DNA from: Polynucleobacter sp. 80A-SIGWE
Lineage (GTDB): Bacteria > Pseudomonadota > Gammaproteobacteria > Burkholderiales > Burkholderiaceae
NCBI RefSeq assembly: GCF_018882295.1
Contig: NZ_JACVOR010000001.1
Coordinates: 923,130-987,129, forward strand
Direction of reading: 5' to 3'
Length of the DNA: 64,000 nucleotides
Part shown: piece after piece, positions 1 through 64,000 of the stretch
How the letters are laid out: each line of letters opens with the position of its first letter
How positions within the stretch are numbered: position 1 is the stretch's first letter
Made by a program: the position numbers and the translations under genes
Notes under the pieces: generated by a model
Told to the model about the DNA's origin: nothing
What the model saw: the letters and a program-made list of their open reading frames with translations, nothing else
Database searches by the model: none

Positions 1-1
1 T

Positions 2-3000
2 GTTGCTGGATCTACGGCTTTAACTATTAATGGCGCAAGTCAGACAGGTACCGTTGCTTTGGCGGGTGCCAATACTTACAGTGGCGCCACCACAATTACT
101 GGTGGAACTCTTGCTATTACTGGCTCAGGCAGGTTAACGAGCAGTACTACTGCCGGAACTTATGCCAGCAATATTATTAACGCAGGAACATTCCAGTATT
201 CCTCTAGTGCCGCCCAAATCCTGTCTGGAATTATTAGTGGTGTAGGTAGCTTAATTAAAGATACCAGTAGTAGCTCTCTCACATTATCTAATGCAAATAC
301 TTATGGCGGAGGTACAAGCGTTCAGTATGGAACTGTAAAAGCTGGAGATGCTGCTTCCTTTGGCACTGGCACGATTACTGTGGGTGCCAATGCCAATTCA
401 CTCGGCACTATCGATCTGAACGGTAAGGCTATTAGTAACGATCTTGTGTTAAATGGTGGAAGTATCGCTGGTGCAGTTACCAACTCTAGCGCAACTGCTG
501 CAACCGCATCGGGTGCGGTAACTATTGGATCGGCAACATCGATTGATGGCGCTAATGCTTTAAGCTTTACCGGAATTGTTAGTGCAGGTAGTAATGGAAT
601 TGCCTTTGTGGGTGCTGGTACCTACAGCATGAATAACAGTTCCAATACATTGGCAACGATTGCAACTTCTTCTACTCCAGTTGCTGGTTTAACTATTGCC
701 AATAGCAGCACTTTGACAATTGGGTCAGTTACCGTGAACGGCACAATATACAGTGGGCTAGCTGTTGCTGGAAATCTAACAATCAATGCGCCATTAAATA
801 TCAATGGCAACATTACAACTGGTGGCACACAAACCTATAACGGCGTTGTCAACATCACCGGGACATCAGTATTAGCAACTTATACCGGTGGAACCGGAAC
901 AACCCAGGCCAATAAGGCTGTTTCTTTTGCTTCTACGGTGAACGGCGCGGGTGCGCTGACCATTACAAACGGTAGTGCAACAACAACTTTTGGCGGCGAG
1001 GTGGGTGGCACAACTGCGCTTGCTTCACTTAATATTACTGGCACTGGCACCACCTCATTGGCCGGCAGCGTAACTACTACTGGTGTTCAAAGTTATGGCG
1101 GGAATGTTGTATTGCGTGCAGATAATGTTCAACTCAATACTACCAATAGCGCGGTCACTATCACCGGCATCGTCAGTGCTACCTCTATTGCTGGCGAGAC
1201 GGTTTATCAAAATTATCTGCAACTCTTCGCAGATGGAACCTATTCATATAGCGGGTCAACTCCGACGGCTGCATCTACGAACAGCGCTAGTCCGACGTCA
1301 ACTGCAGTAGGTAGCTTATATGCAACTAGCTCTCTTGCAGGTAGTGCAGCCTGCGGTGGCGCCGGAAGTCCAGCATGCTTCACATTTACGTGGACCCCTA
1401 ATGCTTCAACCACCAACTCTGGCTACTTTATCGCTGGTGGCGGCGGAGCTGGTGGCTTTGATACTGGCGGTGGCGGCGGTGGCGGTGGTGTATTAACGGG
1501 GTCACAGGACTTTTCTTCTGGAGTCAGCTATTCAATTTTGGTTGGTCGTGGAGGTGCCGGTGGTACCGGGATCATTAGTGGCTCGGGCGGATCCAGCGTT
1601 GGCATGAATGGTGGTACTGGTGGAAGAACTTCTTTGGCAGGAACTGGTTTAACTACCATCATCGCCTTAGGTGGCGGCGGTGGTGGTGGTCGTATTGCTG
1701 CAGGATCGAATGGTGCTTCTGGTGGCGGAGCTAGTGGGAGTGCGGCCGCTGGTACTGGGGCAGTAGGGCAAGGAAACAATGGCGGATTGTCAGGAACAAC
1801 AGGCGCATATGCTGCTGATATAGGTGGCGGCGGTGGTGGTGCAGGTGCTGCAGCATCATCACAAAATGGTGGGGCTGGTATTGCAAGCTCGATTAATGGC
1901 TCATTGGTTTGGTATGGTGCAGGCGCTGGCGGCGGAAGTTTTAGTGGTGCTGGTGGCTTAGGTGGCTCAGTGAGTGCAGGCAACGGCGGCTCAAATACAG
2001 CACTTCCAGGTGCGGGTACGGCTGCAACTGGAAGCGGTGGCGGTGGCGGCGGTTTAGCAAACGGATATTCAACAGGCGGAGCAGGTGGTTCTGGAACGGC
2101 TATCTTCGGATATGGCGCCAGTCTTACGCCTTCGGCCGGAAATTCTCTAACCATTAATTCTGGCTCTGCAGCCGCAACTATTTCTGGCGGTGCCAGCAAT
2201 CTAGTTAACTTAACTATTAACTCTAGTAGCGCCTCAAGCGTTATTACAGGTGCCGTTACAGGCCCAACTAATTTAGTAAAGACTTGTACCGGCACTTGTT
2301 CTGCTGCCACAGTTACAAGTTCAAATCGCAATACTGTTAATGGCACGCTAACTTTGGTTGCCAACAATACTTACACCGGTACCACCACAATTACTAGCGG
2401 CACTATTCAGGTTGGTAATAACAGTACAACAGGATCACTAGGTACTGGCGCCTTAACCAATAACGGTAATTTAGCTTTTTATAAGAGTTCAGCAGTAAGG
2501 TACTCCACTACGCTAACAGGAACAGGCTCTGTTTCACAAAACGGATCTGGTGTGCTTACTTTATCCGGAAATAATGACTACCAAGGCGGTACTTTCATTG
2601 CGGATAGCAGAAAAGTTATTGTTACTAGTGCCAATGCATTAGGCGGTGCTAACAGTGGCTTGGTAACTATCGGCGCCTCTGGAATTTTAGATCTTCAATT
2701 TGCTGGAACTGTTTCAATCGGTTCTTTGTATATGAATACCGGTAGCACCATCATTAACTCCGCAAACACAAGCAATCTTGTGGTGTCTGGTGTTAGCACC
2801 TTGCTAGGCTCGGTTACCACGGTTGGTACGCAAACATACACAGGCGCTGCAACAATTAATGGCGCAACAACACTGAGCACCTCAAATGCGGCCGTTAATT
2901 TTGGCAGCACAATATCTTCTGGCGTAACTATAGCCAGAGCATTGCAGCTGCTTGGTGGCGGTTCATACCAATATGGTGTGGGAAGTGTTGCAACAGTTGG

Positions 3001-6000
3001 TGCAAGTGCTGTTACCTTGACTGATGGCGCTACATTGTCATATGCAGGTGGCGTTTATAGTTGGACACCGTCGGCCAATACTACTGCAGACTATTTGGTT
3101 GTTGCAGGCGGGGGTGGTGGAAGTCGCGGTGTAAATGCTGTGAACTGGGGTCCTGGTGCTGGTGGTGGTCAAGTTGTTACAGGTAGCAATGTCTGGGTGG
3201 CCGGAACTACTTATGCAATTACTGTTGGTGCTGGTGGCGCAACGCCAGCAACAGCAGGTGGTTCTGCAAATACTACTGCAGCTAGAGCAAATACAAACTA
3301 TGACGGAGGTGCTGGCGGCTCCTCTGCCATCTCAGGCTCAGGCCTGACGACCATTACTGCTTTAGGTGGGGCGGGTAGCAATCATAATTCTGCAATTGGT
3401 GCCACCAGTGGATCGGGTCAATTGGGGGCAAATGGCACCACATCTATTGGCGGTGTCGCTGCTGGTGCCGGTGGTGGTTCCGGAGGACCCGGTGTTGGCC
3501 TAACGGCTGGTCCGGGTGTTGTCTCTGCAATTACTGGCACTTCTACTGAATACGGTATTGGCGGCTGCGGTATGAACGGCACTGCCTGTGCAAATGGTAC
3601 CCCGGCGGCTAACACAGGTAGGGGCGCAAGTGATATCAGCGGTGGAGTGGCGCCAGCAGGTGGTTCAGGTGTTGTAGCAATTTCTATTGCTCGTGACTTT
3701 GTTCCTCAATCATTAACGATTAATTCAGGTACAGCAGCCGTAACTCTTACTAACAATGTTGCTGATGTTTCTTTAGCAATCAATAGCACCAGCGCCTCTA
3801 GTGCTATCAGTGGAGTGGTATCAGGTGCTGTTTCAATTACCTATAACTCTGCTGCTACATATAACGCTAGCTCGTCAGGCGTTCTCACCATTTCCAATGC
3901 AAATACTTATAGCGGTGGCACTAATGTTGCCTCCAGTAGGGTGGTGCTTGGCAATAATGCTGCGCTAGGTACTGGCCTAGTCACAGTTGGATCGGCAGCA
4001 ACCTCATTAGCAACGGTAGATACCAAAGGCTATAGCGTTAGTAATAACTTTAAGATTTATGGCGGTGCAGCTGTTGGCGCAATTATTAATTCCAGTACAA
4101 CATCTGCATCTACTGTCTCCGGTACGGTAACTCTCGATACTTCTGCAGCTTCATTAGGTGGCGCTGGCACATTAATTTTGAGTGGAGTCGTTAACGATAA
4201 TGCAAAGGGTATCGCTTTTGTTGGTAGCGGTAATTTCACCCTGAGTAATACTGCAAATAGTATTGCAACGATTGCGACGATTGGTAGCGCTAGTTCAATC
4301 GGCTCATTAACTGTTGTTGATAACACTAATTTGACGATTGGTTCAGTAACAGTCAATTCTGTTGCATATACCGGTATCAAGAGTAGTGGGGCGGTATCGA
4401 TTACTGCAACAGCTAGCTCAACTGCATCTGCTGCAATAACTAGCACGGTTGCTACCAGTGCTACAGGCAATATCACCTTCATCGCTAATTCGACTGCAGG
4501 TAATGGTATTGATTACTCGGGAGTTAGTGGAACCATTAATGGTGCTGCAGTTGTTCTTACTGGTACCTCCACTACAGGAATTGCGGTAAAGGCAATCGGT
4601 ACTATTACAGCCAATTCTCTAACAGTTACTGGAACTGGCACTACTGCAGCTACTGTGGTGAGCTTGGGCGCCATGACTATTAATACCGGCGATCTTATTG
4701 TGACTGGTAATAATGCAGCAGCAGGAACAAATACTGGTATTACCCAAACTGGAGCTATTGCAGACAATGCCAATGGCGGCAATATTTCATTTATTTCCAA
4801 TAATGATATTACGCAATCTGGCACGATTACATTAGCCGCTAATACCAGTGGAAATGCTTCAACCATTCTGTATGACAACCGCTATGGAGACAAGACTTCT
4901 GTATTGATGATTGGCACCCTGACTAATACGGGTAGCAGCAGTCCTGTTAATTACTCCATACTGGCTTCAGGTGGTGCAATCGATCCTGTAGTCAGCGTCT
5001 CTGGTTACATTGTTTTGGATAATACCTTCGGTTGTACTGGCTCTGGATGTACTCCGGTTAGTGGATTCATTACATTGGCTAATGCTGCAACTTACGCAAC
5101 CAGTATTGCAGGTGTAACAACCAACGGGGCATTAACGGCGGGAACTTACATTACCTTAAAGGGTATTTCTAGTGGTGGGATAGGGGTAGCTCTAGGAGGT
5201 GCTGTTAATGCCAATGGTGGTGACTTAACAATCATCGGCTCATCTACTGATGCTGGATCGCGCGCCATTGATATACCTGCAGGTTCAAGTCTTTATGCAC
5301 CCGCAGGAAATATTATCATTACAGCAACCAAGTCGACAGCTACTACGGTATCTGTGATTAATTCAACTGGAACGTCCACTGCAGCACCGAATACTATTAG
5401 CGCATCTGGATATATTCAGATTACTGGTTATGCGCCATCATCCAGCACTGCAATTGCCTATTTCTCCTACACAACGCTAGCGGCTGGTGGTGATATTACT
5501 GTTTCTGTAGCGGGTGGTGGTGGAGCTTCATATGGCGCTGTACATTTCACGAACAGTCCAATTTATGCTGGTGGTAATTTAACTATTCAGGGTGCAAGTG
5601 TTGGGGCAGACAATACCAAGACCAATACAGCAGCCTCTGGATTCTTGACCGGCGCAACAAATACAAACTTAGTCGCTAGTTCCTTGGCCGATGCAACTAT
5701 TGTTAGCGGCAACCTCACAGGGGGATCGGTTCCGGGCTCTATTGTGGCTACCCATGTGGCTCAAGTAACAGGTTCAAGTTCCCAGTGGTTATTGGGTTTC
5801 TCTGATGCAACAAACACCAAAATGGTACTGGTAACACTATCCTTGAGTGGCAATACCGTAATGGCCACTCCTACTTTAGCTGGTTATGTAACCACTACAG
5901 CTTTTAATGGATATGCTGGATCGTCAGCTCAAAAACTTAATACTGCTTGGTTAGTAAAAACTAATATGACTGTTGATGTAACCAGTGCTGGTAGTCCCGG

Positions 6001-9000
6001 CTATGGCGTCTCCAATCTCGTTTTTAACGGCTACCAATCTACAGGCAATGCAGTTGGCGTAACTGGTTCTGCAGTTACATCAAGTGGTAGTGCTGTCTAT
6101 ATTGGTAATAGCTCAGCAACAGCCATTGCCAGCGGTAAGGTGAATGCTGGTAGCTACTCTGGAACTACGGCAGCGGGAAATATTTGGATTGCAGGTAGTT
6201 CGACTGGTAGTACCCTCAATATTATTGAGAACGAATCCGTCATGACCTCAACTGGTGGAGCTATTCGCTTGATTGGCGTAGTTTCTGGTTCAGGTAGTGC
6301 TGCTGTTGCCTTGCGCGCAACATCAAAATTAATTACGCAGAACGCAAGTAACGGCAATATTGATATCTTAGCTAGTAGCACCAATGCTACTAGTGGTATT
6401 GGTATTTATATGAACGGTAACGGTACCGTCACTACACCGTCAATTATTGATGCAGCCAAGAATCTCAATATCGTGACTTATGCAGCAGGGGCGGCTAGTA
6501 CTTACGGATTACAAACAGTCTCCTACGTATTATTTAAATCGACTGGTGACATGTTGATTTCAGCAAGTACACCAACTGGTACAAATTCATACGCTATAGA
6601 TTTAACAAATTCCATACTTAAATCTGGCGGTACATTAACCATGCAGGGTGCTTCTACAGCAACCTTATCTGGTGAGAATGGTGGTCTAGTAGGTGCGACT
6701 ATTTCAGGCGTTGCTTCTACAGTAGCTGGTTCTGCAGTGAATGCCGGTCTTCAACACGGCATTCGTATCAATGGCACAACAACGCTTACATATAGTGCTA
6801 CCACCTATTCCAATGTAGTTGCTGCTGGCAATGTGTGGATCGCTGCTCAGTCGCCTAGTGCAACAGGTGGATATTACGGACTTGATATTTATTCCTCGAT
6901 TACAAGCACTTCAGGTGGAATAACTCTTATCGGAACAACATCGGGTAGTTATGGCGTGGGTGTGATGTTGCGAACCAATGCTGACCTCATAGCCCAAAAT
7001 ACTAGCAGCGGAAATATTAATATCCTTGGAACAGCAACTAATACTACTGCTAGCTATGGTGTATATATCGTTGGTGGTAGTGGTACAGCCACGCCACATA
7101 TTTTTGATGCAGGAAAAGATCTCAATATTGTGGGCTATGCCTTAGGTGCAACTGGTACTTATGGTATTTACAGCTCAACTTACGGACTATTCAAGGCGGT
7201 AGGAAATATCTTAGTTTCTGCTAGCACGCCTAATGGTGCAGATACCTATGGTATTTATCTTTTAAATACCATGCTTCAGGCCAACGGCACGATTACGATG
7301 CAGGGCGCCACAACGAGTACATTGATTAATGCAAATGGCAGCTCCAATTCCAGTGGCATAGCAAGTGTTGCCACTACAGTTCAAGGCTCTGCCGTTAATG
7401 GTGGTAAGCAATATGCTATTTACATTAATGGCACAGGAACGGTTACTTATAACAACGTTGTCTATAGCAATATTCTTGCGGGTGGGGATATTTGGATTGC
7501 CGCTGCAACCAATGGGGCAACGGGTGGCTACTATGGCCTATTTAACTATTCCTCTATTAAGTCAGTCAACGGCAATATCACTTTGATTGGCACCACAAGC
7601 GGCAACGCAGGAATGGGTGTTTCCTTACAAACTAATGCTGATGTAATTGCAGGTACAGCATCCGGTCAGCTCTACGTGGCAAATACCTCTGGTACAGCTC
7701 TGACAGCGCCAGCAATGATTTCGAATACTGGTTTTGGTACGCTCGTTGGCCAAATTAGTGGCACCACATTGCCAAGCCTCAATGCTGCAACGTTAGCGGG
7801 CTACAACATCAGCTACCAGGGTGGTGCTACTACTAGTGGAGCAAGAGCTGCTACCGATATTGTTCTGCACTCAACTTCGCCCACAAGCGCATCCTATTTA
7901 ATTGGTGTGCGTGATACGCCTACTTCAGGCACTGTTTATACCAAAATGGAAATGGTGACGCTTACACTCATTGGTAATAATGTTTACGCAAGCGTTCAAA
8001 CCGCAAAATACAACGCCACTGCTTTATCCACTGGAACATCTGCCAATATCCTTGGTGGAACAACTAATCTGGTTTCTCTTTGGAATGCTGGAACAATTGG
8101 CACTACCAGTAATGCAAAGTCTGCAACAGGTTATGGTGCAGCAAACTTAGGCTTTACTGGAGCCACTATCAGCGCTACTTCAGCAGCTACTGGCGATATT
8201 CGCATCTATGGAACAAATACTAACGCTACAGGCGGGGATGGCGTTAACTTAATCAACGGTGGTTCAGCAGCTGCTCCTCATATTATCGACGCAGCTAAAA
8301 CCCTCAGTATTGTTGGTTATGCAAACGGTATAACTGGTGCGAATGCAGTCTATATGAATAACTTCGGCATATTTAAGTCTGGTGGAGATATGCTGATTTC
8401 TGGTAGCACCCCCAATGGAACTAATAACTACGCAATTTATTTGAATGGCGTTGCTTTAAATTCGGGCGGCACCTTGACTATGCAGGGCGCAACAACATCT
8501 ACACTCAGCGCCCAGAATGGTGGCTTGGTAGGAACAACGATTGCTAGCGTTGCAACAACGGTTGCTGGTGCCGCAGTGAATGCCGGTACGCAACACGGTA
8601 TCTATATGAATGGCAATACGGCAGTTACTTATAACGCTGTAAATTACTCGGACGCCTTAGCTGCTGGCAATATTTGGATGGCTGCGAGTAGCGGCACATC
8701 GAATGCAGCCTATTATGGTATTAACAACTATTCATCACTTACATCGACCGGCGGTTCTATAACGCTTATTGGCTCGACTGGTGGTTATGGTGTTAATGGT
8801 GGCATGGGTGTTTCACTCCAAGCTACGGCCCATGTGATTGCTCAGAATGCAACCAATGGTTACATCTATATTTATGGTACTAACACCAGCACATCAGGTG
8901 GCGATGGTGTCAACGTTGTTGGCAATACTTTGGCAAGTCCACACATATTTGATGCCGCAAAAACAATCACAATCTCTGGCTATGCAAACGGTACATCCAG

Positions 9001-12000
9001 CGCCAATAGTATCTATGTAAATAACTACACTCTGTTCAAGTCTGGTGGTGATATGACTTTCTCAGGATCAACACCCAGAGGTACGAACTCATACGGCATG
9101 TATTTGAATAACGTTGTCATGAATTCGGCTGGCGCATTAACTTTGCAAGGCGCAACAACTTCATCCATTACAAACGCTAACGGTTCTAGTGGTGGCCAAA
9201 CTATTTCGAATGTAGCAACAGGAGTATTGGGGTCAGCTGTTAATGGTGGCGCTCAACATGCTATTTACTTTGGAGCGTCAACAACCTTTACCTATAACGC
9301 AACCTCTTATACTGGTGTAGTAGCAGCCGGCAATATCTGGGTGGTGGGTTCTACTGCTACGACTGCTGGCTACCATGGTGTTCAAATGCGTGGAACTCCA
9401 ATTACATCGACCGGCGGATCGATTGTCATTACCGGCGTCACTTCAGGCTACGGCGGTATTGGGGTCTATTTTTTAGGTGCAGATTCAAACGTGGTGGCGC
9501 AATCTGGCAACATCACTATTTCCGCAAGCAGTCTCAGCTCAACTAATGGCCATGGTCTATATATTGTTGGCTCAACTCAAGCATCACCACAGGCATTTAT
9601 TGCGGGCGGCACATTAACAATATCTGCTTTTTCTTCGGGTAGTAATAATGAAAACTATTACCTGATGAATATTGATACCTATACCTTGTTCAAGTCTGGC
9701 GGGGATATGGTATTTGCACTTAATTCACCATATAAAGCTTCAGTTGCCACTTGGAACGTGCGCTTTATCAATACGGTCATCAGTTCTGGCGGAAACTTAA
9801 ATTTTCAAGGGTCTGTATTAAGCGCTTTAAGCGCACAAAATGGCGGGGCTAGTGGAACAACTATTGCCAATGTGGCAACTTCAGCAGCTAATACCCGAAT
9901 TAATCATGGTGCTAACTATGGCATGCTGTTCAATAGCAATGTCTCGGTAACCTACGGTTCGCCAACCGTCACATATTCTGGCATTGTCGCGGCTGGCAAT
10001 ATTTGGATTGGCAGCTTAACCACTAGTGGTGTACAAGCCTTCTACAACAATTCCAACATCACCTCTACTGCCGGAACTATAACTATCTGGGGTACGGTAA
10101 CCGCCGCGAATGCGACTGGCATTCAACTCAACTCAGGCGTTATTAATTCTGCAGGACTCCTCACATTGACTGGAACGGCAACAGGAACCAGTGCAACCAT
10201 CGTTAATAAGGGCGTTTATATCGCCTCGACTGCTAGCTTGACATCTGCAGGTGGCATCTCAATAGTCAGCACTGGTCTTACTGGTGGGGCAAATGCTGTT
10301 GTAGACCTTAATGGTGCTATTACAAATACTGGCACCACTGGTACTGGCATATCAATCTCTAGTACCGCTGATACATCGACTGCCGCAATTACCAATTCCG
10401 GAACAAATGGTGTACGAATTACCGGTGGCTTTGGTATCGCTGCCGGCACTACAACTGGCGGTAATATCACCGGACTTGGAACGATTACCAATACTGGTGG
10501 AGTAGTGGCCTTATCTATGGCACAACCAGGCGCAACTGCTTATACGATTGAAGGCAAAGTAGGGGTGACTAGTTCCAATGCGTCAATGGCGAATATTCGC
10601 TACAGCAATGTAGGCGGTACATTCACTACTCCAAGCGCATATGTCAGTGGTAATTACATCGACTATCGCTCAGGAACTACTGCTTACACCATTTCTGTTG
10701 CATTAAGTGCTAACTATTCTCAGGCATATGGAACCGCATACAACTCTTCAACAGCGACTACTTGGTTGCAAAATAATGCTACGGTCACTTTAAGCGCCAC
10801 TCCATTTGGCGTTTCAACAGCGAGCGTAAAAGCAGGGCTGACTTTTAACAGCACTATAGGTAATCCAGCAGTAAATGCCAATATTGTCCAGACAGGAACT
10901 GTCATCAAAACTGGCAGTATCCTATCTGCTGATGGTGTGACAGTAACGGTTTCAGGGGCTCCAACCTATACGATCACGAAGGCAGCACTCACAATTGCTA
11001 ATAATGCTAGTACCACCACCTATAACGCTACGAGTACATATACTGGGCTTGTAAATACTGCCGGATATACCGTAACCGGCCTTGTAACATCGATTGGTGG
11101 CATCAATACGGGAGATGCAATTACATCTGTTACCCAAGCCATTAAAGCTGGATCCACTGTGGGTTCAGGCTCCGCCATCACCGGAACAACTATTGCGCAA
11201 AATGGTTCATTCAATACCACGCCAAGCCTAGCGGTAGGTAGCGGATTATCTAACTACAACATTACCTATACCGGTGTTGCTTCAACAGTAAGCAAAGCGC
11301 TATTAACAATCACTGCTGCTACTGATAGCAAGTCATATGGCGCAACCACTACTAATGCTGGCCTTGTCTACACAACCGCAAGCGCCACGGCAACTTCCCC
11401 AGCAACCAACGGAACGGGGTACTCAATTACTTCGGGTAGTTTACTTGGTAGCGATACTTTAACTGGTTTAACCCTAACCAGTACAGGTGGGGTAGCAACA
11501 GCAGCCGTGATGTCAGGTGCATCTGCGGCAAGCTACTCTATTGTGCCAAGTGCGGCTAGTGGCACAGGGCTTTCAAATTACACCATCACCTATGCAAATG
11601 GCGCCATGTCGGTTTCTGCGCGTGCATTAACGGTCACTGCTGATAATCAAACAGCTACCTATGGCACTGCATTCAATGTGGGCAGTGGCAAAACCGCCTT
11701 TACTTCAAGTGGTTTACAAAACGGTGAAACGATTGGCAGCATTACAACTGCAAGTACAGGTTCATCAACTACTGCCGTAGTTGGCAGCTATGCATTGGTA
11801 CCAAGTCTGGCGACTGGTGGAACCTTTACATCTAGTAATTATGCGATTACCTACGCTAATGGCACTTTGACAGTTGGTGGTAAAGGGCTCACGATTACTG
11901 CCACGCAGCAATCAGGTACTTATGGCACGGCATTTAATTTAGGCGCGAGTGCATATTCATCAAGCGGTCTAATGCCGGGGGATAGTATTTCTGGGGTGAC

Positions 12001-15000
12001 ATTGCTGTATAGCAATGGCGCTACGGTATCTCCAACGGTCAACGCTGGAACCTATACCGGCGCTATTGTGCCAAGCTCGGCAACTGGCACTGGTCTTTCC
12101 AACTACACCATCACATACACAAATGGCAATTTAGTGATGGGCAAGGCTACATTGACAGTGACGCCAAATACTCAATCCACCACCTATGACGGTACCACTC
12201 TAAATAATGCAACGTATTCACAAGCAATTGGAAATTACACCGTAAGTGGTTACAAAAATTCCGATAACGCAACCAGCGCACCAGTGACGCTGGCTGGAAT
12301 CATGGGCTTCAATGGCAGCACGACTACAGTGGTGCAAAACGCAGGATCATATGCTCTAACTGCCGGAACACTTGCCGGAACTAGTACAAATAATAACTAC
12401 CTAGTAAGCTTCGCTAATTCAAACAGCAATGCCTATGTCATTGATAAAGCTACTGTTACGTTAACCGCTAGCAAAACTTATGATGGAGCGGTTACATTTG
12501 CAACAGGTACATTGGGTACAACATTATCTGTAGCAACCGGAATTTCAGGTCAAACATTAACTCTCACTGGTTCAGCAGACGCTAATAGCGCCAACGTAAC
12601 CGGAGTTACTACCTTGCCAACCGCAGGTTTAGCTTTAGGTAATTGCACTGGCGTCGGCTGCGTAGGTTCCGCAAACAACTACCAATTGCCAGTTGCCACA
12701 TCTAGTGTCTCAATTTCACCCAAAGCGATTACTGTAAGCCTCTTATCCCAATCTAAAACATATGATGGTAGTACCAGCGCTACTTTAATTGCCGGTAGCA
12801 GTGTAAGTGCTGGTGATTATGTATTGGGTGGATTTGTTAATAGCGAGGGCGCCTATGTAACGAAGGCAACTGCTACTTATAATTCTGCTAACGCGAGCTT
12901 AAGCGGCTTATCATCTGTGGCTGGTACCGTATCAACCGCTTTAGTTGCAAGTGATTACACGGCCAAAGCGGGTACCTTACTCAGCAATTACACCTTGCCA
13001 AGCACTGCAAGTGGAGTCGCCTCAATTGCGAAGGCAGTATTGGTATTGACGGCAAACGATGCAGCTAAATTTGTTGGGCAAATTGATCCCCCATCATTTA
13101 ACTCTTCTGTAAGTGGTTTAGTAGGGGGTGATACCACTGCTGTATTAAATAATTTATCTGTCACTAGATCTAATCCAGGCACCAATAGCGCTGGTTATGT
13201 TGATTCATTGGTGCCAAGCGCTACTGCAGCCAACTACACAATTAATCCTGTTAATGGCGTATTCACAGTAGTTGCCCAGGGTCAGTTACTGATTAGGGTA
13301 GGTAATAGCACCTCCATCTATGGTACTTTGAGCGGCACAGCAAACCTATCTACTGTTGCGAATGTAACGGCTTCATATTGCAATATCGGCTCTAGTTGTG
13401 GTGTTGGCGATATTGTTAATCTCAACATGACTGCCCCAACTGGTACTAGTGTTACATGGACTGCTATGGATACGCAGTCCCCACAGGGTAAGTACACATT
13501 TGATGTTGATGCAACAGTACCGGCAAATTCAAGCAGTGGAGCAGGGTATTTAAAAGTTGGCTCTTATGCGGTCACGCCATCCAATTCCGTGACAACGGTC
13601 AACGGCTTTAATACCAACTATTCAATCGCATATCCAGTGCTTGTCACTGCTGGCACGGTTACGGTTACGCCGTTGACGCTTACCATTTCCCCTTCTGGCG
13701 GAGTTGCCCCAACCAAGCAATATGACACCACCGCAACATTGTCTGGCGCAGCATTAACGCCAACCAATAAGATTGGTATTGATGCAATTAACATTGTTGG
13801 TTATGGATCCTATGGCAGTGCTAATGCCGGAGCTACAACATACAACATTAACAATATCGTGTTGAGCGGTGCTGATGCCGCTAACTATTCTGTAGCGGGA
13901 GTAACAACCTCAGGTTCCACAACGATTAGCCAGGCTCCAGTGACGGTAAGTGGTTTATCTGCCGCCAATAAAGTGTATGACGCTAATACCACCGCAGTAT
14001 TAAGTGGGGCAGGCGCAACAGTGATTGGATTATTAGGTGGTGATACTGCTGCCGTTAGCGGAACGGTGGCCGGCACCTTCAGTCAAGCGGATGTCGGAAC
14101 TGGATTAACAGTAACTCCGGTATTGGGTGTTCAAGGTTTAGCGCTGGACAACTCGAATTACTATATTTCAGGTGTAACTAGCTCGCTTACAGCAAACATT
14201 ACGGCTGCTCCAGTTACTGTGACTGCTGCGAAGATTTATGACGGCAGTAATTTGGTTGCCAATGCTGGTTTAACTGTTACAGGTATTAGTGGTCAAACTT
14301 TGGTCTTAAGTTCTGGTACTGGAACTTTGAGCAATCCTAATGTGGGTTCCGCAACTTTAGTAGCGCTGAATAATGCTGCTCTCGGTAATGGCACAGGTAC
14401 AGCATCTAACTACACACTCATTAATCCTAGCTTCAGTACTGTTACCATCACTCCAGCAGTCATCACTGTAGCGCCTACTGCTGCTATTAAGGTGTATGAC
14501 ACCAATACAAGTGTTAGTGGAGCAACTACTGCACCAGGTCTCACATTAGTAAGTGGTACTTTATATTACAACGCCGCCAATTCTGCGAATGCATCTACTA
14601 ATGTCGTGCTAGATTCTTTAAGTGGCGGCATATTTACCTATGACAATGCCAATGCTGGATCTAATAAAACTCTCAGCGTGAATAACATTGGCGTCTTGAG
14701 TGGCTCATCCAGTGTTACCGGTAATTACACTGTCACTTACAACACTAGCTCAACAAGCACAATTACAAAGGCTCCATTGACGATTAGCGGCTTAACTGCT
14801 GCCAATAGACTATACGACGCAAGTAGGGTAGCTACGATTACCGGTAGTCCAGTAGCGGTTGGGGTTTTAACCAATACTTCTAATATTCAAGATGTTATTA
14901 CTGCATCAATTGCATCTACAGGTCCTACTGGCACCTTTAGTCAAGCAGATGTAGGTGCTTCTTTAGTGGTGACGCCAGGTACCACTACTTCTGGTGGTTA

Positions 15001-18000
15001 CACCACCATGAATGGCATTACTCTTAGCGGAGTAAGCGCAGCTAATTACTATGTATCTGGCGTTGATACAGTATTAACAGCCAATATTTCGCCCGCTCCA
15101 ATTACCATTACTGCAACTAAAGCCTATGATGGAAGCAATACAGTAGCTACTGGAGACCTCTCGGTGGCTGGTGTAGCAGGCCAGACACTGACTTTGGCTG
15201 CTGGTACGGCTACCCTGAATAATCCGAACGTAGGTACAGCAGCATTAGTAAGTTTGAATGGTGCCACCTTAGCTAATGGTTCTGGTCTTAATGCCGGTAG
15301 CGCCTCAAACTACACCATTGCTAACCCTACCTTTAGTACAGTTACGATTACGCCGGCCAATATTGTTTTCACTGCAACAAATGCAGAAAAGGTTTACGAC
15401 ACAACAACCTCTATTACTGGGGCTACTACACTACCTACAGCAGCTATTTCTAGTGGAACGCTATTTACAAATGCTTCAACAGGGCTCACAGACTCAATAT
15501 CTGGCGGGTCATTTGAATACGCAACTGCAGCTGCAGGCGTTAATAAGCGGCTGAACTTAGCTGATGTCACGATTCTAAATGGCTCTACTAATGCGAGTGC
15601 AAACTACAACATTAGCTACGTTGCCAATACTGCTAGCTCTATCAGTAAGGCGCCAGTAACTATTTCTGGTTTAGCTGTCAGCAATAAAGCATATGACACG
15701 CTTACTACAGCAGAAATTTCCTTATTGGGTGCTAGCGTAACTGGTTTGATTGGTTCCGATGCTACTACTGGTGTTGCTGTCGGTGGCACAGTCACTGGCA
15801 CCTTTGCTTCTGCAAATGCGGCAAGTGGCGTTGCAGTTACTCCGGTTCTGACGGGGGTAACTTTAAGTAATCCAAACTACATCATCACAGGCGTTACTTC
15901 GGCACTAGCCGCAGATATTAACCCAGCACAAATCACGCTCACTGCCAGCAAAACCTACGATGGTAGCAATACGATTTCCACAGGTGGTTTGACTGTTGCT
16001 GGAGTGGGCGGTGAAACTTTAACCTTAAGTGCTGGTTCAGCAACCCTCAGCAATCCAAATGTGGGTAGTGCAGCATTGGTGAGTTTAAATAATGCAGTAC
16101 TGGCTGATGGTGTAAGCGGAACGATTGGTTTGGCTTCAAACTACACCATACTGAATCCAGTCATGAGCGCTGTAACTATTGCTCCAGCCATCATCACCAT
16201 CTCATCGACTGATGCGGTCAAGGTATATGACACTACAACTAGTGTTACTAATGCATCAACTATTCCAGCAGCCACCGTCTCTTCTGGCAGTCTCTTTACC
16301 AATGCGGCTACTGGCAACCCAGATAGTCTTTTGGGCGGAACGTTTAGCTATGCCGATGCAAATGCTGGTGCAGGTAATAAAACACTCAATATCAGCGGTG
16401 TATCAATTATTAACGGTAGCCTGAATGTAGGTTCTAACTACACGATTACTTACCAGGCCAATAGCACTAGCACCATCACACCCGCTCCATTGACATTCGT
16501 AGTTTCCAGTAGCTCTGGAAGCTATGGAACTGCTGCAAGCTTAGCTGGTGCTTCAGCTGTATTAAGTGGTTTTTTAAGTGCAGGGGATCAAGCAGCTATC
16601 ACGCCTTCAGTGGCGGTCTCAAGTGGTGGAAGCGTCATTACTTTGGCCAATAACACGCCCGCCGGCGTTTACCAAATGGTAGTAACTGGCATCACCGGTA
16701 CAGGCTCCTCCAATTATCAAATCGTTTCCTCTGGTAGCAATAGCGGAACGCTAACTATTAATAAGGCGCCCTTAGTGATTACGGCTGACGCCCAGTCAAC
16801 TACCTACGGTACATCCCTTGGATTAGGAACTACTGCCTTTACTTACGGCAGCTTAGTCAGTGGGGATACGGTCGATAACGTCATCTTAACTAGTGTCATT
16901 GGCAATGCTGTCGGTAGTGCTACTGTGCCTGGGACTGCCTATGCTGGTACATATTCAATTGCTCCTAGCGCTGCATCTGGTACCGGTATCGGTAATTACG
17001 ATATTACCTATCAGCCTGGAGTGCTCACAATTGCTAGGAAGGCAATCAATGTGGTTGCCGATAATGCAACCATGGTTTATGCCGACAGTGCATTACCATC
17101 TTTAACATATCAAGCTGTTGTAGGGTTGGTCAACGGCGATACCTTGTCTGGTAATTTAGCAACTACTGCCACACCATTCAACGGAACACCGGGTTCGGCT
17201 TCCATTGTTAGGGTAGGAGGGTATGCGATTACTCAGGGTACTTTAACTGGCGGTAGCAATTACACCATCAGCTTTACTCAAGGCGCCTTAACCATTTCAC
17301 CACGAGATATAACGGTTACTGCAGCAGACCAAAATACAGTCTATGGAACCCCATTGGTTTTGCTCCAAAATCAATTGACTACGGCTAATCCACTAAATTC
17401 ATTAGATCCACTTAAGGGATTAAGAAACGGCGATAGCATTAGTGCTGCAACTATTACTTATTCAGGTACCGCAATCGTTCCTGCAAATTTAAACGCGGGC
17501 GCCTACACCCAGAGCCTCGATATAAGTAGTGCTACAGGCACCGGCCTCTCTAACTACAGCATTACCTATGCACCAGGCAATCTGATTGTTGCTAAAAAAG
17601 AATTAAAGGTAAGCGCGGTTACTGATGCTAAATTTGTAACTACTGCAGATAATATTGGATATGCAGGCGTCTTATATTCCGGCTTTGTTAATGGGGATAC
17701 CGCAGCGAGCTTAACTTCACAAGCTACTGTTTCTGCAGATAGGGTTGCGGCAAACTTAACCTATATCCCTCCAACGGGAGCTTCTAGTATTGGGTTACTC
17801 CCAACCTCATCCACTGAGCCTGCGGGCACCTATGTTGATGCATTAGTGGCTTCAGGTGCAGCTTCTACTAACTACAGCTTTACATATACCAAGGGTAATT
17901 TGATTGTGGTGCCTGCCGATGGATTGATTGTTAGGGCAGGCAATCAGTCAATAGTTTATGGCGGTACGCCTTCCTATGCGAGCGTCACTGCTGAGTATCT

Positions 18001-20317
18001 ATTGGGAGGGGCTGTGACACCTATAGCCTTGACCAGCACGCCTGTTAGCAACGCTATTTCGATAACGGATGGTGCTGGTGCAGTTGTTACTGGAAACATT
18101 AACCCCGCCAATCCTGCATTAAGTAGTTCTAATAATATAAAAGTAGGTAACTACAACCTTGTATTAGAAAACTTCTACAGTCAAAGTCAAAACTTCAATT
18201 CGATGACAGTGGTTGGAGGATTGACCGTTACACCAAAACCGGTATCTATGGCATCTTTAGGTATTGCGCCCCCAAGTAAGGTTTATGACGGCAACACCAA
18301 TATGACTAGTGTGCCGTTATCTGCATCGCCAACTGCATTAATCTCTGGCGACTCAATTTCCGTGGTTGGTGCAGGCAGCTTCGATTCTAAAAACGTTGCT
18401 GTTGGTTCAGCGGGATACAACGTTGTAGCCTCTCTTGAAGGCGGCGATGCAAGCAACTATGTTATTTCAGGAAGCCCAATTAAATCTGGTAGCAACGGCA
18501 CGATTTCTCAATTAGATTCAGTTACTTTTACTGGTGCTTCGGGTGGATTGTGGTCAAACCCATCCAACTGGACGACTACTGGCACTACTAACGTAGGCGC
18601 AATCCCGGATTTATCCAACGTGGCTAATGTGATCCTGCCATCCGGTTACAGTGTGATTTATGACGATTCGGTACAAGGTCCCGTTACCTCGGGTGTGTCT
18701 AATAGCGGCAATCTCACTTTCAATTTGAGTTCTGCAACTACGATAGGAATGCCGATTAGTGGAGCAGGTAATGTCACGATTTCAGGCGCAGGTGCAATTA
18801 CGCTGACTGGCGATAGTTCGTTTACTGGTGGCATCAACTTAGGTGCTGGCAACACTTTGATTGCTGGATCAAATAATGCATTAGGCTCTGGCCTCATTAA
18901 TTCAGCTGGAACTACAGCGAGCCCGGCTAATTTCTCAACTTCATCAGGCATCACTATGCCTACTCTGAATATCGTCGGTGGCACAACAGCGATCTTGAGT
19001 GATATCACTACAAGCGGCGCGCAAAGCTACAGCGGTAATTTGATTATTGGAAGTTCTGGCACAGGCACTACGACATTGCAAAGCTCTAATGCCAATATCT
19101 TGCTTGATGCGACGATAAATGGGGCGGTTAATAAGACTGAGTCTTTTGTAATCAATGCAGGATCAGGCGTGGTTACCTTGGGTAACTCCATTGGTGAGAA
19201 TGCACGTTTAAATAACCTAACAGTAACTGGGTCTCGAATTTATATCTTGGCAGATATCATTACCGGAATTGCCCAGACCTATAACGGAGCCGTATATATT
19301 GGCGATGCTAGCTATTTAGGTCGAACCCCTACAGTGGGCTTCTTATTCACCGATAATTACAAAGGCTACTTCCAGTATGTTGCCGGTACAGGTGTGAGAT
19401 CAAGCACCATCAGCTATTTAAATCTCAATCCAATCTACGTACGGACGATGATTTCTGAGGATCCGAGTGTTACCTATAACGGTACAGTGAATGACACTGT
19501 AGCTGACACGCACACACTGCTAGTTGCTGCTATTGCACCAGCAGTGATTCCTTATGGCAGTGGATATGCAGCTGTAAATGCGGGTGCATCAATCAACTTC
19601 AATGCTGCAGTCGGTGCTACTGCGCCTTTATATAGCTTGAATGCCCAGACTGTAGTGAGTAATACACAAGCAAATGCCTCTACGAGTTATATCGGTACAG
19701 TAAGCCTTGCTGATAGCGTGAGAACTTATTCTGACCAAACTTATCGGGCTAACTTAATGAGCGCGGAATCAAGCGCTAGCCCAGGGACTGTTACTTTCTC
19801 CGTATGGGATCCTGCGGCTAGCGTTAATTTCAATTTGCCGGAACAAACTGTTGCCAATAGCGGCTGCTCAGGTAATTGTGGTCAGCTGAATTTGCAAAAC
19901 CCAAATAGCTCTGATGCATTGACGGTCAATGGCGTAAGCAACTTTGCATTGGATGCTAACTTAACCGGGGTAAATAACTGGGGCAGTCAGTTTGTTCAGA
20001 ATGAGGCTTTAGGCTACATTCCTCCGGTCGTTGTGCCGCCCGTTACGATAGTCCGTACCCCATTTATTCCGACAGTGAATGGCGGCATGTTGCGAGAGGC
20101 TCTAGATTTCCACGCCGATCAAGTTCAGATGACAGTGGATGCAAAAATCCTGGCGGGTGGCGTAACTGTTTCCTCGCCTGAGGAGATTACTCAAGTAGCG
20201 AGATCAGTAATTGCTTCTACAGTAACCAAGGGCACAAAAGCTACTTTAAATTCTGCAGGAGCCGCTGTGATCTGCAGTGTTGACGAGAAGGGTGATTCCT
20301 ATTGTGGGGAAGACTAA
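2..20317 (+). CDS. Giant MBG/YDG-repeat surface adhesin, 5' end outside window
   Basis: The reading frame is open from base 2, so the annotated TTG at 59 is not the true start and the secretion signal lies outside the window. Residue numbers here count from base 59. Residues about 1-450 and 700-1000 are autotransporter-type beta-strand repeats (LTLSNANTYxGGT pattern). Two glycine-rich domains sit at about 457-690 and 1013-1215. Repeats of about 218 residues fill about 2160-3290. Many MBG/YDG domains (YGT, YDG, YDT motifs) fill about 3540-6155, followed by more beta-strand repeats to about 6300. The C-terminus has no beta-barrel. It ends in a tail with two Cys ten residues apart. This fits a secreted filamentous beta-helix adhesin, probably a TpsA-type exoprotein, but the transport route cannot be seen. 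No partner transporter lies beside it. It converges on the next gene with an 18-bp gap. Confidence 0.85.
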   Translation, partial: VAGSTALTINGASQTGTVALAGANTYSGATTITGGTLAITGSGRLTSSTTAGTYASNIINAGTFQYSSSAAQILSGIISGVGSLIKDTSSSSLTLSNANTYGGGTSVQYGTVKAGDAASFGTGTITVGANANSLGTIDLNGKAISNDLVLNGGSIAGAVTNSSATAATASGAVTIGSATSIDGANALSFTGIVSAGSNGIAFVGAGTYSMNNSSNTLATIATSSTPVAGLTIANSSTLTIGSVTVNGTIYSGLAVAGNLTINAPLNINGNITTGGTQTYNGVVNITGTSVLATYTGGTGTTQANKAVSFASTVNGAGALTITNGSATTTFGGEVGGTTALASLNITGTGTTSLAGSVTTTGVQSYGGNVVLRADNVQLNTTNSAVTITGIVSATSIAGETVYQNYLQLFADGTYSYSGSTPTAASTNSASPTSTAVGSLYATSSLAGSAACGGAGSPACFTFTWTPNASTTNSGYFIAGGGGAGGFDTGGGGGGGGVLTGSQDFSSGVSYSILVGRGGAGGTGIISGSGGSSVGMNGGTGGRTSLAGTGLTTIIALGGGGGGGRIAAGSNGASGGGASGSAAAGTGAVGQGNNGGLSGTTGAYAADIGGGGGGAGAAASSQNGGAGIASSINGSLVWYGAGAGGGSFSGAGGLGGSVSAGNGGSNTALPGAGTAATGSGGGGGGLANGYSTGGAGGSGTAIFGYGASLTPSAGNSLTINSGSAAATISGGASNLVNLTINSSSASSVITGAVTGPTNLVKTCTGTCSAATVTSSNRNTVNGTLTLVANNTYTGTTTITSGTIQVGNNSTTGSLGTGALTNNGNLAFYKSSAVRYSTTLTGTGSVSQNGSGVLTLSGNNDYQGGTFIADSRKVIVTSANALGGANSGLVTIGASGILDLQFAGTVSIGSLYMNTGSTIINSANTSNLVVSGVSTLLGSVTTVGTQTYTGAATINGATTLSTSNAAVNFGSTISSGVTIARALQLLGGGSYQYGVGSVATVGASAVTLTDGATLSYAGGVYSWTPSANTTADYLVVAGGGGGSRGVNAVNWGPGAGGGQVVTGSNVWVAGTTYAITVGAGGATPATAGGSANTTAARANTNYDGGAGGSSAISGSGLTTITALGGAGSNHNSAIGATSGSGQLGANGTTSIGGVAAGAGGGSGGPGVGLTAGPGVVSAITGTSTEYGIGGCGMNGTACANGTPAANTGRGASDISGGVAPAGGSGVVAISIARDFVPQSLTINSGTAAVTLTNNVADVSLAINSTSASSAISGVVSGAVSITYNSAATYNASSSGVLTISNANTYSGGTNVASSRVVLGNNAALGTGLVTVGSAATSLATVDTKGYSVSNNFKIYGGAAVGAIINSSTTSASTVSGTVTLDTSAASLGGAGTLILSGVVNDNAKGIAFVGSGNFTLSNTANSIATIATIGSASSIGSLTVVDNTNLTIGSVTVNSVAYTGIKSSGAVSITATASSTASAAITSTVATSATGNITFIANSTAGNGIDYSGVSGTINGAAVVLTGTSTTGIAVKAIGTITANSLTVTGTGTTAATVVSLGAMTINTGDLIVTGNNAAAGTNTGITQTGAIADNANGGNISFISNNDITQSGTITLAANTSGNASTILYDNRYGDKTSVLMIGTLTNTGSSSPVNYSILASGGAIDPVVSVSGYIVLDNTFGCTGSGCTPVSGFITLANAATYATSIAGVTTNGALTAGTYITLKGISSGGIGVALGGAVNANGGDLTIIGSSTDAGSRAIDIPAGSSLYAPAGNIIITATKSTATTVSVINSTGTSTAAPNTISASGYIQITGYAPSSSTAIAYFSYTTLAAGGDITVSVAGGGGASYGAVHFTNSPIYAGGNLTIQGASVGADNTKTNTAASGFLTGATNTNLVASSLADATIVSGNLTGGSVPGSIVATHVAQVTGSSSQWLLGFSDATNTKMVLVTLSLSGNTVMATPTLAGYVTTTAFNGYAGSSAQKLNTAWLVKTNMTVDVTSAGSPGYGVSNLVFNGYQSTGNAVGVTGSAVTSSGSAVYIGNSSATAIASGKVNAGSYSGTTAAGNIWIAGSSTGSTLNIIENESVMTSTGGAIRLIGVVSGSGSAAVALRATSKLITQNASNGNIDILASSTNATSGIGIYMNGNGTVTTPSIIDAAKNLNIVTYAAGAASTYGLQTVSYVLFKSTGDMLISASTPTGTNSYAIDLTNSILKSGGTLTMQGASTATLSGENGGLVGATISGVASTVAGSAVNAGLQHGIRINGTTTLTYSATTYSNVVAAGNVWIAAQSPSATGGYYGLDIYSSITSTSGGITLIGTTSGSYGVGVMLRTNADLIAQNTSSGNINILGTATNTTASYGVYIVGGSGTATPHIFDAGKDLNIVGYALGATGTYGIYSSTYGLFKAVGNILVSASTPNGADTYGIYLLNTMLQANGTITMQGATTSTLINANGSSNSSGIASVATTVQGSAVNGGKQYAIYINGTGTVTYNNVVYSNILAGGDIWIAAATNGATGGYYGLFNYSSIKSVNGNITLIGTTSGNAGMGVSLQTNADVIAGTASGQLYVANTSGTALTAPAMISNTGFGTLVGQISGTTLPSLNAATLAGYNISYQGGATTSGARAATDIVLHSTSPTSASYLIGVRDTPTSGTVYTKMEMVTLTLIGNNVYASVQTAKYNATALSTGTSANILGGTTNLVSLWNAGTIGTTSNAKSATGYGAANLGFTGATISATSAATGDIRIYGTNTNATGGDGVNLINGGSAAAPHIIDAAKTLSIVGYANGITGANAVYMNNFGIFKSGGDMLISGSTPNGTNNYAIYLNGVALNSGGTLTMQGATTSTLSAQNGGLVGTTIASVATTVAGAAVNAGTQHGIYMNGNTAVTYNAVNYSDALAAGNIWMAASSGTSNAAYYGINNYSSLTSTGGSITLIGSTGGYGVNGGMGVSLQATAHVIAQNATNGYIYIYGTNTSTSGGDGVNVVGNTLASPHIFDAAKTITISGYANGTSSANSIYVNNYTLFKSGGDMTFSGSTPRGTNSYGMYLNNVVMNSAGALTLQGATTSSITNANGSSGGQTISNVATGVLGSAVNGGAQHAIYFGASTTFTYNATSYTGVVAAGNIWVVGSTATTAGYHGVQMRGTPITSTGGSIVITGVTSGYGGIGVYFLGADSNVVAQSGNITISASSLSSTNGHGLYIVGSTQASPQAFIAGGTLTISAFSSGSNNENYYLMNIDTYTLFKSGGDMVFALNSPYKASVATWNVRFINTVISSGGNLNFQGSVLSALSAQNGGASGTTIANVATSAANTRINHGANYGMLFNSNVSVTYGSPTVTYSGIVAAGNIWIGSLTTSGVQAFYNNSNITSTAGTITIWGTVTAANATGIQLNSGVINSAGLLTLTGTATGTSATIVNKGVYIASTASLTSAGGISIVSTGLTGGANAVVDLNGAITNTGTTGTGISISSTADTSTAAITNSGTNGVRITGGFGIAAGTTTGGNITGLGTITNTGGVVALSMAQPGATAYTIEGKVGVTSSNASMANIRYSNVGGTFTTPSAYVSGNYIDYRSGTTAYTISVALSANYSQAYGTAYNSSTATTWLQNNATVTLSATPFGVSTASVKAGLTFNSTIGNPAVNANIVQTGTVIKTGSILSADGVTVTVSGAPTYTITKAALTIANNASTTTYNATSTYTGLVNTAGYTVTGLVTSIGGINTGDAITSVTQAIKAGSTVGSGSAITGTTIAQNGSFNTTPSLAVGSGLSNYNITYTGVASTVSKALLTITAATDSKSYGATTTNAGLVYTTASATATSPATNGTGYSITSGSLLGSDTLTGLTLTSTGGVATAAVMSGASAASYSIVPSAASGTGLSNYTITYANGAMSVSARALTVTADNQTATYGTAFNVGSGKTAFTSSGLQNGETIGSITTASTGSSTTAVVGSYALVPSLATGGTFTSSNYAITYANGTLTVGGKGLTITATQQSGTYGTAFNLGASAYSSSGLMPGDSISGVTLLYSNGATVSPTVNAGTYTGAIVPSSATGTGLSNYTITYTNGNLVMGKATLTVTPNTQSTTYDGTTLNNATYSQAIGNYTVSGYKNSDNATSAPVTLAGIMGFNGSTTTVVQNAGSYALTAGTLAGTSTNNNYLVSFANSNSNAYVIDKATVTLTASKTYDGAVTFATGTLGTTLSVATGISGQTLTLTGSADANSANVTGVTTLPTAGLALGNCTGVGCVGSANNYQLPVATSSVSISPKAITVSLLSQSKTYDGSTSATLIAGSSVSAGDYVLGGFVNSEGAYVTKATATYNSANASLSGLSSVAGTVSTALVASDYTAKAGTLLSNYTLPSTASGVASIAKAVLVLTANDAAKFVGQIDPPSFNSSVSGLVGGDTTAVLNNLSVTRSNPGTNSAGYVDSLVPSATAANYTINPVNGVFTVVAQGQLLIRVGNSTSIYGTLSGTANLSTVANVTASYCNIGSSCGVGDIVNLNMTAPTGTSVTWTAMDTQSPQGKYTFDVDATVPANSSSGAGYLKVGSYAVTPSNSVTTVNGFNTNYSIAYPVLVTAGTVTVTPLTLTISPSGGVAPTKQYDTTATLSGAALTPTNKIGIDAINIVGYGSYGSANAGATTYNINNIVLSGADAANYSVAGVTTSGSTTISQAPVTVSGLSAANKVYDANTTAVLSGAGATVIGLLGGDTAAVSGTVAGTFSQADVGTGLTVTPVLGVQGLALDNSNYYISGVTSSLTANITAAPVTVTAAKIYDGSNLVANAGLTVTGISGQTLVLSSGTGTLSNPNVGSATLVALNNAALGNGTGTASNYTLINPSFSTVTITPAVITVAPTAAIKVYDTNTSVSGATTAPGLTLVSGTLYYNAANSANASTNVVLDSLSGGIFTYDNANAGSNKTLSVNNIGVLSGSSSVTGNYTVTYNTSSTSTITKAPLTISGLTAANRLYDASRVATITGSPVAVGVLTNTSNIQDVITASIASTGPTGTFSQADVGASLVVTPGTTTSGGYTTMNGITLSGVSAANYYVSGVDTVLTANISPAPITITATKAYDGSNTVATGDLSVAGVAGQTLTLAAGTATLNNPNVGTAALVSLNGATLANGSGLNAGSASNYTIANPTFSTVTITPANIVFTATNAEKVYDTTTSITGATTLPTAAISSGTLFTNASTGLTDSISGGSFEYATAAAGVNKRLNLADVTILNGSTNASANYNISYVANTASSISKAPVTISGLAVSNKAYDTLTTAEISLLGASVTGLIGSDATTGVAVGGTVTGTFASANAASGVAVTPVLTGVTLSNPNYIITGVTSALAADINPAQITLTASKTYDGSNTISTGGLTVAGVGGETLTLSAGSATLSNPNVGSAALVSLNNAVLADGVSGTIGLASNYTILNPVMSAVTIAPAIITISSTDAVKVYDTTTSVTNASTIPAATVSSGSLFTNAATGNPDSLLGGTFSYADANAGAGNKTLNISGVSIINGSLNVGSNYTITYQANSTSTITPAPLTFVVSSSSGSYGTAASLAGASAVLSGFLSAGDQAAITPSVAVSSGGSVITLANNTPAGVYQMVVTGITGTGSSNYQIVSSGSNSGTLTINKAPLVITADAQSTTYGTSLGLGTTAFTYGSLVSGDTVDNVILTSVIGNAVGSATVPGTAYAGTYSIAPSAASGTGIGNYDITYQPGVLTIARKAINVVADNATMVYADSALPSLTYQAVVGLVNGDTLSGNLATTATPFNGTPGSASIVRVGGYAITQGTLTGGSNYTISFTQGALTISPRDITVTAADQNTVYGTPLVLLQNQLTTANPLNSLDPLKGLRNGDSISAATITYSGTAIVPANLNAGAYTQSLDISSATGTGLSNYSITYAPGNLIVAKKELKVSAVTDAKFVTTADNIGYAGVLYSGFVNGDTAASLTSQATVSADRVAANLTYIPPTGASSIGLLPTSSTEPAGTYVDALVASGAASTNYSFTYTKGNLIVVPADGLIVRAGNQSIVYGGTPSYASVTAEYLLGGAVTPIALTSTPVSNAISITDGAGAVVTGNINPANPALSSSNNIKVGNYNLVLENFYSQSQNFNSMTVVGGLTVTPKPVSMASLGIAPPSKVYDGNTNMTSVPLSASPTALISGDSISVVGAGSFDSKNVAVGSAGYNVVASLEGGDASNYVISGSPIKSGSNGTISQLDSVTFTGASGGLWSNPSNWTTTGTTNVGAIPDLSNVANVILPSGYSVIYDDSVQGPVTSGVSNSGNLTFNLSSATTIGMPISGAGNVTISGAGAITLTGDSSFTGGINLGAGNTLIAGSNNALGSGLINSAGTTASPANFSTSSGITMPTLNIVGGTTAILSDITTSGAQSYSGNLIIGSSGTGTTTLQSSNANILLDATINGAVNKTESFVINAGSGVVTLGNSIGENARLNNLTVTGSRIYILADIITGIAQTYNGAVYIGDASYLGRTPTVGFLFTDNYKGYFQYVAGTGVRSSTISYLNLNPIYVRTMISEDPSVTYNGTVNDTVADTHTLLVAAIAPAVIPYGSGYAAVNAGASINFNAAVGATAPLYSLNAQTVVSNTQANASTSYIGTVSLADSVRTYSDQTYRANLMSAESSASPGTVTFSVWDPAASVNFNLPEQTVANSGCSGNCGQLNLQNPNSSDALTVNGVSNFALDANLTGVNNWGSQFVQNEALGYIPPVVVPPVTIVRTPFIPTVNGGMLREALDFHADQVQMTVDAKILAGGVTVSSPEEITQVARSVIASTVTKGTKATLNSAGAAVICSVDEKGDSYCGED

Positions 20318-20335
20318 GGATGGCCTCCAAAAACT

Positions 20336-21721
20336 TTAGAACGGCAGCTTCGCTTCTGGCTTAGCAGCTAGCAGGACCGCCTTAAACTCTGCCTGAATCC
20401 GCTTAATCGCCTCTTCACTATCAGCCTCAAAGCGCATCACAACCACTGGGGTGGTATTGGATGGTCTAGCTAGACCAAAACCATCGGCATATTCAACGCG
20501 TACACCATCAATCGTATTAATGGATTCGGAAGTAGGGAACTTGGCATTTGCCTTAACAGTCTCTAGGATAGCGAATGGTTCACCTTCAGCGCAAGCGAGC
20601 TGTAACTCTGGAGTGCAGATCGCATTAGGTAAGTTATTGAGGGTGTCGCTCGGATTCTTCTCTTTACTGAGGATCTCAAGTAAGCGTGCGCCGGTATAGA
20701 GGCCGTCATCAAACCCAAACCAGCGATCCTTAAAGAAGATATGACCACTCATCTCACCAGCGAGTGGGGCACCAGTTTCTTTTAACTTTGCTTTGACTAA
20801 AGAGTGACCAGTTTTCCACATGATAGGTTCGCCACCATGCTCTTTTACGTAGGTTGCTAGATTACGAGTGCATTTCACATCGTAAATAATTTGACCACCT
20901 GGATTGCGGGAGAGAACATCTTTAGCAAAGAGCATCATTTGACGGTCAGGGAAGATCACCTGACCATCTTTAGTGACTACACCTAAACGATCGGCATCGC
21001 CATCGAAGGCAAGGCCTAATTCATTATCGGTAGTCTGCAGGTTCTTGATGAGGTCTTGTAAGTTCTCAATATGGGCTGGATCTGGATGGTGATTTGGAAA
21101 ATGACCATCGACTTCGCAGAACAGTTCTTGAACTTCACAACCTAGAGCTCTAAATAACTTGCCCGCAAATGCGCCACCAACACCATTACCGCAATCTACG
21201 GCTATCTTCATGGGGCGAGCTAGCTTCACATCTCCAACGATATAGTTGATGTACATCGGGAAAATATCAAAAGTACTTCTTGTTCCTTGGCCGGTAGCAA
21301 ACTTCTTGGCTTCAATGCGCTTACGCAAATCCTGAATCTGCTCGCCATAAATAGCCGATGTACCCAAAACCATTTTGAAGCCGTTGTAGTTCGGGGGATT
21401 GTGGCTACCAGTAATCATGATGCCGGACTTCGGTGTCTTGCCATCAATGGTGTGATTGGTAGCAAAGTAGACCATCGGCGTTGCCACCATACCCAAATCA
21501 ATCACATTGATACCGGTAGAGAGTAAGCCTTCTGTTAACGCTTCGATCAAGCTAGGTCCAGATAAGCGGCCATCGCGACCGATGACGATATCGGTTTCAC
21601 CAAGCTCACGCATCTCCGTACCAAATGCTTGACCAATCAGTTTGGCGATAGAGGGATCTAAGGTCTCATCAATAATGCCGCGGATGTCATAAGCTTTAAA
21701 AATGGATGGAGACAATTGCAT
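20336..21721 (-). CDS. Phosphomannomutase/phosphoglucomutase (461 aa)
   Basis: Alpha-D-phosphohexomutase that interconverts the 6-phosphates and 1-phosphates of mannose or glucose in the cytoplasm, feeding nucleotide sugars for surface polysaccharide. The protein shows the four-domain PMM/PGM layout. The phosphoserine loop TGSHNPP has its catalytic Ser at about residue 106. The metal loop DGDADR has Asp 240, 242 and 244. The sugar-binding loop GEMSGH is at 322-327, and the phosphate loop RPSNTTP is near the C-terminus. Length and an N-terminus with KAYDIRG match AlgC/ManB-type enzymes, so ATG at 21721 is a sound start. It lies 46 bp downstream of pgi on the same strand and is probably co-transcribed with it. 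Whether mannose or glucose is the main substrate cannot be told from sequence. Confidence 0.93.
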   Translation of the reverse strand: MQLSPSIFKAYDIRGIIDETLDPSIAKLIGQAFGTEMRELGETDIVIGRDGRLSGPSLIEALTEGLLSTGINVIDLGMVATPMVYFATNHTIDGKTPKSGIMITGSHNPPNYNGFKMVLGTSAIYGEQIQDLRKRIEAKKFATGQGTRSTFDIFPMYINYIVGDVKLARPMKIAVDCGNGVGGAFAGKLFRALGCEVQELFCEVDGHFPNHHPDPAHIENLQDLIKNLQTTDNELGLAFDGDADRLGVVTKDGQVIFPDRQMMLFAKDVLSRNPGGQIIYDVKCTRNLATYVKEHGGEPIMWKTGHSLVKAKLKETGAPLAGEMSGHIFFKDRWFGFDDGLYTGARLLEILSKEKNPSDTLNNLPNAICTPELQLACAEGEPFAILETVKANAKFPTSESINTIDGVRVEYADGFGLARPSNTTPVVVMRFEADSEEAIKRIQAEFKAVLLAAKPEAKLPF

Positions 21722-21767
21722 TACAGATCCTTCAGTAAAAACACCCGCTAATTACAAGGGGTGATAA

Positions 21768-23264
21768 CTAGTTATTTGAATTTAATAGATTAATACGAGC
21801 GGCAGTGACAGCATCAATGTCTGCACTGGCAGCAATATCATCTTGATGGCTAGCGAGGGCTTTCTCAATCGGCTTTGCCAGAACTTTGCCGTATTCCACG
21901 CCAGGCTGATCAAAGCTATTGATATTCCACAGTGCGCCTAATGTAGCTGTACGGTTCTCATACAAAGCGAGTAGGGCACCAAGGTAGAAAGCATTGAGTT
22001 TTGGCAGCAACAAAAGATTGCTTGGGCGCTTACCTGGATAGACATCATTCGGATTGCTAGCAGTTTTGCCATTCGCTAATGCTTGCGCTTGTGCCAAGCA
22101 ATTAGAAAGCAGAATGCGGTGATGCGCTACAGCCTCAGGCCGATCACTCATGGGTTCACGTACAGCAATGAAATCAATCGGAATGATTTCTGTACCCTGG
22201 TGAAAGAGTTGGAAGTAAGAGTGCTGGGCATTGCTGCCTGCGCTACCAAAGACAACTGGTGAAGAGTGCTTTACTGGCTTGCCGTTGCGATCTACGCTCT
22301 TGCCATTACTTTCCATATCAAGCTGCTGTAACCACTTTGGAAACCAATCTAGAGCATCCGCATACGGAATGGCGGCATACGCTTTGATGTCATGTTTTTC
22401 TTGCTGATACAGCAAAGAGAGTGCCATGATGACGGGTAGATTTTCTTCTAGAGGCGCATTCTTAAAATGCAAATCCATGGCTTCGGCACCAGCAAGAAAC
22501 TGTTTGAATGTTTCAAAGCCATATTGCAAAGCAATCGGCAGGCCTACTGCTGACCAAACGGAGTAACGACCGCCGACCCAATCCCAGAAAGGAAAAATAT
22601 TGTCTTCGCTGACACCAAAGTCTTTGGCAGCAGGGATATTGGCAGTGACGGCATACAGGGCATGCTCAATTTGACTGTGAGTACAACCACTATCTTTAAG
22701 CCAAGCAACAACGGCTTTGGCATTCATGGAAGTTTCAAGAGTGGTGAATGACTTCGAGACCACAATCACACGAGTGCTGTGTGGTTGAGCGCGCGCCAAG
22801 ATGCGCGCTAACTCGGCAGTATCAATATTGGCTAAGAAATGCATACGCATGCCGCGGCTTTCAATGCCGGGAACATGGGCTAAGGCTTCAATAGCGAGAC
22901 GTGGACCAAAGTCTGAACCGCCGATACCAATATGAATGACGTCAGTTACACCAACCCATTTATTACACAAGGCATCAATGCGATGCCAAACTTCAGACAC
23001 AGCTGGCATGACATCTTGACCATCGATCAACACCGGCGTTTTGCTGAGATTGCGAAGTGCGGAATGGAGGGCGGGGCGATCTTCACTATTGTTGATGTGC
23101 TTGCCAGCAAACATATCCACAATGAATTGCTCTAAATGCGATTGACGTGCGCCGGCAAAGAGCTTTTTCCACTGGGCCACATCAATTCCTTGATAGGCGG
23201 TGTCCAGCACCATATCGAGGGCTGAATGAACACTTTGGTTAGCGAATTGGGCTTGCACAGACAT
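21768..23264 (-). CDS. pgi: Glucose-6-phosphate isomerase (498 aa)
   Basis: Cytoplasmic glycolytic isomerase of glucose 6-phosphate and fructose 6-phosphate. Both family signatures are visible: DWVGGRYSVWSAVGLP in the middle, and SFDQPGVEYGK near the C-terminus. The GIGGSDFGP sugar-phosphate-binding segment is near residue 115. The protein is somewhat shorter than the roughly 550-residue Escherichia coli enzyme but keeps both halves of the fold. It is the first gene of a minus-strand pair with the phosphohexomutase, so the pair links fructose 6-phosphate to hexose 1-phosphates. It is divergent from the FAD oxidoreductase across a 140-bp AT-rich gap that should hold both promoters. Confidence 0.95.
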   Translation of the reverse strand: MSVQAQFANQSVHSALDMVLDTAYQGIDVAQWKKLFAGARQSHLEQFIVDMFAGKHINNSEDRPALHSALRNLSKTPVLIDGQDVMPAVSEVWHRIDALCNKWVGVTDVIHIGIGGSDFGPRLAIEALAHVPGIESRGMRMHFLANIDTAELARILARAQPHSTRVIVVSKSFTTLETSMNAKAVVAWLKDSGCTHSQIEHALYAVTANIPAAKDFGVSEDNIFPFWDWVGGRYSVWSAVGLPIALQYGFETFKQFLAGAEAMDLHFKNAPLEENLPVIMALSLLYQQEKHDIKAYAAIPYADALDWFPKWLQQLDMESNGKSVDRNGKPVKHSSPVVFGSAGSNAQHSYFQLFHQGTEIIPIDFIAVREPMSDRPEAVAHHRILLSNCLAQAQALANGKTASNPNDVYPGKRPSNLLLLPKLNAFYLGALLALYENRTATLGALWNINSFDQPGVEYGKVLAKPIEKALASHQDDIAASADIDAVTAARINLLNSNN

Positions 23265-23404
23265 TGCTAGATTTTATCAATAAGGTCATCAAAATCCCCT
23301 TAAAACACTGAAAATGTTACGATTTCAGCAATATAAAGGCTTTAGCTGAGGCAAAAGTCATTACAAAATTGAGACATATCTGAAATCAGGTCAGGAAAAG
23401 CCGA

Positions 23405-24541
23405 ATGGAGCAGGTTGATTGCGTAGTAGTGGGCGCTGGAGTGGTTGGTTTGGCGGTTGCTCGCGAGATGGCATTACAAGGTCGGGAAACTATTTTGCTC
23501 GAGCGCGAGGATTCCTTTGGAACCATTAGTAGTGCTCGCAATAGTGAAGTCATTCATGCGGGAATTTATTACCCAAAGGATTCATTAAAAGCCAAACTCT
23601 GTGTAGAAGGTAATCGCCTCTTATATGAATACTGCCGCAGCCATCAAGTGAGTACACAGGCTTACGGCAAACTCATTGTGGCGACTGACACTAATCAGTT
23701 GGATGATCTTCAAGGTATTTTGTATAAAGCCCAAAATAATCAAGTCCCCGATATCAAGATGATTTCAGGGGCGCAGGCTAAAGCGATGGAGCCACAGTTG
23801 CAATGTGAAGCTGCAGTGCTTTCAAGTTCAACGGGAGTAGTGGATAGCCATGGATTAATGTTGTCACTGCTGGGCGGCTTTGAAGATGCGGGCGGTATGG
23901 TTGCCTATCAATCACCTCTACTTAGTGCAAAGCCGATCGGAACAAATGCTGAAGGTGGCTTTGAGCTCACCATTGGTGGTGCTGATGGCATGACGATTCA
24001 GACGAAGTTACTAATTAATTGTGCGGGACTGAGTGCTCCAGCACTGGCTCAAAAAATTGAAGGGCTTTCAAAAGACCTTATACCTAAAGCTTACTTTGCT
24101 AAAGGTAACTATTTTTCCTTGTCTGGCAAATCACCATTTAGCCATCTGATCTATCCAATCCCGGAGCCCGGCGGATTAGGGGTTCATCTGACTCTCGATA
24201 TGGGCGGACAGGCGAAGTTTGGTCCTGATGTGGAGTGGCTCGATATTGATGATGAAAGCCAGATTAATTACACGGTCGATCCTCAGCGGGGAGAGGGCTT
24301 TTATGCAGCAGTGAGGCAGTACTGGCCAGACCTAAAAGACGGTTCTTTGCAGGCTGATTACTCCGGTGTCAGGGCTAAAATCGTCCCGCCAAATGCGCCG
24401 GCAGGAGACTTTTACTTCGAAGGACCCCAGCAGCATCGGCTTCAAGGCCTATTTAACCTCTATGGCTTTGAGTCCCCAGGACTCACCTCTTGCTTGGCGA
24501 TTGCCCAGCATTTAGAGGGGCAAATCAAAAGTTCTTTATAA
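23405..24541 (+). CDS. lhgO: FAD-dependent oxidoreductase, L-2-hydroxyglutarate dehydrogenase (LhgO) type
   Basis: A DAO-superfamily flavoenzyme of 378 residues. The FAD-binding Rossmann motif VVVGAGVVGLA is at residues 7-17, followed by the acidic LLERE end of the second strand. The segment SSARNSEVIHAGIYYP at about 42-57 is characteristic of the LhgO/L2HGDH family, as is the C-terminal GLFNLYGFESPGLT region. The family oxidises L-2-hydroxyglutarate to 2-oxoglutarate and passes electrons to the respiratory chain at the inner membrane. A good ribosome site (AGGAAAA) precedes ATG 23405. The gene ends just before the tRNA-Ser. The exact substrate is a family-level inference; glycerol-3-phosphate-dehydrogenase-like relatives exist. 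Confidence 0.82.
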   Translation: MEQVDCVVVGAGVVGLAVAREMALQGRETILLEREDSFGTISSARNSEVIHAGIYYPKDSLKAKLCVEGNRLLYEYCRSHQVSTQAYGKLIVATDTNQLDDLQGILYKAQNNQVPDIKMISGAQAKAMEPQLQCEAAVLSSSTGVVDSHGLMLSLLGGFEDAGGMVAYQSPLLSAKPIGTNAEGGFELTIGGADGMTIQTKLLINCAGLSAPALAQKIEGLSKDLIPKAYFAKGNYFSLSGKSPFSHLIYPIPEPGGLGVHLTLDMGGQAKFGPDVEWLDIDDESQINYTVDPQRGEGFYAAVRQYWPDLKDGSLQADYSGVRAKIVPPNAPAGDFYFEGPQQHRLQGLFNLYGFESPGLTSCLAIAQHLEGQIKSSL

Positions 24542-24560
24542 TCTAGGACTCAAATCGCAA

Positions 24561-24650
24561 GGAAGAGTGGCAGAGCGGTTGAATGCACCAGTCTTGAAAA
24601 CTGGCGAGGATGAAAGTCCTCCGTGAGTTCGAATCTCACCTCTTCCGCCA
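24561..24650 (+). tRNA. tRNA-Ser (anticodon TGA), CCA encoded
   Basis: This 90-nt cloverleaf has acceptor arms GGAAGAG and CTCTTCC, followed by an encoded GCCA end. The anticodon stem CCAGT/ACTGG encloses loop CTTGAAA, giving anticodon TGA (reads UCA). A long variable arm (AGGATGAAAGTCCT region) is typical of class II tRNA-Ser, and GTTCGAATC forms the T loop. tRNA-Ser genes are classic integrase targets, and phage-like genes begin just downstream. This gene is therefore the probable left attachment site. Confidence 0.97.
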
Positions 24651-24661
24651 TACATGACAGC

Positions 24662-24692
24662 AGAGCCCCTATTTACGGGGCTCTTTGTTTTT
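24662..24692 (+). terminator. Rho-independent terminator of tRNA-Ser
   Basis: The 8-bp stem AGAGCCCC/GGGGCTCT has a 7-nt loop and a T-rich tail (TTTGTTTTT). It lies 11 bases after the tRNA and is well placed to end its transcript. Confidence 0.88.
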
Positions 24693-24700
24693 GGAGCTTT

Positions 24701-24723
24701 TCTACCCACCACTCTACCCACCA
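24701..24723 (+). repeat. Tandem 11-bp direct repeat downstream of tRNA-Ser
   Basis: TCTACCCACCA occurs at 24701-24711 and again at 24713-24723, separated by one base. It lies between the tRNA terminator and the first element gene. Integrase arm sites are often short direct repeats beside the core site, so this could be a remnant arm-type site. That role is inference only. Confidence 0.4.
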
Positions 24724-24747
24724 GCAAAACCGAGTCTCAATCCAGAT

Positions 24748-25065
24748 CTAGATAGATTGCTGTGGTCTTGATATCTCAGCGCAACGCTGGGTAAGGTATT
24801 CGTAGATATCAAAATTGGGTAGATTCTGAGTGCCACTAATGACCGGCACATCACCGTAGCTCAGAAAGGCATGCGCCAGCACTTCGGGTTCAATATAGCG
24901 ATTGATTGGTGCGCGCAGGAAGTCATCGACTACTTTTTTGCAAGCTTCAATAGCGTCACTTAGCTCTGAGAATTCCCCGGCGTGTACCCAAGGGTTTTGA
25001 GTATTCACTCCATAGTCACTGTAGACATCAACGCTAAATATTTTGGGTTGATTAATGCTACTCAT
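24748..25065 (-). CDS. Hypothetical protein, 105 aa
   Basis: I do not recognise this protein. It is a small, soluble, acidic product with no signal peptide or membrane segment and no clear catalytic motif. Translation has strong local support: AGGAG lies 7 bases before ATG 25065. It follows the AlpA-type gene on the same strand after a 60-bp gap, and it is the first gene inside the presumed element next to the tRNA, where an integrase would normally be expected. It is too short, and lacks the R-H-R-Y residues, to be an integrase. An accessory or control protein of the element is possible but unproven. Confidence 0.65.
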   Translation of the reverse strand: MSSINQPKIFSVDVYSDYGVNTQNPWVHAGEFSELSDAIEACKKVVDDFLRAPINRYIEPEVLAHAFLSYGDVPVISGTQNLPNFDIYEYLTQRCAEISRPQQSI

Positions 25066-25125
25066 AGTTATCTCCTGAAATTGATTTGCTAGGGCTCAAG
25101 ATTAACCTCAGGAGATAGCCATTTT

Positions 25126-25335
25126 TCAATTGGTGGATTGACCGCTCCTTTCCCGAATAAATGCCTGAACCTGTTCAATCGTCCAAAAAGACGACCTACC
25201 AATTTTGATCGGCTTTGGAAATTCACCTTTCTGCACCATGAGCCAAAACTTCGATTTAGAAACTGGCATCACCTTCAATATTTGAGGAATTCTCATCAAA
25301 GTAATAGGTGGGATTTGTGGGGTTGATTGACTCAT
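25126..25335 (-). CDS. AlpA/excisionase-type HTH regulator
   Basis: A protein of about 69 residues with the MerR-like winged-helix pattern of the AlpA family. It has LMRIPQIL, then VSKSKFWLMVQKGEFPKPIKIGR (positions about 24-46), then WTIEQVQAFIRER. Proteins of this family act as directionality factors or regulators of integrase genes in prophages and islands. Three ATG codons lie in a row at 25341, 25338 and 25335. The third is chosen because it has the best spacing from AAGGAG. The 36-codon ORF upstream ends 4 bp before the first of these ATG codons, so coupling is likely. It supports an integrated element starting at the tRNA. Confidence 0.85.
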   Translation of the reverse strand: MSQSTPQIPPITLMRIPQILKVMPVSKSKFWLMVQKGEFPKPIKIGRSSFWTIEQVQAFIRERSGQSTN

Positions 25336-25345
25336 CATCATCTCC

Positions 25346-25456
25346 TTAGCGGGCGCGTTTTACATTTTTGCGATAAGCCTGCAATGCCATCTTTGCAGAA
25401 CTCATTTTTGTGTATCCATACGAGCGATATAGGCTGTATAAGCGAATTGCCACCAT
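25346..25456 (-). CDS. Small basic peptide ORF (36 aa) upstream of alpA
   Basis: The short frame starts at ATG 25456, preceded by AGGAGA at a normal distance. It ends in TAA directly at the ribosome site of the alpA-type gene. The product is Arg/Lys/Tyr-rich (MVAIRLYSLYRSYGY start, NVKRAR end). The good ribosome site and tight coupling support translation. No function is recognised; it could be a leader peptide or a small nucleic-acid-binding protein. Confidence 0.5.
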   Translation of the reverse strand: MVAIRLYSLYRSYGYTKMSSAKMALQAYRKNVKRAR

Positions 25457-25886
25457 TAAATTTAATCTCCTATTGTGTTTTGTTATGAATCAATCTGTGT
25501 GCTGCTGAAGTGCAATGTAGTCAATGAAATTTTGGTGGTCAATCAAATGTCAATACCCACTTTGAAGACGCATATTAATTTTTGACTACAAAAAAATATT
25601 TATTCATAGAAGTGTCACAAGCCATATAAATAAATGGATACAGACTTGTCAGAACTTTCTGATAGCGCAAAGAGGTTGGTGGACACGCGTAGATCAATAA
25701 ACACTTCAGATAAAGAAAATCATTCTCACGAATATCTCAAATATGGATTACAGATAAATGATGAATAAATAAATTAAAGAAAAATTCAGAAAAAACGCGT
25801 TTGACGATACGCTTTCAGATTGTTAGATTCATCTCTTGCAAAAAATATTGCGCGCAAGAAAAAGAACTACACGGAGACAGATCGAG
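25457..25886. other. AT-rich control region between divergent element genes, with a weak 44-aa ORF
   Basis: This is the 430-bp gap between the leftward alpA group and the rightward replication/terminase group, where both promoters and any repressor operators should lie. A plus-strand frame of 44 codons runs from 25634 to 25768 and gives an acidic, Ser-rich peptide. It has no ribosome site and is doubtful. No tRNA, long inverted repeat or recognisable repressor gene was seen. Confidence 0.4.
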
Positions 25887-26819
25887 ATGAATTACTACGA
25901 GCATCACATTGGGGATTACGCAGAGGCGACTGCGCATCTTACATTTATAGAAGATGCAACCTACAGTCGCCTTATCAGAAAGTACTACGCCACAGAAAAA
26001 CCGCTACCTATCGAAATCAAGTTGGTACAAAGATTGATCAACGCACGATCAAAAGAAGAAAAAAATGCAGTTGTCTCCGTTCTCAATGAATTTTTTATCC
26101 TTACTGATGATGGCTGGAGACAAGAGCGCTGTGATCATGAAATAGCCCGCTTCAAAGACAAGCAACTCAAAGCCAGGCGGAGCGCAGAAGGTAGATGGCA
26201 ATCATTTCCATCAGATGAGCCTCAGCCAGAAATTAACCCAAATATTGGATGCGTTCGCAATGCGACCGCAGTGCGAACGCAATGCTCACCAGACACCAAA
26301 CACCAGTCACCAGTAACCAATCTCCATACACCAGGCAAACAAAACAATGGGGGTGAAAAGGAAAAAATTCCCCAAGGACCACCCATGCCCACAGACGAAG
26401 AAAAAGTTTTTCAGGAGCGCATCGAAAAATATAAAAGCTTTGCGGCCATGATCAGCAAAGAGGGTAGGGCTATAGCAGTTGATGACTACCGCATACGCGA
26501 CATCGTCAATCTCGGGGCAACGGAAGCCGAGGTAGCAGAGGCCATCGCCACAGCAAAGGAAACTCGCATGAAAGTCTCAAACCCAACCCCCATCAATGCT
26601 GGCTATGTCCTGGCAATACTCAAAGGGGCGCGCAAGAAGGCAGAGGCTGCCAACGTAGACGAAGACGCTTGGTGGAAAACCAATGAGGGCATAGACGCCA
26701 AAGGCAGGGAGTTGTCGATGAAGGCCCAGGGCTCTGAAAGCTACGAGAGCTTTAAAGCCCGAATTTTTGCCGAACTACGTAAACGCCAGGAATCGATGGA
26801 GAAGTCCAATGCAAGTTAA
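25887..26819 (+). CDS. DUF1376 (YdaU-type) phage replication-associated protein
   Basis: This protein of about 310 residues opens with MNYYEHHIGDYAEATAHL and continues with TYSRLIRKYYATEKPLP, the hallmark of DUF1376. That domain is common in prophage replication regions and resembles primosomal or replisome-loading proteins. After it come a Pro/Gln-rich linker (about 130-190) and a charged C-terminal helical region. ATG 25887 is preferred over an upstream ATG at 25836 because the DUF1376 domain begins exactly there and GGAGA precedes it. It overlaps the next gene by 11 bp and leads into the terminase genes, which suggests one rightward operon. Its exact role in phage replication is not known. 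Confidence 0.8.
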   Translation: MNYYEHHIGDYAEATAHLTFIEDATYSRLIRKYYATEKPLPIEIKLVQRLINARSKEEKNAVVSVLNEFFILTDDGWRQERCDHEIARFKDKQLKARRSAEGRWQSFPSDEPQPEINPNIGCVRNATAVRTQCSPDTKHQSPVTNLHTPGKQNNGGEKEKIPQGPPMPTDEEKVFQERIEKYKSFAAMISKEGRAIAVDDYRIRDIVNLGATEAEVAEAIATAKETRMKVSNPTPINAGYVLAILKGARKKAEAANVDEDAWWKTNEGIDAKGRELSMKAQGSESYESFKARIFAELRKRQESMEKSNAS

Positions 26820-27051
26820 TCACGCCATAGCCGGAGTCATTGATCGTCTAGACATGGAGGACTTCCCCATAGGATCAAAAGTGAAGACTCCTAGTGGGCG
26901 CATAGGCACCGTGGTAAAGCATCGCGGAGCCCAAAGCCGACATGACTTATTCCAAAGAATCATCATCGAGTTTGATGAACCCCTTGGAGACTCGGTAGCC
27001 TTGCAACCCCATCTTTTGAAGCTCATCAAAGAACCAACTGTCACCTCATGA
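26809..27051 (+). CDS. Small phage protein with SH3-like fold, 80 aa
   Basis: The core GSKVKTPSGRIGTVVKH, followed by RIIIEFDE and VALQPHLL, looks like a small SH3/KOW-like beta barrel. ATG 26809 is chosen because GGAGAAG lies upstream and the domain follows directly. The gene overlaps the DUF1376 gene at its 5' end and the terminase small-subunit gene at its 3' end (ATGA), so it is translationally coupled. A nucleic-acid or ribosome-binding role is possible from the fold, but no specific function is recognised. Confidence 0.7.
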   Translation: MQVNHAIAGVIDRLDMEDFPIGSKVKTPSGRIGTVVKHRGAQSRHDLFQRIIIEFDEPLGDSVALQPHLLKLIKEPTVTS

Positions 27052-27452
27052 TTGAAAACAATCAAAAGAAATCAAAGGGTGGAAAAAGACAGGGGGCTGG
27101 TCGCAAGACTGGCAGTCTAACTAAGCGTACTCGCCAAATTGCTGAAGCTGTTGCCACCCAAGGGATCACGCCACTAGAAGTCATGATGAAGGTAATGCAC
27201 CAGCTATACGAAGAAGCTGGCAATGTTCAAGAAGAGGAACTTGGCGACAAGACGTTAGCAAATGAAGCTCGCATAAAGCTTCTGAACATGGCTGCCACCG
27301 TAGGAAGGCACGCTGCACCTTACGTACATCCCCGCTTATCTGCCATTGAGCACACAGGTAAAGATGGCGCACCCCTACAAAGTGGAGTTCTGGTCGTGCC
27401 AAGCGCTATGAGCATAGATGAGTGGGAACAAGCCGCCCAAGCAAAACACTAG
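27048..27452 (+). CDS. Terminase small subunit-like protein
   Basis: A protein of 134 residues with a basic N-terminus carrying GGKRQGAGRKTGS, a pattern common in phage small terminase and terminase-adjacent DNA-binding proteins. A helical region follows that could mediate oligomerisation. Small subunits recognise the packaging site and hand DNA to the large subunit. The call rests mainly on this N-terminal motif and on the position 3 bp upstream of the large terminase gene. It starts by ATGA overlap with the preceding gene. Confidence 0.75.
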   Translation: MIENNQKKSKGGKRQGAGRKTGSLTKRTRQIAEAVATQGITPLEVMMKVMHQLYEEAGNVQEEELGDKTLANEARIKLLNMAATVGRHAAPYVHPRLSAIEHTGKDGAPLQSGVLVVPSAMSIDEWEQAAQAKH

Positions 27453-27455
27453 CCC

Positions 27456-28790
27456 ATGAAAACCATCTGGGCACCATTGCCCGGTAGCCAGACTTTGTTT
27501 CTGACTTGTCCTGTTTACGAGGTATTACTAGAAGGTACTAGGGGAGGGGGCAAGACCGATACCTTACTCATGAGCTATGCCCAACATGTAGGTAGAGGCT
27601 TTGGGGATCACTGGCGCGGCACACTCTTTCGCCTGACCTATCCACAATTGGCTGACGTAGTGGCAAAGAGCAAGCGCTGGTTCTATCAAATCTTTCCAGG
27701 AGCCAAATTCAATGAATCAGACTACGTATGGAAGTGGCCTACCGGAGAGATGTTGTACTTCCGTTATGGAGCCAACGAGGATGACTACTGGAACTATCAC
27801 GGCCATGAATACCCCTGGTTAGGATTTGAAGAGCTCACTAACTGGCGCAATCTGTCCTTCTACGAAGCCATGCATTCCACTTGCCGGTCATCACACCCCG
27901 GAATGCCAAGGATGGTACGAGCAACCTGCAATCCATTTGGAGTGGGGCATGCATCGGTAAAGGAGAGATTTCAGATTGGGGCAATACCAGCTGGTCAAAT
28001 CATTAGGCAAGAAGGCGCACTTCCAAGAGTGCGAATTCATTCAACCATTTATGAGAACACCCATCTCCTCAGAAACGATCCCAACTACCTCATGAGTCTA
28101 GAGTCGCTAAGCGATCCAAACAGGCGTAGAGCGTGGCTAGAGGGTGATTGGGATATCCACGTGGGAAGTTTCTTGGAAGGCGTATGGCAGCCCTCTAAAC
28201 ACGTTGTAGAACCCTTTGCCATTCCGCCAACATGGAAGGTATGGCGCTCTATGGATTGGGGTTATGCCAGGCCATACGCCGTTTATTGGTTTGCTTTATC
28301 GAATGACGGAGTCTATTACCTATGGAGAGAGCTCTATGGACATGGAGATAAAGAAAACACGGGCACAAGAGAAGATGCAACCGTAGTTGCAGACAAGATT
28401 AAGAAGATCGAGATACACGACCAACGTCTCGGATATGAATACCGCATGAACTTAGCTGACCCATCTATCTTTTCTAAGATAGGAGCAGAGAGGTCGATTG
28501 GGCAAATCTTCAGGGATAAGGGTGTGAAATGGACCGAAGCCTACAACGCCCCTAGAAGCAGAATAAACGGCGCTCAGGAAATCATTCGCCTACTCGCCGA
28601 AGATAGACTCAAGATCTTCTCAACTTGTAAGCATTGGTTAAGAACTATCCCTCAATTACCGCCAGATTCATTAAACCCCGAAGATGTAGATACCGATGCA
28701 GAAGATCATGCCTGGGATGCTACTAGGTATGGAGTGATGAAGGCCAGACGAATGCCTGAAATTGATTTACTCCAAGAACCGAGGGGGTAG
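27456..28790 (+). CDS. Phage terminase large subunit (444 aa)
   Basis: The DNA-packaging ATPase/nuclease. The Walker A loop GTRGGGKT is at residues 27-34 and a Walker B-like segment (YPWLGFEEL) is near 115-125. An RNase H-like nuclease half begins around SMDWGYARP (about 264) and ends with DAEDHAWDATRYG near the C-terminus, where acidic metal ligands are expected. Length is normal and the frame is intact. In comparable tailed phages the portal gene follows directly. Here the next phage gene (portal) is 28 kb away at 56859, so the packaging operon is interrupted. Confidence 0.93.
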   Translation: MKTIWAPLPGSQTLFLTCPVYEVLLEGTRGGGKTDTLLMSYAQHVGRGFGDHWRGTLFRLTYPQLADVVAKSKRWFYQIFPGAKFNESDYVWKWPTGEMLYFRYGANEDDYWNYHGHEYPWLGFEELTNWRNLSFYEAMHSTCRSSHPGMPRMVRATCNPFGVGHASVKERFQIGAIPAGQIIRQEGALPRVRIHSTIYENTHLLRNDPNYLMSLESLSDPNRRRAWLEGDWDIHVGSFLEGVWQPSKHVVEPFAIPPTWKVWRSMDWGYARPYAVYWFALSNDGVYYLWRELYGHGDKENTGTREDATVVADKIKKIEIHDQRLGYEYRMNLADPSIFSKIGAERSIGQIFRDKGVKWTEAYNAPRSRINGAQEIIRLLAEDRLKIFSTCKHWLRTIPQLPPDSLNPEDVDTDAEDHAWDATRYGVMKARRMPEIDLLQEPRG

Positions 28791-28938
28791 CAGTATTTCA
28801 TAGGCCTAAGAGGCAAAAAATGACTGTGCAATTGAATTTGCGATTGCACGTTGGCGCAATGTTCTGATCCCTAGGTGAATATTGAGTTTTTAAGTATTGG
28901 AGTAAATTGACGTATTGGACAGAAATATAGGGGTAGGT

Positions 28939-29775
28939 ATGGCCGAAAAGACATTTAAAGTTTTCTTTTACACCACGTCGTTTGGTTTGGATGGGGAAAC
29001 TCTAAGGACTACTTTTGATCAACTAAAAGGTTCTTTATCGCAGAATGGGCATTTACCACATCAAGATATCGAGGGGCATACATTTCAACTTAGGGATTTG
29101 CAGCATGACACCAGCAAGGGTGGCTGGAAGGGTGTTTTTGGGAGGCTAAGATCAGATGCTCCAAACGTAATTACAGCTGATGATATGGAAAATGCGTTGC
29201 CCTTGTCAGAAACGGATCTTTTGATTGAGAAAAGCCACTTCCTCTACAAGCCAAATGAAGATTTGTTAATTTGGCAATTTAATATGGACGTTGGATCTAT
29301 TAATAAATTTGCAGCCTATCTTGCCAACTTGCTTAATTCAGCTGTAGGGTTAAATATTATTGTGGATATACCAAACCTTCAGAAGGTGATGAATGGAGTT
29401 ATCAAGTACTACGAAATAAAGGTTGCCGCCCCAAAAGTTCCCCTATCGAAGATTCCGTCATATTCACAGGCTATATTTGATTTAATGAAAGATGCAGGTG
29501 CATCAAGTATTAAATATAGAATTTCTGCAGGAAGGGATACGCTTGCTGAAAAAGTAAAACGCACGATCAAAGATCTACTAAATGAATCAACAACTGAGGC
29601 TTTAAAGGTTGGCTTGGAAGGGGAGCAGGATCCAGTAGATTTGTTGGCTGACAAAATTTTTGCAAGAATTACAGTCGAGCTAAAAGGGCACTATCCTGAC
29701 CCTATCGATGTATTTAATTCACTAGATTTGGCCTTTTATAGCAACAAAGATCAGCTAAAAAAATTCATAGGGTGA
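28939..29775 (+). CDS. Cytoplasmic protein of a two-gene module, DUF6731-like
   Basis: A soluble protein of 278 residues with no signal or membrane segment. The pattern KVFFYTT near the start and PLSETDLLIEKSHFLYKP, WQFNMDVGSINKFAAYL in the middle recall the DUF6731-type family found in prophage and defence contexts; this is from memory and unverified. ATG 28939 is preferred over the upstream TTG 28915 because a GGGG-type ribosome site precedes it. It ends 3 bp before a small four-helix membrane protein gene, so the two are almost surely co-translated. A sensor or regulatory partner for the membrane protein is a reasonable guess. It lies right after the large terminase, a common position for phage accessory genes. 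Confidence 0.65.
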   Translation: MAEKTFKVFFYTTSFGLDGETLRTTFDQLKGSLSQNGHLPHQDIEGHTFQLRDLQHDTSKGGWKGVFGRLRSDAPNVITADDMENALPLSETDLLIEKSHFLYKPNEDLLIWQFNMDVGSINKFAAYLANLLNSAVGLNIIVDIPNLQKVMNGVIKYYEIKVAAPKVPLSKIPSYSQAIFDLMKDAGASSIKYRISAGRDTLAEKVKRTIKDLLNESTTEALKVGLEGEQDPVDLLADKIFARITVELKGHYPDPIDVFNSLDLAFYSNKDQLKKFIG

Positions 29776-29778
29776 AAT

Positions 29779-30201
29779 ATGTTTCTTAGACCAATAATGC
29801 TCGTAATTGTCTCAATTGTATTTTTTTCTGTCGCCTATCTACAGGGGTATGAGTTATTCAAAAACGGAACCGAGTTTTTTTCAGTAATCAGCACTTTTTG
29901 TCAGGTTAGCGCAACAATGATGGGCTTCATGCTTGCTGCCCTTGCAATACTTGCAAGCATTACTGATAAACCATTATTGGTGAAAATGAATCAACAAGGC
30001 CACTATAGTGATTTACTAACCCATTTGTTTGCTGCATCTTTTGTGTATTTCATCATTTTTGGAATGACTGCATATATGCTAATTACAGGGGAGTCAGCTA
30101 GCTTAGTTCGATTGTTAGTGTTGACGCTAATAGTTTCTGGGGGCGTTGCCACCATGCAAGTGGGCTATAAATTTTGGATTGTTCTAAAAAATTTGCGATA
30201 A
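29779..30201 (+). CDS. Four-helix membrane protein of the two-gene module
   Basis: A protein of 140 residues with four predicted membrane helices at about 4-22, 35-60, 82-103 and 107-128. A short polar loop between helices 2 and 3 holds ITDKPLLVKMNQQGHYSDLL. There is no cleavable signal. Small membrane proteins paired with a cytoplasmic partner are common as effectors in anti-phage or abortive-infection modules, but nothing here proves that role. The 3-bp spacing from the upstream gene implies coupled expression at matched levels. Confidence 0.65.
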   Translation: MFLRPIMLVIVSIVFFSVAYLQGYELFKNGTEFFSVISTFCQVSATMMGFMLAALAILASITDKPLLVKMNQQGHYSDLLTHLFAASFVYFIIFGMTAYMLITGESASLVRLLVLTLIVSGGVATMQVGYKFWIVLKNLR

Positions 30202-30265
30202 CTGTTTCGAATGCCGAAGTGAATAAGTAATTTCCAAAACCTCACTTCCCCACCCAATTCTTTGG

Positions 30266-31525
30266 TTAATTACTCTGTGCCTCATAGGCCCCTTCCGCAA
30301 GGCCAATAATCTTCTCTAGATAATCAGCCGTTGTACATTCAGTCATAAAGCCTCTGACGCCTAAATTGATTCTAGGAATTGCTCGTTTGATCTGTGTTTC
30401 TAGATTATTGGCATTCTTACCAACTTGAAACTGGTAGGTCATTTTTTCCAGGATCACCCCTCCAGCCTTTTTTAGCTCGTACTTATGAGTATCAAATCGA
30501 CCTTTGGCTTGATTCGTAATTCCGTAGCCAACATATAGTTGTTCGTTTAGTTTGATTTTGAGGATGTAGAAGATGCCCGGTTTTGAGCCATCAAAACCGC
30601 CATCTTTAAATGGGTTGCTATGTTTTCGAAGGCCTCCTAAAGTCGTCCATCGAAAGTCCTTTCCATCGGTGACTTCAAAGTATTGATGACCTTGCCGTTT
30701 TTCATTATTGCCGGTGAAGATAAGGCTAATTTCTTTTGCAAATTGCGCGGCACTTTGGCATTGCTCTTCTATCGTTGCAACAGCAAAAGGATTAATTTGC
30801 TCTTCCAGTCTATTGAGTGTTGACCATCTAAATTTGATCCCGTCCGTAAGCTCAAATCTTCTCTTATTGCTTTTACCTTCATTAATCTTTCCTGTAAAAG
30901 TCAGACCCATGGCTTTTGCAAGGCTGGTAGCTTGATTAACTTGATCAGTTAGACTGCGCAGGGTAAATGGACTCTTGCCTTCTTTAAGATGTTCTTTGCT
31001 AATCCATTTAGTGTCTACGCCATCTGATACTGCATACTTGCGCGAATTTTTGATTAGCTTACTTTCCCCCGTGAGCTGTAGACCAAGCTTTTTGGCGTAC
31101 TCTTTAGCTTCCGTTAGTTGCTGAACTAGTGTCGCAACGGTAAAAGAATTTTTTCCTGCTCTAAGATTGCCTAGGGCGCTCCACCTAGATTCTTCGCCAT
31201 TGGAAATTTCAAACTTTCGGGCGTTGCCAGCTAGATGGTTATGTTTTCCGGTAAAGGAGAGGCCCATATTTTGGGCAATTTTGGCTACTTCAATAATCTG
31301 TTGATCTAATGTAGAGCGGTTGAAATGATTTGTGATCTTTTTAAGATCGCCCAAGGTGCGCCATTTATATTCCGTACCATTGGTGATTTCAAAATACCAT
31401 GCATCACCACGTTTTTCATATTTGCCAGTAGCGCCAATACCAAGGCGAGAGGCTACTTCTTTTGCCTCTGCAGCAATTTCATTAATTGGTCTTGGTTTGC
31501 CCATGCTTAATACTAAAACACCCAT
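30266..31525 (-). CDS. Five-repeat protein with C-terminal GIY-YIG-like nuclease domain
   Basis: A protein of 419 residues. Five imperfect repeats of about 60 residues span roughly 15-312, each with the pattern GLxFTGK, FEhTDG, RWxTLxxL, NPFxxxT. The C-terminal part (about 316-415) reads IFYILKI, LYVGYGI, GRFDTHK and LETQIKR. This matches the order of GIY-YIG nuclease elements: paired aromatic strands, a catalytic Arg and a catalytic Glu. The repeats probably bind nucleic acid, and the nuclease end could cut it. A second possible start, at ATG 31504, would remove seven residues. It is divergent from another GIY-YIG-type gene. A homing-endonuclease-like or defence nuclease role is inference. 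Confidence 0.65.
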   Translation of the reverse strand: MGVLVLSMGKPRPINEIAAEAKEVASRLGIGATGKYEKRGDAWYFEITNGTEYKWRTLGDLKKITNHFNRSTLDQQIIEVAKIAQNMGLSFTGKHNHLAGNARKFEISNGEESRWSALGNLRAGKNSFTVATLVQQLTEAKEYAKKLGLQLTGESKLIKNSRKYAVSDGVDTKWISKEHLKEGKSPFTLRSLTDQVNQATSLAKAMGLTFTGKINEGKSNKRRFELTDGIKFRWSTLNRLEEQINPFAVATIEEQCQSAAQFAKEISLIFTGNNEKRQGHQYFEVTDGKDFRWTTLGGLRKHSNPFKDGGFDGSKPGIFYILKIKLNEQLYVGYGITNQAKGRFDTHKYELKKAGGVILEKMTYQFQVGKNANNLETQIKRAIPRINLGVRGFMTECTTADYLEKIIGLAEGAYEAQSN

Positions 31526-31606
31526 TGGAAAAGATTGAAGTGTTGCTTAAAGTAACGCTTAATATAGAGGTATGGCTAGCATTTTTAACTTCGTAGGGAT
31601 TGTGTA

Positions 31607-32503
31607 ATGAAACCTGGCTACATCTACGTGCTCACTCATCCATCCGATCCTAAGCTATACAAAGTGGGGGTGACGATACGCGAGCCTAAGGTGAGACTTA
31701 CTCAACACAATAGTGATTTCACCAAAGCTGCTGGACGCATTGTTAAAGAAACAGGGAAAGAGTGGCAATTAAAAGAGTTTCACCCTGTAGAAGATCCCTA
31801 TTGGGCTGAGAAAGCATTCTGGAGTCAAATTCCTCAATCAGCCATTCCCTATAGAAGCGGCGTTGAGGTAGAAATAATGTCTTGGGAAGAGGTTTGCGTT
31901 GGAATTGCAGCAGCTAAAGACGCCGGAATGCGGCCAAAATCTTCAGCTATTTCCACATATCAGACCGCCTACAACGTTTCGGTTAAAAAACGTTTAGTAG
32001 GGCGGGATATTACTCTTTTGGGTGATGTCAAAAGTATCGTCAGTGGCAGAAATGATTTCCAATGCAGCAATGGCCATCAGTGGCGTACGCGACCTAAGTT
32101 AGTGATGGAGGGGGAGGGCTGCCCCGAGTGCGGTATGGGCACAAGAACTCCAGAAGAGATGATGGAGATAGCAAACGCCGGAGTCGTTTGCCTATTAACT
32201 CATCCCGATAAACCTGGTTACGTCAGGATAGGCATTCGGCGTGGCACATTAAATCAAATATCAAAAGACTATCCCTGGGGTGAGTGGGAGATTCATCGGC
32301 ATAGAAACGTTGAGGAATTGGCTTTAGCCGAATCCCTTATTTGGGAATTATTGGGCAAGTCATTACCCCATAATCGCGAGCCAATAAAAATCGAGTTAGC
32401 TGATGCCGAGGAGGCTATGCGCTCATTAATTTACGCATTACAAGAGGAGATTGCATTTGAAGATGGCAGGGTTAGACCACCACTTTTCATCAGAGGAGGT
32501 TGA
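31607..32503 (+). CDS. Duplicated GIY-YIG-like domain protein with zinc ribbon
   Basis: A protein of 298 residues. The N-terminus GYIYVLTHPSDPKLYKVGVT and later RLTQHN match the T5orf172/MUG113 branch of the GIY-YIG superfamily. In the middle, CSNGHQW and GCPECG form a four-ligand zinc ribbon of the kind found beside DNA-binding nuclease modules. A second domain, VVCLLTHPDKPGYVRIGI with LAESLIWELLG, looks like a degenerate copy of the first. It is divergent from the repeat/GIY-YIG gene across 81 bp, and it ends 1 bp from the convergent outer-membrane gene. Nuclease activity is plausible but the catalytic set is not fully clear. Confidence 0.65.
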   Translation: MKPGYIYVLTHPSDPKLYKVGVTIREPKVRLTQHNSDFTKAAGRIVKETGKEWQLKEFHPVEDPYWAEKAFWSQIPQSAIPYRSGVEVEIMSWEEVCVGIAAAKDAGMRPKSSAISTYQTAYNVSVKKRLVGRDITLLGDVKSIVSGRNDFQCSNGHQWRTRPKLVMEGEGCPECGMGTRTPEEMMEIANAGVVCLLTHPDKPGYVRIGIRRGTLNQISKDYPWGEWEIHRHRNVEELALAESLIWELLGKSLPHNREPIKIELADAEEAMRSLIYALQEEIAFEDGRVRPPLFIRGG

Positions 32504-32504
32504 T

Positions 32505-33401
32505 CTAAAACTCTTTCATAAACCGCAATGTGAATACACGAGTTTGCATCAGCCCATTTTGTATCCCCATATCTCTTCCATACTGTAAAGAAAATCTACC
32601 AACATCAGTATGTATTAGGCTGCTGAGCATAAAGCGCTGAGTGTTGATGACATTATTTTGGTAGACATTATTGATGGTAGTAGCGCCACCGGCTACGTAG
32701 TAGTACTGGGCAGATACCGTAAAGATTTGATTGATCTTATAAATCGGACCAACCTGTGTGGTGGTTACCGGTTTTTGATTTAAAGCAACATTGGTCGATG
32801 AAAGGCATGCGACCGAGCATTGACTGTTGCCACCATAGAACATCGTGTCGATTGCAAACATACCATCAAGATTGCCGATGATGGGTTGCTGATAGCCTGC
32901 TTGGATAGCAGTGGTGTAGCGATTGCCTCCCATATTGAAGGGCTGCATACTCGAGTATCCCCCTGTAGGTATCGTGAGATATGCCGCTAGTCCTAAATAA
33001 GTGCGAGTTTCACGATTGGAGTAAGGCCAAATTGCTGTTGCTAAAGCAATATCTCCAATACCGGTATCCGAAGGAGTTCCCGATAAAGAGCCTGCAGGTT
33101 TAACGCTTCCATAAGGTATCTGTATGTATGAGGCAGCAGGAAGATTGGCTAGCGTATAGGTGCCAATAAATTTTGGAATAACGCTTTGGGCATCAACTAC
33201 AGGGCTGGCAAAGGGACTAGCAGAAACTACAGCTCCATTCTTATAAAAAGTGGTGTTTTCAGTGTTGTAGTAGGTTATCTGCGCATAGCGCTTATCCGGC
33301 AGTGGTGCCACGATGTCGTTAGGTTGTAAGTCAATTCCCCAACCCACTAATGGGTAGAGGAGAAAGTAACAACAGTAAGATTTTTTTAAAAAATGCCTCA
33401 T
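32505..33401 (-). CDS. Outer-membrane protein, phenol-degradation MetA-pathway (Phenol_MetA_deg) type
   Basis: A protein of 298 residues with an N-terminal signal peptide (MRHFLKKSYCCYFLLYPLVGWG). ATG 33401 is preferred to 33422 because the signal begins there. The body has alternating amphipathic beta strands with motifs typical of this barrel family (DTGIGDIALATAIWPYS, YLGLAAYLTIPTGGY), and it ends in Phe, as many outer-membrane barrels do. The family is associated with uptake of hydrophobic or aromatic compounds, but few members have been tested. It is divergent from the histidine kinase gene. Its link to the adhesin cluster is unclear. Confidence 0.75.
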   Translation of the reverse strand: MRHFLKKSYCCYFLLYPLVGWGIDLQPNDIVAPLPDKRYAQITYYNTENTTFYKNGAVVSASPFASPVVDAQSVIPKFIGTYTLANLPAASYIQIPYGSVKPAGSLSGTPSDTGIGDIALATAIWPYSNRETRTYLGLAAYLTIPTGGYSSMQPFNMGGNRYTTAIQAGYQQPIIGNLDGMFAIDTMFYGGNSQCSVACLSSTNVALNQKPVTTTQVGPIYKINQIFTVSAQYYYVAGGATTINNVYQNNVINTQRFMLSSLIHTDVGRFSLQYGRDMGIQNGLMQTRVFTLRFMKEF

Positions 33402-33472
33402 TAATTCTGGTGGGCTTGCCATGGGAAATGCGTATTTTATGTGGATTCTTGGACAAAAAACATTTTTTGCAT

Positions 33473-33496
33473 AAATCCCTTATTAAGGGATTTTTT
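33473..33496 (+). terminator. Hairpin with T-run just upstream of the kinase gene
   Basis: AAATCCCT and AGGGATTT form an 8-bp stem with a 5-nt loop, running into six T bases. It sits 15 bp before the kinase start, so it looks like a leader terminator or attenuator for that gene rather than the end of an upstream plus-strand gene. The neighbour to the left is on the minus strand. Confidence 0.5.
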
Positions 33497-33510
33497 AGAA
33501 AAGTAGTAGG

Positions 33511-34953
33511 ATGGCGAACATGCAATATGCGAATGAAGCCCTTTTTTTAGTTTTTTCCCTCGTGTTGGCCGGGCTGTTTGTTTCATCTTTTCCCTATTTT
33601 AGAGGCCGCATCTCCAGTAAGTTAAATACTTATTGGCTCATTGCATTAGGTCTCAATATAGTAACTTTTCTGTTTTTTGCATCTGCCTCCACGGTGCATC
33701 CAGTTCTGCTTACATTTGCAAATACATTTTTCCTTGGAGCATATTTTTTTCTAGCAATATTTTGTCGCGCATTAAGCGATAAACCTGTTAAATGGCTGGT
33801 AATGCTTTCGCCATTCGTTTTGCTGGTCTTTGGATTGGCATTTGAGTATTTGAGATGGTTTGGAACATTTCAAGGGAGGGTATTGCTTGTCATTCTCTCT
33901 TTAATGGCTTGCATAGTATTAGTTTTAGTTGAGTTGATTTCAATTAAATGGCGCAGCGCTAGGGTTCAGGTTAATTTTTTAATATTTACATTTGCCGCAG
34001 AATTAGTGCTGGGTGTGGTGCGTTTGTGGATGATCCTATTTAATACATCTACGTCTGTGTCCACTCTCTATTCTGAGCCACTGATAAGTACTTTGGTTAG
34101 ATGGTTTGCCGTTGGATTTACGGTGCTTTCTTATATATCCATCAACGGGATCATGGCTGAAAGACTGATTAAAGAGAGTGACGATAGTCGTGAAGATAGT
34201 ATTCGAGTAAGCAAATTACTTGCTGAGCGAGATGCCTTAATTGCCAATTTATTAAAAAATAATAAATCTGCCGCTGCTGGTGCTTTATCGGCATCAATTG
34301 CCCACGAACTGAATCAACCTCTAGGCGCTTCTTTACTCAATATTCAATTTTTGAAAATGGTTCATGAATCAGGAAGGCTCACCCCTGAGCTGCTAGAGCA
34401 ATTAATCAATCAATTGGAAAAGGATGCGAAACGCTCTGGAAATATTATTCGCTCGCTGCAATCTGTTTTTGCTAAGAGCTCGGCTGACTTTGAGGAGTTT
34501 TCAGTTGAGGAGGTAATTGAATCTGCCTTAGCAATTTATAAGCTAGATTTAATGGATAGGGGTATTACTTTTGAGAAGTCCCTAAACATACCCATCAAAA
34601 TCTATGGCCATAAAGGTCAGTTTCTTCAGGTCTTACTTAACCTAATCAACAATTCCATCCAAGCGCTATCGCACATCAATGCAGAAAATAAGACCTTAGG
34701 TATCAACGCTTCTTTGCAGGGTAATTTTGGTGTCGTTGAAGTTTTTGATAACGGACCTGGAATATCCAAAGAGCATCAAGCGCACCTATTCAATCTCTTG
34801 GTCAGCGATAAAGAGAAGGGCATGGGCCTGGGTTTATGGCTGTGCTCTCAAATCTTGGATAATTTTCATGGAAAAATATCCTATGAGGATGCGCCGGGTG
34901 GTGGAGCGAAATTTATACTGAGTTTGCCTGTTACCCCCCCCCAGCGGACTTGA
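33511..34953 (+). CDS. Membrane sensor histidine kinase (480 aa)
   Basis: Inner-membrane sensor. About seven hydrophobic helices fill residues 8-210 with no large periplasmic domain, then a short coiled region (215-255). The dimerisation/phosphoacceptor box SIAHELNQPLG has His at about 265. The ATPase domain shows the N box NLINNSIQAL, VFDNGPGIS and the GMGLGLWLC G box. It probably phosphorylates the response regulator encoded 113 bp downstream. The few bases after the last domain contain a run of nine C (34934-34942). ATG 33511 follows GTAGG closely; ATG 33520 is an alternative. The signal sensed is unknown. Confidence 0.92.
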   Translation: MANMQYANEALFLVFSLVLAGLFVSSFPYFRGRISSKLNTYWLIALGLNIVTFLFFASASTVHPVLLTFANTFFLGAYFFLAIFCRALSDKPVKWLVMLSPFVLLVFGLAFEYLRWFGTFQGRVLLVILSLMACIVLVLVELISIKWRSARVQVNFLIFTFAAELVLGVVRLWMILFNTSTSVSTLYSEPLISTLVRWFAVGFTVLSYISINGIMAERLIKESDDSREDSIRVSKLLAERDALIANLLKNNKSAAAGALSASIAHELNQPLGASLLNIQFLKMVHESGRLTPELLEQLINQLEKDAKRSGNIIRSLQSVFAKSSADFEEFSVEEVIESALAIYKLDLMDRGITFEKSLNIPIKIYGHKGQFLQVLLNLINNSIQALSHINAENKTLGINASLQGNFGVVEVFDNGPGISKEHQAHLFNLLVSDKEKGMGLGLWLCSQILDNFHGKISYEDAPGGGAKFILSLPVTPPQRT

Positions 34954-34976
34954 TTCTTTGAGAGCATAGGTAATCC

Positions 34977-34994
34977 TCCTATCGTAGGATATGG
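34977..34994 (+). promoter_or_regulatory. Palindrome with TAGGAT motif upstream of the response regulator
   Basis: TCCTA-TCG-TAGGA (34977-34989) is an exact inverted repeat with a 3-base centre, in the 113-bp gap before the regulator gene. Its right arm continues as TAGGATATGG, which resembles the TAGGATTTTC copies before tpsB. It is a candidate binding site for the LuxR-type regulator. Confidence 0.4.
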
Positions 34995-35066
34995 ATATCT
35001 AGTAGATTTGTCATAATGGCTCTCGCAATATTTACTACATATATATAAGGTCATCTGACTGAAGTC

Positions 35067-35693
35067 ATGCCAAATACAGTAACAACGCCTTGCGCTCATC
35101 AGCACATCTTCTTGATAGATGATGATGTTTCTATGCGCGAGACTTTGAGTGGGTTACTTGGGTTTATGGGCTACCAGGTTAAGGCCTACACCTCAGCCTT
35201 AGAGTTTTTAAAAACTTCAATCAATGTTGCTCCAGCTCTCATCATTACCGATATGCGTATGCCCGATATGTCTGGGGTAGAGCTTCAGGCGGAGCTGGCA
35301 AAGCGTGGACGTCAGATCCCGATTGTCTTTATTAGTGGTGAAAGTACCATTCAGCAATCCATATCAGCAATGAAGCAGGGGGCAATCGAGTTCTTAATCA
35401 AGCCTTTTGAGCGGGATCAGCTATTAGAGGCTGTTGTGCGGGGTTTAAATCAAGATGCCGTCAATATGCGTAGCTATATAGAGCAATCTGCTTTAGAGGA
35501 GAATCTCAAGAACCTCGCACCTCGCGAGCGTGAAGTCTTCGAATTGCTCGCCCTGGGATTTAACAATGCTGAGATCCAAGAAAAACTTCAAATTTCATTG
35601 CCAACCACTAAGCAATATAAGTCTGAAGTGATGCGTAAACTCAATTTGCGTTCATTGGCACAGCTCATCGCCCTAAAGAATGCCGGCAAATAG
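35067..35693 (+). CDS. Response regulator, receiver plus LuxR-type HTH (208 aa)
   Basis: The receiver domain is at about residues 10-125, with acidic pocket DDD near the start, phosphoacceptor Asp at about 62 in ITDMRMPDMSG, and the conserved Lys in FLIKPF. The LuxR/FixJ-type DNA-binding domain is at about 148-205 (LAPREREVFELLALGFNNAEI, then the recognition helix). It is cytoplasmic and probably activates transcription when phosphorylated by the neighbouring kinase. Its position directly before tpsB and tpsA suggests it controls the adhesin system. Its TAG stop codon is the first three bases of one TAGGATTTTC motif copy. Confidence 0.93.
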   Translation: MPNTVTTPCAHQHIFLIDDDVSMRETLSGLLGFMGYQVKAYTSALEFLKTSINVAPALIITDMRMPDMSGVELQAELAKRGRQIPIVFISGESTIQQSISAMKQGAIEFLIKPFERDQLLEAVVRGLNQDAVNMRSYIEQSALEENLKNLAPREREVFELLALGFNNAEIQEKLQISLPTTKQYKSEVMRKLNLRSLAQLIALKNAGK

Positions 35694-35746
35694 GATTTTC
35701 TATTGACATATTAGCTACATGGCTAACATGCTTTCGTAGGATTTTC
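35691..35746 (+). promoter_or_regulatory. Two exact TAGGATTTTC direct repeats upstream of tpsB
   Basis: TAGGATTTTC occurs at 35691-35700 and 35737-35746, 46 bp apart, in the 104-bp gap before tpsB. A partial palindrome, TTAGCTACATGGCTAA, lies between them at 35711-35726. Related copies lie upstream of the regulator gene (34985) and upstream of tpsA (37628). The spacing and placement suggest regulator operators. Confidence 0.45.
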
Positions 35747-35797
35747 ATAAAGTACTTTTAGCGTTTTAATGTCAGCTCAAATATTAGAGATGACACG

Positions 35798-37573
35798 ATG
35801 CGCAGCCAAACACGCCAATTTAGAAAGTTAACTACAAATGCTTCATATGGCGTGCCTCCATCTGCACGTACGATATTGGCTCTGGTTACTGGTGCCGTAG
35901 TTTTTGGTTATGGCTCATCGGCATTTGCCCAAGCGGGTCCTGACGCTGGCGCCTTGCAGCAGCAGTTGCAGCATGAGGCTGATATGGATCGACCGGTTGT
36001 AAGGCCAGAGCAGCTAGTCAAGCCTAGACAGCAACCTAGCCGTCCAAAATCTGGCGCTAAAGCAATTGAAGTAAGTAGCTTCAAAGTGACAGGCATTACG
36101 CTGATCACAGAAGCGCAGGCTCAGGAGGTATTAAAGCCTTATACCAATCGTCAGCTCACACTCGATCAAATTAAAGAAGCAGGTACAGCGGTAACGAATC
36201 TATACACACAAATGGGCCGTGTGGCTCAGGCCGTAATTCCCCCGCAAGATGTTGTTAATGGTGTGATCACCATCAAGATCATTGAGGGTAAGGTTGGCAA
36301 TGTCATTATTGAGTTGGATAAAGAGGCTCCTAGCCGCCTGAAATCTTCCGTGATTCAGAAATTCATCACCAGCAATAATGCTCCTGGTGATTTTATTGAT
36401 TTGAAGGGCTTAGAGCGTAGCTTAGCCATTCTCAATGAAACTCCTGGCAACCAAGTTAACGGTGAGTTGGCTCAAGGTGATAAGGAAGAGACCAGTAATA
36501 TTCAAGTGAACGCCAAAGACACTGGTTTATTTGCAGGTAGGGTAGATCTATCAAACTATGGTGCAGCTAATACTGGCCCAGCACAAGCAGTTGCGAGTTT
36601 AAGTTTGAACAACCCCAGTGGTTATGGCGATCAAGCGACATTGGATGTGATTGGTTCACAAGGTTCTGTATTTGGCCAATTCAAATACGGATTGCCAGTT
36701 GGGTATGACGGCTGGAGAGTATCTGCGGGCGCTAGTGTTTTGGATTACAAAAGCTTAAGTAGCTATAACCCACAGACGATCTCTCAAGGAACCGCGCAAA
36801 CTTACGGTATTTATTCCAACTATGCGCTAGAGCGTACTGCGCGATCGAATAAAAACATTACCGTTAACTTTGAGAATAAGAACTACAACAATCAAACGAA
36901 CGGTATTGAGAGTAGTAACTATCAAATTAATAACTTAACTGCTGGTATTAACGGCAGCAATTTCTTAGAAACGGCTTATATCAACTGGGGCGCTAGCGCT
37001 ACGCTAGGTTCTTTGTCGATTAATAACACCAACCAGGCTAATAACGACACACAAGGCGCTGCTACACAAGGCGGTTTTGGAAAGCTAAGCTTTAATGGCT
37101 CGATTAACCAACCATTGCCCATCAATAAAACCAATTTAGTGGCTTCTGTTTACGGTCAACTTGCTAATAAAAACCTTAATAGTGCCGAGCAGCTCTATTT
37201 GGGTGGTCCTTATGGTGTGCGCGCTTACCCGGTTGCCCAGGGCGGCGGTGCTCAAGGCGCAGTTGCATCCGTTGAGATCAATCACACCTTAGTTCAGGAT
37301 TTACAGGTGGGTGTATTTTTTGATGCCGGCCTGATTCAGCAATACATCACTACGTACAACAATTGGCAAGGCCAAACTAACGCAAACAATTCTTATTCTT
37401 TGTATGCGACCGGCTTGTCAGCGAAATACCAATACCAACGTGTGCAGTTGTCAGGCTCTTTGGCATGGCGTGTTGGTAACAATCCGCTCTACACACAAAG
37501 TGGGCAACAGTTAAATACAGACAATATGTATAGAACAGTACAGGGTTGGATCAAAGGCACGATCTTTTTCTAA
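35798..37573 (+). CDS. Two-partner secretion outer-membrane transporter (TpsB, ShlB/FhaC family)
   Basis: A protein of 591 residues that moves a TpsA exoprotein across the outer membrane. A long signal sequence probably ends at AFA-QAG (about residue 45). POTRA domains follow; the second is visible as a strand-helix pattern ending ITIKIIEGKVGNVIIE near 170. A 16-strand barrel fills the rest and ends in Phe (GTIFF). The conserved VRGY tip motif of the channel loop appears as VRAYP near residue 475, with Ala replacing Gly. It is the first gene of a tpsB-tpsA pair, with tpsA starting 115 bp downstream. The length is typical of the family. Confidence 0.93.
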   Translation: MRSQTRQFRKLTTNASYGVPPSARTILALVTGAVVFGYGSSAFAQAGPDAGALQQQLQHEADMDRPVVRPEQLVKPRQQPSRPKSGAKAIEVSSFKVTGITLITEAQAQEVLKPYTNRQLTLDQIKEAGTAVTNLYTQMGRVAQAVIPPQDVVNGVITIKIIEGKVGNVIIELDKEAPSRLKSSVIQKFITSNNAPGDFIDLKGLERSLAILNETPGNQVNGELAQGDKEETSNIQVNAKDTGLFAGRVDLSNYGAANTGPAQAVASLSLNNPSGYGDQATLDVIGSQGSVFGQFKYGLPVGYDGWRVSAGASVLDYKSLSSYNPQTISQGTAQTYGIYSNYALERTARSNKNITVNFENKNYNNQTNGIESSNYQINNLTAGINGSNFLETAYINWGASATLGSLSINNTNQANNDTQGAATQGGFGKLSFNGSINQPLPINKTNLVASVYGQLANKNLNSAEQLYLGGPYGVRAYPVAQGGGAQGAVASVEINHTLVQDLQVGVFFDAGLIQQYITTYNNWQGQTNANNSYSLYATGLSAKYQYQRVQLSGSLAWRVGNNPLYTQSGQQLNTDNMYRTVQGWIKGTIFF

Positions 37574-37627
37574 AGATTTAAAAATATTTGAAAAAAATCA
37601 CAAAAAATATAAAAACTCATACGATCG

Positions 37628-37668
37628 AAGGATTTTTAAGTTAGAGAAAATTCGTTAAATTCTCTAAC
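37628..37668 (+). promoter_or_regulatory. Inverted repeat and AAGGATTTTT motif between tpsB and tpsA
   Basis: GTTAGAGAA (37640-37648) and TTCTCTAAC (37660-37668) are an exact 9-bp inverted repeat with an 11-base centre. AAGGATTTTT (37628-37637) lies just upstream and resembles the motif found before tpsB. The hairpin has no T-run after it, so it may be an operator, an mRNA-stability element or an attenuator that sets the ratio of exoprotein to transporter. Confidence 0.45.
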
Positions 37669-37688
37669 ACTTAAGTGAAATACAAATT

Positions 37689-40600
37689 TTGACAGACCGA
37701 ATTACGCAAACTTCGCACAGGAAACACTGCACATCGCAGTTCAAAGCCGCTAAGCTATTAGCGGCTTTAGCCGTTGCTGGTTTCGCGCAGCAGGGCTTTG
37801 CAGCCGCTCCTGCGCCAAATGCGTTGCCAACGGGTGGACAAGTTGTGGCTGGTGCCGCAACCATCACGACGGCCGGTAACACCATGAACATTAATCAATC
37901 ATCGCAACGCGCGGTGGTGAACTGGAATAGTTTTGATGTGGGTTCACAAGCAAAAGTGAACTTCAATCAACCAAATGCCCAGGCAGCAACACTCAATTAC
38001 GTTAACAGCGCTTCAAAGTCCATGATCAATGGCGCAGTCAATTCCAATGGCCAAGTTATTTTTGTAAATAACAATGGTGTCGTGTTTGGAAAAGGTGCGG
38101 AAGTGAACGTCGGCGGAATGGTGGCAACCACCATGAATATTTCCGCAACTGAATTTATGGCTGGTAATGCGACCCAAGTTTACGAAGGCGGCACTACTGG
38201 AAAAGTTATTAACCGCGGCAATATCACCGGTAATAACATTAATAGTTATATTGCATTAATGGCGCCTCAAGTAAAAAATACTGGCGTAATTACTGCAACG
38301 ATGGGCGGAAATAATGCAGTTGCATTAGTTTCTGGTCAAAAAGTAAGTTTGACATTTTCTGGCAGTCAATTAGTCAGCGTTTCAGTTGATGCATCAGTAG
38401 TAAATGCATTAATTTCAAATAAATTATTAATTAAAGCAGGTAGTGGTCAAGTTATTATTGCTGCAAATTCTGCACAAGAATTAATGGGCTCAGTAATTAA
38501 AAATACTGGCGTGATTTCTGCATCAGATATTAATACTTCTGGTGGAAAAATCTCATTAACTGCAGATTCAATTGAGCAAAATGGCACTGTTGAAGCTAAT
38601 TCTGCGCAAGCAAATGGCGGAAATATTAGCCTTAAGGGTAATAACATTACTCTTGCAAGCGGTTCAAAAACTACTGCAACAGGTGCGACAGCTGGTGGCA
38701 ACATTAACGTTGGCGTAAACCAGGCAAATACACTTGCAAACACGGTTGCAATTGAAGCAAATGCGATTGTGGATGCATCAGCAACCCAGAACGGCAATGG
38801 CGGAAACATCAATATTTGGTCTCAAATCAAGACCTTAGTTGCTGGAAACCTCTTTGCAAAGGGTGGCGCACAGGGTGGTAACGGTGGTCACATCGAGACT
38901 AGCTCTAAAAGTAATGTTGCTATTGCAGCAAGCGCCACTGTAGATACCTCTGCTCCTATAGGCAGAAGCGGTATGTGGGTCATAGACCCAATAGCGTTGA
39001 TCATTGATAGCGCAGCAGCATCCGCTATTAGCAATGCATTGAACACCACTAGCGTTACCTTAGACGCTACTGGTAGTGCCTGCGCGTTTGGTTCTTGCAC
39101 TAATAGCCAGTCTGCATTGATTCGTATCATGGCTGGTGCCGACATCTATTCAAGCAATACAGCAACCTCATTGAACTTGATCGCTACTGGCGGACAAATT
39201 GATATCCATAGCAACATCACTGCCGGATCTGTTTACGCAGTTGCGCAAGGAATCAATGTGTATGGTTCTGTAAATACAAATGGCGGATCTAATTCCAATA
39301 TTTATTTAGCTGGTGCGATTATTAATATTCTTGGAAATATTAATTCCAATGGTAATAATCAAAATAATTCAAGCTCAAGCAATTTAAATTCTGCAAATAC
39401 TATTACTGGCGCAAATCGTCGCAATGGTCAAAATGGATTAAATGCAGAATCAAATACATATTTAAGCAATGGTGGATTAATTAACATTCTTGCAACAGGC
39501 GATATTACTGTTGATGCAAATAGTTATATTTCTAGCAACGGTGTAAATGGTGGAGTAGTTACGATTACTTCAACAGCCGGTAAAGTAGCTATTAACGGTA
39601 TTGTTGATTCAATCGGAAAATCAAATACTGCTGGCAATATCATGATTGCTGGCAAAACTGAAACCAATCTCATTGGTTCATTAATTAGTGTAGAAGGTTT
39701 GAATGTTGGTGGCATGATCAATCTTGGTCAGATCAACAACCTTGGTAACGGCACAATCCTCGCGCCACCTGCAACTGCACCTCCAGCACTTATCACTTTT
39801 GTACAAGATTCAGTAGCAGCAGCAACAAGCAACAACGCAACAAGCATCACCAGCAGCAACATCAATATTGATAGCCAAACTGGCATCAACGCACCAAACG
39901 GCAACATCGTCGTATTCGGTGAACAAATTCAAGTTAACGATTCCAGCATCACTGCAGCTAATGGCACGATTGCTATTGGTCGTGAGGCTTATTCTGCTGG
40001 AGCATTAGCAGCACTAGTTGCTGTAACCAATTCCACATTAACGGCTAATAAAGTAGAGACATCTGGTGAGTTGCTGGGCACAGACGGCGCTACTGTACAT
40101 GCAGCCGAGTGGTTGCTAGATCCAACGAACGTCACCATTGGCGCAACATCCACAACTGGTACTTTAGCCGGCGACCTTGCCAATGCAGGCGTGACCAACA
40201 TTAAGGCAAGCGATATCGTAGCGGCAGTGAATGCTGGTGGAACAGTTAGCGTAATCGCCACTGGATCAATCACGCAGTCTGCAGCTTTGGCATTTGCTCC
40301 TGCTGCTGGCGTAACTGGAACACTAATTTTAGATAATAGAACTACAACTACGCCATCTACCGCCCCAATTCAAATTAGCTTTGCTACAACTAATACTGGG
40401 CTAGGCACCGTTAATCTGAATTATTACTCTGGCGGTGTTTTAAACATTGAAGGCAACATCACCTCCACAAGCGGAAAAATTAATTTTTTAGGACAGTCCT
40501 TTTGGGCAAGCAATTCATTCGTAGGTAGTTCGACGGTTTACAAGGGGGCAAACATTTACGTTGGCGCTTCAAAAGTCATCACAACAATGGGGGGTTATGC

Positions 40601-43600
40601 CGTTCTTGACGCCACAGGCGGTACAGCTACTGGGTTGGGTGACCCCACTGGAATTGCTGTCTCTATAGGAACAATTGTTAATGGCATTATTAATCAGGAT
40701 ACTGGCGCCTCCATAAATACAACGCAAGATGGTGCGGCAGTTGGAGCGACGACTACTGGCGGTGGTAATGTCATTATTAATGCAAGTAGGGCCAATAATG
40801 ATGGTACTACCGGACAAGGAGCATGGCAGCCAAGAGGTAATAACCCAATTAATGCAGGAGGAACCTTCACTGCAAATGTACGGGCAACAGGCACAGCAGG
40901 CGCTGGTTATGTAGTTAGTGCATATGGAGCAAATGCACCGATAAGCTCATACGGTAATTTTGTTTTTAACGTAACAGGTAATGCAGTTACAAGCGTACCA
41001 ATCGGTACGGGAGTGCAAAAACCCTTTATCACTATTACTTCTGCATTCTCATCTTATGCGGGTTCGTTAACATTGAACGCAAATGTGACTGGTGCAAAGG
41101 GTGGCATTTGGGTGAAATCGGCGAGTGTCAGTGCGTACGGAGATATCACTTTCAATTCATCCTCTACTAGCGCGGATGCCTCCATTCAGATCGATAATCC
41201 AGTTATTTCATCTAATGGTCAGGTCACCATCTCCGGTACTGGTGTTACTAGCGTTGGCGTAGCGGCAAATGCAACTGGTGATATCACCGGTTCAAAAATT
41301 ACCATCAATGGCACGAGCACTGGGGCTGCAGCAGCAACGACGGCCGCCGTCTCTTTGGTCGGCAATACCATTACAGTAAATACTGTTGCTAATGCTAGTT
41401 ACATTGCAACATTACAAAATGCAGTAAGCATTACCGGTAACATAGCTACAGACGGAAATGCCGGCATTAATTCAACGGCAATCATTAATGACAATGCTGT
41501 AGGCGGCGGAATTTCATTCGTAACTAATGGCGATATTTCTCAGACCGGTCTGATTACGCTTGCTCCAAATACGTCAACCCAGCCACAGAACATCGTTTTT
41601 GATACTAGAACAGGCAACCAAAACAGTAAAATTACTACTGGTGCTGTTGCATATACAGCGGGCACACCAAATGCAGTGGTTAATTACACTGAACTAGCAA
41701 ACGGCGGCGCGCTGACTGTTGGTGCTGTAACGGTTACTGGCTATATTCAGCTTGATAACACCTGCTTAGGCTGTACTACTCCAGGTGTATCTGACTTATC
41801 ACCAGCTAGCTTGGCGGCATCTCTTACGACAGCTGCTGGTTTAACCGTTTCTGGTGCATTGCAATCCGATCAATACATTGCAATTAATACGCTTAACAAC
41901 AGCGCGACCTTGAATGCAGTTGCATTAGGCGCAAACACGCTGACAGTTACCAATCAGTCAACTGCTGCAACTGCAATTAGCGTGATTGGTAATCACAATA
42001 CCGCTAATGCAGGAGCGCCGGGGATTGCATCAACTGGCGCTATTGCAAATAACGCGAATGGCGGAAGTGTGCTGTTTAAGTCAAATGGCGATATCAGTCA
42101 GACTGGCGCTGTAACTGTTGCAGCCAATACAAGTGGTACTGCCTCTAGTATTGTTTATGACACCACGGCGGGAAATAAGAATTCATCCATCACTGCTGGC
42201 GCTTTAACCTTGACGGGTGGGGTAGCCGCGTCGAATACTGCAATTAACTTTATTGAAAAATCTGCGGGCGCTTCAATTACCGTTGGTGCACTTTCCATGC
42301 CCGGTTTTATCACCTTAGATAATACTTATGGTGGCACGGCTGGTCCAGGTGGTTCGCCCGCGTCTGGATTTATTAATTTTGATAATGCTCTTACATCGGC
42401 GGTTTTGGGAACCGGTATAAATATTCAGGGTCCAATTTCGTCTGGAGCCTACTCTGGTGCTAATGGAATTACAGTTAATGGTGTCTCTGCTGGTGGTAGT
42501 GCTACGTATGCGATTAATCTAGCAACTGGGTTTTCAGCTACTGCCACCACTGGAGACATCAACTTTACTGGTATATCGCCTGCAGTATATGGCGCGTATA
42601 TTCTAAGTCCCATAACTGCAAATAACGGCAACATCAACATCATTGGTGTATCTGGATCCACATCTTCAGCTGGTGTGTTGCTAGGCCAGGTTGCCAATAT
42701 TGTCGCCTCTGGAAATATTCTGATTTCTGGTTCTGATATCAATGCAACAACCAATAACGCCGCATATGGTGTGTGGATATACGGTAATGCATTAACCTTT
42801 ACTAAAATTGCAGCTGGTGGAAATGTAACTATCAGCGGATTTAATTCAAATACTGGCGGTTTGGGAACCTATGCTATTTACATGGGTCTACAAGGTCCAA
42901 CCTATATTAAATCTGGCGGTGACACCATCATCGCTGGCTCAACACCATTTGGTACTTCAACTACAGTTAAGAATTTGTATCTTGATAAATTGGTTACTAA
43001 TGTTGGCGGTAACTTGTGGATTGAGGGCGCTACCCTGCAAACTCAAACAAATTCAAGCGGTACCGCTATCCCTAACGTGGCTACAGCAGTGCCAAACTCG
43101 GCTGCCCTAAATGGTGCTACAGGCGGCATTGGTATTGATATTCAAACTTCTAAAACCATCACTGACGGTACTACATTTACTGGCATTAATGCGGTGGGCA
43201 ATATTTGGATGTCAGGAACTGGTGGTGCAGGCGGCATCAATATCAACGGTGTACCTATTACATCTTCATCAGGCGCAATCACTTTAACTGGTTCGACTGC
43301 TGCGGCAGGAGCTATTGGCTTTAAAGATGTTGGGGGAATCATTAAGGCAACTAACGGTGTTGTCACTATTACTGGTAATTCCACTACGGGCACTGCGGTT
43401 TCAGACACTGCATTAATCACTGGTAATTCGATCATTGTGACTGGTAATGCAACAGCTTTGCCAACCACCATCGTGAGCTTAAACGCAATGACGATCAATG
43501 CATGTGCGGTAGGTGTTGATTGCACATCGCATGATCTGGAAGTTTACGCATGGGGCGGTGGTGCTCAGACTTCTGCTACTAATACTGGCGGCAAGACTGG

Positions 43601-46600
43601 TATTTCTCAAACAGGCGCAATTGCGGCTAATGCAAATGGTGGAAGTATTCTCTTTAAATCAAATAACATCATTTCTCAAGCTGGTGCCATCACCATTGCT
43701 GAAAATACCAGCGGAACAAATTCTTTAGTTAGTTACGACACTACATTTGGTACGCGCTTATCCACAATTGATGGTGGCGCATTGACCTTTACTGGTACAT
43801 CAAGCAACTATATCAACTACAACAATCTTGCTAGTGGCGCACCTATTATTGTTAACTCAGCATTGGTAGTGCCTGGCTCAATCACTTTTGACAATACCTA
43901 TCTTGCAGGTGTGCAAGGCGGTATTAATACAAACAATGCGTGGCAGTATGGGACTATCGCAACTGCACAAAAGGGTATCTATATTTCCTCTAGTCTTACC
44001 GCATCAAATGGAATCTACGTTCGAGGTGTGATTGGCGCGACAACTGCAGCGGTTGTGTCCTGCTGTAACGCTGTTGATATTACTGATGGACTAAGCGGTG
44101 CTTTAACAACGCTTCAAACAACCGGAACTTTTGCTGCTGGCACTAGCGCGATTGAAATTATCGGTATACAACCGATATACAACATGACATCTGGGGCAAA
44201 TACACAGAATGCCGTAAAGATAAACGGTAATGTCGCCATTAATAACAATTCAATAGGTGGCAAAACAAATATTGTTGCGATTTCTGGGCACTATAACGAT
44301 ATCGTTTCTATTACAAATGCATCGACAGCTGGCTCGATTAATGTCAGCGCTATTGGTCTGTATGCCCGAATTATCACTATATCTGGAACCCTCTTTACAC
44401 AAAATTCCAATGCCGGTATTTTTATTGCCTCTTCAGAAAACGGTAACGTAATACCGCCTAAAATTATTAACAACGGTACCGGCCCTGTAGTGATTGAGGC
44501 GGGCGCCTATTACCCAGTTGGTACTGTCTCTACTGGCACTTGCTCAGCATCGGCCTGCGGACAAATTACGACTGTTGCTGGCAATACGATTACTTCTGCT
44601 TTGGGTGATGTGTACCTCTACGCTGGCTCGCCTGGTACAACTGCTGGCACGACCACTACACAAGCAGCATTGAATATTCTTGATAGCTCGTTAAATACGC
44701 TGACATTTGACAATACATTATTTGGTCAGGCTTATGCTGCTGGTAATGTTGCGGCTACTTCCATTCCGTTAGATACCTTGGCTGCAATCAACACAGCTAA
44801 CGTTGCGAGTGGCACAGGTTTTACCTCATGGACAACAACCTCTGCCAATGGCCCAGTAATCCAATTCCGTATTCAGCCAACTGTTACCGCTAAGTTAAGT
44901 GGAAATATTGTTAAGGTTTATGGCCAGAATGATCCACTTGCCACCGCTGGTAATGTTGCTGTTGCTGGTTCATTGGACTATCAATTAAATGCCTTGTTTG
45001 TTAAGGATCCAGCAGTAAATCCTGGCTATGTGGCAAACGGAACTACCGGATGCGTTAGCACGTCGGGCTGTATGAAAACAACCGTCAATGGTGTGAATTT
45101 CATTCTTCCAATGGATGATTTCATCAACTCATTACAAGCTGTACCGACATCAGCCCGAGCATCATTTGGTACGGTTGCGGGTGAGCAAGTTAACGGTACT
45201 AGCGCCACTTCTTTTGCATCAAGCTATGCCTATAGCTTGACAAGTACCCATGGCACCCTGGTTAGCTCAGGCATTACTCTTAATTTGGGTCCTGTAGGCT
45301 TGGTAATTACTCCTGCACCATTAACGATTACTGCCTCTAACCAAACGATTCAGGCGGGTGACGTCTTTACTGCTGGAACTACTGCATTCACAACAAGTGG
45401 TTTGGCACTTGCACCAAACGGCGTTGTGTTGGGTGACGCGATTTCCGGTGTGACTTTGGCTGCCCCAACTTACACTGGGCAAGCAACAGCTGGTACATAT
45501 GCCATTAATGCAAGTGCGCCGGTATTTAGCACGGGTTCGGCAAGCAATTACGCGATTACTTATGCTCCTGGTACTTTAACAACGACAACCAATCTCATTA
45601 TTACGATTACTGCATTGGCTGAATCAAAGATCTACGGATCAAGCGCTATTAGCTCACCATCCTCAATTACATACAACGGATCCGGCGTAGCAGTTGTCAG
45701 TGGGCCAGCGTCTGCTCTTTATACGATTACAGGATTGCCGGTAGGTGGTACTTACACCATTGATAGTTTGACATTCACCAGCGCCGGCGGAATTGCCTCT
45801 GCCAGTGTTGGAGGTAGTCCTTACACTGTTACACCATCTGCAGTATCTATTACAACTGCAAGTGGCTCACCTTCAATAGCTGGCGCAAGCTATATTTATC
45901 AGCCCGGCCTAATGACGGTGACTCCTCGTCCGATCACGATTACCGCAACACCAGTTACTACTACTTACGGTAGCGCTACACCAATTACTCAAACTGGCTA
46001 TACCGCATCTAACAACTTGGTAGCGGGGGATGCAATTACAGGCGCAACTGTAAATTATGTTGGCGCATCTACTTCTACAACTGTTCCTGGCACATTAGGT
46101 GCTGGTACTTACAGCTCTGCAATAGTGCCAAGCGCTGCAACTGGTACTGGTGGATTTAATGCCACTAACTATGCGATTACCTATGCTCCTGCCAACTTAG
46201 TTGTCAACAAATTGGCCGTAACAGTTACTGCTAATGCGCAATCTACTGTTTACGGTACTGCTTTAGCTCTTGGCACAACAGCCTTTACTAATAGCATTGG
46301 CACATTACCAAATGGTGATGCTATTACTGCCGCAACGCTTCAATACAATAGTTCTGCTAATGTTCCAGCTACAACAAATGCTGGTAGCTACAGCATCGTA
46401 GCAAGCGGAGCTACTGGAACGGGCGGTTTTGGTAGTAGCAATTACGATGTCACCTACGCGACTGGTCCGTTGACTGTTACGCCAGCACCAATCACGATTT
46501 CTGCTGCTGCGCCAACGCAAGGTGTAGTCTATAACGGCTCGGCGCAAACCTTTAATGCAGCAACTGGATTGACTATTAGCGGCCTGAAAAATGGACAAAC

Positions 46601-49600
46601 TGCGGTTTTAGGAACAACTGGCTTAGGTTCTGGAACCAACGTAGGCGTGTATACAAACACGGTTGATGCCAATTTAATTGCCGGCATTACTGGTGGCAGT
46701 CTATCAAATTACACCGTCACATATTCTGGCGCTCAGGCATCTTTGACTATCGTTCCAGCGCCATTGACGATTGCTGGTGCCACGACCTCTGTTGCTTATG
46801 ATGCTGCCGCCCATACTAATACTGCTCCTACTGTTACCGGCTTAAAGGGTAGTGACGCAGTTGCATTGCCAATGGGCGTTCTAGGCACGGGCACTAATGC
46901 TGGTACATATGCGGATGTATTAGCCCCAGTATTTACCACTGGGTCAGCAAATAACTACACCATCACCACTACTAATGGTGCTTTAACGATTACTCCGAAA
47001 GCGGCAACCATTACCGGTAATACAACCGTTAATCCGTATAGCGGCGCTTTACAAACCAATACCTATTCCACCACCGGAATTATTACTGGGGATGCTGTCA
47101 CAGTGGGTGGGGTCGCTACTGCTACTCATGTATCACAAGGTACCGTCCCTGATGTCTTTACTGTTAGTGGTGCATCCGCTGGTAACTACACCTTCACTTA
47201 TGCGCCGGGGTCTATCACTATTACCCCAGTCGCGTTAACTGTTGTCGGCGCAACAACATCAGCCGTTTACAACAAGACTACACAAACCAATAGCGCAGCA
47301 ACAGTTACTGGATTGTTGGGATCCGATACAGCCACCATTGGCGGTACTTATGGTTCTGGTATTAATGCTGGTGTTTATACAGATAGCCTCTCTGTAGGCT
47401 TGTCAAACCCAAGCGACTATGCCGTTAGCATCACCAACGGTACCCATACCATTACCCCAGCAATCATTACCGTTAACGGTATTACTGCACAAAATAAGGT
47501 GTATGACGCTACTACAGCAGCTACTCTGAATGTAGGCACTATTACTACAACTGGCGTATTGCCAGGTGACACTGTCACATTGCAAACCAGCACTTTATCT
47601 GGTGTGTTTACAGATAAGAATGTCGGTAATGGTAAAACCGTACTTATTAGTGGTGTTGTTTTAGCCGGCACAGATTCTGCAAACTATCAGTTATCTGGCG
47701 GCGCTAACACTACAACGACTGCGAACATTACTCCAGTACCATTGACTATTACTGGTGTGGATTTAACAGCTACTTATAACGCTTCAGTGCAGTCTTTAGC
47801 GGCACCTACTGTTACCGGTTTGATTGCTGGCGATAACGTCACCGTCGCTGGGAATGCAACCGGCACCAATGCTGGCGCCTATGCCGCTGCTTATACCGCG
47901 TCTGGTGTAGATTCAGGTAATTACACCGTTACAGCTAATGCCCCAGTATTGACGATTAATAAAGCCAATTTGGTGGTAACAGCAAATAACGCAGGTAAGT
48001 TCTATGGACAAGCGGATCCAGTATTTACTGCGACTATTGCTGGATTACAGGGATCTGATACGGCTACAGTTAACTCTGTAACTAGTACCGTAACTGGAAC
48101 TACTGCGGCAACAGGAACTTATCCAACAGCCATTAATGCAAGTGGAGTCACTAGCACTAATTTGGCAAATTACAACGTAACTTATGTTCCAGGTGCATAC
48201 ACAATTACACCAGCAGATGTTCTTGTGATTACTATGAATGCGGCAACAACTACCTATGGAACTGCAGCAGCGCCAACAGTTGCCTCTGTCCAATTTGCTA
48301 CCGGCACAGGCGTAAATACAACCGTAGTGACTTTAACTAAGTCTGGGGATACTTATACTGATGGCGCATACTCAATTACCGTTACTCCAGCGATTACCGA
48401 CCAGGGTGTAATACCTGTAGTCAGTGGCGCAAGTACTACTTGGAATGTCGGCGCATACACAAATGCTGTAAGCAATACAAATAATTACAACCAAGCTGGT
48501 AGTCCATTCTTGGGCGTAACAACGATTACCAACACCTTAACAATTACCCCGGCACCATTGGCTTTGACAGTTGCCGATGTATCGAAGGTTTACAACGCCA
48601 ATCCGATTACTGCCGGACAGATTTCTAGTGGCGTTACCGTAACCGGTGGCGCCTTGAAGAATAACCAAACTCTTGCTGGTTTGGGTGGAGTGACATTGAG
48701 TGGTTCAGCTGTCGGCGCAATTAATGTAGGTTCTTATGCGATCGATGGGTCTGTAGGCTCTGGTTTCTCAAACTACACCGTCACTATTACAAACGGTACG
48801 GCTACGGTTACTCCTGCGCCATTGACTATTACAGGCGCAAATAGCTCAACCGCCTATAACGGTGCCACACAAACTAATACCGCAGCCACTGTAACTGGCT
48901 TGCAGGGTAGCGATAGCGTGACAGTAGCTGGTTATGCAACTGGGTTGCATGCAGGACTGACTACTGATGCATTGACTATCAGCGGCACGCTTGCCTCGAA
49001 CTACACCCCAACATACGTTAATGGCACATTAACGATCACCCCAGCATCATTGGTTGTAACTGGTGCAGTCAATAGTTACGCATATAACGGCGCTGTTCAA
49101 ACAAATAGTGGTGCATCTATTAGCGGCCTGAAGGGTTCAGATACAGCAACTATTGCTGGCTATGCAGAAGCAACCCATGTCAGTCAAGGTGCCGTACCGG
49201 ATTCCTTGGTGGCAACACTAAGCAACCCAGCTGACTACACCGTTACCTACAACCAGGGTAGCCTGTCTATTACCCCGATTCAGATTAATGCTGTGGTTGC
49301 AAGTCAAACCGTTCAGTACAACGCGGCTGAGCAAACTACGAGCTATACCGTAACTGGGTTGAAGGGTAGTGATACTGCAACTGCATTCTCTGGAACAGCA
49401 ACTGGTACCAATGTTGGTTCTTACACAAGCAACTTAACTTTAGTTGCTTCAAGTGATTACTACGTTGGCACGATTACCAATGGCACATTGACGATCACCC
49501 CAGCCCCATTAACCATCACCTCTGGCCTGACTGCTCAGAACAAGGTCTATGACACTACGACTGTGGCTAGCATTAACGCCACTGCAACCCAGACTTTGAC

Positions 49601-52600
49601 TGGTGTACTTGGCAGCGATCTGATCTCGGTATCGTCTACTGGACCTTACACCGGTACCTTTAGCCAATCTAACGTCGGTACCAACTTGAACGTTACGCCA
49701 GTAACCACAACGACCATGATTAATGGTGTGGCTTACACCACCATGGCTGGTGTGACTTTGACTGGTACAGCGGCAAGTAACTACTATGTCACTGGCTTAA
49801 CTACCCCAATCGCTGCGAACATCACACCTGCACCATTAACCATTGCTGCTGGAGTAACTGCGCAAAATAAAGTGTATGACGGCACTACCGCCGCTACTAT
49901 TACTGCGAGCACCCAAACTCTATCTGGCGTACTAGGTGGTGATGCTGTCTCGGTATCGTCTACTGGCCCATACACTGGTACCTTTAGCCAATCAAACGTG
50001 GGTAGCAACTTAACCGTTACTCCAAGCTTGACCACAACAACTATCGGTGGCGTGGACTACAGCACGATGTCTGGTGTGACCTTAGGTGGCGCAGCAGCAG
50101 GGAACTACTATGTCACTGGTATCTCTGCACCAGTGGTAGCGAACATTACTCCGTACGTGATCGTGCCTGGTTCAACTACTGGCCCACGTATCGTTGCTAG
50201 TGCTATCGACAAGATTTATGACACGACGACTGTCGCGAACGGTAGCTTGGCAATGGCAGGCCTCTTTGGTAGCGACGTGGTATCAGTTAACTACTCAGCA
50301 GCCAGCTTTGCTAACCCGAATGTGGCTAGCGGTATTACCGTAACTTTTGCTAACCCATCACTATCTGGTGCAGATGCTGCTAACTACACTATTGGTACTG
50401 GCGCGGTAACTGCTCCAGCAGCAATTACTCCAGCACCACTCACAATTACTGCTAACACCCAATCATCCTTCGTAACCCAGGCGATTGGTGCTCTAAGCTA
50501 CTCCACTGTTGGTTTATTGGGTGGTGACACCGTCACAGCAGCAACTCTAGCTACTACTGCAACTAGTTCGTCTGTTGCTGGCAATAATTACCCTATTACG
50601 GTGAGCGCTGCAACGATTAGCAGTGGCGCATCGAACTACGACATTACTTATGTGCCTTCGACTTACACCATCATCCCAGCAGGGCAGTTGCGTGTACAAA
50701 CGAGTGGGGCGATTACGCCATACGGTACAGCGGCAACTTACGCCAACCCAACAGCTTCTTACTTGACTACTAGCGGCGCAGTGATTAGTAACTTGAGCTT
50801 TGTGAGTGCAACAACAGCTGGTGGCGTAACAACGTATACCTACGCTGATGGTGCTAGCGGTACCGTGAGCTTTAACCTCTCACCAACAGGTACAACAACA
50901 AGTACTTCAGGCAATATCGTCATCGGCACCTATCCATTGGCTGCAGCAAACTTTGCTAGCACTTCTGGTAACTTGACTGCAGGCTCTGCCGTAGTATCTG
51001 GCGATCTGACCGTTACTCCGTTGGCAGTCAATATCGCTGCTGCGCCAGTAAGCTATGTCTATAACGGCACTACTCAGTCTCAAGTAGCTGCTGTAGCAAA
51101 CCCAAGCATCTTGAGTGGTGACTTGGTGACTGTGAGTGGTATCGCTACTGGCAGAAACGTGGGTATTTACAACTCTAACCTGGCTGCTAGCGGTGCTGAT
51201 GCGGCGAACTACAGCTTTACTTATACCAATGCTGCTCTGACCATCACACCATATGTGATTGATCCAAACGCTACTACTGGCCCACGCATTACAGCCACTG
51301 CCAATAACAAGGTCTATGACGCAAGCACTGCAGCTACTGGCGCATTGGGTATGACTGGTCTGTTTGCTGGTGATGTAGTGACAGCAAGCTACACAACTGC
51401 TGACTTTGCGAGCAAGAATGTAGCTAATGGTATTACCGTCACCTTTAATGGTGTGACTTTGTCTGATCCTAACTATGCAGTTGGTAGTGGGGCGGTGACT
51501 GCAACAGCCAACATCACGCCTGCGCCATTAACGATCGCAACAGGCTTGGCTGCGCAGAACAAGGTCTATGACACCACAACAGCGGCAACCATTAGTGCTA
51601 CTGGCGTACAAACATTGTCTGGCTTATTAGGTACTGACGCAGTGACTGTAGCCTCTACTGGTCCATACACTGGCACCTTCAGTCAGTCCAACGTAGGCAC
51701 AGCATTAGCTGTAACCCCAACAACAACATCTACCACCATCAATGGCGTGGCTTACACCACCATGGCTGGTGTGACGCTGACTGGTGCTGATGCAGGGAAC
51801 TACTATGTGACTGGCCCAAGCTCTACATTGACAGCCAATATCACGGGCAAATCGATCACTATATATGCGCTTGATCAAGCAAGCTTCTATAGCAAGCCAT
51901 TAAATACCTTGGGTTATGCTCCAGTGGTTGGTTTATTGCCAGGCGCATCTGTGACTGGAGCAACCCTTGCAACAACAGCAACTGCTACAGGCGCAAACTC
52001 TGCGGCTGGTCAATATTCGATTACTGCTAGCGCCGCAACTGGAACTGGCCTGGGTAACTATCTGATTACTTATGCTCCAGCCACTTACACTATCGTTCCT
52101 GCAGGACAGCTGTTGGTATCCACAGCTGGGGTGACTACAACCTACGGTACGGGCACAGCTACTGCCGGCCCAATCATTAATCCAGCGCAACCTACAGCCA
52201 CTTATATTGCTTCTAATGGCGCCGCTATTAGCAGTCTCACATTTGTAAGTTCAAGCACGTCTGGAACTGTGGTGTCTTATGTGTTCCGTGATTCTGCAAA
52301 TGCCGAGATCAGCTTCAATTTAACGCCAGTAACTACAAGTGCCAATATCAGCTCATCTAGCAATATCAAAATTGGTAACTATGACTATCTAGCATCAAGC
52401 CTGTCTGCAATTCCGGCTGGATTGACTACAACAGCAACAGTAACAACAGGTGCGTTGACTGTGATGCCTTTAGCCGTAACGGTCACTGCGACTGCAGCTA
52501 CTACAGCTTATAACGGCGCTGTTCAGTCACAGGTACCGGCTACTTTGACACCTAATATCGTTGCTGGTGATTTAGTGACTGTGAATGGCATTGCCACTGG

Positions 52601-53714
52601 CAAAACTGTTGGAGTATATGGCTCCGCTTTATCAACTGCTGGTGCAGATATTGGTAACTACCAGTTCACCTATGTGAATAACAATCTCACCATTACTCCA
52701 TACATCATTAATTATGGAGCCGGTGGTTCAGGTCCTGCTATTGCAGCATCCGCAAGCAATAAGGTATACAACACTAATACTGTAGCTAACGGCGCCTTGT
52801 CGATGGTTAATTTATTCCCTGGCGATTCAGTAACAGCGAACTTTGGAAGCGCTACATTTGCTACACCTAACGTGGGAAACAACATCACCGTTACCTTTAA
52901 TGGCGTGACCTTATCTGGTCCAGATGCCTTGAACTATGCAGTCGGTAATACTCCGGTAACAACGACAGCCAAAATTACACCTGCACCTGTAACTATCAGT
53001 GGTTTGGTGGCTGCTAATAAACAATATGATGGCAATACAGCAGCGGTCATTACCGGCACGCCGACTATCACTGGTTTGTTGGGTTCAGATACATCCACAT
53101 TGACTGGTAGCGTCTTATCAGGCACATTTGCTACTGCAAACCCAGGCACTGGTGTTGTGGTGACGGCTAATCTGACGGATCTTATTTTAGGTAATGGAAA
53201 TTACTACATCGCTGATGTGACGTTCCCATTGACAGCTGAAATCATTGCGCCGCCTCAGCAGATTAGCAATATGGCGATCTTGCAACAACAAGTAGCTGCT
53301 GATGTGGTTCGTAGAGATCCAGAGAATCTCATTTATAAGGGTGAATTACTCTACGTCCGCGACAAAGACAATATGCCTGAGTACTTACAAGCTATTGAAG
53401 TACCAAGCTCTGGCGCATTTAAGTTCCCAGTACCAGATCAAATCATTCAAGACTTGATCGACTTGTCTGGTGAAAATAAGGGCGCTACAGCTAAGCTTGC
53501 TACTTATAAGTTGCTACTCTTGCCTAAAGGTACGAAGGTATACGCAACATTAGCCAATGGCGCAGCATTGCCAGCAGGCATTACCTTTAACTCTGCTACT
53601 CAGACCTTTACCGTGCCTAAGCTTGGTAACGTCACCTTGCCAATCTCGGTCAAGTTAACACTCAAGCGTGGCAATCAGACGCTCAGTGAAAAGGTATTGG
53701 TAGTTACCAAATAA
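37689..53714 (+). CDS. Giant two-partner secretion exoprotein/adhesin (TpsA, 5341 aa)
   Basis: Surface beta-helix adhesin, the cognate substrate of the upstream TpsB. The start is TTG 37689: there is no in-frame ATG before the signal sequence, and an upstream stop lies at 37665. A signal peptide of about 39 residues ends near GFAA. The TPS domain (about 40-300) shows AQAATLNYVNSASKSMINGAV, VIFVNNNGVVFGKGAEVNVGG and repeated short strands. WVIDP and WLLDP segments at about 424 and 805 are typical of FHA-like exoproteins. Residues about 850-2500 are beta-helix repeats related to the first giant adhesin. MBG/YDG repeats run from about 2538 to 5185. A C-terminal domain with an Ig-like segment (LPAGITFN) closes it. 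There are no C-terminal Cys. Binding targets are unknown. Confidence 0.93.
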   Translation: MTDRITQTSHRKHCTSQFKAAKLLAALAVAGFAQQGFAAAPAPNALPTGGQVVAGAATITTAGNTMNINQSSQRAVVNWNSFDVGSQAKVNFNQPNAQAATLNYVNSASKSMINGAVNSNGQVIFVNNNGVVFGKGAEVNVGGMVATTMNISATEFMAGNATQVYEGGTTGKVINRGNITGNNINSYIALMAPQVKNTGVITATMGGNNAVALVSGQKVSLTFSGSQLVSVSVDASVVNALISNKLLIKAGSGQVIIAANSAQELMGSVIKNTGVISASDINTSGGKISLTADSIEQNGTVEANSAQANGGNISLKGNNITLASGSKTTATGATAGGNINVGVNQANTLANTVAIEANAIVDASATQNGNGGNINIWSQIKTLVAGNLFAKGGAQGGNGGHIETSSKSNVAIAASATVDTSAPIGRSGMWVIDPIALIIDSAAASAISNALNTTSVTLDATGSACAFGSCTNSQSALIRIMAGADIYSSNTATSLNLIATGGQIDIHSNITAGSVYAVAQGINVYGSVNTNGGSNSNIYLAGAIINILGNINSNGNNQNNSSSSNLNSANTITGANRRNGQNGLNAESNTYLSNGGLINILATGDITVDANSYISSNGVNGGVVTITSTAGKVAINGIVDSIGKSNTAGNIMIAGKTETNLIGSLISVEGLNVGGMINLGQINNLGNGTILAPPATAPPALITFVQDSVAAATSNNATSITSSNINIDSQTGINAPNGNIVVFGEQIQVNDSSITAANGTIAIGREAYSAGALAALVAVTNSTLTANKVETSGELLGTDGATVHAAEWLLDPTNVTIGATSTTGTLAGDLANAGVTNIKASDIVAAVNAGGTVSVIATGSITQSAALAFAPAAGVTGTLILDNRTTTTPSTAPIQISFATTNTGLGTVNLNYYSGGVLNIEGNITSTSGKINFLGQSFWASNSFVGSSTVYKGANIYVGASKVITTMGGYAVLDATGGTATGLGDPTGIAVSIGTIVNGIINQDTGASINTTQDGAAVGATTTGGGNVIINASRANNDGTTGQGAWQPRGNNPINAGGTFTANVRATGTAGAGYVVSAYGANAPISSYGNFVFNVTGNAVTSVPIGTGVQKPFITITSAFSSYAGSLTLNANVTGAKGGIWVKSASVSAYGDITFNSSSTSADASIQIDNPVISSNGQVTISGTGVTSVGVAANATGDITGSKITINGTSTGAAAATTAAVSLVGNTITVNTVANASYIATLQNAVSITGNIATDGNAGINSTAIINDNAVGGGISFVTNGDISQTGLITLAPNTSTQPQNIVFDTRTGNQNSKITTGAVAYTAGTPNAVVNYTELANGGALTVGAVTVTGYIQLDNTCLGCTTPGVSDLSPASLAASLTTAAGLTVSGALQSDQYIAINTLNNSATLNAVALGANTLTVTNQSTAATAISVIGNHNTANAGAPGIASTGAIANNANGGSVLFKSNGDISQTGAVTVAANTSGTASSIVYDTTAGNKNSSITAGALTLTGGVAASNTAINFIEKSAGASITVGALSMPGFITLDNTYGGTAGPGGSPASGFINFDNALTSAVLGTGINIQGPISSGAYSGANGITVNGVSAGGSATYAINLATGFSATATTGDINFTGISPAVYGAYILSPITANNGNINIIGVSGSTSSAGVLLGQVANIVASGNILISGSDINATTNNAAYGVWIYGNALTFTKIAAGGNVTISGFNSNTGGLGTYAIYMGLQGPTYIKSGGDTIIAGSTPFGTSTTVKNLYLDKLVTNVGGNLWIEGATLQTQTNSSGTAIPNVATAVPNSAALNGATGGIGIDIQTSKTITDGTTFTGINAVGNIWMSGTGGAGGININGVPITSSSGAITLTGSTAAAGAIGFKDVGGIIKATNGVVTITGNSTTGTAVSDTALITGNSIIVTGNATALPTTIVSLNAMTINACAVGVDCTSHDLEVYAWGGGAQTSATNTGGKTGISQTGAIAANANGGSILFKSNNIISQAGAITIAENTSGTNSLVSYDTTFGTRLSTIDGGALTFTGTSSNYINYNNLASGAPIIVNSALVVPGSITFDNTYLAGVQGGINTNNAWQYGTIATAQKGIYISSSLTASNGIYVRGVIGATTAAVVSCCNAVDITDGLSGALTTLQTTGTFAAGTSAIEIIGIQPIYNMTSGANTQNAVKINGNVAINNNSIGGKTNIVAISGHYNDIVSITNASTAGSINVSAIGLYARIITISGTLFTQNSNAGIFIASSENGNVIPPKIINNGTGPVVIEAGAYYPVGTVSTGTCSASACGQITTVAGNTITSALGDVYLYAGSPGTTAGTTTTQAALNILDSSLNTLTFDNTLFGQAYAAGNVAATSIPLDTLAAINTANVASGTGFTSWTTTSANGPVIQFRIQPTVTAKLSGNIVKVYGQNDPLATAGNVAVAGSLDYQLNALFVKDPAVNPGYVANGTTGCVSTSGCMKTTVNGVNFILPMDDFINSLQAVPTSARASFGTVAGEQVNGTSATSFASSYAYSLTSTHGTLVSSGITLNLGPVGLVITPAPLTITASNQTIQAGDVFTAGTTAFTTSGLALAPNGVVLGDAISGVTLAAPTYTGQATAGTYAINASAPVFSTGSASNYAITYAPGTLTTTTNLIITITALAESKIYGSSAISSPSSITYNGSGVAVVSGPASALYTITGLPVGGTYTIDSLTFTSAGGIASASVGGSPYTVTPSAVSITTASGSPSIAGASYIYQPGLMTVTPRPITITATPVTTTYGSATPITQTGYTASNNLVAGDAITGATVNYVGASTSTTVPGTLGAGTYSSAIVPSAATGTGGFNATNYAITYAPANLVVNKLAVTVTANAQSTVYGTALALGTTAFTNSIGTLPNGDAITAATLQYNSSANVPATTNAGSYSIVASGATGTGGFGSSNYDVTYATGPLTVTPAPITISAAAPTQGVVYNGSAQTFNAATGLTISGLKNGQTAVLGTTGLGSGTNVGVYTNTVDANLIAGITGGSLSNYTVTYSGAQASLTIVPAPLTIAGATTSVAYDAAAHTNTAPTVTGLKGSDAVALPMGVLGTGTNAGTYADVLAPVFTTGSANNYTITTTNGALTITPKAATITGNTTVNPYSGALQTNTYSTTGIITGDAVTVGGVATATHVSQGTVPDVFTVSGASAGNYTFTYAPGSITITPVALTVVGATTSAVYNKTTQTNSAATVTGLLGSDTATIGGTYGSGINAGVYTDSLSVGLSNPSDYAVSITNGTHTITPAIITVNGITAQNKVYDATTAATLNVGTITTTGVLPGDTVTLQTSTLSGVFTDKNVGNGKTVLISGVVLAGTDSANYQLSGGANTTTTANITPVPLTITGVDLTATYNASVQSLAAPTVTGLIAGDNVTVAGNATGTNAGAYAAAYTASGVDSGNYTVTANAPVLTINKANLVVTANNAGKFYGQADPVFTATIAGLQGSDTATVNSVTSTVTGTTAATGTYPTAINASGVTSTNLANYNVTYVPGAYTITPADVLVITMNAATTTYGTAAAPTVASVQFATGTGVNTTVVTLTKSGDTYTDGAYSITVTPAITDQGVIPVVSGASTTWNVGAYTNAVSNTNNYNQAGSPFLGVTTITNTLTITPAPLALTVADVSKVYNANPITAGQISSGVTVTGGALKNNQTLAGLGGVTLSGSAVGAINVGSYAIDGSVGSGFSNYTVTITNGTATVTPAPLTITGANSSTAYNGATQTNTAATVTGLQGSDSVTVAGYATGLHAGLTTDALTISGTLASNYTPTYVNGTLTITPASLVVTGAVNSYAYNGAVQTNSGASISGLKGSDTATIAGYAEATHVSQGAVPDSLVATLSNPADYTVTYNQGSLSITPIQINAVVASQTVQYNAAEQTTSYTVTGLKGSDTATAFSGTATGTNVGSYTSNLTLVASSDYYVGTITNGTLTITPAPLTITSGLTAQNKVYDTTTVASINATATQTLTGVLGSDLISVSSTGPYTGTFSQSNVGTNLNVTPVTTTTMINGVAYTTMAGVTLTGTAASNYYVTGLTTPIAANITPAPLTIAAGVTAQNKVYDGTTAATITASTQTLSGVLGGDAVSVSSTGPYTGTFSQSNVGSNLTVTPSLTTTTIGGVDYSTMSGVTLGGAAAGNYYVTGISAPVVANITPYVIVPGSTTGPRIVASAIDKIYDTTTVANGSLAMAGLFGSDVVSVNYSAASFANPNVASGITVTFANPSLSGADAANYTIGTGAVTAPAAITPAPLTITANTQSSFVTQAIGALSYSTVGLLGGDTVTAATLATTATSSSVAGNNYPITVSAATISSGASNYDITYVPSTYTIIPAGQLRVQTSGAITPYGTAATYANPTASYLTTSGAVISNLSFVSATTAGGVTTYTYADGASGTVSFNLSPTGTTTSTSGNIVIGTYPLAAANFASTSGNLTAGSAVVSGDLTVTPLAVNIAAAPVSYVYNGTTQSQVAAVANPSILSGDLVTVSGIATGRNVGIYNSNLAASGADAANYSFTYTNAALTITPYVIDPNATTGPRITATANNKVYDASTAATGALGMTGLFAGDVVTASYTTADFASKNVANGITVTFNGVTLSDPNYAVGSGAVTATANITPAPLTIATGLAAQNKVYDTTTAATISATGVQTLSGLLGTDAVTVASTGPYTGTFSQSNVGTALAVTPTTTSTTINGVAYTTMAGVTLTGADAGNYYVTGPSSTLTANITGKSITIYALDQASFYSKPLNTLGYAPVVGLLPGASVTGATLATTATATGANSAAGQYSITASAATGTGLGNYLITYAPATYTIVPAGQLLVSTAGVTTTYGTGTATAGPIINPAQPTATYIASNGAAISSLTFVSSSTSGTVVSYVFRDSANAEISFNLTPVTTSANISSSSNIKIGNYDYLASSLSAIPAGLTTTATVTTGALTVMPLAVTVTATAATTAYNGAVQSQVPATLTPNIVAGDLVTVNGIATGKTVGVYGSALSTAGADIGNYQFTYVNNNLTITPYIINYGAGGSGPAIAASASNKVYNTNTVANGALSMVNLFPGDSVTANFGSATFATPNVGNNITVTFNGVTLSGPDALNYAVGNTPVTTTAKITPAPVTISGLVAANKQYDGNTAAVITGTPTITGLLGSDTSTLTGSVLSGTFATANPGTGVVVTANLTDLILGNGNYYIADVTFPLTAEIIAPPQQISNMAILQQQVAADVVRRDPENLIYKGELLYVRDKDNMPEYLQAIEVPSSGAFKFPVPDQIIQDLIDLSGENKGATAKLATYKLLLLPKGTKVYATLANGAALPAGITFNSATQTFTVPKLGNVTLPISVKLTLKRGNQTLSEKVLVVTK

Positions 53715-53751
53715 TTACCCCAGTAATTTTTAGTAACTGCCTATCTTGGCC

Positions 53752-54039
53752 ATGAGTAATTCAGACCCCACAAAGGAAGCGAGAAGAGTAGGCAGACTCC
53801 TCAAGGATGAGCGCGAAGCCCAGGGTCATAATCTCGCTATTTTGGCTGGCAAGTGCGGTCTTTCGGTAGTGCAAATCACTGCCATAGAGCGAGGTGATAG
53901 CTTCCCGTTCACCAAGGTAGATTCAACTCTCAAGCAAGCCACTAGTATTTACGCCAAAGAGCTCGGCATTGATATTCCCGCTGCCCCATGCGAGGATGAT
54001 GATATTTATATCCCCGAGTTTTTAAGAAAGCGTGAATGA
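53752..54039 (+). CDS. Small HTH protein (RodZ/XRE-type helix-turn-helix)
   Basis: A protein of about 95 residues with a helix-turn-helix core (VGRLLKDEREAQG, LAILAGKCGLSVVQITAIERGD) like the N-terminal domain of RodZ or XRE regulators, but with no membrane segment. ATG 53752 is preferred over an upstream TTG. It starts 38 bp after the tpsA stop with no terminator between, and it overlaps the next gene by 4 bp (ATGA), so it may ride on the adhesin transcript. It could be a local DNA-binding regulator; the target is unknown. Confidence 0.65.
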   Translation: MSNSDPTKEARRVGRLLKDEREAQGHNLAILAGKCGLSVVQITAIERGDSFPFTKVDSTLKQATSIYAKELGIDIPAAPCEDDDIYIPEFLRKRE

Positions 54040-54602
54040 CTTTATCTGTGCGACAGGGCCTGCTTGCGGTATTCCTACTGAGCCTTAGTCTTAGTCTGTC
54101 TGCTACTGAGAAAACAGTGGTGGGCGATTGGATGGTGCAAACTTCTCCGAACTCTATTGAGGCCTCCACTAGTGCAAGTGGAACATCTTTTGGCTTGTAT
54201 TGTCAGGGTGACCAATGCATGTTCTATCTGCATGACAGCTTGCGCTGTCAGCCGGGCAGCAAGTCACCCATCTTGATGAGTGGGGTAGGTAGTGCCGCCG
54301 CATTAAACATGCGGTGCGCCCAAATCAACGGGGTACTTTTTCAGATTCTGGAGCCCTTTAACACTACCTTGGAAGTCGTAAAAAGAGGAGGTGTTGTTAG
54401 CTTTGCCGTTCCACTGCAATCCGGCTCATTTGGAGTGACGCGCTTTAGCCTATTGGGCGGCGCTGAAGCAATTAGGAAGGCGCTGTATGAGGCAGGCAGA
54501 AGTAAGAATAACCCCACTCCAATTGTGCCTCCAACCAATGTAGCGCCTATTCCTAAGCAAGTTGTGCCAGGCTCCCGCCGTCTTCAAGACATCATGATTT
54601 GA
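54036..54602 (+). CDS. Secreted hypothetical protein (188 aa)
   Basis: I do not recognise the family. An N-terminal signal sequence (LLAVFLLSLSLSLSATE) directs it to the periplasm. The mature part has four Cys (GLYCQGDQCMFYL, LRCQPG, MRCAQ) that probably form disulphides, then a Pro-rich tail (PTPIVPPTNVAPIPKQVVPG). It overlaps the HTH gene by ATGA and converges with the parvulin gene 15 bp on. A periplasmic accessory of the adhesin is possible by position only. Confidence 0.6.
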   Translation: MTLSVRQGLLAVFLLSLSLSLSATEKTVVGDWMVQTSPNSIEASTSASGTSFGLYCQGDQCMFYLHDSLRCQPGSKSPILMSGVGSAAALNMRCAQINGVLFQILEPFNTTLEVVKRGGVVSFAVPLQSGSFGVTRFSLLGGAEAIRKALYEAGRSKNNPTPIVPPTNVAPIPKQVVPGSRRLQDIMI

Positions 54603-54617
54603 TGTCTTGGCCAGTGA

Positions 54618-55469
54618 TTAATAGGTAATTCTGGCGCGAGGTCTGAGATCTTTCACGGTCTCAACCAAGTATTGCTGGATAAAAGCTTGGCGAAGCTGGG
54701 GTTTAGATTCTTCAAAAGTGGGTAGCTTGTAATTGCGCTTGTCATCTAGCTTGATGATTGCCCAGCCCCCTTGGACTTGAATGGGCATGGGGTATACGGC
54801 GCCCTTATTGAGTTTAGAAACGAGCTGTTGCATTTCTGGCATCAGCTGCCCTGGGAATAACCAGCCTAATTGACCACCATTGGCTTTAGTGGCGTCGCTA
54901 ATGGAGTACTGTTGAGCCAACTTGCCAAATAACTCACCTCTATTTGCTCTATTGATCAGATCAATGGCATCGGTTTCGTTGGCAACCACGATTTCGCTGA
55001 TTCGGTACTGCATTCCAGAGCTGGCATCGCCAGTCAATTTGCGCTGACGATCGTACTCGGCGCGCAATTGAGCGTCAGTGATTGGGGACTTTTTAAAGTG
55101 GTCCTCAACTAAGGCTTGAATTAAGAGGGTTTGGCGCAACTGTGTGTATTGATCATCTAAATCAATGTTTTTTTCTAAATCCATCCTCTCAGCTTGCTGG
55201 GCTAAAAGCTCGCGATTAATTAACTCTTCCTTGAGAGCTTTTTGGAGTTCAGGGGTATTTCTTTGTCCCTGCGCCATAGCGGCTTTGATATTGAGTTCCA
55301 GCAAGCCTTTTGACAAAAAAGCATCATTAACGGTAGCAAAAAAGTTGATATTTGCACCTTTTGAATCTACTGCCGCTTTTTTTGAAGAAGGGGAGTCTGA
55401 AGCAGCGTAGGCATTGGTAAGACCAGTCAATAGCGCTGCATAAAGCAATAAAGAGAGTTGTTTTTTCAT
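54618..55469 (-). CDS. Periplasmic parvulin-type peptidyl-prolyl isomerase
   Basis: A protein of 283 residues. A signal peptide ends near AYAA (about residue 23). A SurA-like N-terminal helical region follows (LKEELINRELLAQQAE). The PpiC rotamase domain is at about 150-245 (YRISEIVVA, FGKLAQQYSISDATKANGGQLGWLFPG), then a C-terminal helix. Such proteins fold or chaperone exported proteins. In Bordetella the parvulin Par27 binds filamentous haemagglutinin, so placement here suggests a role in keeping the giant TpsA export-competent. That link is inferred. It is convergent with the secreted protein gene and divergent from the ClpP-like gene. Confidence 0.88.
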   Translation of the reverse strand: MKKQLSLLLYAALLTGLTNAYAASDSPSSKKAAVDSKGANINFFATVNDAFLSKGLLELNIKAAMAQGQRNTPELQKALKEELINRELLAQQAERMDLEKNIDLDDQYTQLRQTLLIQALVEDHFKKSPITDAQLRAEYDRQRKLTGDASSGMQYRISEIVVANETDAIDLINRANRGELFGKLAQQYSISDATKANGGQLGWLFPGQLMPEMQQLVSKLNKGAVYPMPIQVQGGWAIIKLDDKRNYKLPTFEESKPQLRQAFIQQYLVETVKDLRPRARITY

Positions 55470-55568
55470 CGGTAGATTATAAATGGTTCAAGCCCAAAAT
55501 TCCCATATAACATTTGGCCTAGAGGCTTATACTAAGCGGGTACATTTCATCCTAAAGCAGGTGCTTTT

Positions 55569-56237
55569 ATGGCAGAAATTATCAAGATTAATTTACGCAA
55601 GTTATGTACCTGCATAGGATTAATCTTGCAGCTTTCGCTGCTCGCTTGCGCCCCAGCTGAGGTTAACCAAAATGATCACACGCATTTTTACGATGGCGGT
55701 CAACTCAGTGCATACACAAACCAGGAGCAATGCATTTTGTTGCTCAATGGCGAAATTAATTCTGATCTTGAGTGGCTAATTGGTCTTGCGCTGGCGGAGT
55801 TATCTGCAAAGCAATGTAAGCAGAAGATTGTTCTTTTGCAATCGCATGGTGGAGATGTCCATAGCGCGATGCAGATTGGTAGGCTATTACGTAAAAATCA
55901 AATCATTGCCCACATCAATGAGGTTTGTGATTCAGCATGTGGTTTAGTGTTTATTGGCGGTAGCCAGCGTACTGTATCGCTAGCTGTCCCCCATAAAGAT
56001 GGCTCAAGGATTGGGATTCATCAAGCAAAGTCATTTTCCGGTTTAAGGCATTGCTTGGCAACGCGAGAGGTTAACCCATTGCTGTTAGGTGAAATCAAAT
56101 CCTACTTGAGGACAATGTTACCCAAGGAAGGTGCGGATTCCTATTACAGGGCATTGATGACTGCACCTTGCGTTGGTATGGAGTACTTGAGCGCCGATTT
56201 TTTACTTAAAAAAGGGATTGCAACCTCGGCGGAGTAA
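55569..56237 (+). CDS. ClpP-fold periplasmic lipoprotein (222 aa)
   Basis: The N-terminus carries a hydrophobic segment ending LSLLAC, a lipobox-like site, so it is probably a lipoprotein. The body has the ClpP/crotonase fold pattern: IVLLQSHGGDVHSAMQIGRLL, then CDSACGLVFIGGS with candidate catalytic Ser at about 122, then IGIHQA with His at about 151. This places it with predicted periplasmic proteins resembling ClpP. Whether it is proteolytic is untested. AGGTG precedes ATG 55569. A degraded copy of its C-terminus lies at 56649-56792, which points to local duplication. Confidence 0.75.
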   Translation: MAEIIKINLRKLCTCIGLILQLSLLACAPAEVNQNDHTHFYDGGQLSAYTNQEQCILLLNGEINSDLEWLIGLALAELSAKQCKQKIVLLQSHGGDVHSAMQIGRLLRKNQIIAHINEVCDSACGLVFIGGSQRTVSLAVPHKDGSRIGIHQAKSFSGLRHCLATREVNPLLLGEIKSYLRTMLPKEGADSYYRALMTAPCVGMEYLSADFLLKKGIATSAE

Positions 56238-56307
56238 TCATGTGGCTATCGAAGTAATGTCTACACTGAACCTATATTAATAAATTTAAGCTAAAACGAG
56301 ATAGAAA

Positions 56308-56640
56308 ATGACGGATGAAAAAAGTAATGACGAAAAGCCAGTAGCTCAAGCGGAGCAGATATCTGGGCGTAGTGTTTTCTTGGTGGAAACTACAGCTGGT
56401 GGCGTTACTGTTAAAACAGTATTTTTAGCTGAAGACGGTCGAGTAATTCAGATGCCGGGTATTTTTCCAACGCAGGAATATGCGCTTTCTCAAATTGATG
56501 AATTACGTAACGTGGTCATCGCACATTTTGCGCAAGCGGTGCAAGTTGGCGCCCAAGTGATTGCTCAGGCAAATCAAACCATAGCCTCGGGGAAAGCGGT
56601 GGATTTAGGTGGGCCAACACCTGACGATACGATTCAATAG
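56308..56640 (+). CDS. Hypothetical protein (110 aa)
   Basis: A small soluble protein with no signal or membrane segment. Its central part (SVFLVETTAGGVTVKTVFLAEDGRVIQMPGIFPTQ begins the core) predicts beta strands, followed by a long helix and an Ala/Gln-rich tail. I do not recognise it. It lies between the ClpP-like gene and its degraded copy, at the right edge of the cargo block. Confidence 0.6.
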   Translation: MTDEKSNDEKPVAQAEQISGRSVFLVETTAGGVTVKTVFLAEDGRVIQMPGIFPTQEYALSQIDELRNVVIAHFAQAVQVGAQVIAQANQTIASGKAVDLGGPTPDDTIQ

Positions 56641-56648
56641 TTAACCCA

Positions 56649-56792
56649 ATGCCTGCAGTACGAAAAATGCCACCCAAAGAGGGCGCTGATGCTTATTGCA
56701 GTTGGATGATCCAATTGCCCTGCAAAGGCAATGAGTATTTAAATGTCTATTTCTTATTAAATATGGGGATCGCAGCATCGGTCGCACATTAA
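56649..56792 (+). pseudogene. Remnant of a duplicated ClpP-like lipoprotein gene (C-terminal end)
   Basis: A 47-codon frame aligns with the last 43 residues of the intact gene at 55569-56237. Shared blocks are PKEGAD, a conserved PC pair, EYL, FLL and GIA, ending at a stop in the same place. The upstream part with the Ser and His residues is missing, so no function is expected. It marks the junction between cargo and phage genes. Confidence 0.7.
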
Positions 56793-56858
56793 TTAAATTG
56801 CATCGGAAATATCCCAAATAAATTCAAGAAAATAAAGTAAGGGCGCTATAAATATGAT

Positions 56859-58805
56859 GTGCCCCAAGACTCCAAAGCCCTCCAACAAAAATGGACCGCC
56901 CGCATCACACATGCGCGCGCTCACTGGGCAACCTTCCATAAACGCGTAAGGCATAACCGTAACACTGTAGCTGGCTTCAACTGGAATGCAAACCCCACTG
57001 GCAAAGACTTCTATAGCCTGAGAGCTAACCTTATACATGGCACGATTTCTGCAGTTCTACCTAACGTCTATGCACGTAACCCAGAGATCTCAACAGCACC
57101 AACCCACTCGGGCGCGGATATCAAGCTCTTCTGTAAAACACTAGAGAAGGTCACCAATAGAGCGCTTGAGCACGCTCAGCTTAAGAATAGAGCCAAGTCG
57201 ACAGTAAGGGCAGCACTGACCTGCAGCTTCGGAATTCTGAAAGTGATGTATCAGCGAGACCCAAGCAAAGATTCTTATATCCAGGGTCGTATTAATGATG
57301 CCCAAGAAAACCTTCTAGCCATAGAAGACTTGGTTCGAGACCTTCAGGGTGATGATCAACATCATCATGATGCCAAGAGAGCGGAGTTAGAGGAACTCAT
57401 CAACTCACTGCAGGAGCAATCAGAAGTCCAGTCTGCTGAGGGATTAGTAATCGACAGAGTACTTACAGAAAACCTTCTCATAGATCCATCTATCTGCGAG
57501 TTCTGGGATTACACCGATGCCGATTGGATCTGCCAAATCATCCCCATGAAGCGTGGCCAAGCAGAGGCGCTCTATAAAAAGAACTTAGCTAATGCCAAGA
57601 TCTACCAACCAGGCCAAGGCGAGCCATCGCATAAGAAAGCCAAACGTCTTGCCTCAATGCAAATGAATGCTGGTTCAGGACCAGTGACTGATGATCAACA
57701 AATAGCAGTACTGGAGATCTGGGATAGAGCAACTCAGCGCGTATACACCATGGTGGAGGGCGCGACTGAATGGCTGCGCGAGCCTTATTCCCCACCAAGA
57801 GCCGGAGAGCGCTGGTACCCATTCTTCTTATTGCCTTACCAAGTAGTCGATGGCCAATTCATTGGCCCAAGCCTTGTGGACCTAACAGAACGTCTTCAGG
57901 ACGAACACAACGAAGCAAGAGATCGCTTTAATCAACACCGAGACCTCTGCATACCAGGATGGGTAGCCTCTGCTGATATCAATGAGAAGACCATCAAGAA
58001 GCACTCGGACTCAAGATTCGGTGAGATCACGATTGTCGATACCGAAGGTAAACCACTTAACCAGGTAATCGTCCCCAGGGGTCATCCCAAGATTGACCCC
58101 ATCGTCTATGACACCAGCGCAGTACGTTATGACTGGGAGCAAGTCACTGGCTTGCAAGACGCCGCACGCTCCACGGTGGTAAGACCCAAGACGGCTACAG
58201 AAGCCAACATCTTACAAAGAGCCTTATCCGGGCGCGTATTTGAATTCAAAGACCAGATCGAAGATTGGTTACAAGAGATTGCCCAATACAGCGCCCAGGT
58301 ACTTTTACAAGAACTGACCAAAGAGCAAGTAGAGCGCTACATGGGGCCACCAAGTACTAAGACCACCATGATCAATGGCGAACTAGTCATGACCATCGAG
58401 AAAACCTACGACTGGCCAGAACTTACCAAAGACCGAATCTTTGACATGGTGGACTTGCGCATTAGGGCGGGCACTACTGGGGCGCCAGACGGCATAGAAG
58501 ACAAAGAGAGCTGGCTGAAGATTTTGCCCATGATTACGAATCTATCAATCCAGATGCAAAACCTGCAAGCAAGAGGAATGGACTACGAACATATCCGTAA
58601 TCTCCTACAAGAGACTCTCTTGCGATATGACGATCGCATCGATTCAAATCTATTTATACCGAACGTAGAAAAACAAGCTGAGGGATACGTAGATATCGAC
58701 AGTGATCTTTCGATGAATCGGATGTGGCAAATGGGTGGAGACAATCGCAGTACAGAACAACAATCAAAAGAGGAGATGGCAGATGCAAGAAGTGAAAAAC
58801 TTTAG
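56859..58805 (+). CDS. Phage portal protein (648 aa)
   Basis: P22-like portal, the dodecameric ring through which DNA is packaged. The sequence opens QKWTARITHARAHW and continues with TFHKRVRHNRNTVAG and FYSLRANLIHGTISAVLPNVYARNP, then long helices and a C-terminal region ending in charged helices. The start is GTG 56859. The frame is open only back to a stop at 56838, and there is no close ribosome site, so a few N-terminal residues or the native start may have been lost at the cargo junction. It overlaps the scaffold-like gene by 23 bp. Its normal upstream neighbour, the large terminase, is 28 kb away. Confidence 0.88.
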   Translation: MPQDSKALQQKWTARITHARAHWATFHKRVRHNRNTVAGFNWNANPTGKDFYSLRANLIHGTISAVLPNVYARNPEISTAPTHSGADIKLFCKTLEKVTNRALEHAQLKNRAKSTVRAALTCSFGILKVMYQRDPSKDSYIQGRINDAQENLLAIEDLVRDLQGDDQHHHDAKRAELEELINSLQEQSEVQSAEGLVIDRVLTENLLIDPSICEFWDYTDADWICQIIPMKRGQAEALYKKNLANAKIYQPGQGEPSHKKAKRLASMQMNAGSGPVTDDQQIAVLEIWDRATQRVYTMVEGATEWLREPYSPPRAGERWYPFFLLPYQVVDGQFIGPSLVDLTERLQDEHNEARDRFNQHRDLCIPGWVASADINEKTIKKHSDSRFGEITIVDTEGKPLNQVIVPRGHPKIDPIVYDTSAVRYDWEQVTGLQDAARSTVVRPKTATEANILQRALSGRVFEFKDQIEDWLQEIAQYSAQVLLQELTKEQVERYMGPPSTKTTMINGELVMTIEKTYDWPELTKDRIFDMVDLRIRAGTTGAPDGIEDKESWLKILPMITNLSIQMQNLQARGMDYEHIRNLLQETLLRYDDRIDSNLFIPNVEKQAEGYVDIDSDLSMNRMWQMGGDNRSTEQQSKEEMADARSEKL

Positions 58806-60180
58806 TTCTGGAGTATTGAGCAATGGTGGCGCTATTCAGCGGGTACAAGACCGTGAAGCCAAGCGAGAGCGTGAGCGCCTAGAAAAAGAGGCATATGAAA
58901 AGCATGCAGCCGAATCAGCTGCAAGACGCAATAAAGCCAGGGAAGACCGCGCCATTGAATTGGCTGAGCAATCTAAAGCAAGACAAGCTGCCGAAGAAGA
59001 AAAGCAGCGTAAGGCCGCGGAAAAATCAGCCCGTGATGAAGAGGAAAGGCTAAAGGTCCTTGCTGCCAAGGAGGCCGCTCGCTTAGCGAAACAACAAGAC
59101 CTAGATAGAAGGCTTGCTGAAAACAAAGAGAAGGAAGCTAGCAAACAAGCTTCCGCCGAGGTTGCTGCGCTACTGGAAAAGCAGCAAGAGCTTGATCGTC
59201 AAAACCAAAAGCAGACTCAGGCTGCAGCGCTATTGGATGATCTAAGCAAAGTCCCAGATGCACCTAAGGCGGAAGCTCCAAAGCCTGTAGTGGTGGCTAA
59301 AGAGCTTGAGGATTCAGAAGGGCTGGAGGAGTTAGAGGTCGAGGAGCCGGTATTGCAAATAGTGAAGGGGGCGGTTCATGTACCTGTATCAATACCCGCT
59401 ATGGATCCAAGCGTAGATGCTAAGAAAGGGTTGCCGCCAGCTTATGACATGAGCGCGCTGATGCCTGCACCTGCCGTTCTCACGATAGAGACTGCTCTAC
59501 AGCCAGAAGTGCAAGTAGAAAGTGGCAAAGAGCTTATTGACCGCATCCTAACGGGCGCTGAACAAACACCTGAAGATCAGGAGCAAGTGCCACAATCAGC
59601 TCGCAGTGAGAATCGATTTCAGAAGATCATCAATACCAACCGCGATCTTGCAAAAGAAAACCAAACCCTTAAAGCAAGGGTCGAGAAGCTATTAGATGAA
59701 GTGCACGGCTACCAGGTTGAAGGTGAGCTGGTGGGCAGCATCCTGGATACACAAGAGCGCGCTAAGCGGCAGGCCCCTGCGAAGAATTTGCTAGAACGAC
59801 ATCTCAAGCCCGACCTGTTTAATGTTGTGAATGAAGCTAAGCAAGAAATACTTAATTACCTATCTACCAGGGAGGATGAAGTTGATCACAGCTTCAAATC
59901 TGCATTGTTTGTGAAATACATGCAAGATCCGTTCTATATGAATATGTTTGTTCAGAACAATGAGATCTCTCGGTGGTGGGCAACTATTGACTCCATTTAC
60001 AACTCCATAGAGATGCCTCCACCGGATTGGTCTAAGGTCAAGATTACGCAATATAAAGAGAGGCCTGAACATCGGCCTCAACCTATACGGGCGCGAACAG
60101 CAACCCTAGGTGCGCCGGTAGCTAGCTCTGAACAACCGATGGATCGCATAGCTCAACATCTTGGCAATATGGGAATTTAA
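58783..60180 (+). CDS. Phage scaffold-like protein (465 aa)
   Basis: The N-terminal part (about 15-140) is a long charged coiled coil rich in Ala, Glu, Lys and Arg. A Pro/Glu-rich middle follows, then a folded C-terminal domain (about 260-440, NRFQKIINTNRDLAKEN to IDSIYNSIEMPPPDW). Position between portal and capsid plus the coiled coil suggests a capsid assembly scaffold. ATG 58783 is chosen over 58735 because AGAGGAG precedes it. It overlaps the portal end by 23 bp, so translation is coupled. The family is not certain. Confidence 0.7.
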   Translation: MQEVKNFSSGVLSNGGAIQRVQDREAKRERERLEKEAYEKHAAESAARRNKAREDRAIELAEQSKARQAAEEEKQRKAAEKSARDEEERLKVLAAKEAARLAKQQDLDRRLAENKEKEASKQASAEVAALLEKQQELDRQNQKQTQAAALLDDLSKVPDAPKAEAPKPVVVAKELEDSEGLEELEVEEPVLQIVKGAVHVPVSIPAMDPSVDAKKGLPPAYDMSALMPAPAVLTIETALQPEVQVESGKELIDRILTGAEQTPEDQEQVPQSARSENRFQKIINTNRDLAKENQTLKARVEKLLDEVHGYQVEGELVGSILDTQERAKRQAPAKNLLERHLKPDLFNVVNEAKQEILNYLSTREDEVDHSFKSALFVKYMQDPFYMNMFVQNNEISRWWATIDSIYNSIEMPPPDWSKVKITQYKERPEHRPQPIRARTATLGAPVASSEQPMDRIAQHLGNMGI

Positions 60181-60188
60181 TTAATCGG

Positions 60189-60222
60189 TATCTACATGTC
60201 ACCAATAGGCGACATGTAGATA
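60189..60222 (+). terminator. 12-bp hairpin after the scaffold-like gene
   Basis: TATCTACATGTC (60189-60200) and GACATGTAGATA (60211-60222) are an exact inverted repeat with a 10-base loop, starting 9 bp after the scaffold-like stop codon. There is no T-run. It could be a terminator, an mRNA 3' stabiliser, or a mark of the insertion point of the following module. Confidence 0.5.
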
Positions 60223-60254
60223 TAAGTGCTGATAACCGATAAAAATCAGTTATT

Positions 60255-60305
60255 TTGTCAATAAAAATGCCTATTTATTGAGTTATTGTCAATAAATCAG
60301 CTTAT
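60255..60305 (+). repeat. Paired direct repeats at the 3' side of fic
   Basis: Two copies of a TTGTCAATAA-led motif begin at 60255 and 60286, 31 bp apart. The second copy overlaps the fic stop codon. The same pair at the same spacing lies beyond the other end of fic (61818 and 61849). Confidence 0.7.
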
Positions 60306-61796
60306 ATCGCGCGGATCAAGCAATTGGTATTGGGATGGATTATCCGTAAAGGCGTTGCAAGCCTTCATTTCTTCCCAAAGCTTGGCAAAGTCAGAATAAT
60401 CAAATCCAGCAGTCCAATTCCATGCTCGCGTCATCGAGCGTATGAATGGGGTTGGGTCATTATTTTGTGACAGCGCCTTGAGCGGTAACAGGTAGTCTTC
60501 ACGATAGCCTGTTGGAACAATGATGCGACAAGCGGAAGCTTGAGTTAAGTAGGCATTCATGGTTAAGCGCGCAGTTCTTCCATTGCCGTCCATAAATGGA
60601 TGAACCTCGGTAACAATAAACATGGCCATTAATGCGCGCGCAAAAGGATCTTCAAGCAAGGCAACTCGTTTAAAGCCTTCTCGCAATGTTCCTTTTACTA
60701 GTTCAGGGTGCACAAAGATGGTATTTCCCGCTTGATTAGATTCTTCTTTCCACTGGCCTGGATTTTTATCTGGTCGGCTAGAAAGTATTTGGTGGTTGCA
60801 TTGCTGTAACCATGCCAAGAAATCATCTTCATTCTTGGGGGGCTTAGAGCGGAAGGGTTGCTCCATGATGGCTTTAAATGTGCCAAGTACATCATGTGAG
60901 TCTTCATTGCGTTTAGGAATGATCTTGCCATCAAAAATAATGTCCGAGGCTTCTTCAACAGTAAACGTAGTGCCTTCAATGTAGTTTGAAAAATAGGATT
61001 CAAAGAAAGCGAAATTAAATGCACTTACCCCAGCCTTGGTTGGGTCTGCAATCAGGGGAAGTGGTTTCCTTAAGGCGGTAAACAGAGTTTCAAAGATCTC
61101 AATGCGATCTGGATCGTACGGCTTGCCAGCGGCTCGTGCGAGGGCGTCTGCAGCGCGCAATGAACGAGCTTTGCCAGTTTGCATTAGGGCAGAAACAATA
61201 CTTGTCAGGGCTTTAAATTGAGCATCTAAACCTAGTTCGCTAGCAATGGATTTGGCATCATCACGTAAGGCATTGAGTTTGTATTCCCCACGAATTGTGC
61301 AAAGTTTGCTTAGATGCGACTCAACCCATGGGCGACCCATCGTGCGAATCTCGGAACCTTTGCCGGTGTAGAGATTTTCTAAAAGCCTTCTTGCTTCTGA
61401 TGAGAAAAAGAGCTTTCCATACGGTATGTCATTTACCGATGGGCTGTGATTCTGAATGGCGGGAGCGCCGGGCAAAATATTTAACCTAAGACCAGGAAGT
61501 TCAATAGTTCGCACGCGCTTGCCATGAACTAGAAAGATATTGCCTTGATCGTCAGGCTTGCCTAGTTGCGCAGAGCGGTAGGCTACAACCGAATACGGAT
61601 AAAGATGCTCAGCGATTTTTTGCCAATGAGGCCTGACGATTTGCTCAAGAGGACTTTCTAAGTCGCTCGTATAAACACCGCTATAAATCTTGCGCAAACG
61701 CCCAGCCCTTGCCAAACGAGAAACGCGCTGAGCATTAGCTTTATCCCCTGCCGAGCTAAAAAGGAGGAGGGGGAGGCTGTCAATAGAAGTGCTCAT
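60297..61796 (-). CDS. Fic-domain protein with N-terminal AbiEi-like winged-helix region (499 aa)
   Basis: Probable AMP-transferase (or another nucleotidyl transfer). The Fic active-site motif HPFMDGNGRTAR is intact, with His at about 399. A class II inhibitory motif, SNYIEG (Ser 270, Glu 274), fits the rule S/TxxxEG/N, so the protein is probably self-inhibited. The first about 200 residues (RVSRLARAGRLRKIYSGVY) resemble the AbiEi-type transcriptional-regulator or antitoxin winged helix, which could let it bind its own promoter. It lies opposite to the phage genes, between scaffold and capsid, and paired direct repeats flank it. The substrate is unknown. Confidence 0.88.
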   Translation of the reverse strand: MSTSIDSLPLLLFSSAGDKANAQRVSRLARAGRLRKIYSGVYTSDLESPLEQIVRPHWQKIAEHLYPYSVVAYRSAQLGKPDDQGNIFLVHGKRVRTIELPGLRLNILPGAPAIQNHSPSVNDIPYGKLFFSSEARRLLENLYTGKGSEIRTMGRPWVESHLSKLCTIRGEYKLNALRDDAKSIASELGLDAQFKALTSIVSALMQTGKARSLRAADALARAAGKPYDPDRIEIFETLFTALRKPLPLIADPTKAGVSAFNFAFFESYFSNYIEGTTFTVEEASDIIFDGKIIPKRNEDSHDVLGTFKAIMEQPFRSKPPKNEDDFLAWLQQCNHQILSSRPDKNPGQWKEESNQAGNTIFVHPELVKGTLREGFKRVALLEDPFARALMAMFIVTEVHPFMDGNGRTARLTMNAYLTQASACRIIVPTGYREDYLLPLKALSQNNDPTPFIRSMTRAWNWTAGFDYSDFAKLWEEMKACNAFTDNPSQYQLLDPRDIS

Positions 61797-61817
61797 AAGG
61801 CCTTTATTTACCGAGTA

Positions 61818-61868
61818 ATGTCAATAATAATGCTTATATTATAAATTATTGTCAATAAATATGCATAT
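61818..61868 (+). repeat. Paired direct repeats at the 5' side of fic (promoter region)
   Basis: Copies of the ATGTCAATAA/TTGTCAATAA motif begin at 61818 and 61849, 31 bp apart, directly upstream of the fic start at 61796. They are good candidates for operators of the winged-helix domain of the Fic protein. They match the pair found past the other end of the gene. Confidence 0.7.
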
Positions 61869-61961
61869 TTATGTGAAATAACCACATTTTCTATATGTTG
61901 ATTACTCTATTTGGAGAAGTCACTCACCCATTCTTACACCCAATTACACCCAATTGCTATT

Positions 61962-62066
61962 CCGTCAAGGGCACCCCATAGGGGTGGCTTGCGAACCCTT
62001 GACGGCCACGGGAAAAGATACGCTCTTTTATGCCCAAGGTGGCGCACTGACACATTGGGCATAAAA
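61962..62066. other. Intergenic region with two strong hairpins
   Basis: CCGTCAAGGG (61962-61971) pairs exactly with CCCTTGACGG (61996-62005), enclosing a second stem CACCCC-ATA-GGGGTG (61972-61986). Next, TTTTATGCCCAA (62026-62037) pairs exactly with TTGGGCATAAAA (62055-62066) around a 17-base loop. No T-run follows on either strand, so these are not ordinary terminators. A structured RNA, a recombination site or a mobile-module end are options. The rest of the gap between fic and the tautomerase gene (61797-62088) holds only the repeats noted separately. Confidence 0.6.
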
Positions 62067-62088
62067 ACTAGTGCGAAAGGGTTAGTCC

Positions 62089-62478
62089 CTAACGGTGGTA
62101 TCGATATTCCTGAGTCTTTCCACCATACCCGTATGTGGCAGCTCTAACATCCTGTACGTAGATATAGCTCTCTTCATGCAGATTGCCTAAGATTCGCTCA
62201 AACCCATCAAAAGCCTCATTTATGTACCGAGCCTTTTCATCCTTAGTATTGGTCTCATCGGTAACCTTGATATCAAAGTAAAAGCTATTCTTACCTTGCT
62301 CGCTTAATAGCTTGCCGCCAACCATCCAGCATTCAGGATCTACATAGTCAATTGCAATTGCGGTTACCTCCTTCTTCTTACCTAGAATGCGGTGGGTTAG
62401 ATCTAGCAGTAGTTCATGTATAGCTTTGGTAGTTGCAGTGCTCTTTTGGCCACTCACTTTTACGTTCAAGATGGGCAT
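62089..62478 (-). CDS. Tautomerase-superfamily protein (129 aa)
   Basis: The mature N-terminus is Pro (MPILNVKVSG), the catalytic base of the tautomerase superfamily. The first about 60 residues show the beta-alpha-beta unit of 4-oxalocrotonate-tautomerase-like enzymes (KAIHELLLDLTHRILGKKKEVTAIAIDYV). The 129-residue length suggests a two-unit or long-chain member. AGGAGAAC precedes the ATG. It is the last gene of a minus-strand set after DUF2917 and marR, with a short GTTAG/CTAAC hairpin at its stop codon. The substrate is unknown. Confidence 0.8.
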   Translation of the reverse strand: MPILNVKVSGQKSTATTKAIHELLLDLTHRILGKKKEVTAIAIDYVDPECWMVGGKLLSEQGKNSFYFDIKVTDETNTKDEKARYINEAFDGFERILGNLHEESYIYVQDVRAATYGYGGKTQEYRYHR

Positions 62479-62492
62479 TGTGTTCTCCTTGG

Positions 62493-62798
62493 TTATGGGC
62501 TTACTGTGATTAAAAAATGATTGCGAATCGAGCTCAATAGCCTTGCTAGATTGTTTGGGGCTATTTGAGGGCTGATAATTTTCATTGTTGCCGCTGGCAG
62601 CCCTTGAATCAGAGCAATGCCGTTGCTTGGAATGATGAGTTGGTCCCCTTTGGCGAGTAAAAAGTCGCCCTGCAAGTCATTGAAGGTAAGCCAGATATTT
62701 CCATGTACGCATTCAAGACGTATATTTTTCGCACGTGAAAAACTCACTTTATTGCTCTCGGTTACATGAAGAGTGGTATTACCTAGTTCGATGTTCAT
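62493..62798 (-). CDS. DUF2917 protein (101 aa)
   Basis: A small cupin-like beta protein matching DUF2917. NIRLECVHGNIWLTF is followed by DFLLAKGDQLIIPSNGIALIQGLP. The family is frequent in Burkholderiales and has no known function. ATG 62798 is chosen because GGAGA lies 7 bases upstream; a longer ORF from 62822 has no ribosome site. It is 14 bp upstream of the tautomerase gene and follows marR. A MarR-operator-like sequence lies just before it (62832-62846). Confidence 0.8.
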   Translation of the reverse strand: MNIELGNTTLHVTESNKVSFSRAKNIRLECVHGNIWLTFNDLQGDFLLAKGDQLIIPSNGIALIQGLPAATMKIISPQIAPNNLARLLSSIRNHFLITVSP

Positions 62799-62831
62799 TT
62801 GATTCTCCATTTGACTGTACATAACAACAAG

Positions 62832-62846
62832 TTAGCTATGCAACTA
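62832..62846 (-). promoter_or_regulatory. Candidate MarR operator before the DUF2917 gene
   Basis: TTAGCTATGCAACTA matches, at 14 of 15 bases, the sequence TTAGCCATGCAACTA found before marR (63307-63321). The motif is a partial palindrome around ATGCAACTA, as expected for a MarR dimer site. Confidence 0.5.
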
Positions 62847-62866
62847 TTAGGGAAATAAAAAAGAGC

Positions 62867-63283
62867 TCATTTCAGGGCTGAGCTAATGCCTCTAATTTGA
62901 TCTACAGCTTCTTCAAAATGACTGGTTCCAAGTGATTTCTTAAGGCGTTTAGCTACGGCTACGCTGGCAGAATTAATGGCATCTTTCATCTCCATGGCTT
63001 TTTTAGTCGGATGAATCTCTTGCTCCCGGCCATCCTTCTCCGATGCCAGCCTTTTAATTAAAGACAGGCGCTCCAAGCCATCCAAGGCCCGGGTAGCAGT
63101 AGGGCGGCTAATATTCATCTCCTTGGCCAACTCGCTTTGGAGTAGTGGGGCTTTATCTAAAACCACTCTGAGCATGAAAGCCTGAGAAGGGGTGAGCCCA
63201 AAAGGTTTAAATGCACTCGTCCACTCCCGCTCTAGCTGGCGAGCTAGGCTGGTGGTATTGAAATAGAGGCATTGTTCAAACAT
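62867..63283 (-). CDS. MarR-family transcriptional regulator
   Basis: Winged-helix dimeric regulator of about 138 residues. FGLTPSQAFMLRVVL, LLQSELAKEMNISRPTATRALDGLERLSLIKR (recognition helix) and the wing SEKDGREQEIHPT are all present. Starting at ATG 63283 gives MFEQCLYFNTTSLAR, a common N-terminus in this family, and leaves a candidate operator at 63307-63321 outside the coding region. Starts at 63301 or 63349 would also be open. It heads the minus-strand set marR, DUF2917, tautomerase, and probably represses it. A small-molecule inducer is likely but unknown. Confidence 0.88.
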   Translation of the reverse strand: MFEQCLYFNTTSLARQLEREWTSAFKPFGLTPSQAFMLRVVLDKAPLLQSELAKEMNISRPTATRALDGLERLSLIKRLASEKDGREQEIHPTKKAMEMKDAINSASVAVAKRLKKSLGTSHFEEAVDQIRGISSALK

Positions 63284-63306
63284 GGGATTAGTGTAACCCA
63301 TATTAA

Positions 63307-63321
63307 TTAGCCATGCAACTA
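63307..63321 (-). promoter_or_regulatory. Candidate MarR operator before marR
   Basis: TTAGCCATGCAACTA lies 24 bp upstream of the preferred marR start and is nearly identical to the site before the DUF2917 gene. It suggests autoregulation, and it supports the shorter marR start. Confidence 0.5.
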
Positions 63322-63516
63322 GATTGAGCAATGCCAACAAAAACCCCACAAATATCCCAAAGCTATATCTGTCACCCCAATAATTGATCTCAGTGCTTCA
63401 CGCCAATGCGTTAAAGCTGGATTCGCAACTAGCAGCGTAGCAATGGATGGGTTCACGCTCCATCAACAGGTATTGAGGACAACTAATTTATTAAATAACT
63501 ATTGATGGGGTGGCAT

Positions 63517-64000
63517 ATGCCAATTTCAAATACAGACTTGCAAGAGTTAGCTAAGGTTTCCTTAGATGAATACTTGCGCAATCTACCGGTCGATCAAATC
63601 GCGGTAGAGAGACCTTTCCTTAAAAAACTCATGGAAGGGCGCAAAAGCTTATTAGGCGCAAAGCAGAACGTAGTCGAGAACATCCGTAAAGAACACGGTA
63701 GTAACTTTAGCTGGGCCTTTGGTGAGGAGACGGTCAAGTTCAATAAGCGCAATACCACTGAGCAAGCCTCGTTCCCATGGCGCAGAGCAGTAGATGGTCT
63801 CTATATAGACTATGACCGCTTATTTAGTAATGGGATCAAAGTGCGTGAGGGCGGGGCGCGAGGGTTTCAGTTGGAATACAACGAGCGTGTACAACTCATC
63901 AACCTCTTGGATGAGCAACTTGAAGTCTTGAGGGAGGGCTTTCTGAATAAGTTGGACTTAGAGCTTCACCGCGACGGCTCACACGGCGCCGATGCAGTAG
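63517..64000 (+). CDS. Phage major capsid protein, cut by window end
   Basis: The frame begins at ATG 63517 after GGGGTGG and is open to the last base, giving 161 residues. The start MPISNTDLQELAKVSLDEYL is followed by NLPVDQIAVERPFLKKLM, SFPWR and a long helix ending in LLDEQLEVLREGFLNKLD. This agrees with a family of tailed-phage major capsid proteins that follow portal and scaffold genes. It confirms that the phage structural operon continues beyond the second interruption. The 167 bp before it hold only a weak 5-bp inverted repeat. Confidence 0.82.
   Translation, partial: MPISNTDLQELAKVSLDEYLRNLPVDQIAVERPFLKKLMEGRKSLLGAKQNVVENIRKEHGSNFSWAFGEETVKFNKRNTTEQASFPWRRAVDGLYIDYDRLFSNGIKVREGGARGFQLEYNERVQLINLLDEQLEVLREGFLNKLDLELHRDGSHGADAV

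Follow-up and report, generated by a model that had tools for sequence, protein, structure and literature searches.

A 28-kb cargo in a variable slot between the terminase and portal genes of an integrative element with no recognizable tail genes, likely a capsid-forming phage satellite, in Polynucleobacter

Results

Organization of the locus

The window, i.e., the whole 64,000-nt stretch of DNA analyzed herein, derives from Polynucleobacter sp. 80A-SIGWE (GCF_018882295.1, NZ_JACVOR010000001.1, 923,130-987,129) and, as summarized in Table 1, covers most of one element situated at a tRNA-Ser gene, of which attL lies in the window and attR on another contig. The 14-base attL repeat was found again at attR on G000:C2, G000:C6, and G058:C2, and empty att sites devoid of the element were also found. 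An Rfam search at gathering scores over 24000-64000 gave the tRNA as the sole match. The element measures approximately 45 kb, with its right end inferred from contig overlaps. The AlpA-type gene of the window was assigned through its homologues, as the 66-aa homologue in a relative (L061) matched Phage_AlpA and phrog_9834.

Table 1. Features of the element in the window (positions in the 64,000-nt stretch).
Feature	Position	Strand	Basis or remark
tRNA-Ser(TGA)	24561..24650	+	ARAGORN; final 14 bases (24637-24650) are attL
AlpA-type excisionase/regulator	25126..25341	-	Homology across relatives
DUF1376 / phage primosomal-type protein	25836..26819	+	Family match
terS-like small gene before terL	27048..27452	+	phrog_15261 (unknown function); named by position
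Large terminase (terL)	27456..28790	+	Open 444-aa frame; phrog_2 (E 2e-35), phrog_979 (E 2.5e-30)
Slot A cargo, ~28.0 kb	28791..56806		Gap length varies among relatives
DUF6731 protein and 140-aa hydrophobic protein	28915..30201	+	Family searches
419-aa repeat protein	30266..31525	-	No family above cut-off
T5orf172 protein	31607..32503	+	Family match; also slot A cargo in G019
Phenol_MetA_deg-family protein, adjoining the TPS module	32505..33422	-	Family match; also adjoins the kinase in G078
Histidine kinase (33511-34953) and LuxR-type response regulator (35067-35693)	33511..35693	+	Family matches
ShlB/FhaC-type TPS transporter	35798..37573	+	Family match
5341-aa exoprotein	37689..53714	+	TPS secretion domain (E 1.6e-32), YDG/MBG repeats
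HTH protein, 188-aa protein, and PpiC-type parvulin (54618-55469), 3' of the exoprotein	53746..55469		Same block in G149
ClpP-like ORF (55569-56237), 110-aa ORF, and repeated ClpP-like C-terminal fragment (56649-56792)	55569..56792	+	ORF comparison
Promoter-like motif, consensus ATAAATCCnAAATAAATTC-n~19-TTTATAAATAnGAT	56807..56858	+	Directly before portal; conserved across relatives
Portal	56859..58805	+	Open 648-aa frame; phrog_12082 portal (E 1.3e-12)
Scaffold-like protein	58735..60180	+	By position between portal and capsid
Slot B cargo: Fic, tautomerase, DUF2917, MarR	60297..63349	-	Family matches
Major capsid gene, start only (contig end)	63502..63999	+	Homology

The terL, portal, and scaffold genes are all open frames in the window, and the original prediction that a terminase and the next phage gene, a portal, stand 28 kb apart was borne out at both ends. 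The portal matched two phage records at 24-25% identity by tblastn and fell below the cut-off of the Pfam SU10-type portal model (E 1.4e-4). A family search with the scaffold-like protein gave no match, and its C-terminal part is common to tailed relatives. The last, cut ORF of the window was revealed to be the start of the major capsid gene, whose full-length homologue matches the major head protein family phrog_9953 (E 9e-36), and thus a second insert (slot B) sits between scaffold and capsid; its Fic family occurs in slot B of 18 of 67 sequences. An AlphaFold2 model of the capsid protein (16 rows) reached a pLDDT of 36.6, and PDB sequence searches with capsid and portal returned chance-level matches only.

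Contents of the 28-kb insert

The slot A cargo includes, as judged from its domains, a two-partner secretion (TPS) system, in which the TpsA secretion domain (PF05860, E 1.6e-32) adjoins a TpsB transporter (PF03865, E 3.5e-27; PF08479, E 5.5e-15), and the exoprotein is predicted to be a giant surface adhesin. The TPS system with its 16-kb exoprotein, the kinase/regulator pair, and the parvulin had all been foreseen between terL and portal, and each was recovered here. As for the anticipated nucleases, the T5orf172 protein, which we take to be GIY-YIG-like, has a family match, but the other candidates gave none; likewise, the presumed ClpP-like lipoprotein (55569-56237) has a sub-threshold Pfam match alone (NfeD1b_N, E 0.005). 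The run from regulator through transporter, exoprotein, HTH protein, and 188-aa protein to parvulin is collinear with strain G149 at 54-82% identity, the kinase there being just 32% identical. The end of the ClpP-like C-terminal fragment also abuts the portal in G026, L104, and L107. Since such pieces recur in the same slot elsewhere (T5orf172 in G019, the ClpP-like fragment in G026) and the G149 block is collinear, the 28-kb arrangement appears unlikely to have arisen by chance or misassembly. The TPS module was also considered as a constant component of the element, but this was rejected: 65 of 151 genomes have ShlB relatives, counted down to approximately 23% identity, and the closest ones (82% and 79%) come from genomes without a terL match.

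Across relatives, the cargo of slot A consists of genes for defence, metabolism, or adhesins. A census of the slot covered 81 proteins, taken apart from the window's own cargo, from the decayed copy G148:C1 (47 of 128 mapped representatives), from ORFs of <100 or >1200 aa, and from 17 cluster representatives without a mappable locus.

The terL-portal junction in relatives

The relatives share a constant gene order, alpA-DUF1376-terS-terL-[A]-portal-scaffold-[B]-capsid-holin-endolysin-[C]-integrase, and are integrated beside different genes (tRNA-Ser, tmRNA). Of 151 genus genomes, 28 matched terL and 26 matched portal, counting fragments as well as a small number of weak matches. The expectation that terminase and portal are normally neighbours held for the tailed records, in all 12 of which the gap is 112-179 bp. 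In the 52 tail-less sequences having both genes, the gap ranges from 51 bp (5 sequences) through 0.37-57.7 kb (the other 47), with a median of 1.86 kb; among them are duplicate strain records (e.g., G130 and IMG_2590828818), genes truncated at contig ends, and two decayed copies. IMG record 2636416036 was left out of the gap and motif analyses. The proposed comparison of junctions thus settled in favor of one suggestion of the original prediction, a phage-derived island type. The joint presence of terL and portal in these 52 sequences also has a bearing on whether the two genes derive from one phage. Slot A is the most variable slot of the element, which itself recurs across freshwater Polynucleobacter.

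The 57.7-kb gap belongs to the decayed copy G148:C1, with truncated portal and terS; another decayed copy (G011) retains terL, portal, and scaffold as fragments only. The largest one-contig cargo in an element with open head genes is the 28 kb described here, and 19 other assembled elements have smaller slot A contents on one contig. In G058, slot A may hold at least 65 kb with open head genes, if two contigs represent one element. The 19 relatives measurable from alpA to integrase span 13.1-30.1 kb. An element of 13 kb is carried by P. hirudinilacicola MWH-EgelM1-30-B4. In the genome of the window, a second portal and capsid start were found on contig C3, and contig C6 overlaps the C3 start and the C2 end by 127 bp each, from which tandem copies are likely. 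Nitrate respiration genes precede this second portal.

The inserts in slot A lie between the terL end and the promoter-like motif, i.e., to its left. The window and 8 relatives each gave one above-threshold match to the motif, and a 74 kb control and four tailed phages gave none, the score model having been trained on the same sites that it then found. The boxes are conserved and the spacer is variable; the fit is uneven, with a lowest training score of -35 and 18.4 for G053, and the left half is weak in G099 and G038. A search of the motif region for a sigma-70 match gave none. G059 and G018 share 78-81% identity on the left side of the slot; starting at the motif and continuing to the right, identity is 97.2% across 13,135 bp. 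The position of the inserts probably keeps the head operon working.

Absence of recognizable tail genes

Tail-family matches lie 3' of the capsid gene in the tailed relatives L141 and G199, with no counterpart in the tail-less type. When tail-region ORFs of G199, L141, L137, and L143 were searched against 80 sequences, 0 of 80 matched, whereas the same search with scaffold, portal, and capsid matched 55-70 of the 80; 68 sequences carry a capsid match. Many of the 80, which include IMG record 2636416036 and a few non-satellite contigs (G149, G005, G078, and contig starts), are fragments, so that the main support for a lack of tails comes from the 19 spanning alpA to integrase. The query ORFs were the longest non-overlapping frames, a few of them on the wrong strand (e.g., L141 11047-12684, which overlies the real tail-fibre frame), and the homologous tail-fibre frames of L137 and G199 were included. 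The term prophage used originally is therefore inexact, as this search recovered no tail genes from any tail-less sequence, and the element is no ordinary prophage. The tail and ejection genes that follow the capsid in a complete temperate podovirus-type phage had no counterpart in this search, the right end of the window's element lying on other contigs. In an unrooted portal tree, the tail-less (29 rows) and tailed (13 rows) sequences separated with support of 100/100. One tailed record has overlapping ends and is thus likely complete at approximately 39.9 kb.

Selection on terL and capsid

The terL and capsid proteins are 93-100% identical in amino acids across strains, at fourfold-site divergences of 36-60% and 14-56%, respectively. 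Among 10 genomes, the fourfold medians were 47.8% for terL (aa 93-99%), 44.4% for capsid (aa 98-100%), and 61.6% for the host gene DAO (aa 83-97%). This combination indicates strong purifying selection on terL and capsid. Together with the open terL, portal, and scaffold frames, it speaks against the earlier suggestion that the cargo grounds the phage, as no grounding effect is visible. A recent genus-wide sweep, considered because terL is approximately 97% identical, was rejected by the same fourfold-site test.

Discussion

Capsid-forming PICIs (cfPICIs) depend on the tails of helper phages. The present element resembles them in having its own capsid and packaging genes and no recognized tail genes: terminase, portal, and capsid are present, as are an integrase (on contig C6 and in relatives) and the AlpA-type gene. 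We therefore regard it as likely that the 28-kb block is cargo in a variable terL-portal slot of a tail-less integrative element that is itself probably a capsid-forming phage satellite, and the best reading of its gene content is a new family of such satellites with an unusually large cargo bay. Such a satellite would replicate, assemble heads that it encodes itself, fill them with its own DNA, and rely on a helper phage for tails. The motif would serve as promoter of the portal operon, and an insert to its left would leave terL and the head genes functional, making the junction a tolerated docking point where cargo could be exchanged by homologous recombination between the conserved flanks.

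The tail-less form may descend from a tailed phage, and the loss of approximately 20 kb of tail genes would free room in a head with a capacity of approximately 40 kb in the tailed relatives. This could be the reason that the largest one-contig cargo of an element with open head genes (28 kb) is near that limit; the window's element, at approximately 45 kb, exceeds the 39.9 kb of the tailed relative, and this counts against the fit. Only tentatively, and with more doubt than confidence, can this be extended to the idea that a 40-kb phage became a cargo vehicle through tail loss, in which a full-size head and a freed 27 kb would form a docking bay before an insulated head-operon promoter, niche genes (giant adhesins, defence) would be carried between Polynucleobacter species, and capsid volume would limit island size.

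That the element is a grounded prophage remnant, which lost tail and mobility and is inherited chromosomally as an island that took up cargo once selection had ended, would agree with the lack of tail matches in the 80 sequences and with the decayed copies G148:C1 and G011. This is nonetheless unlikely given the amino-acid conservation of terL and capsid at high fourfold divergence, the placement of inserts left of the same motif, and the presence of integrases and att repeats. The conserved head and lysis genes, the lack of tails found in the clade, and the fact that no helper was identified for the element could suit a domesticated head particle or gene-transfer-agent-like system, with the head kept for another purpose, or a tail-less virus entering without borrowed tails; we consider this quite improbable, as its own integrase, AlpA, att sites, patchy spread (28 of 151 genomes), and differing neighbouring genes (tRNA-Ser, tmRNA) better fit a mobile element than a fixed host trait.

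It is very improbable that terL and portal come from different tandem elements at tRNA-Ser, with the 28 kb left between them by deletion or misassembly: the 127-bp overlaps of C6 and the presence on C3 of another portal and capsid start would permit such accretion, but the att core is absent between terL and portal in the window, both junctions of the cargo have sequence that is found again in this slot in other strains, and the 19 other assembled elements carry smaller slot contents on one contig.

The cfPICIs are described as forming their own capsids (PMC11389934), and PICIs of >22 kb as few (PMC10111431); the window's element, at approximately 45 kb with its inferred end, departs from the small size of satellites, and the 19 relatives span 13.1-30.1 kb. 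The antiviral-gene hotspots described for P2/P4 (PMC9122126) likewise are fixed variable slots carrying defence genes in a phage or satellite, but here the slot is flanked by terL and portal, precedes an apparent promoter, and accommodates as much as 28 kb, with adhesins and metabolic genes among its contents. Helper-embedded PICIs also insert within phage late genes, but are described as satellites with their own integrase inside a helper late gene (PMC10111431), unlike the window's cargo, in which no integrase was seen and which leaves both terL and portal open. The islands of P. asymbioticus, including a giant-gene region, similarly place giant genes on exchangeable islands with flanking recombination hotspots (PMC5644125), but the portions of that report consulted mention no satellite, terL-portal slot, "terminase", or "integrase", and treat phages as merely suspected island vehicles in Polynucleobacter.

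The route by which islands carrying large niche genes pass from one species to another is an open question, for which the element offers a concrete candidate vehicle, with ends, a docking site, and a testable size rule; adhesin-type cargo may move between species via such an element. If mobile at approximately 45 kb, the element would be an exception to the rule of small satellites, and would show that the non-phage cargo of a satellite can exceed the satellite's own core in size.

The terminase-portal block and its cargo

As summarized in the table, the original prediction had correctly placed the large terminase (terL) and portal genes, whose matched ends are separated by 28,071 bp. The finding of a 28-kb block between them (slot A) is real, and is more general than had been proposed. 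Its first part encodes a DUF6731 protein, a 140-aa hydrophobic protein, a 419-aa repeat protein, T5orf172 and a MetA-type protein; a kinase and regulator, then a two-partner secretion (TPS) pair, occupy the middle; and an HTH protein, a 188-aa protein, a PpiC parvulin and ClpP-like pieces form the last part. The C-terminal portion of the ClpP-like ORF is duplicated, and the end of this same fragment adjoins the portal also in three relatives (G026, L104 and L107). Downstream of the portal lie a scaffold-like gene and then Fic, tautomerase, DUF2917 and MarR genes on the opposite strand, after which the major capsid gene begins at the contig end, where the window also stops.

TPS exoproteins usually serve as adhesins, and the 5341-aa exoprotein of the cargo (TPS domain, E 1.6e-32) is a putative adhesin on this basis. 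ShlB relatives were present in 65 of the 151 genus genomes, the closest ones in genomes lacking a terL match, and the related genome G149 carries a regulator-transporter-exoprotein-HTH-188 aa-parvulin block with a kinase just 32% identical. The TPS module is thus also found away from satellites, and is therefore a passenger. Left of the element lies another giant frame, of 6771 aa and open at the window start, and a further ShlB-type gene is found on the same contig.

Coordinates of the features discussed (G000, the window's own genome; G148, a related genome; L, related loci)
Feature	Sequence	Coordinates	Basis
terL	window	27456-28790	profile match
Portal	window	56859-58805	profile match
Portal motif	window	56807-56858	motif model
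ClpP-like ORF region	window	55569-56792	
Duplicated ClpP-like C-terminal part	window	56649-56792	
Capsid-gene leader	window	63407-63516	
Leader hairpin	window	63446-63464	
Second giant frame	window	2-20317	
Further ShlB-type gene	G000:C1	915804-917471	
nar region	G000:C3	17000-43600	
Second portal	G000:C3	43709	
Decayed large copy	G148:C1	384521-444489	
terL insert	L074	12402-13400	
terL insert	L075	14385-15383	
PIN-toxin-like ORF	L310	1114-1518 (joined 21114-21518)	by eye

Element ends and tandem copies

The attL site is the 3' end of tRNA-Ser. The same 14 att bases terminate contig C6 of this genome (holin, endolysin, AAA plus small gene, integrase), and C3 starts with this C6 end while C2 finishes with it, each overlapping C6 by 127 bp. 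C2 runs on into the gene that follows tRNA-Ser where the site is empty, as it is in at least 7 of 30 loci; C1, which carries the window at 923130-987129, and C3 both stop at the identical capsid residue. The simplest path is a tandem island, C1-C6-C3-C6-C2, of approximately 100 kb, in which the window's element would measure about 45 kb att to att; alternatively, C3 and C6 may form a circle. C3 bears a second portal with the motif that also precedes the window's portal, without terL, after a nitrate-respiration region in which inspection by eye identified a nar operon with narK, carbonic anhydrase and MacAB-like genes.

A family of tail-less elements with a cargo slot

The element of G004 (L061), readable from an integrase adjoining tmRNA through AlpA, has the order integrase, DUF6680 gene, M15 endolysin, holin, 128-aa gene, capsid, AbiE-like pair (named by eye), scaffold, portal, terL, terS, DUF1376 and AlpA, which is repeated in relatives from genomes and IMG/VR. 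These elements form a family that carries head genes, has no recognisable tails and offers a precise slot for cargo. Including fragments, terL matched in 28 and the portal in 26 of the 151 genus genomes; portal relatives came from named Polynucleobacter strains and from MAGs labelled Polynucleobacter, Burkholderiaceae or beta proteobacterium. The capsid protein matched in 14 of 299 family genomes, and outside Polynucleobacter only G199 (62%) and G224 (45%) were convincing, with 3 further partial matches at 26-30%.

The terL-portal distance was 112-179 bp in all 12 tailed records. Among 52 tail-less sequences with both genes (certain strains are represented twice, contig ends truncate a number of the genes, and 2 copies are decayed), it was 51 bp in 5 and from 373 bp upward in the others (median 1,857 bp), the largest being 12.9 kb (G049), 19.5 kb (G097), 28.1 kb (the window) and 57.7 kb (G148:C1, a decayed large copy with truncated portal and terS). 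In the best 25 families listed for 81 representative slot A proteins, matches to defence models comprised AriA in 5 and AbiL in 4 proteins and Septu- and Gabija-type ATPase models in 3-4, partly on identical proteins, alongside CoA-transferases in 3, TctC in 1, other metabolic families and a reverse transcriptase. A YadA-head protein and an autotransporter in slot A of G018 represent a second adhesin-like cargo.

In the scaffold-capsid gap (slot B), one of five toxin-like families was present in 50 of 67 sequences, and two or more in 1; two Fic families have Pfam support, the others being named by eye. A PIN-toxin-like ORF occupies this gap in tailed G199 (L310), and slot B may therefore predate the tail-less form.

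The portal motif and other conserved sequences

At the left junction of slot A, the terL frame diverges past approximately residue 433. A motif precedes the portals of tail-less elements, its consensus being ATAAATCCnAAATAAATTC, then about 19 variable bases, then TTTATAAATAnGAT; G099 and G038 are among the sequences with a weak left half, and in the five 51-bp elements the gap consists solely of this motif. A score model built from 53 distinct upstream sequences (of 61) located a single site in the window and in each of 8 relatives, whereas 74,010 bp of further Polynucleobacter DNA and four tailed phages yielded none. Because the model was trained on the portal sites, a few of which fit it poorly, the informative points are confined to the motif's absence elsewhere and the variability of the spacer between its conserved boxes. 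An ordinary sigma-70 scan gave no match at the motif; two ATAAAT repeats 11 bp apart, followed by a TATAAAT box, suggest that it may be an activator-dependent promoter.

The capsid gene has a conserved leader, also present in tailed relatives, with no Rfam match up to E 1. Across 25 distinct rows from relatives, one hairpin of this leader pairs in 97.6% of cells, and 3 of its 5 pairs show changes on both sides. In L074, L075 and, by position, G112, an intein-like insert of 333 aa interrupts terL in frame past residue 119/120; the Hint domain matches it at E 2.5e-6 in L075 and, below cut-off, at 4e-4 in L074.

Selection, exchange and the tailed relatives

Across 10 genomes (45 pairs; capsid 36), median fourfold-site differences were 61.6% for the host comparison gene DAO, 47.8% for terL, 50.7% for portal and 44.4% for capsid, from which ages are not readable because DAO is a single gene and fourfold sites are near saturation. 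The corresponding amino-acid identities were 83-97% (DAO), 93-99% (terL) and 98-100% (capsid), and the window's terL and that of sister G058 shared 98% of amino acids at 46% fourfold divergence. Such high identity despite large fourfold divergence speaks against both decay and a recent sweep. Exchange is seen in one pair, G059 and G018: their identity is 78-81% as far as the end of terL and 97.2% in the 13,135 bp that begin at the motif, and the terL-portal gap is 51 bp in the former and holds a 7.1 kb cargo in the latter.

The tailed relatives include IMG/VR records, a number of them about 40 kb long, whose capsids are 69-75% identical; the two ends of the G154 record (40,056 bp) overlap by 123 bp, and its genome is therefore likely complete at about 39.9 kb. 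Tail-family matches lie downstream of the capsid in locus L141 and in the G199 prophage of another genus. ORFs past the small post-capsid gene of G199, L141, L137 and L143 matched none of 80 tail-less-side sequences, many of them fragments and 19 spanning AlpA to integrase, in which the other genes were recovered (terL 56, portal 70, scaffold 55-69, capsid 69, small post-capsid gene 62). The portal tree (42 rows) separated 29 tail-less from 13 tailed rows with support of 100/100, which points to a single change between the two states; the tree is unrooted and gives no direction; a loss of tails is the proposed change.

A literature search, with sources available in part, returned no paper joining Polynucleobacter with genomic islands and terminase, or with a phage satellite. 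According to the available excerpts, few PICIs exceed 22 kb (PMC10111431), and cfPICIs are no larger than their helpers (PMC11389934). The elements described herein would have the biology of satellites, and a capacity rule may apply to them, whereby capsid volume limits island size.
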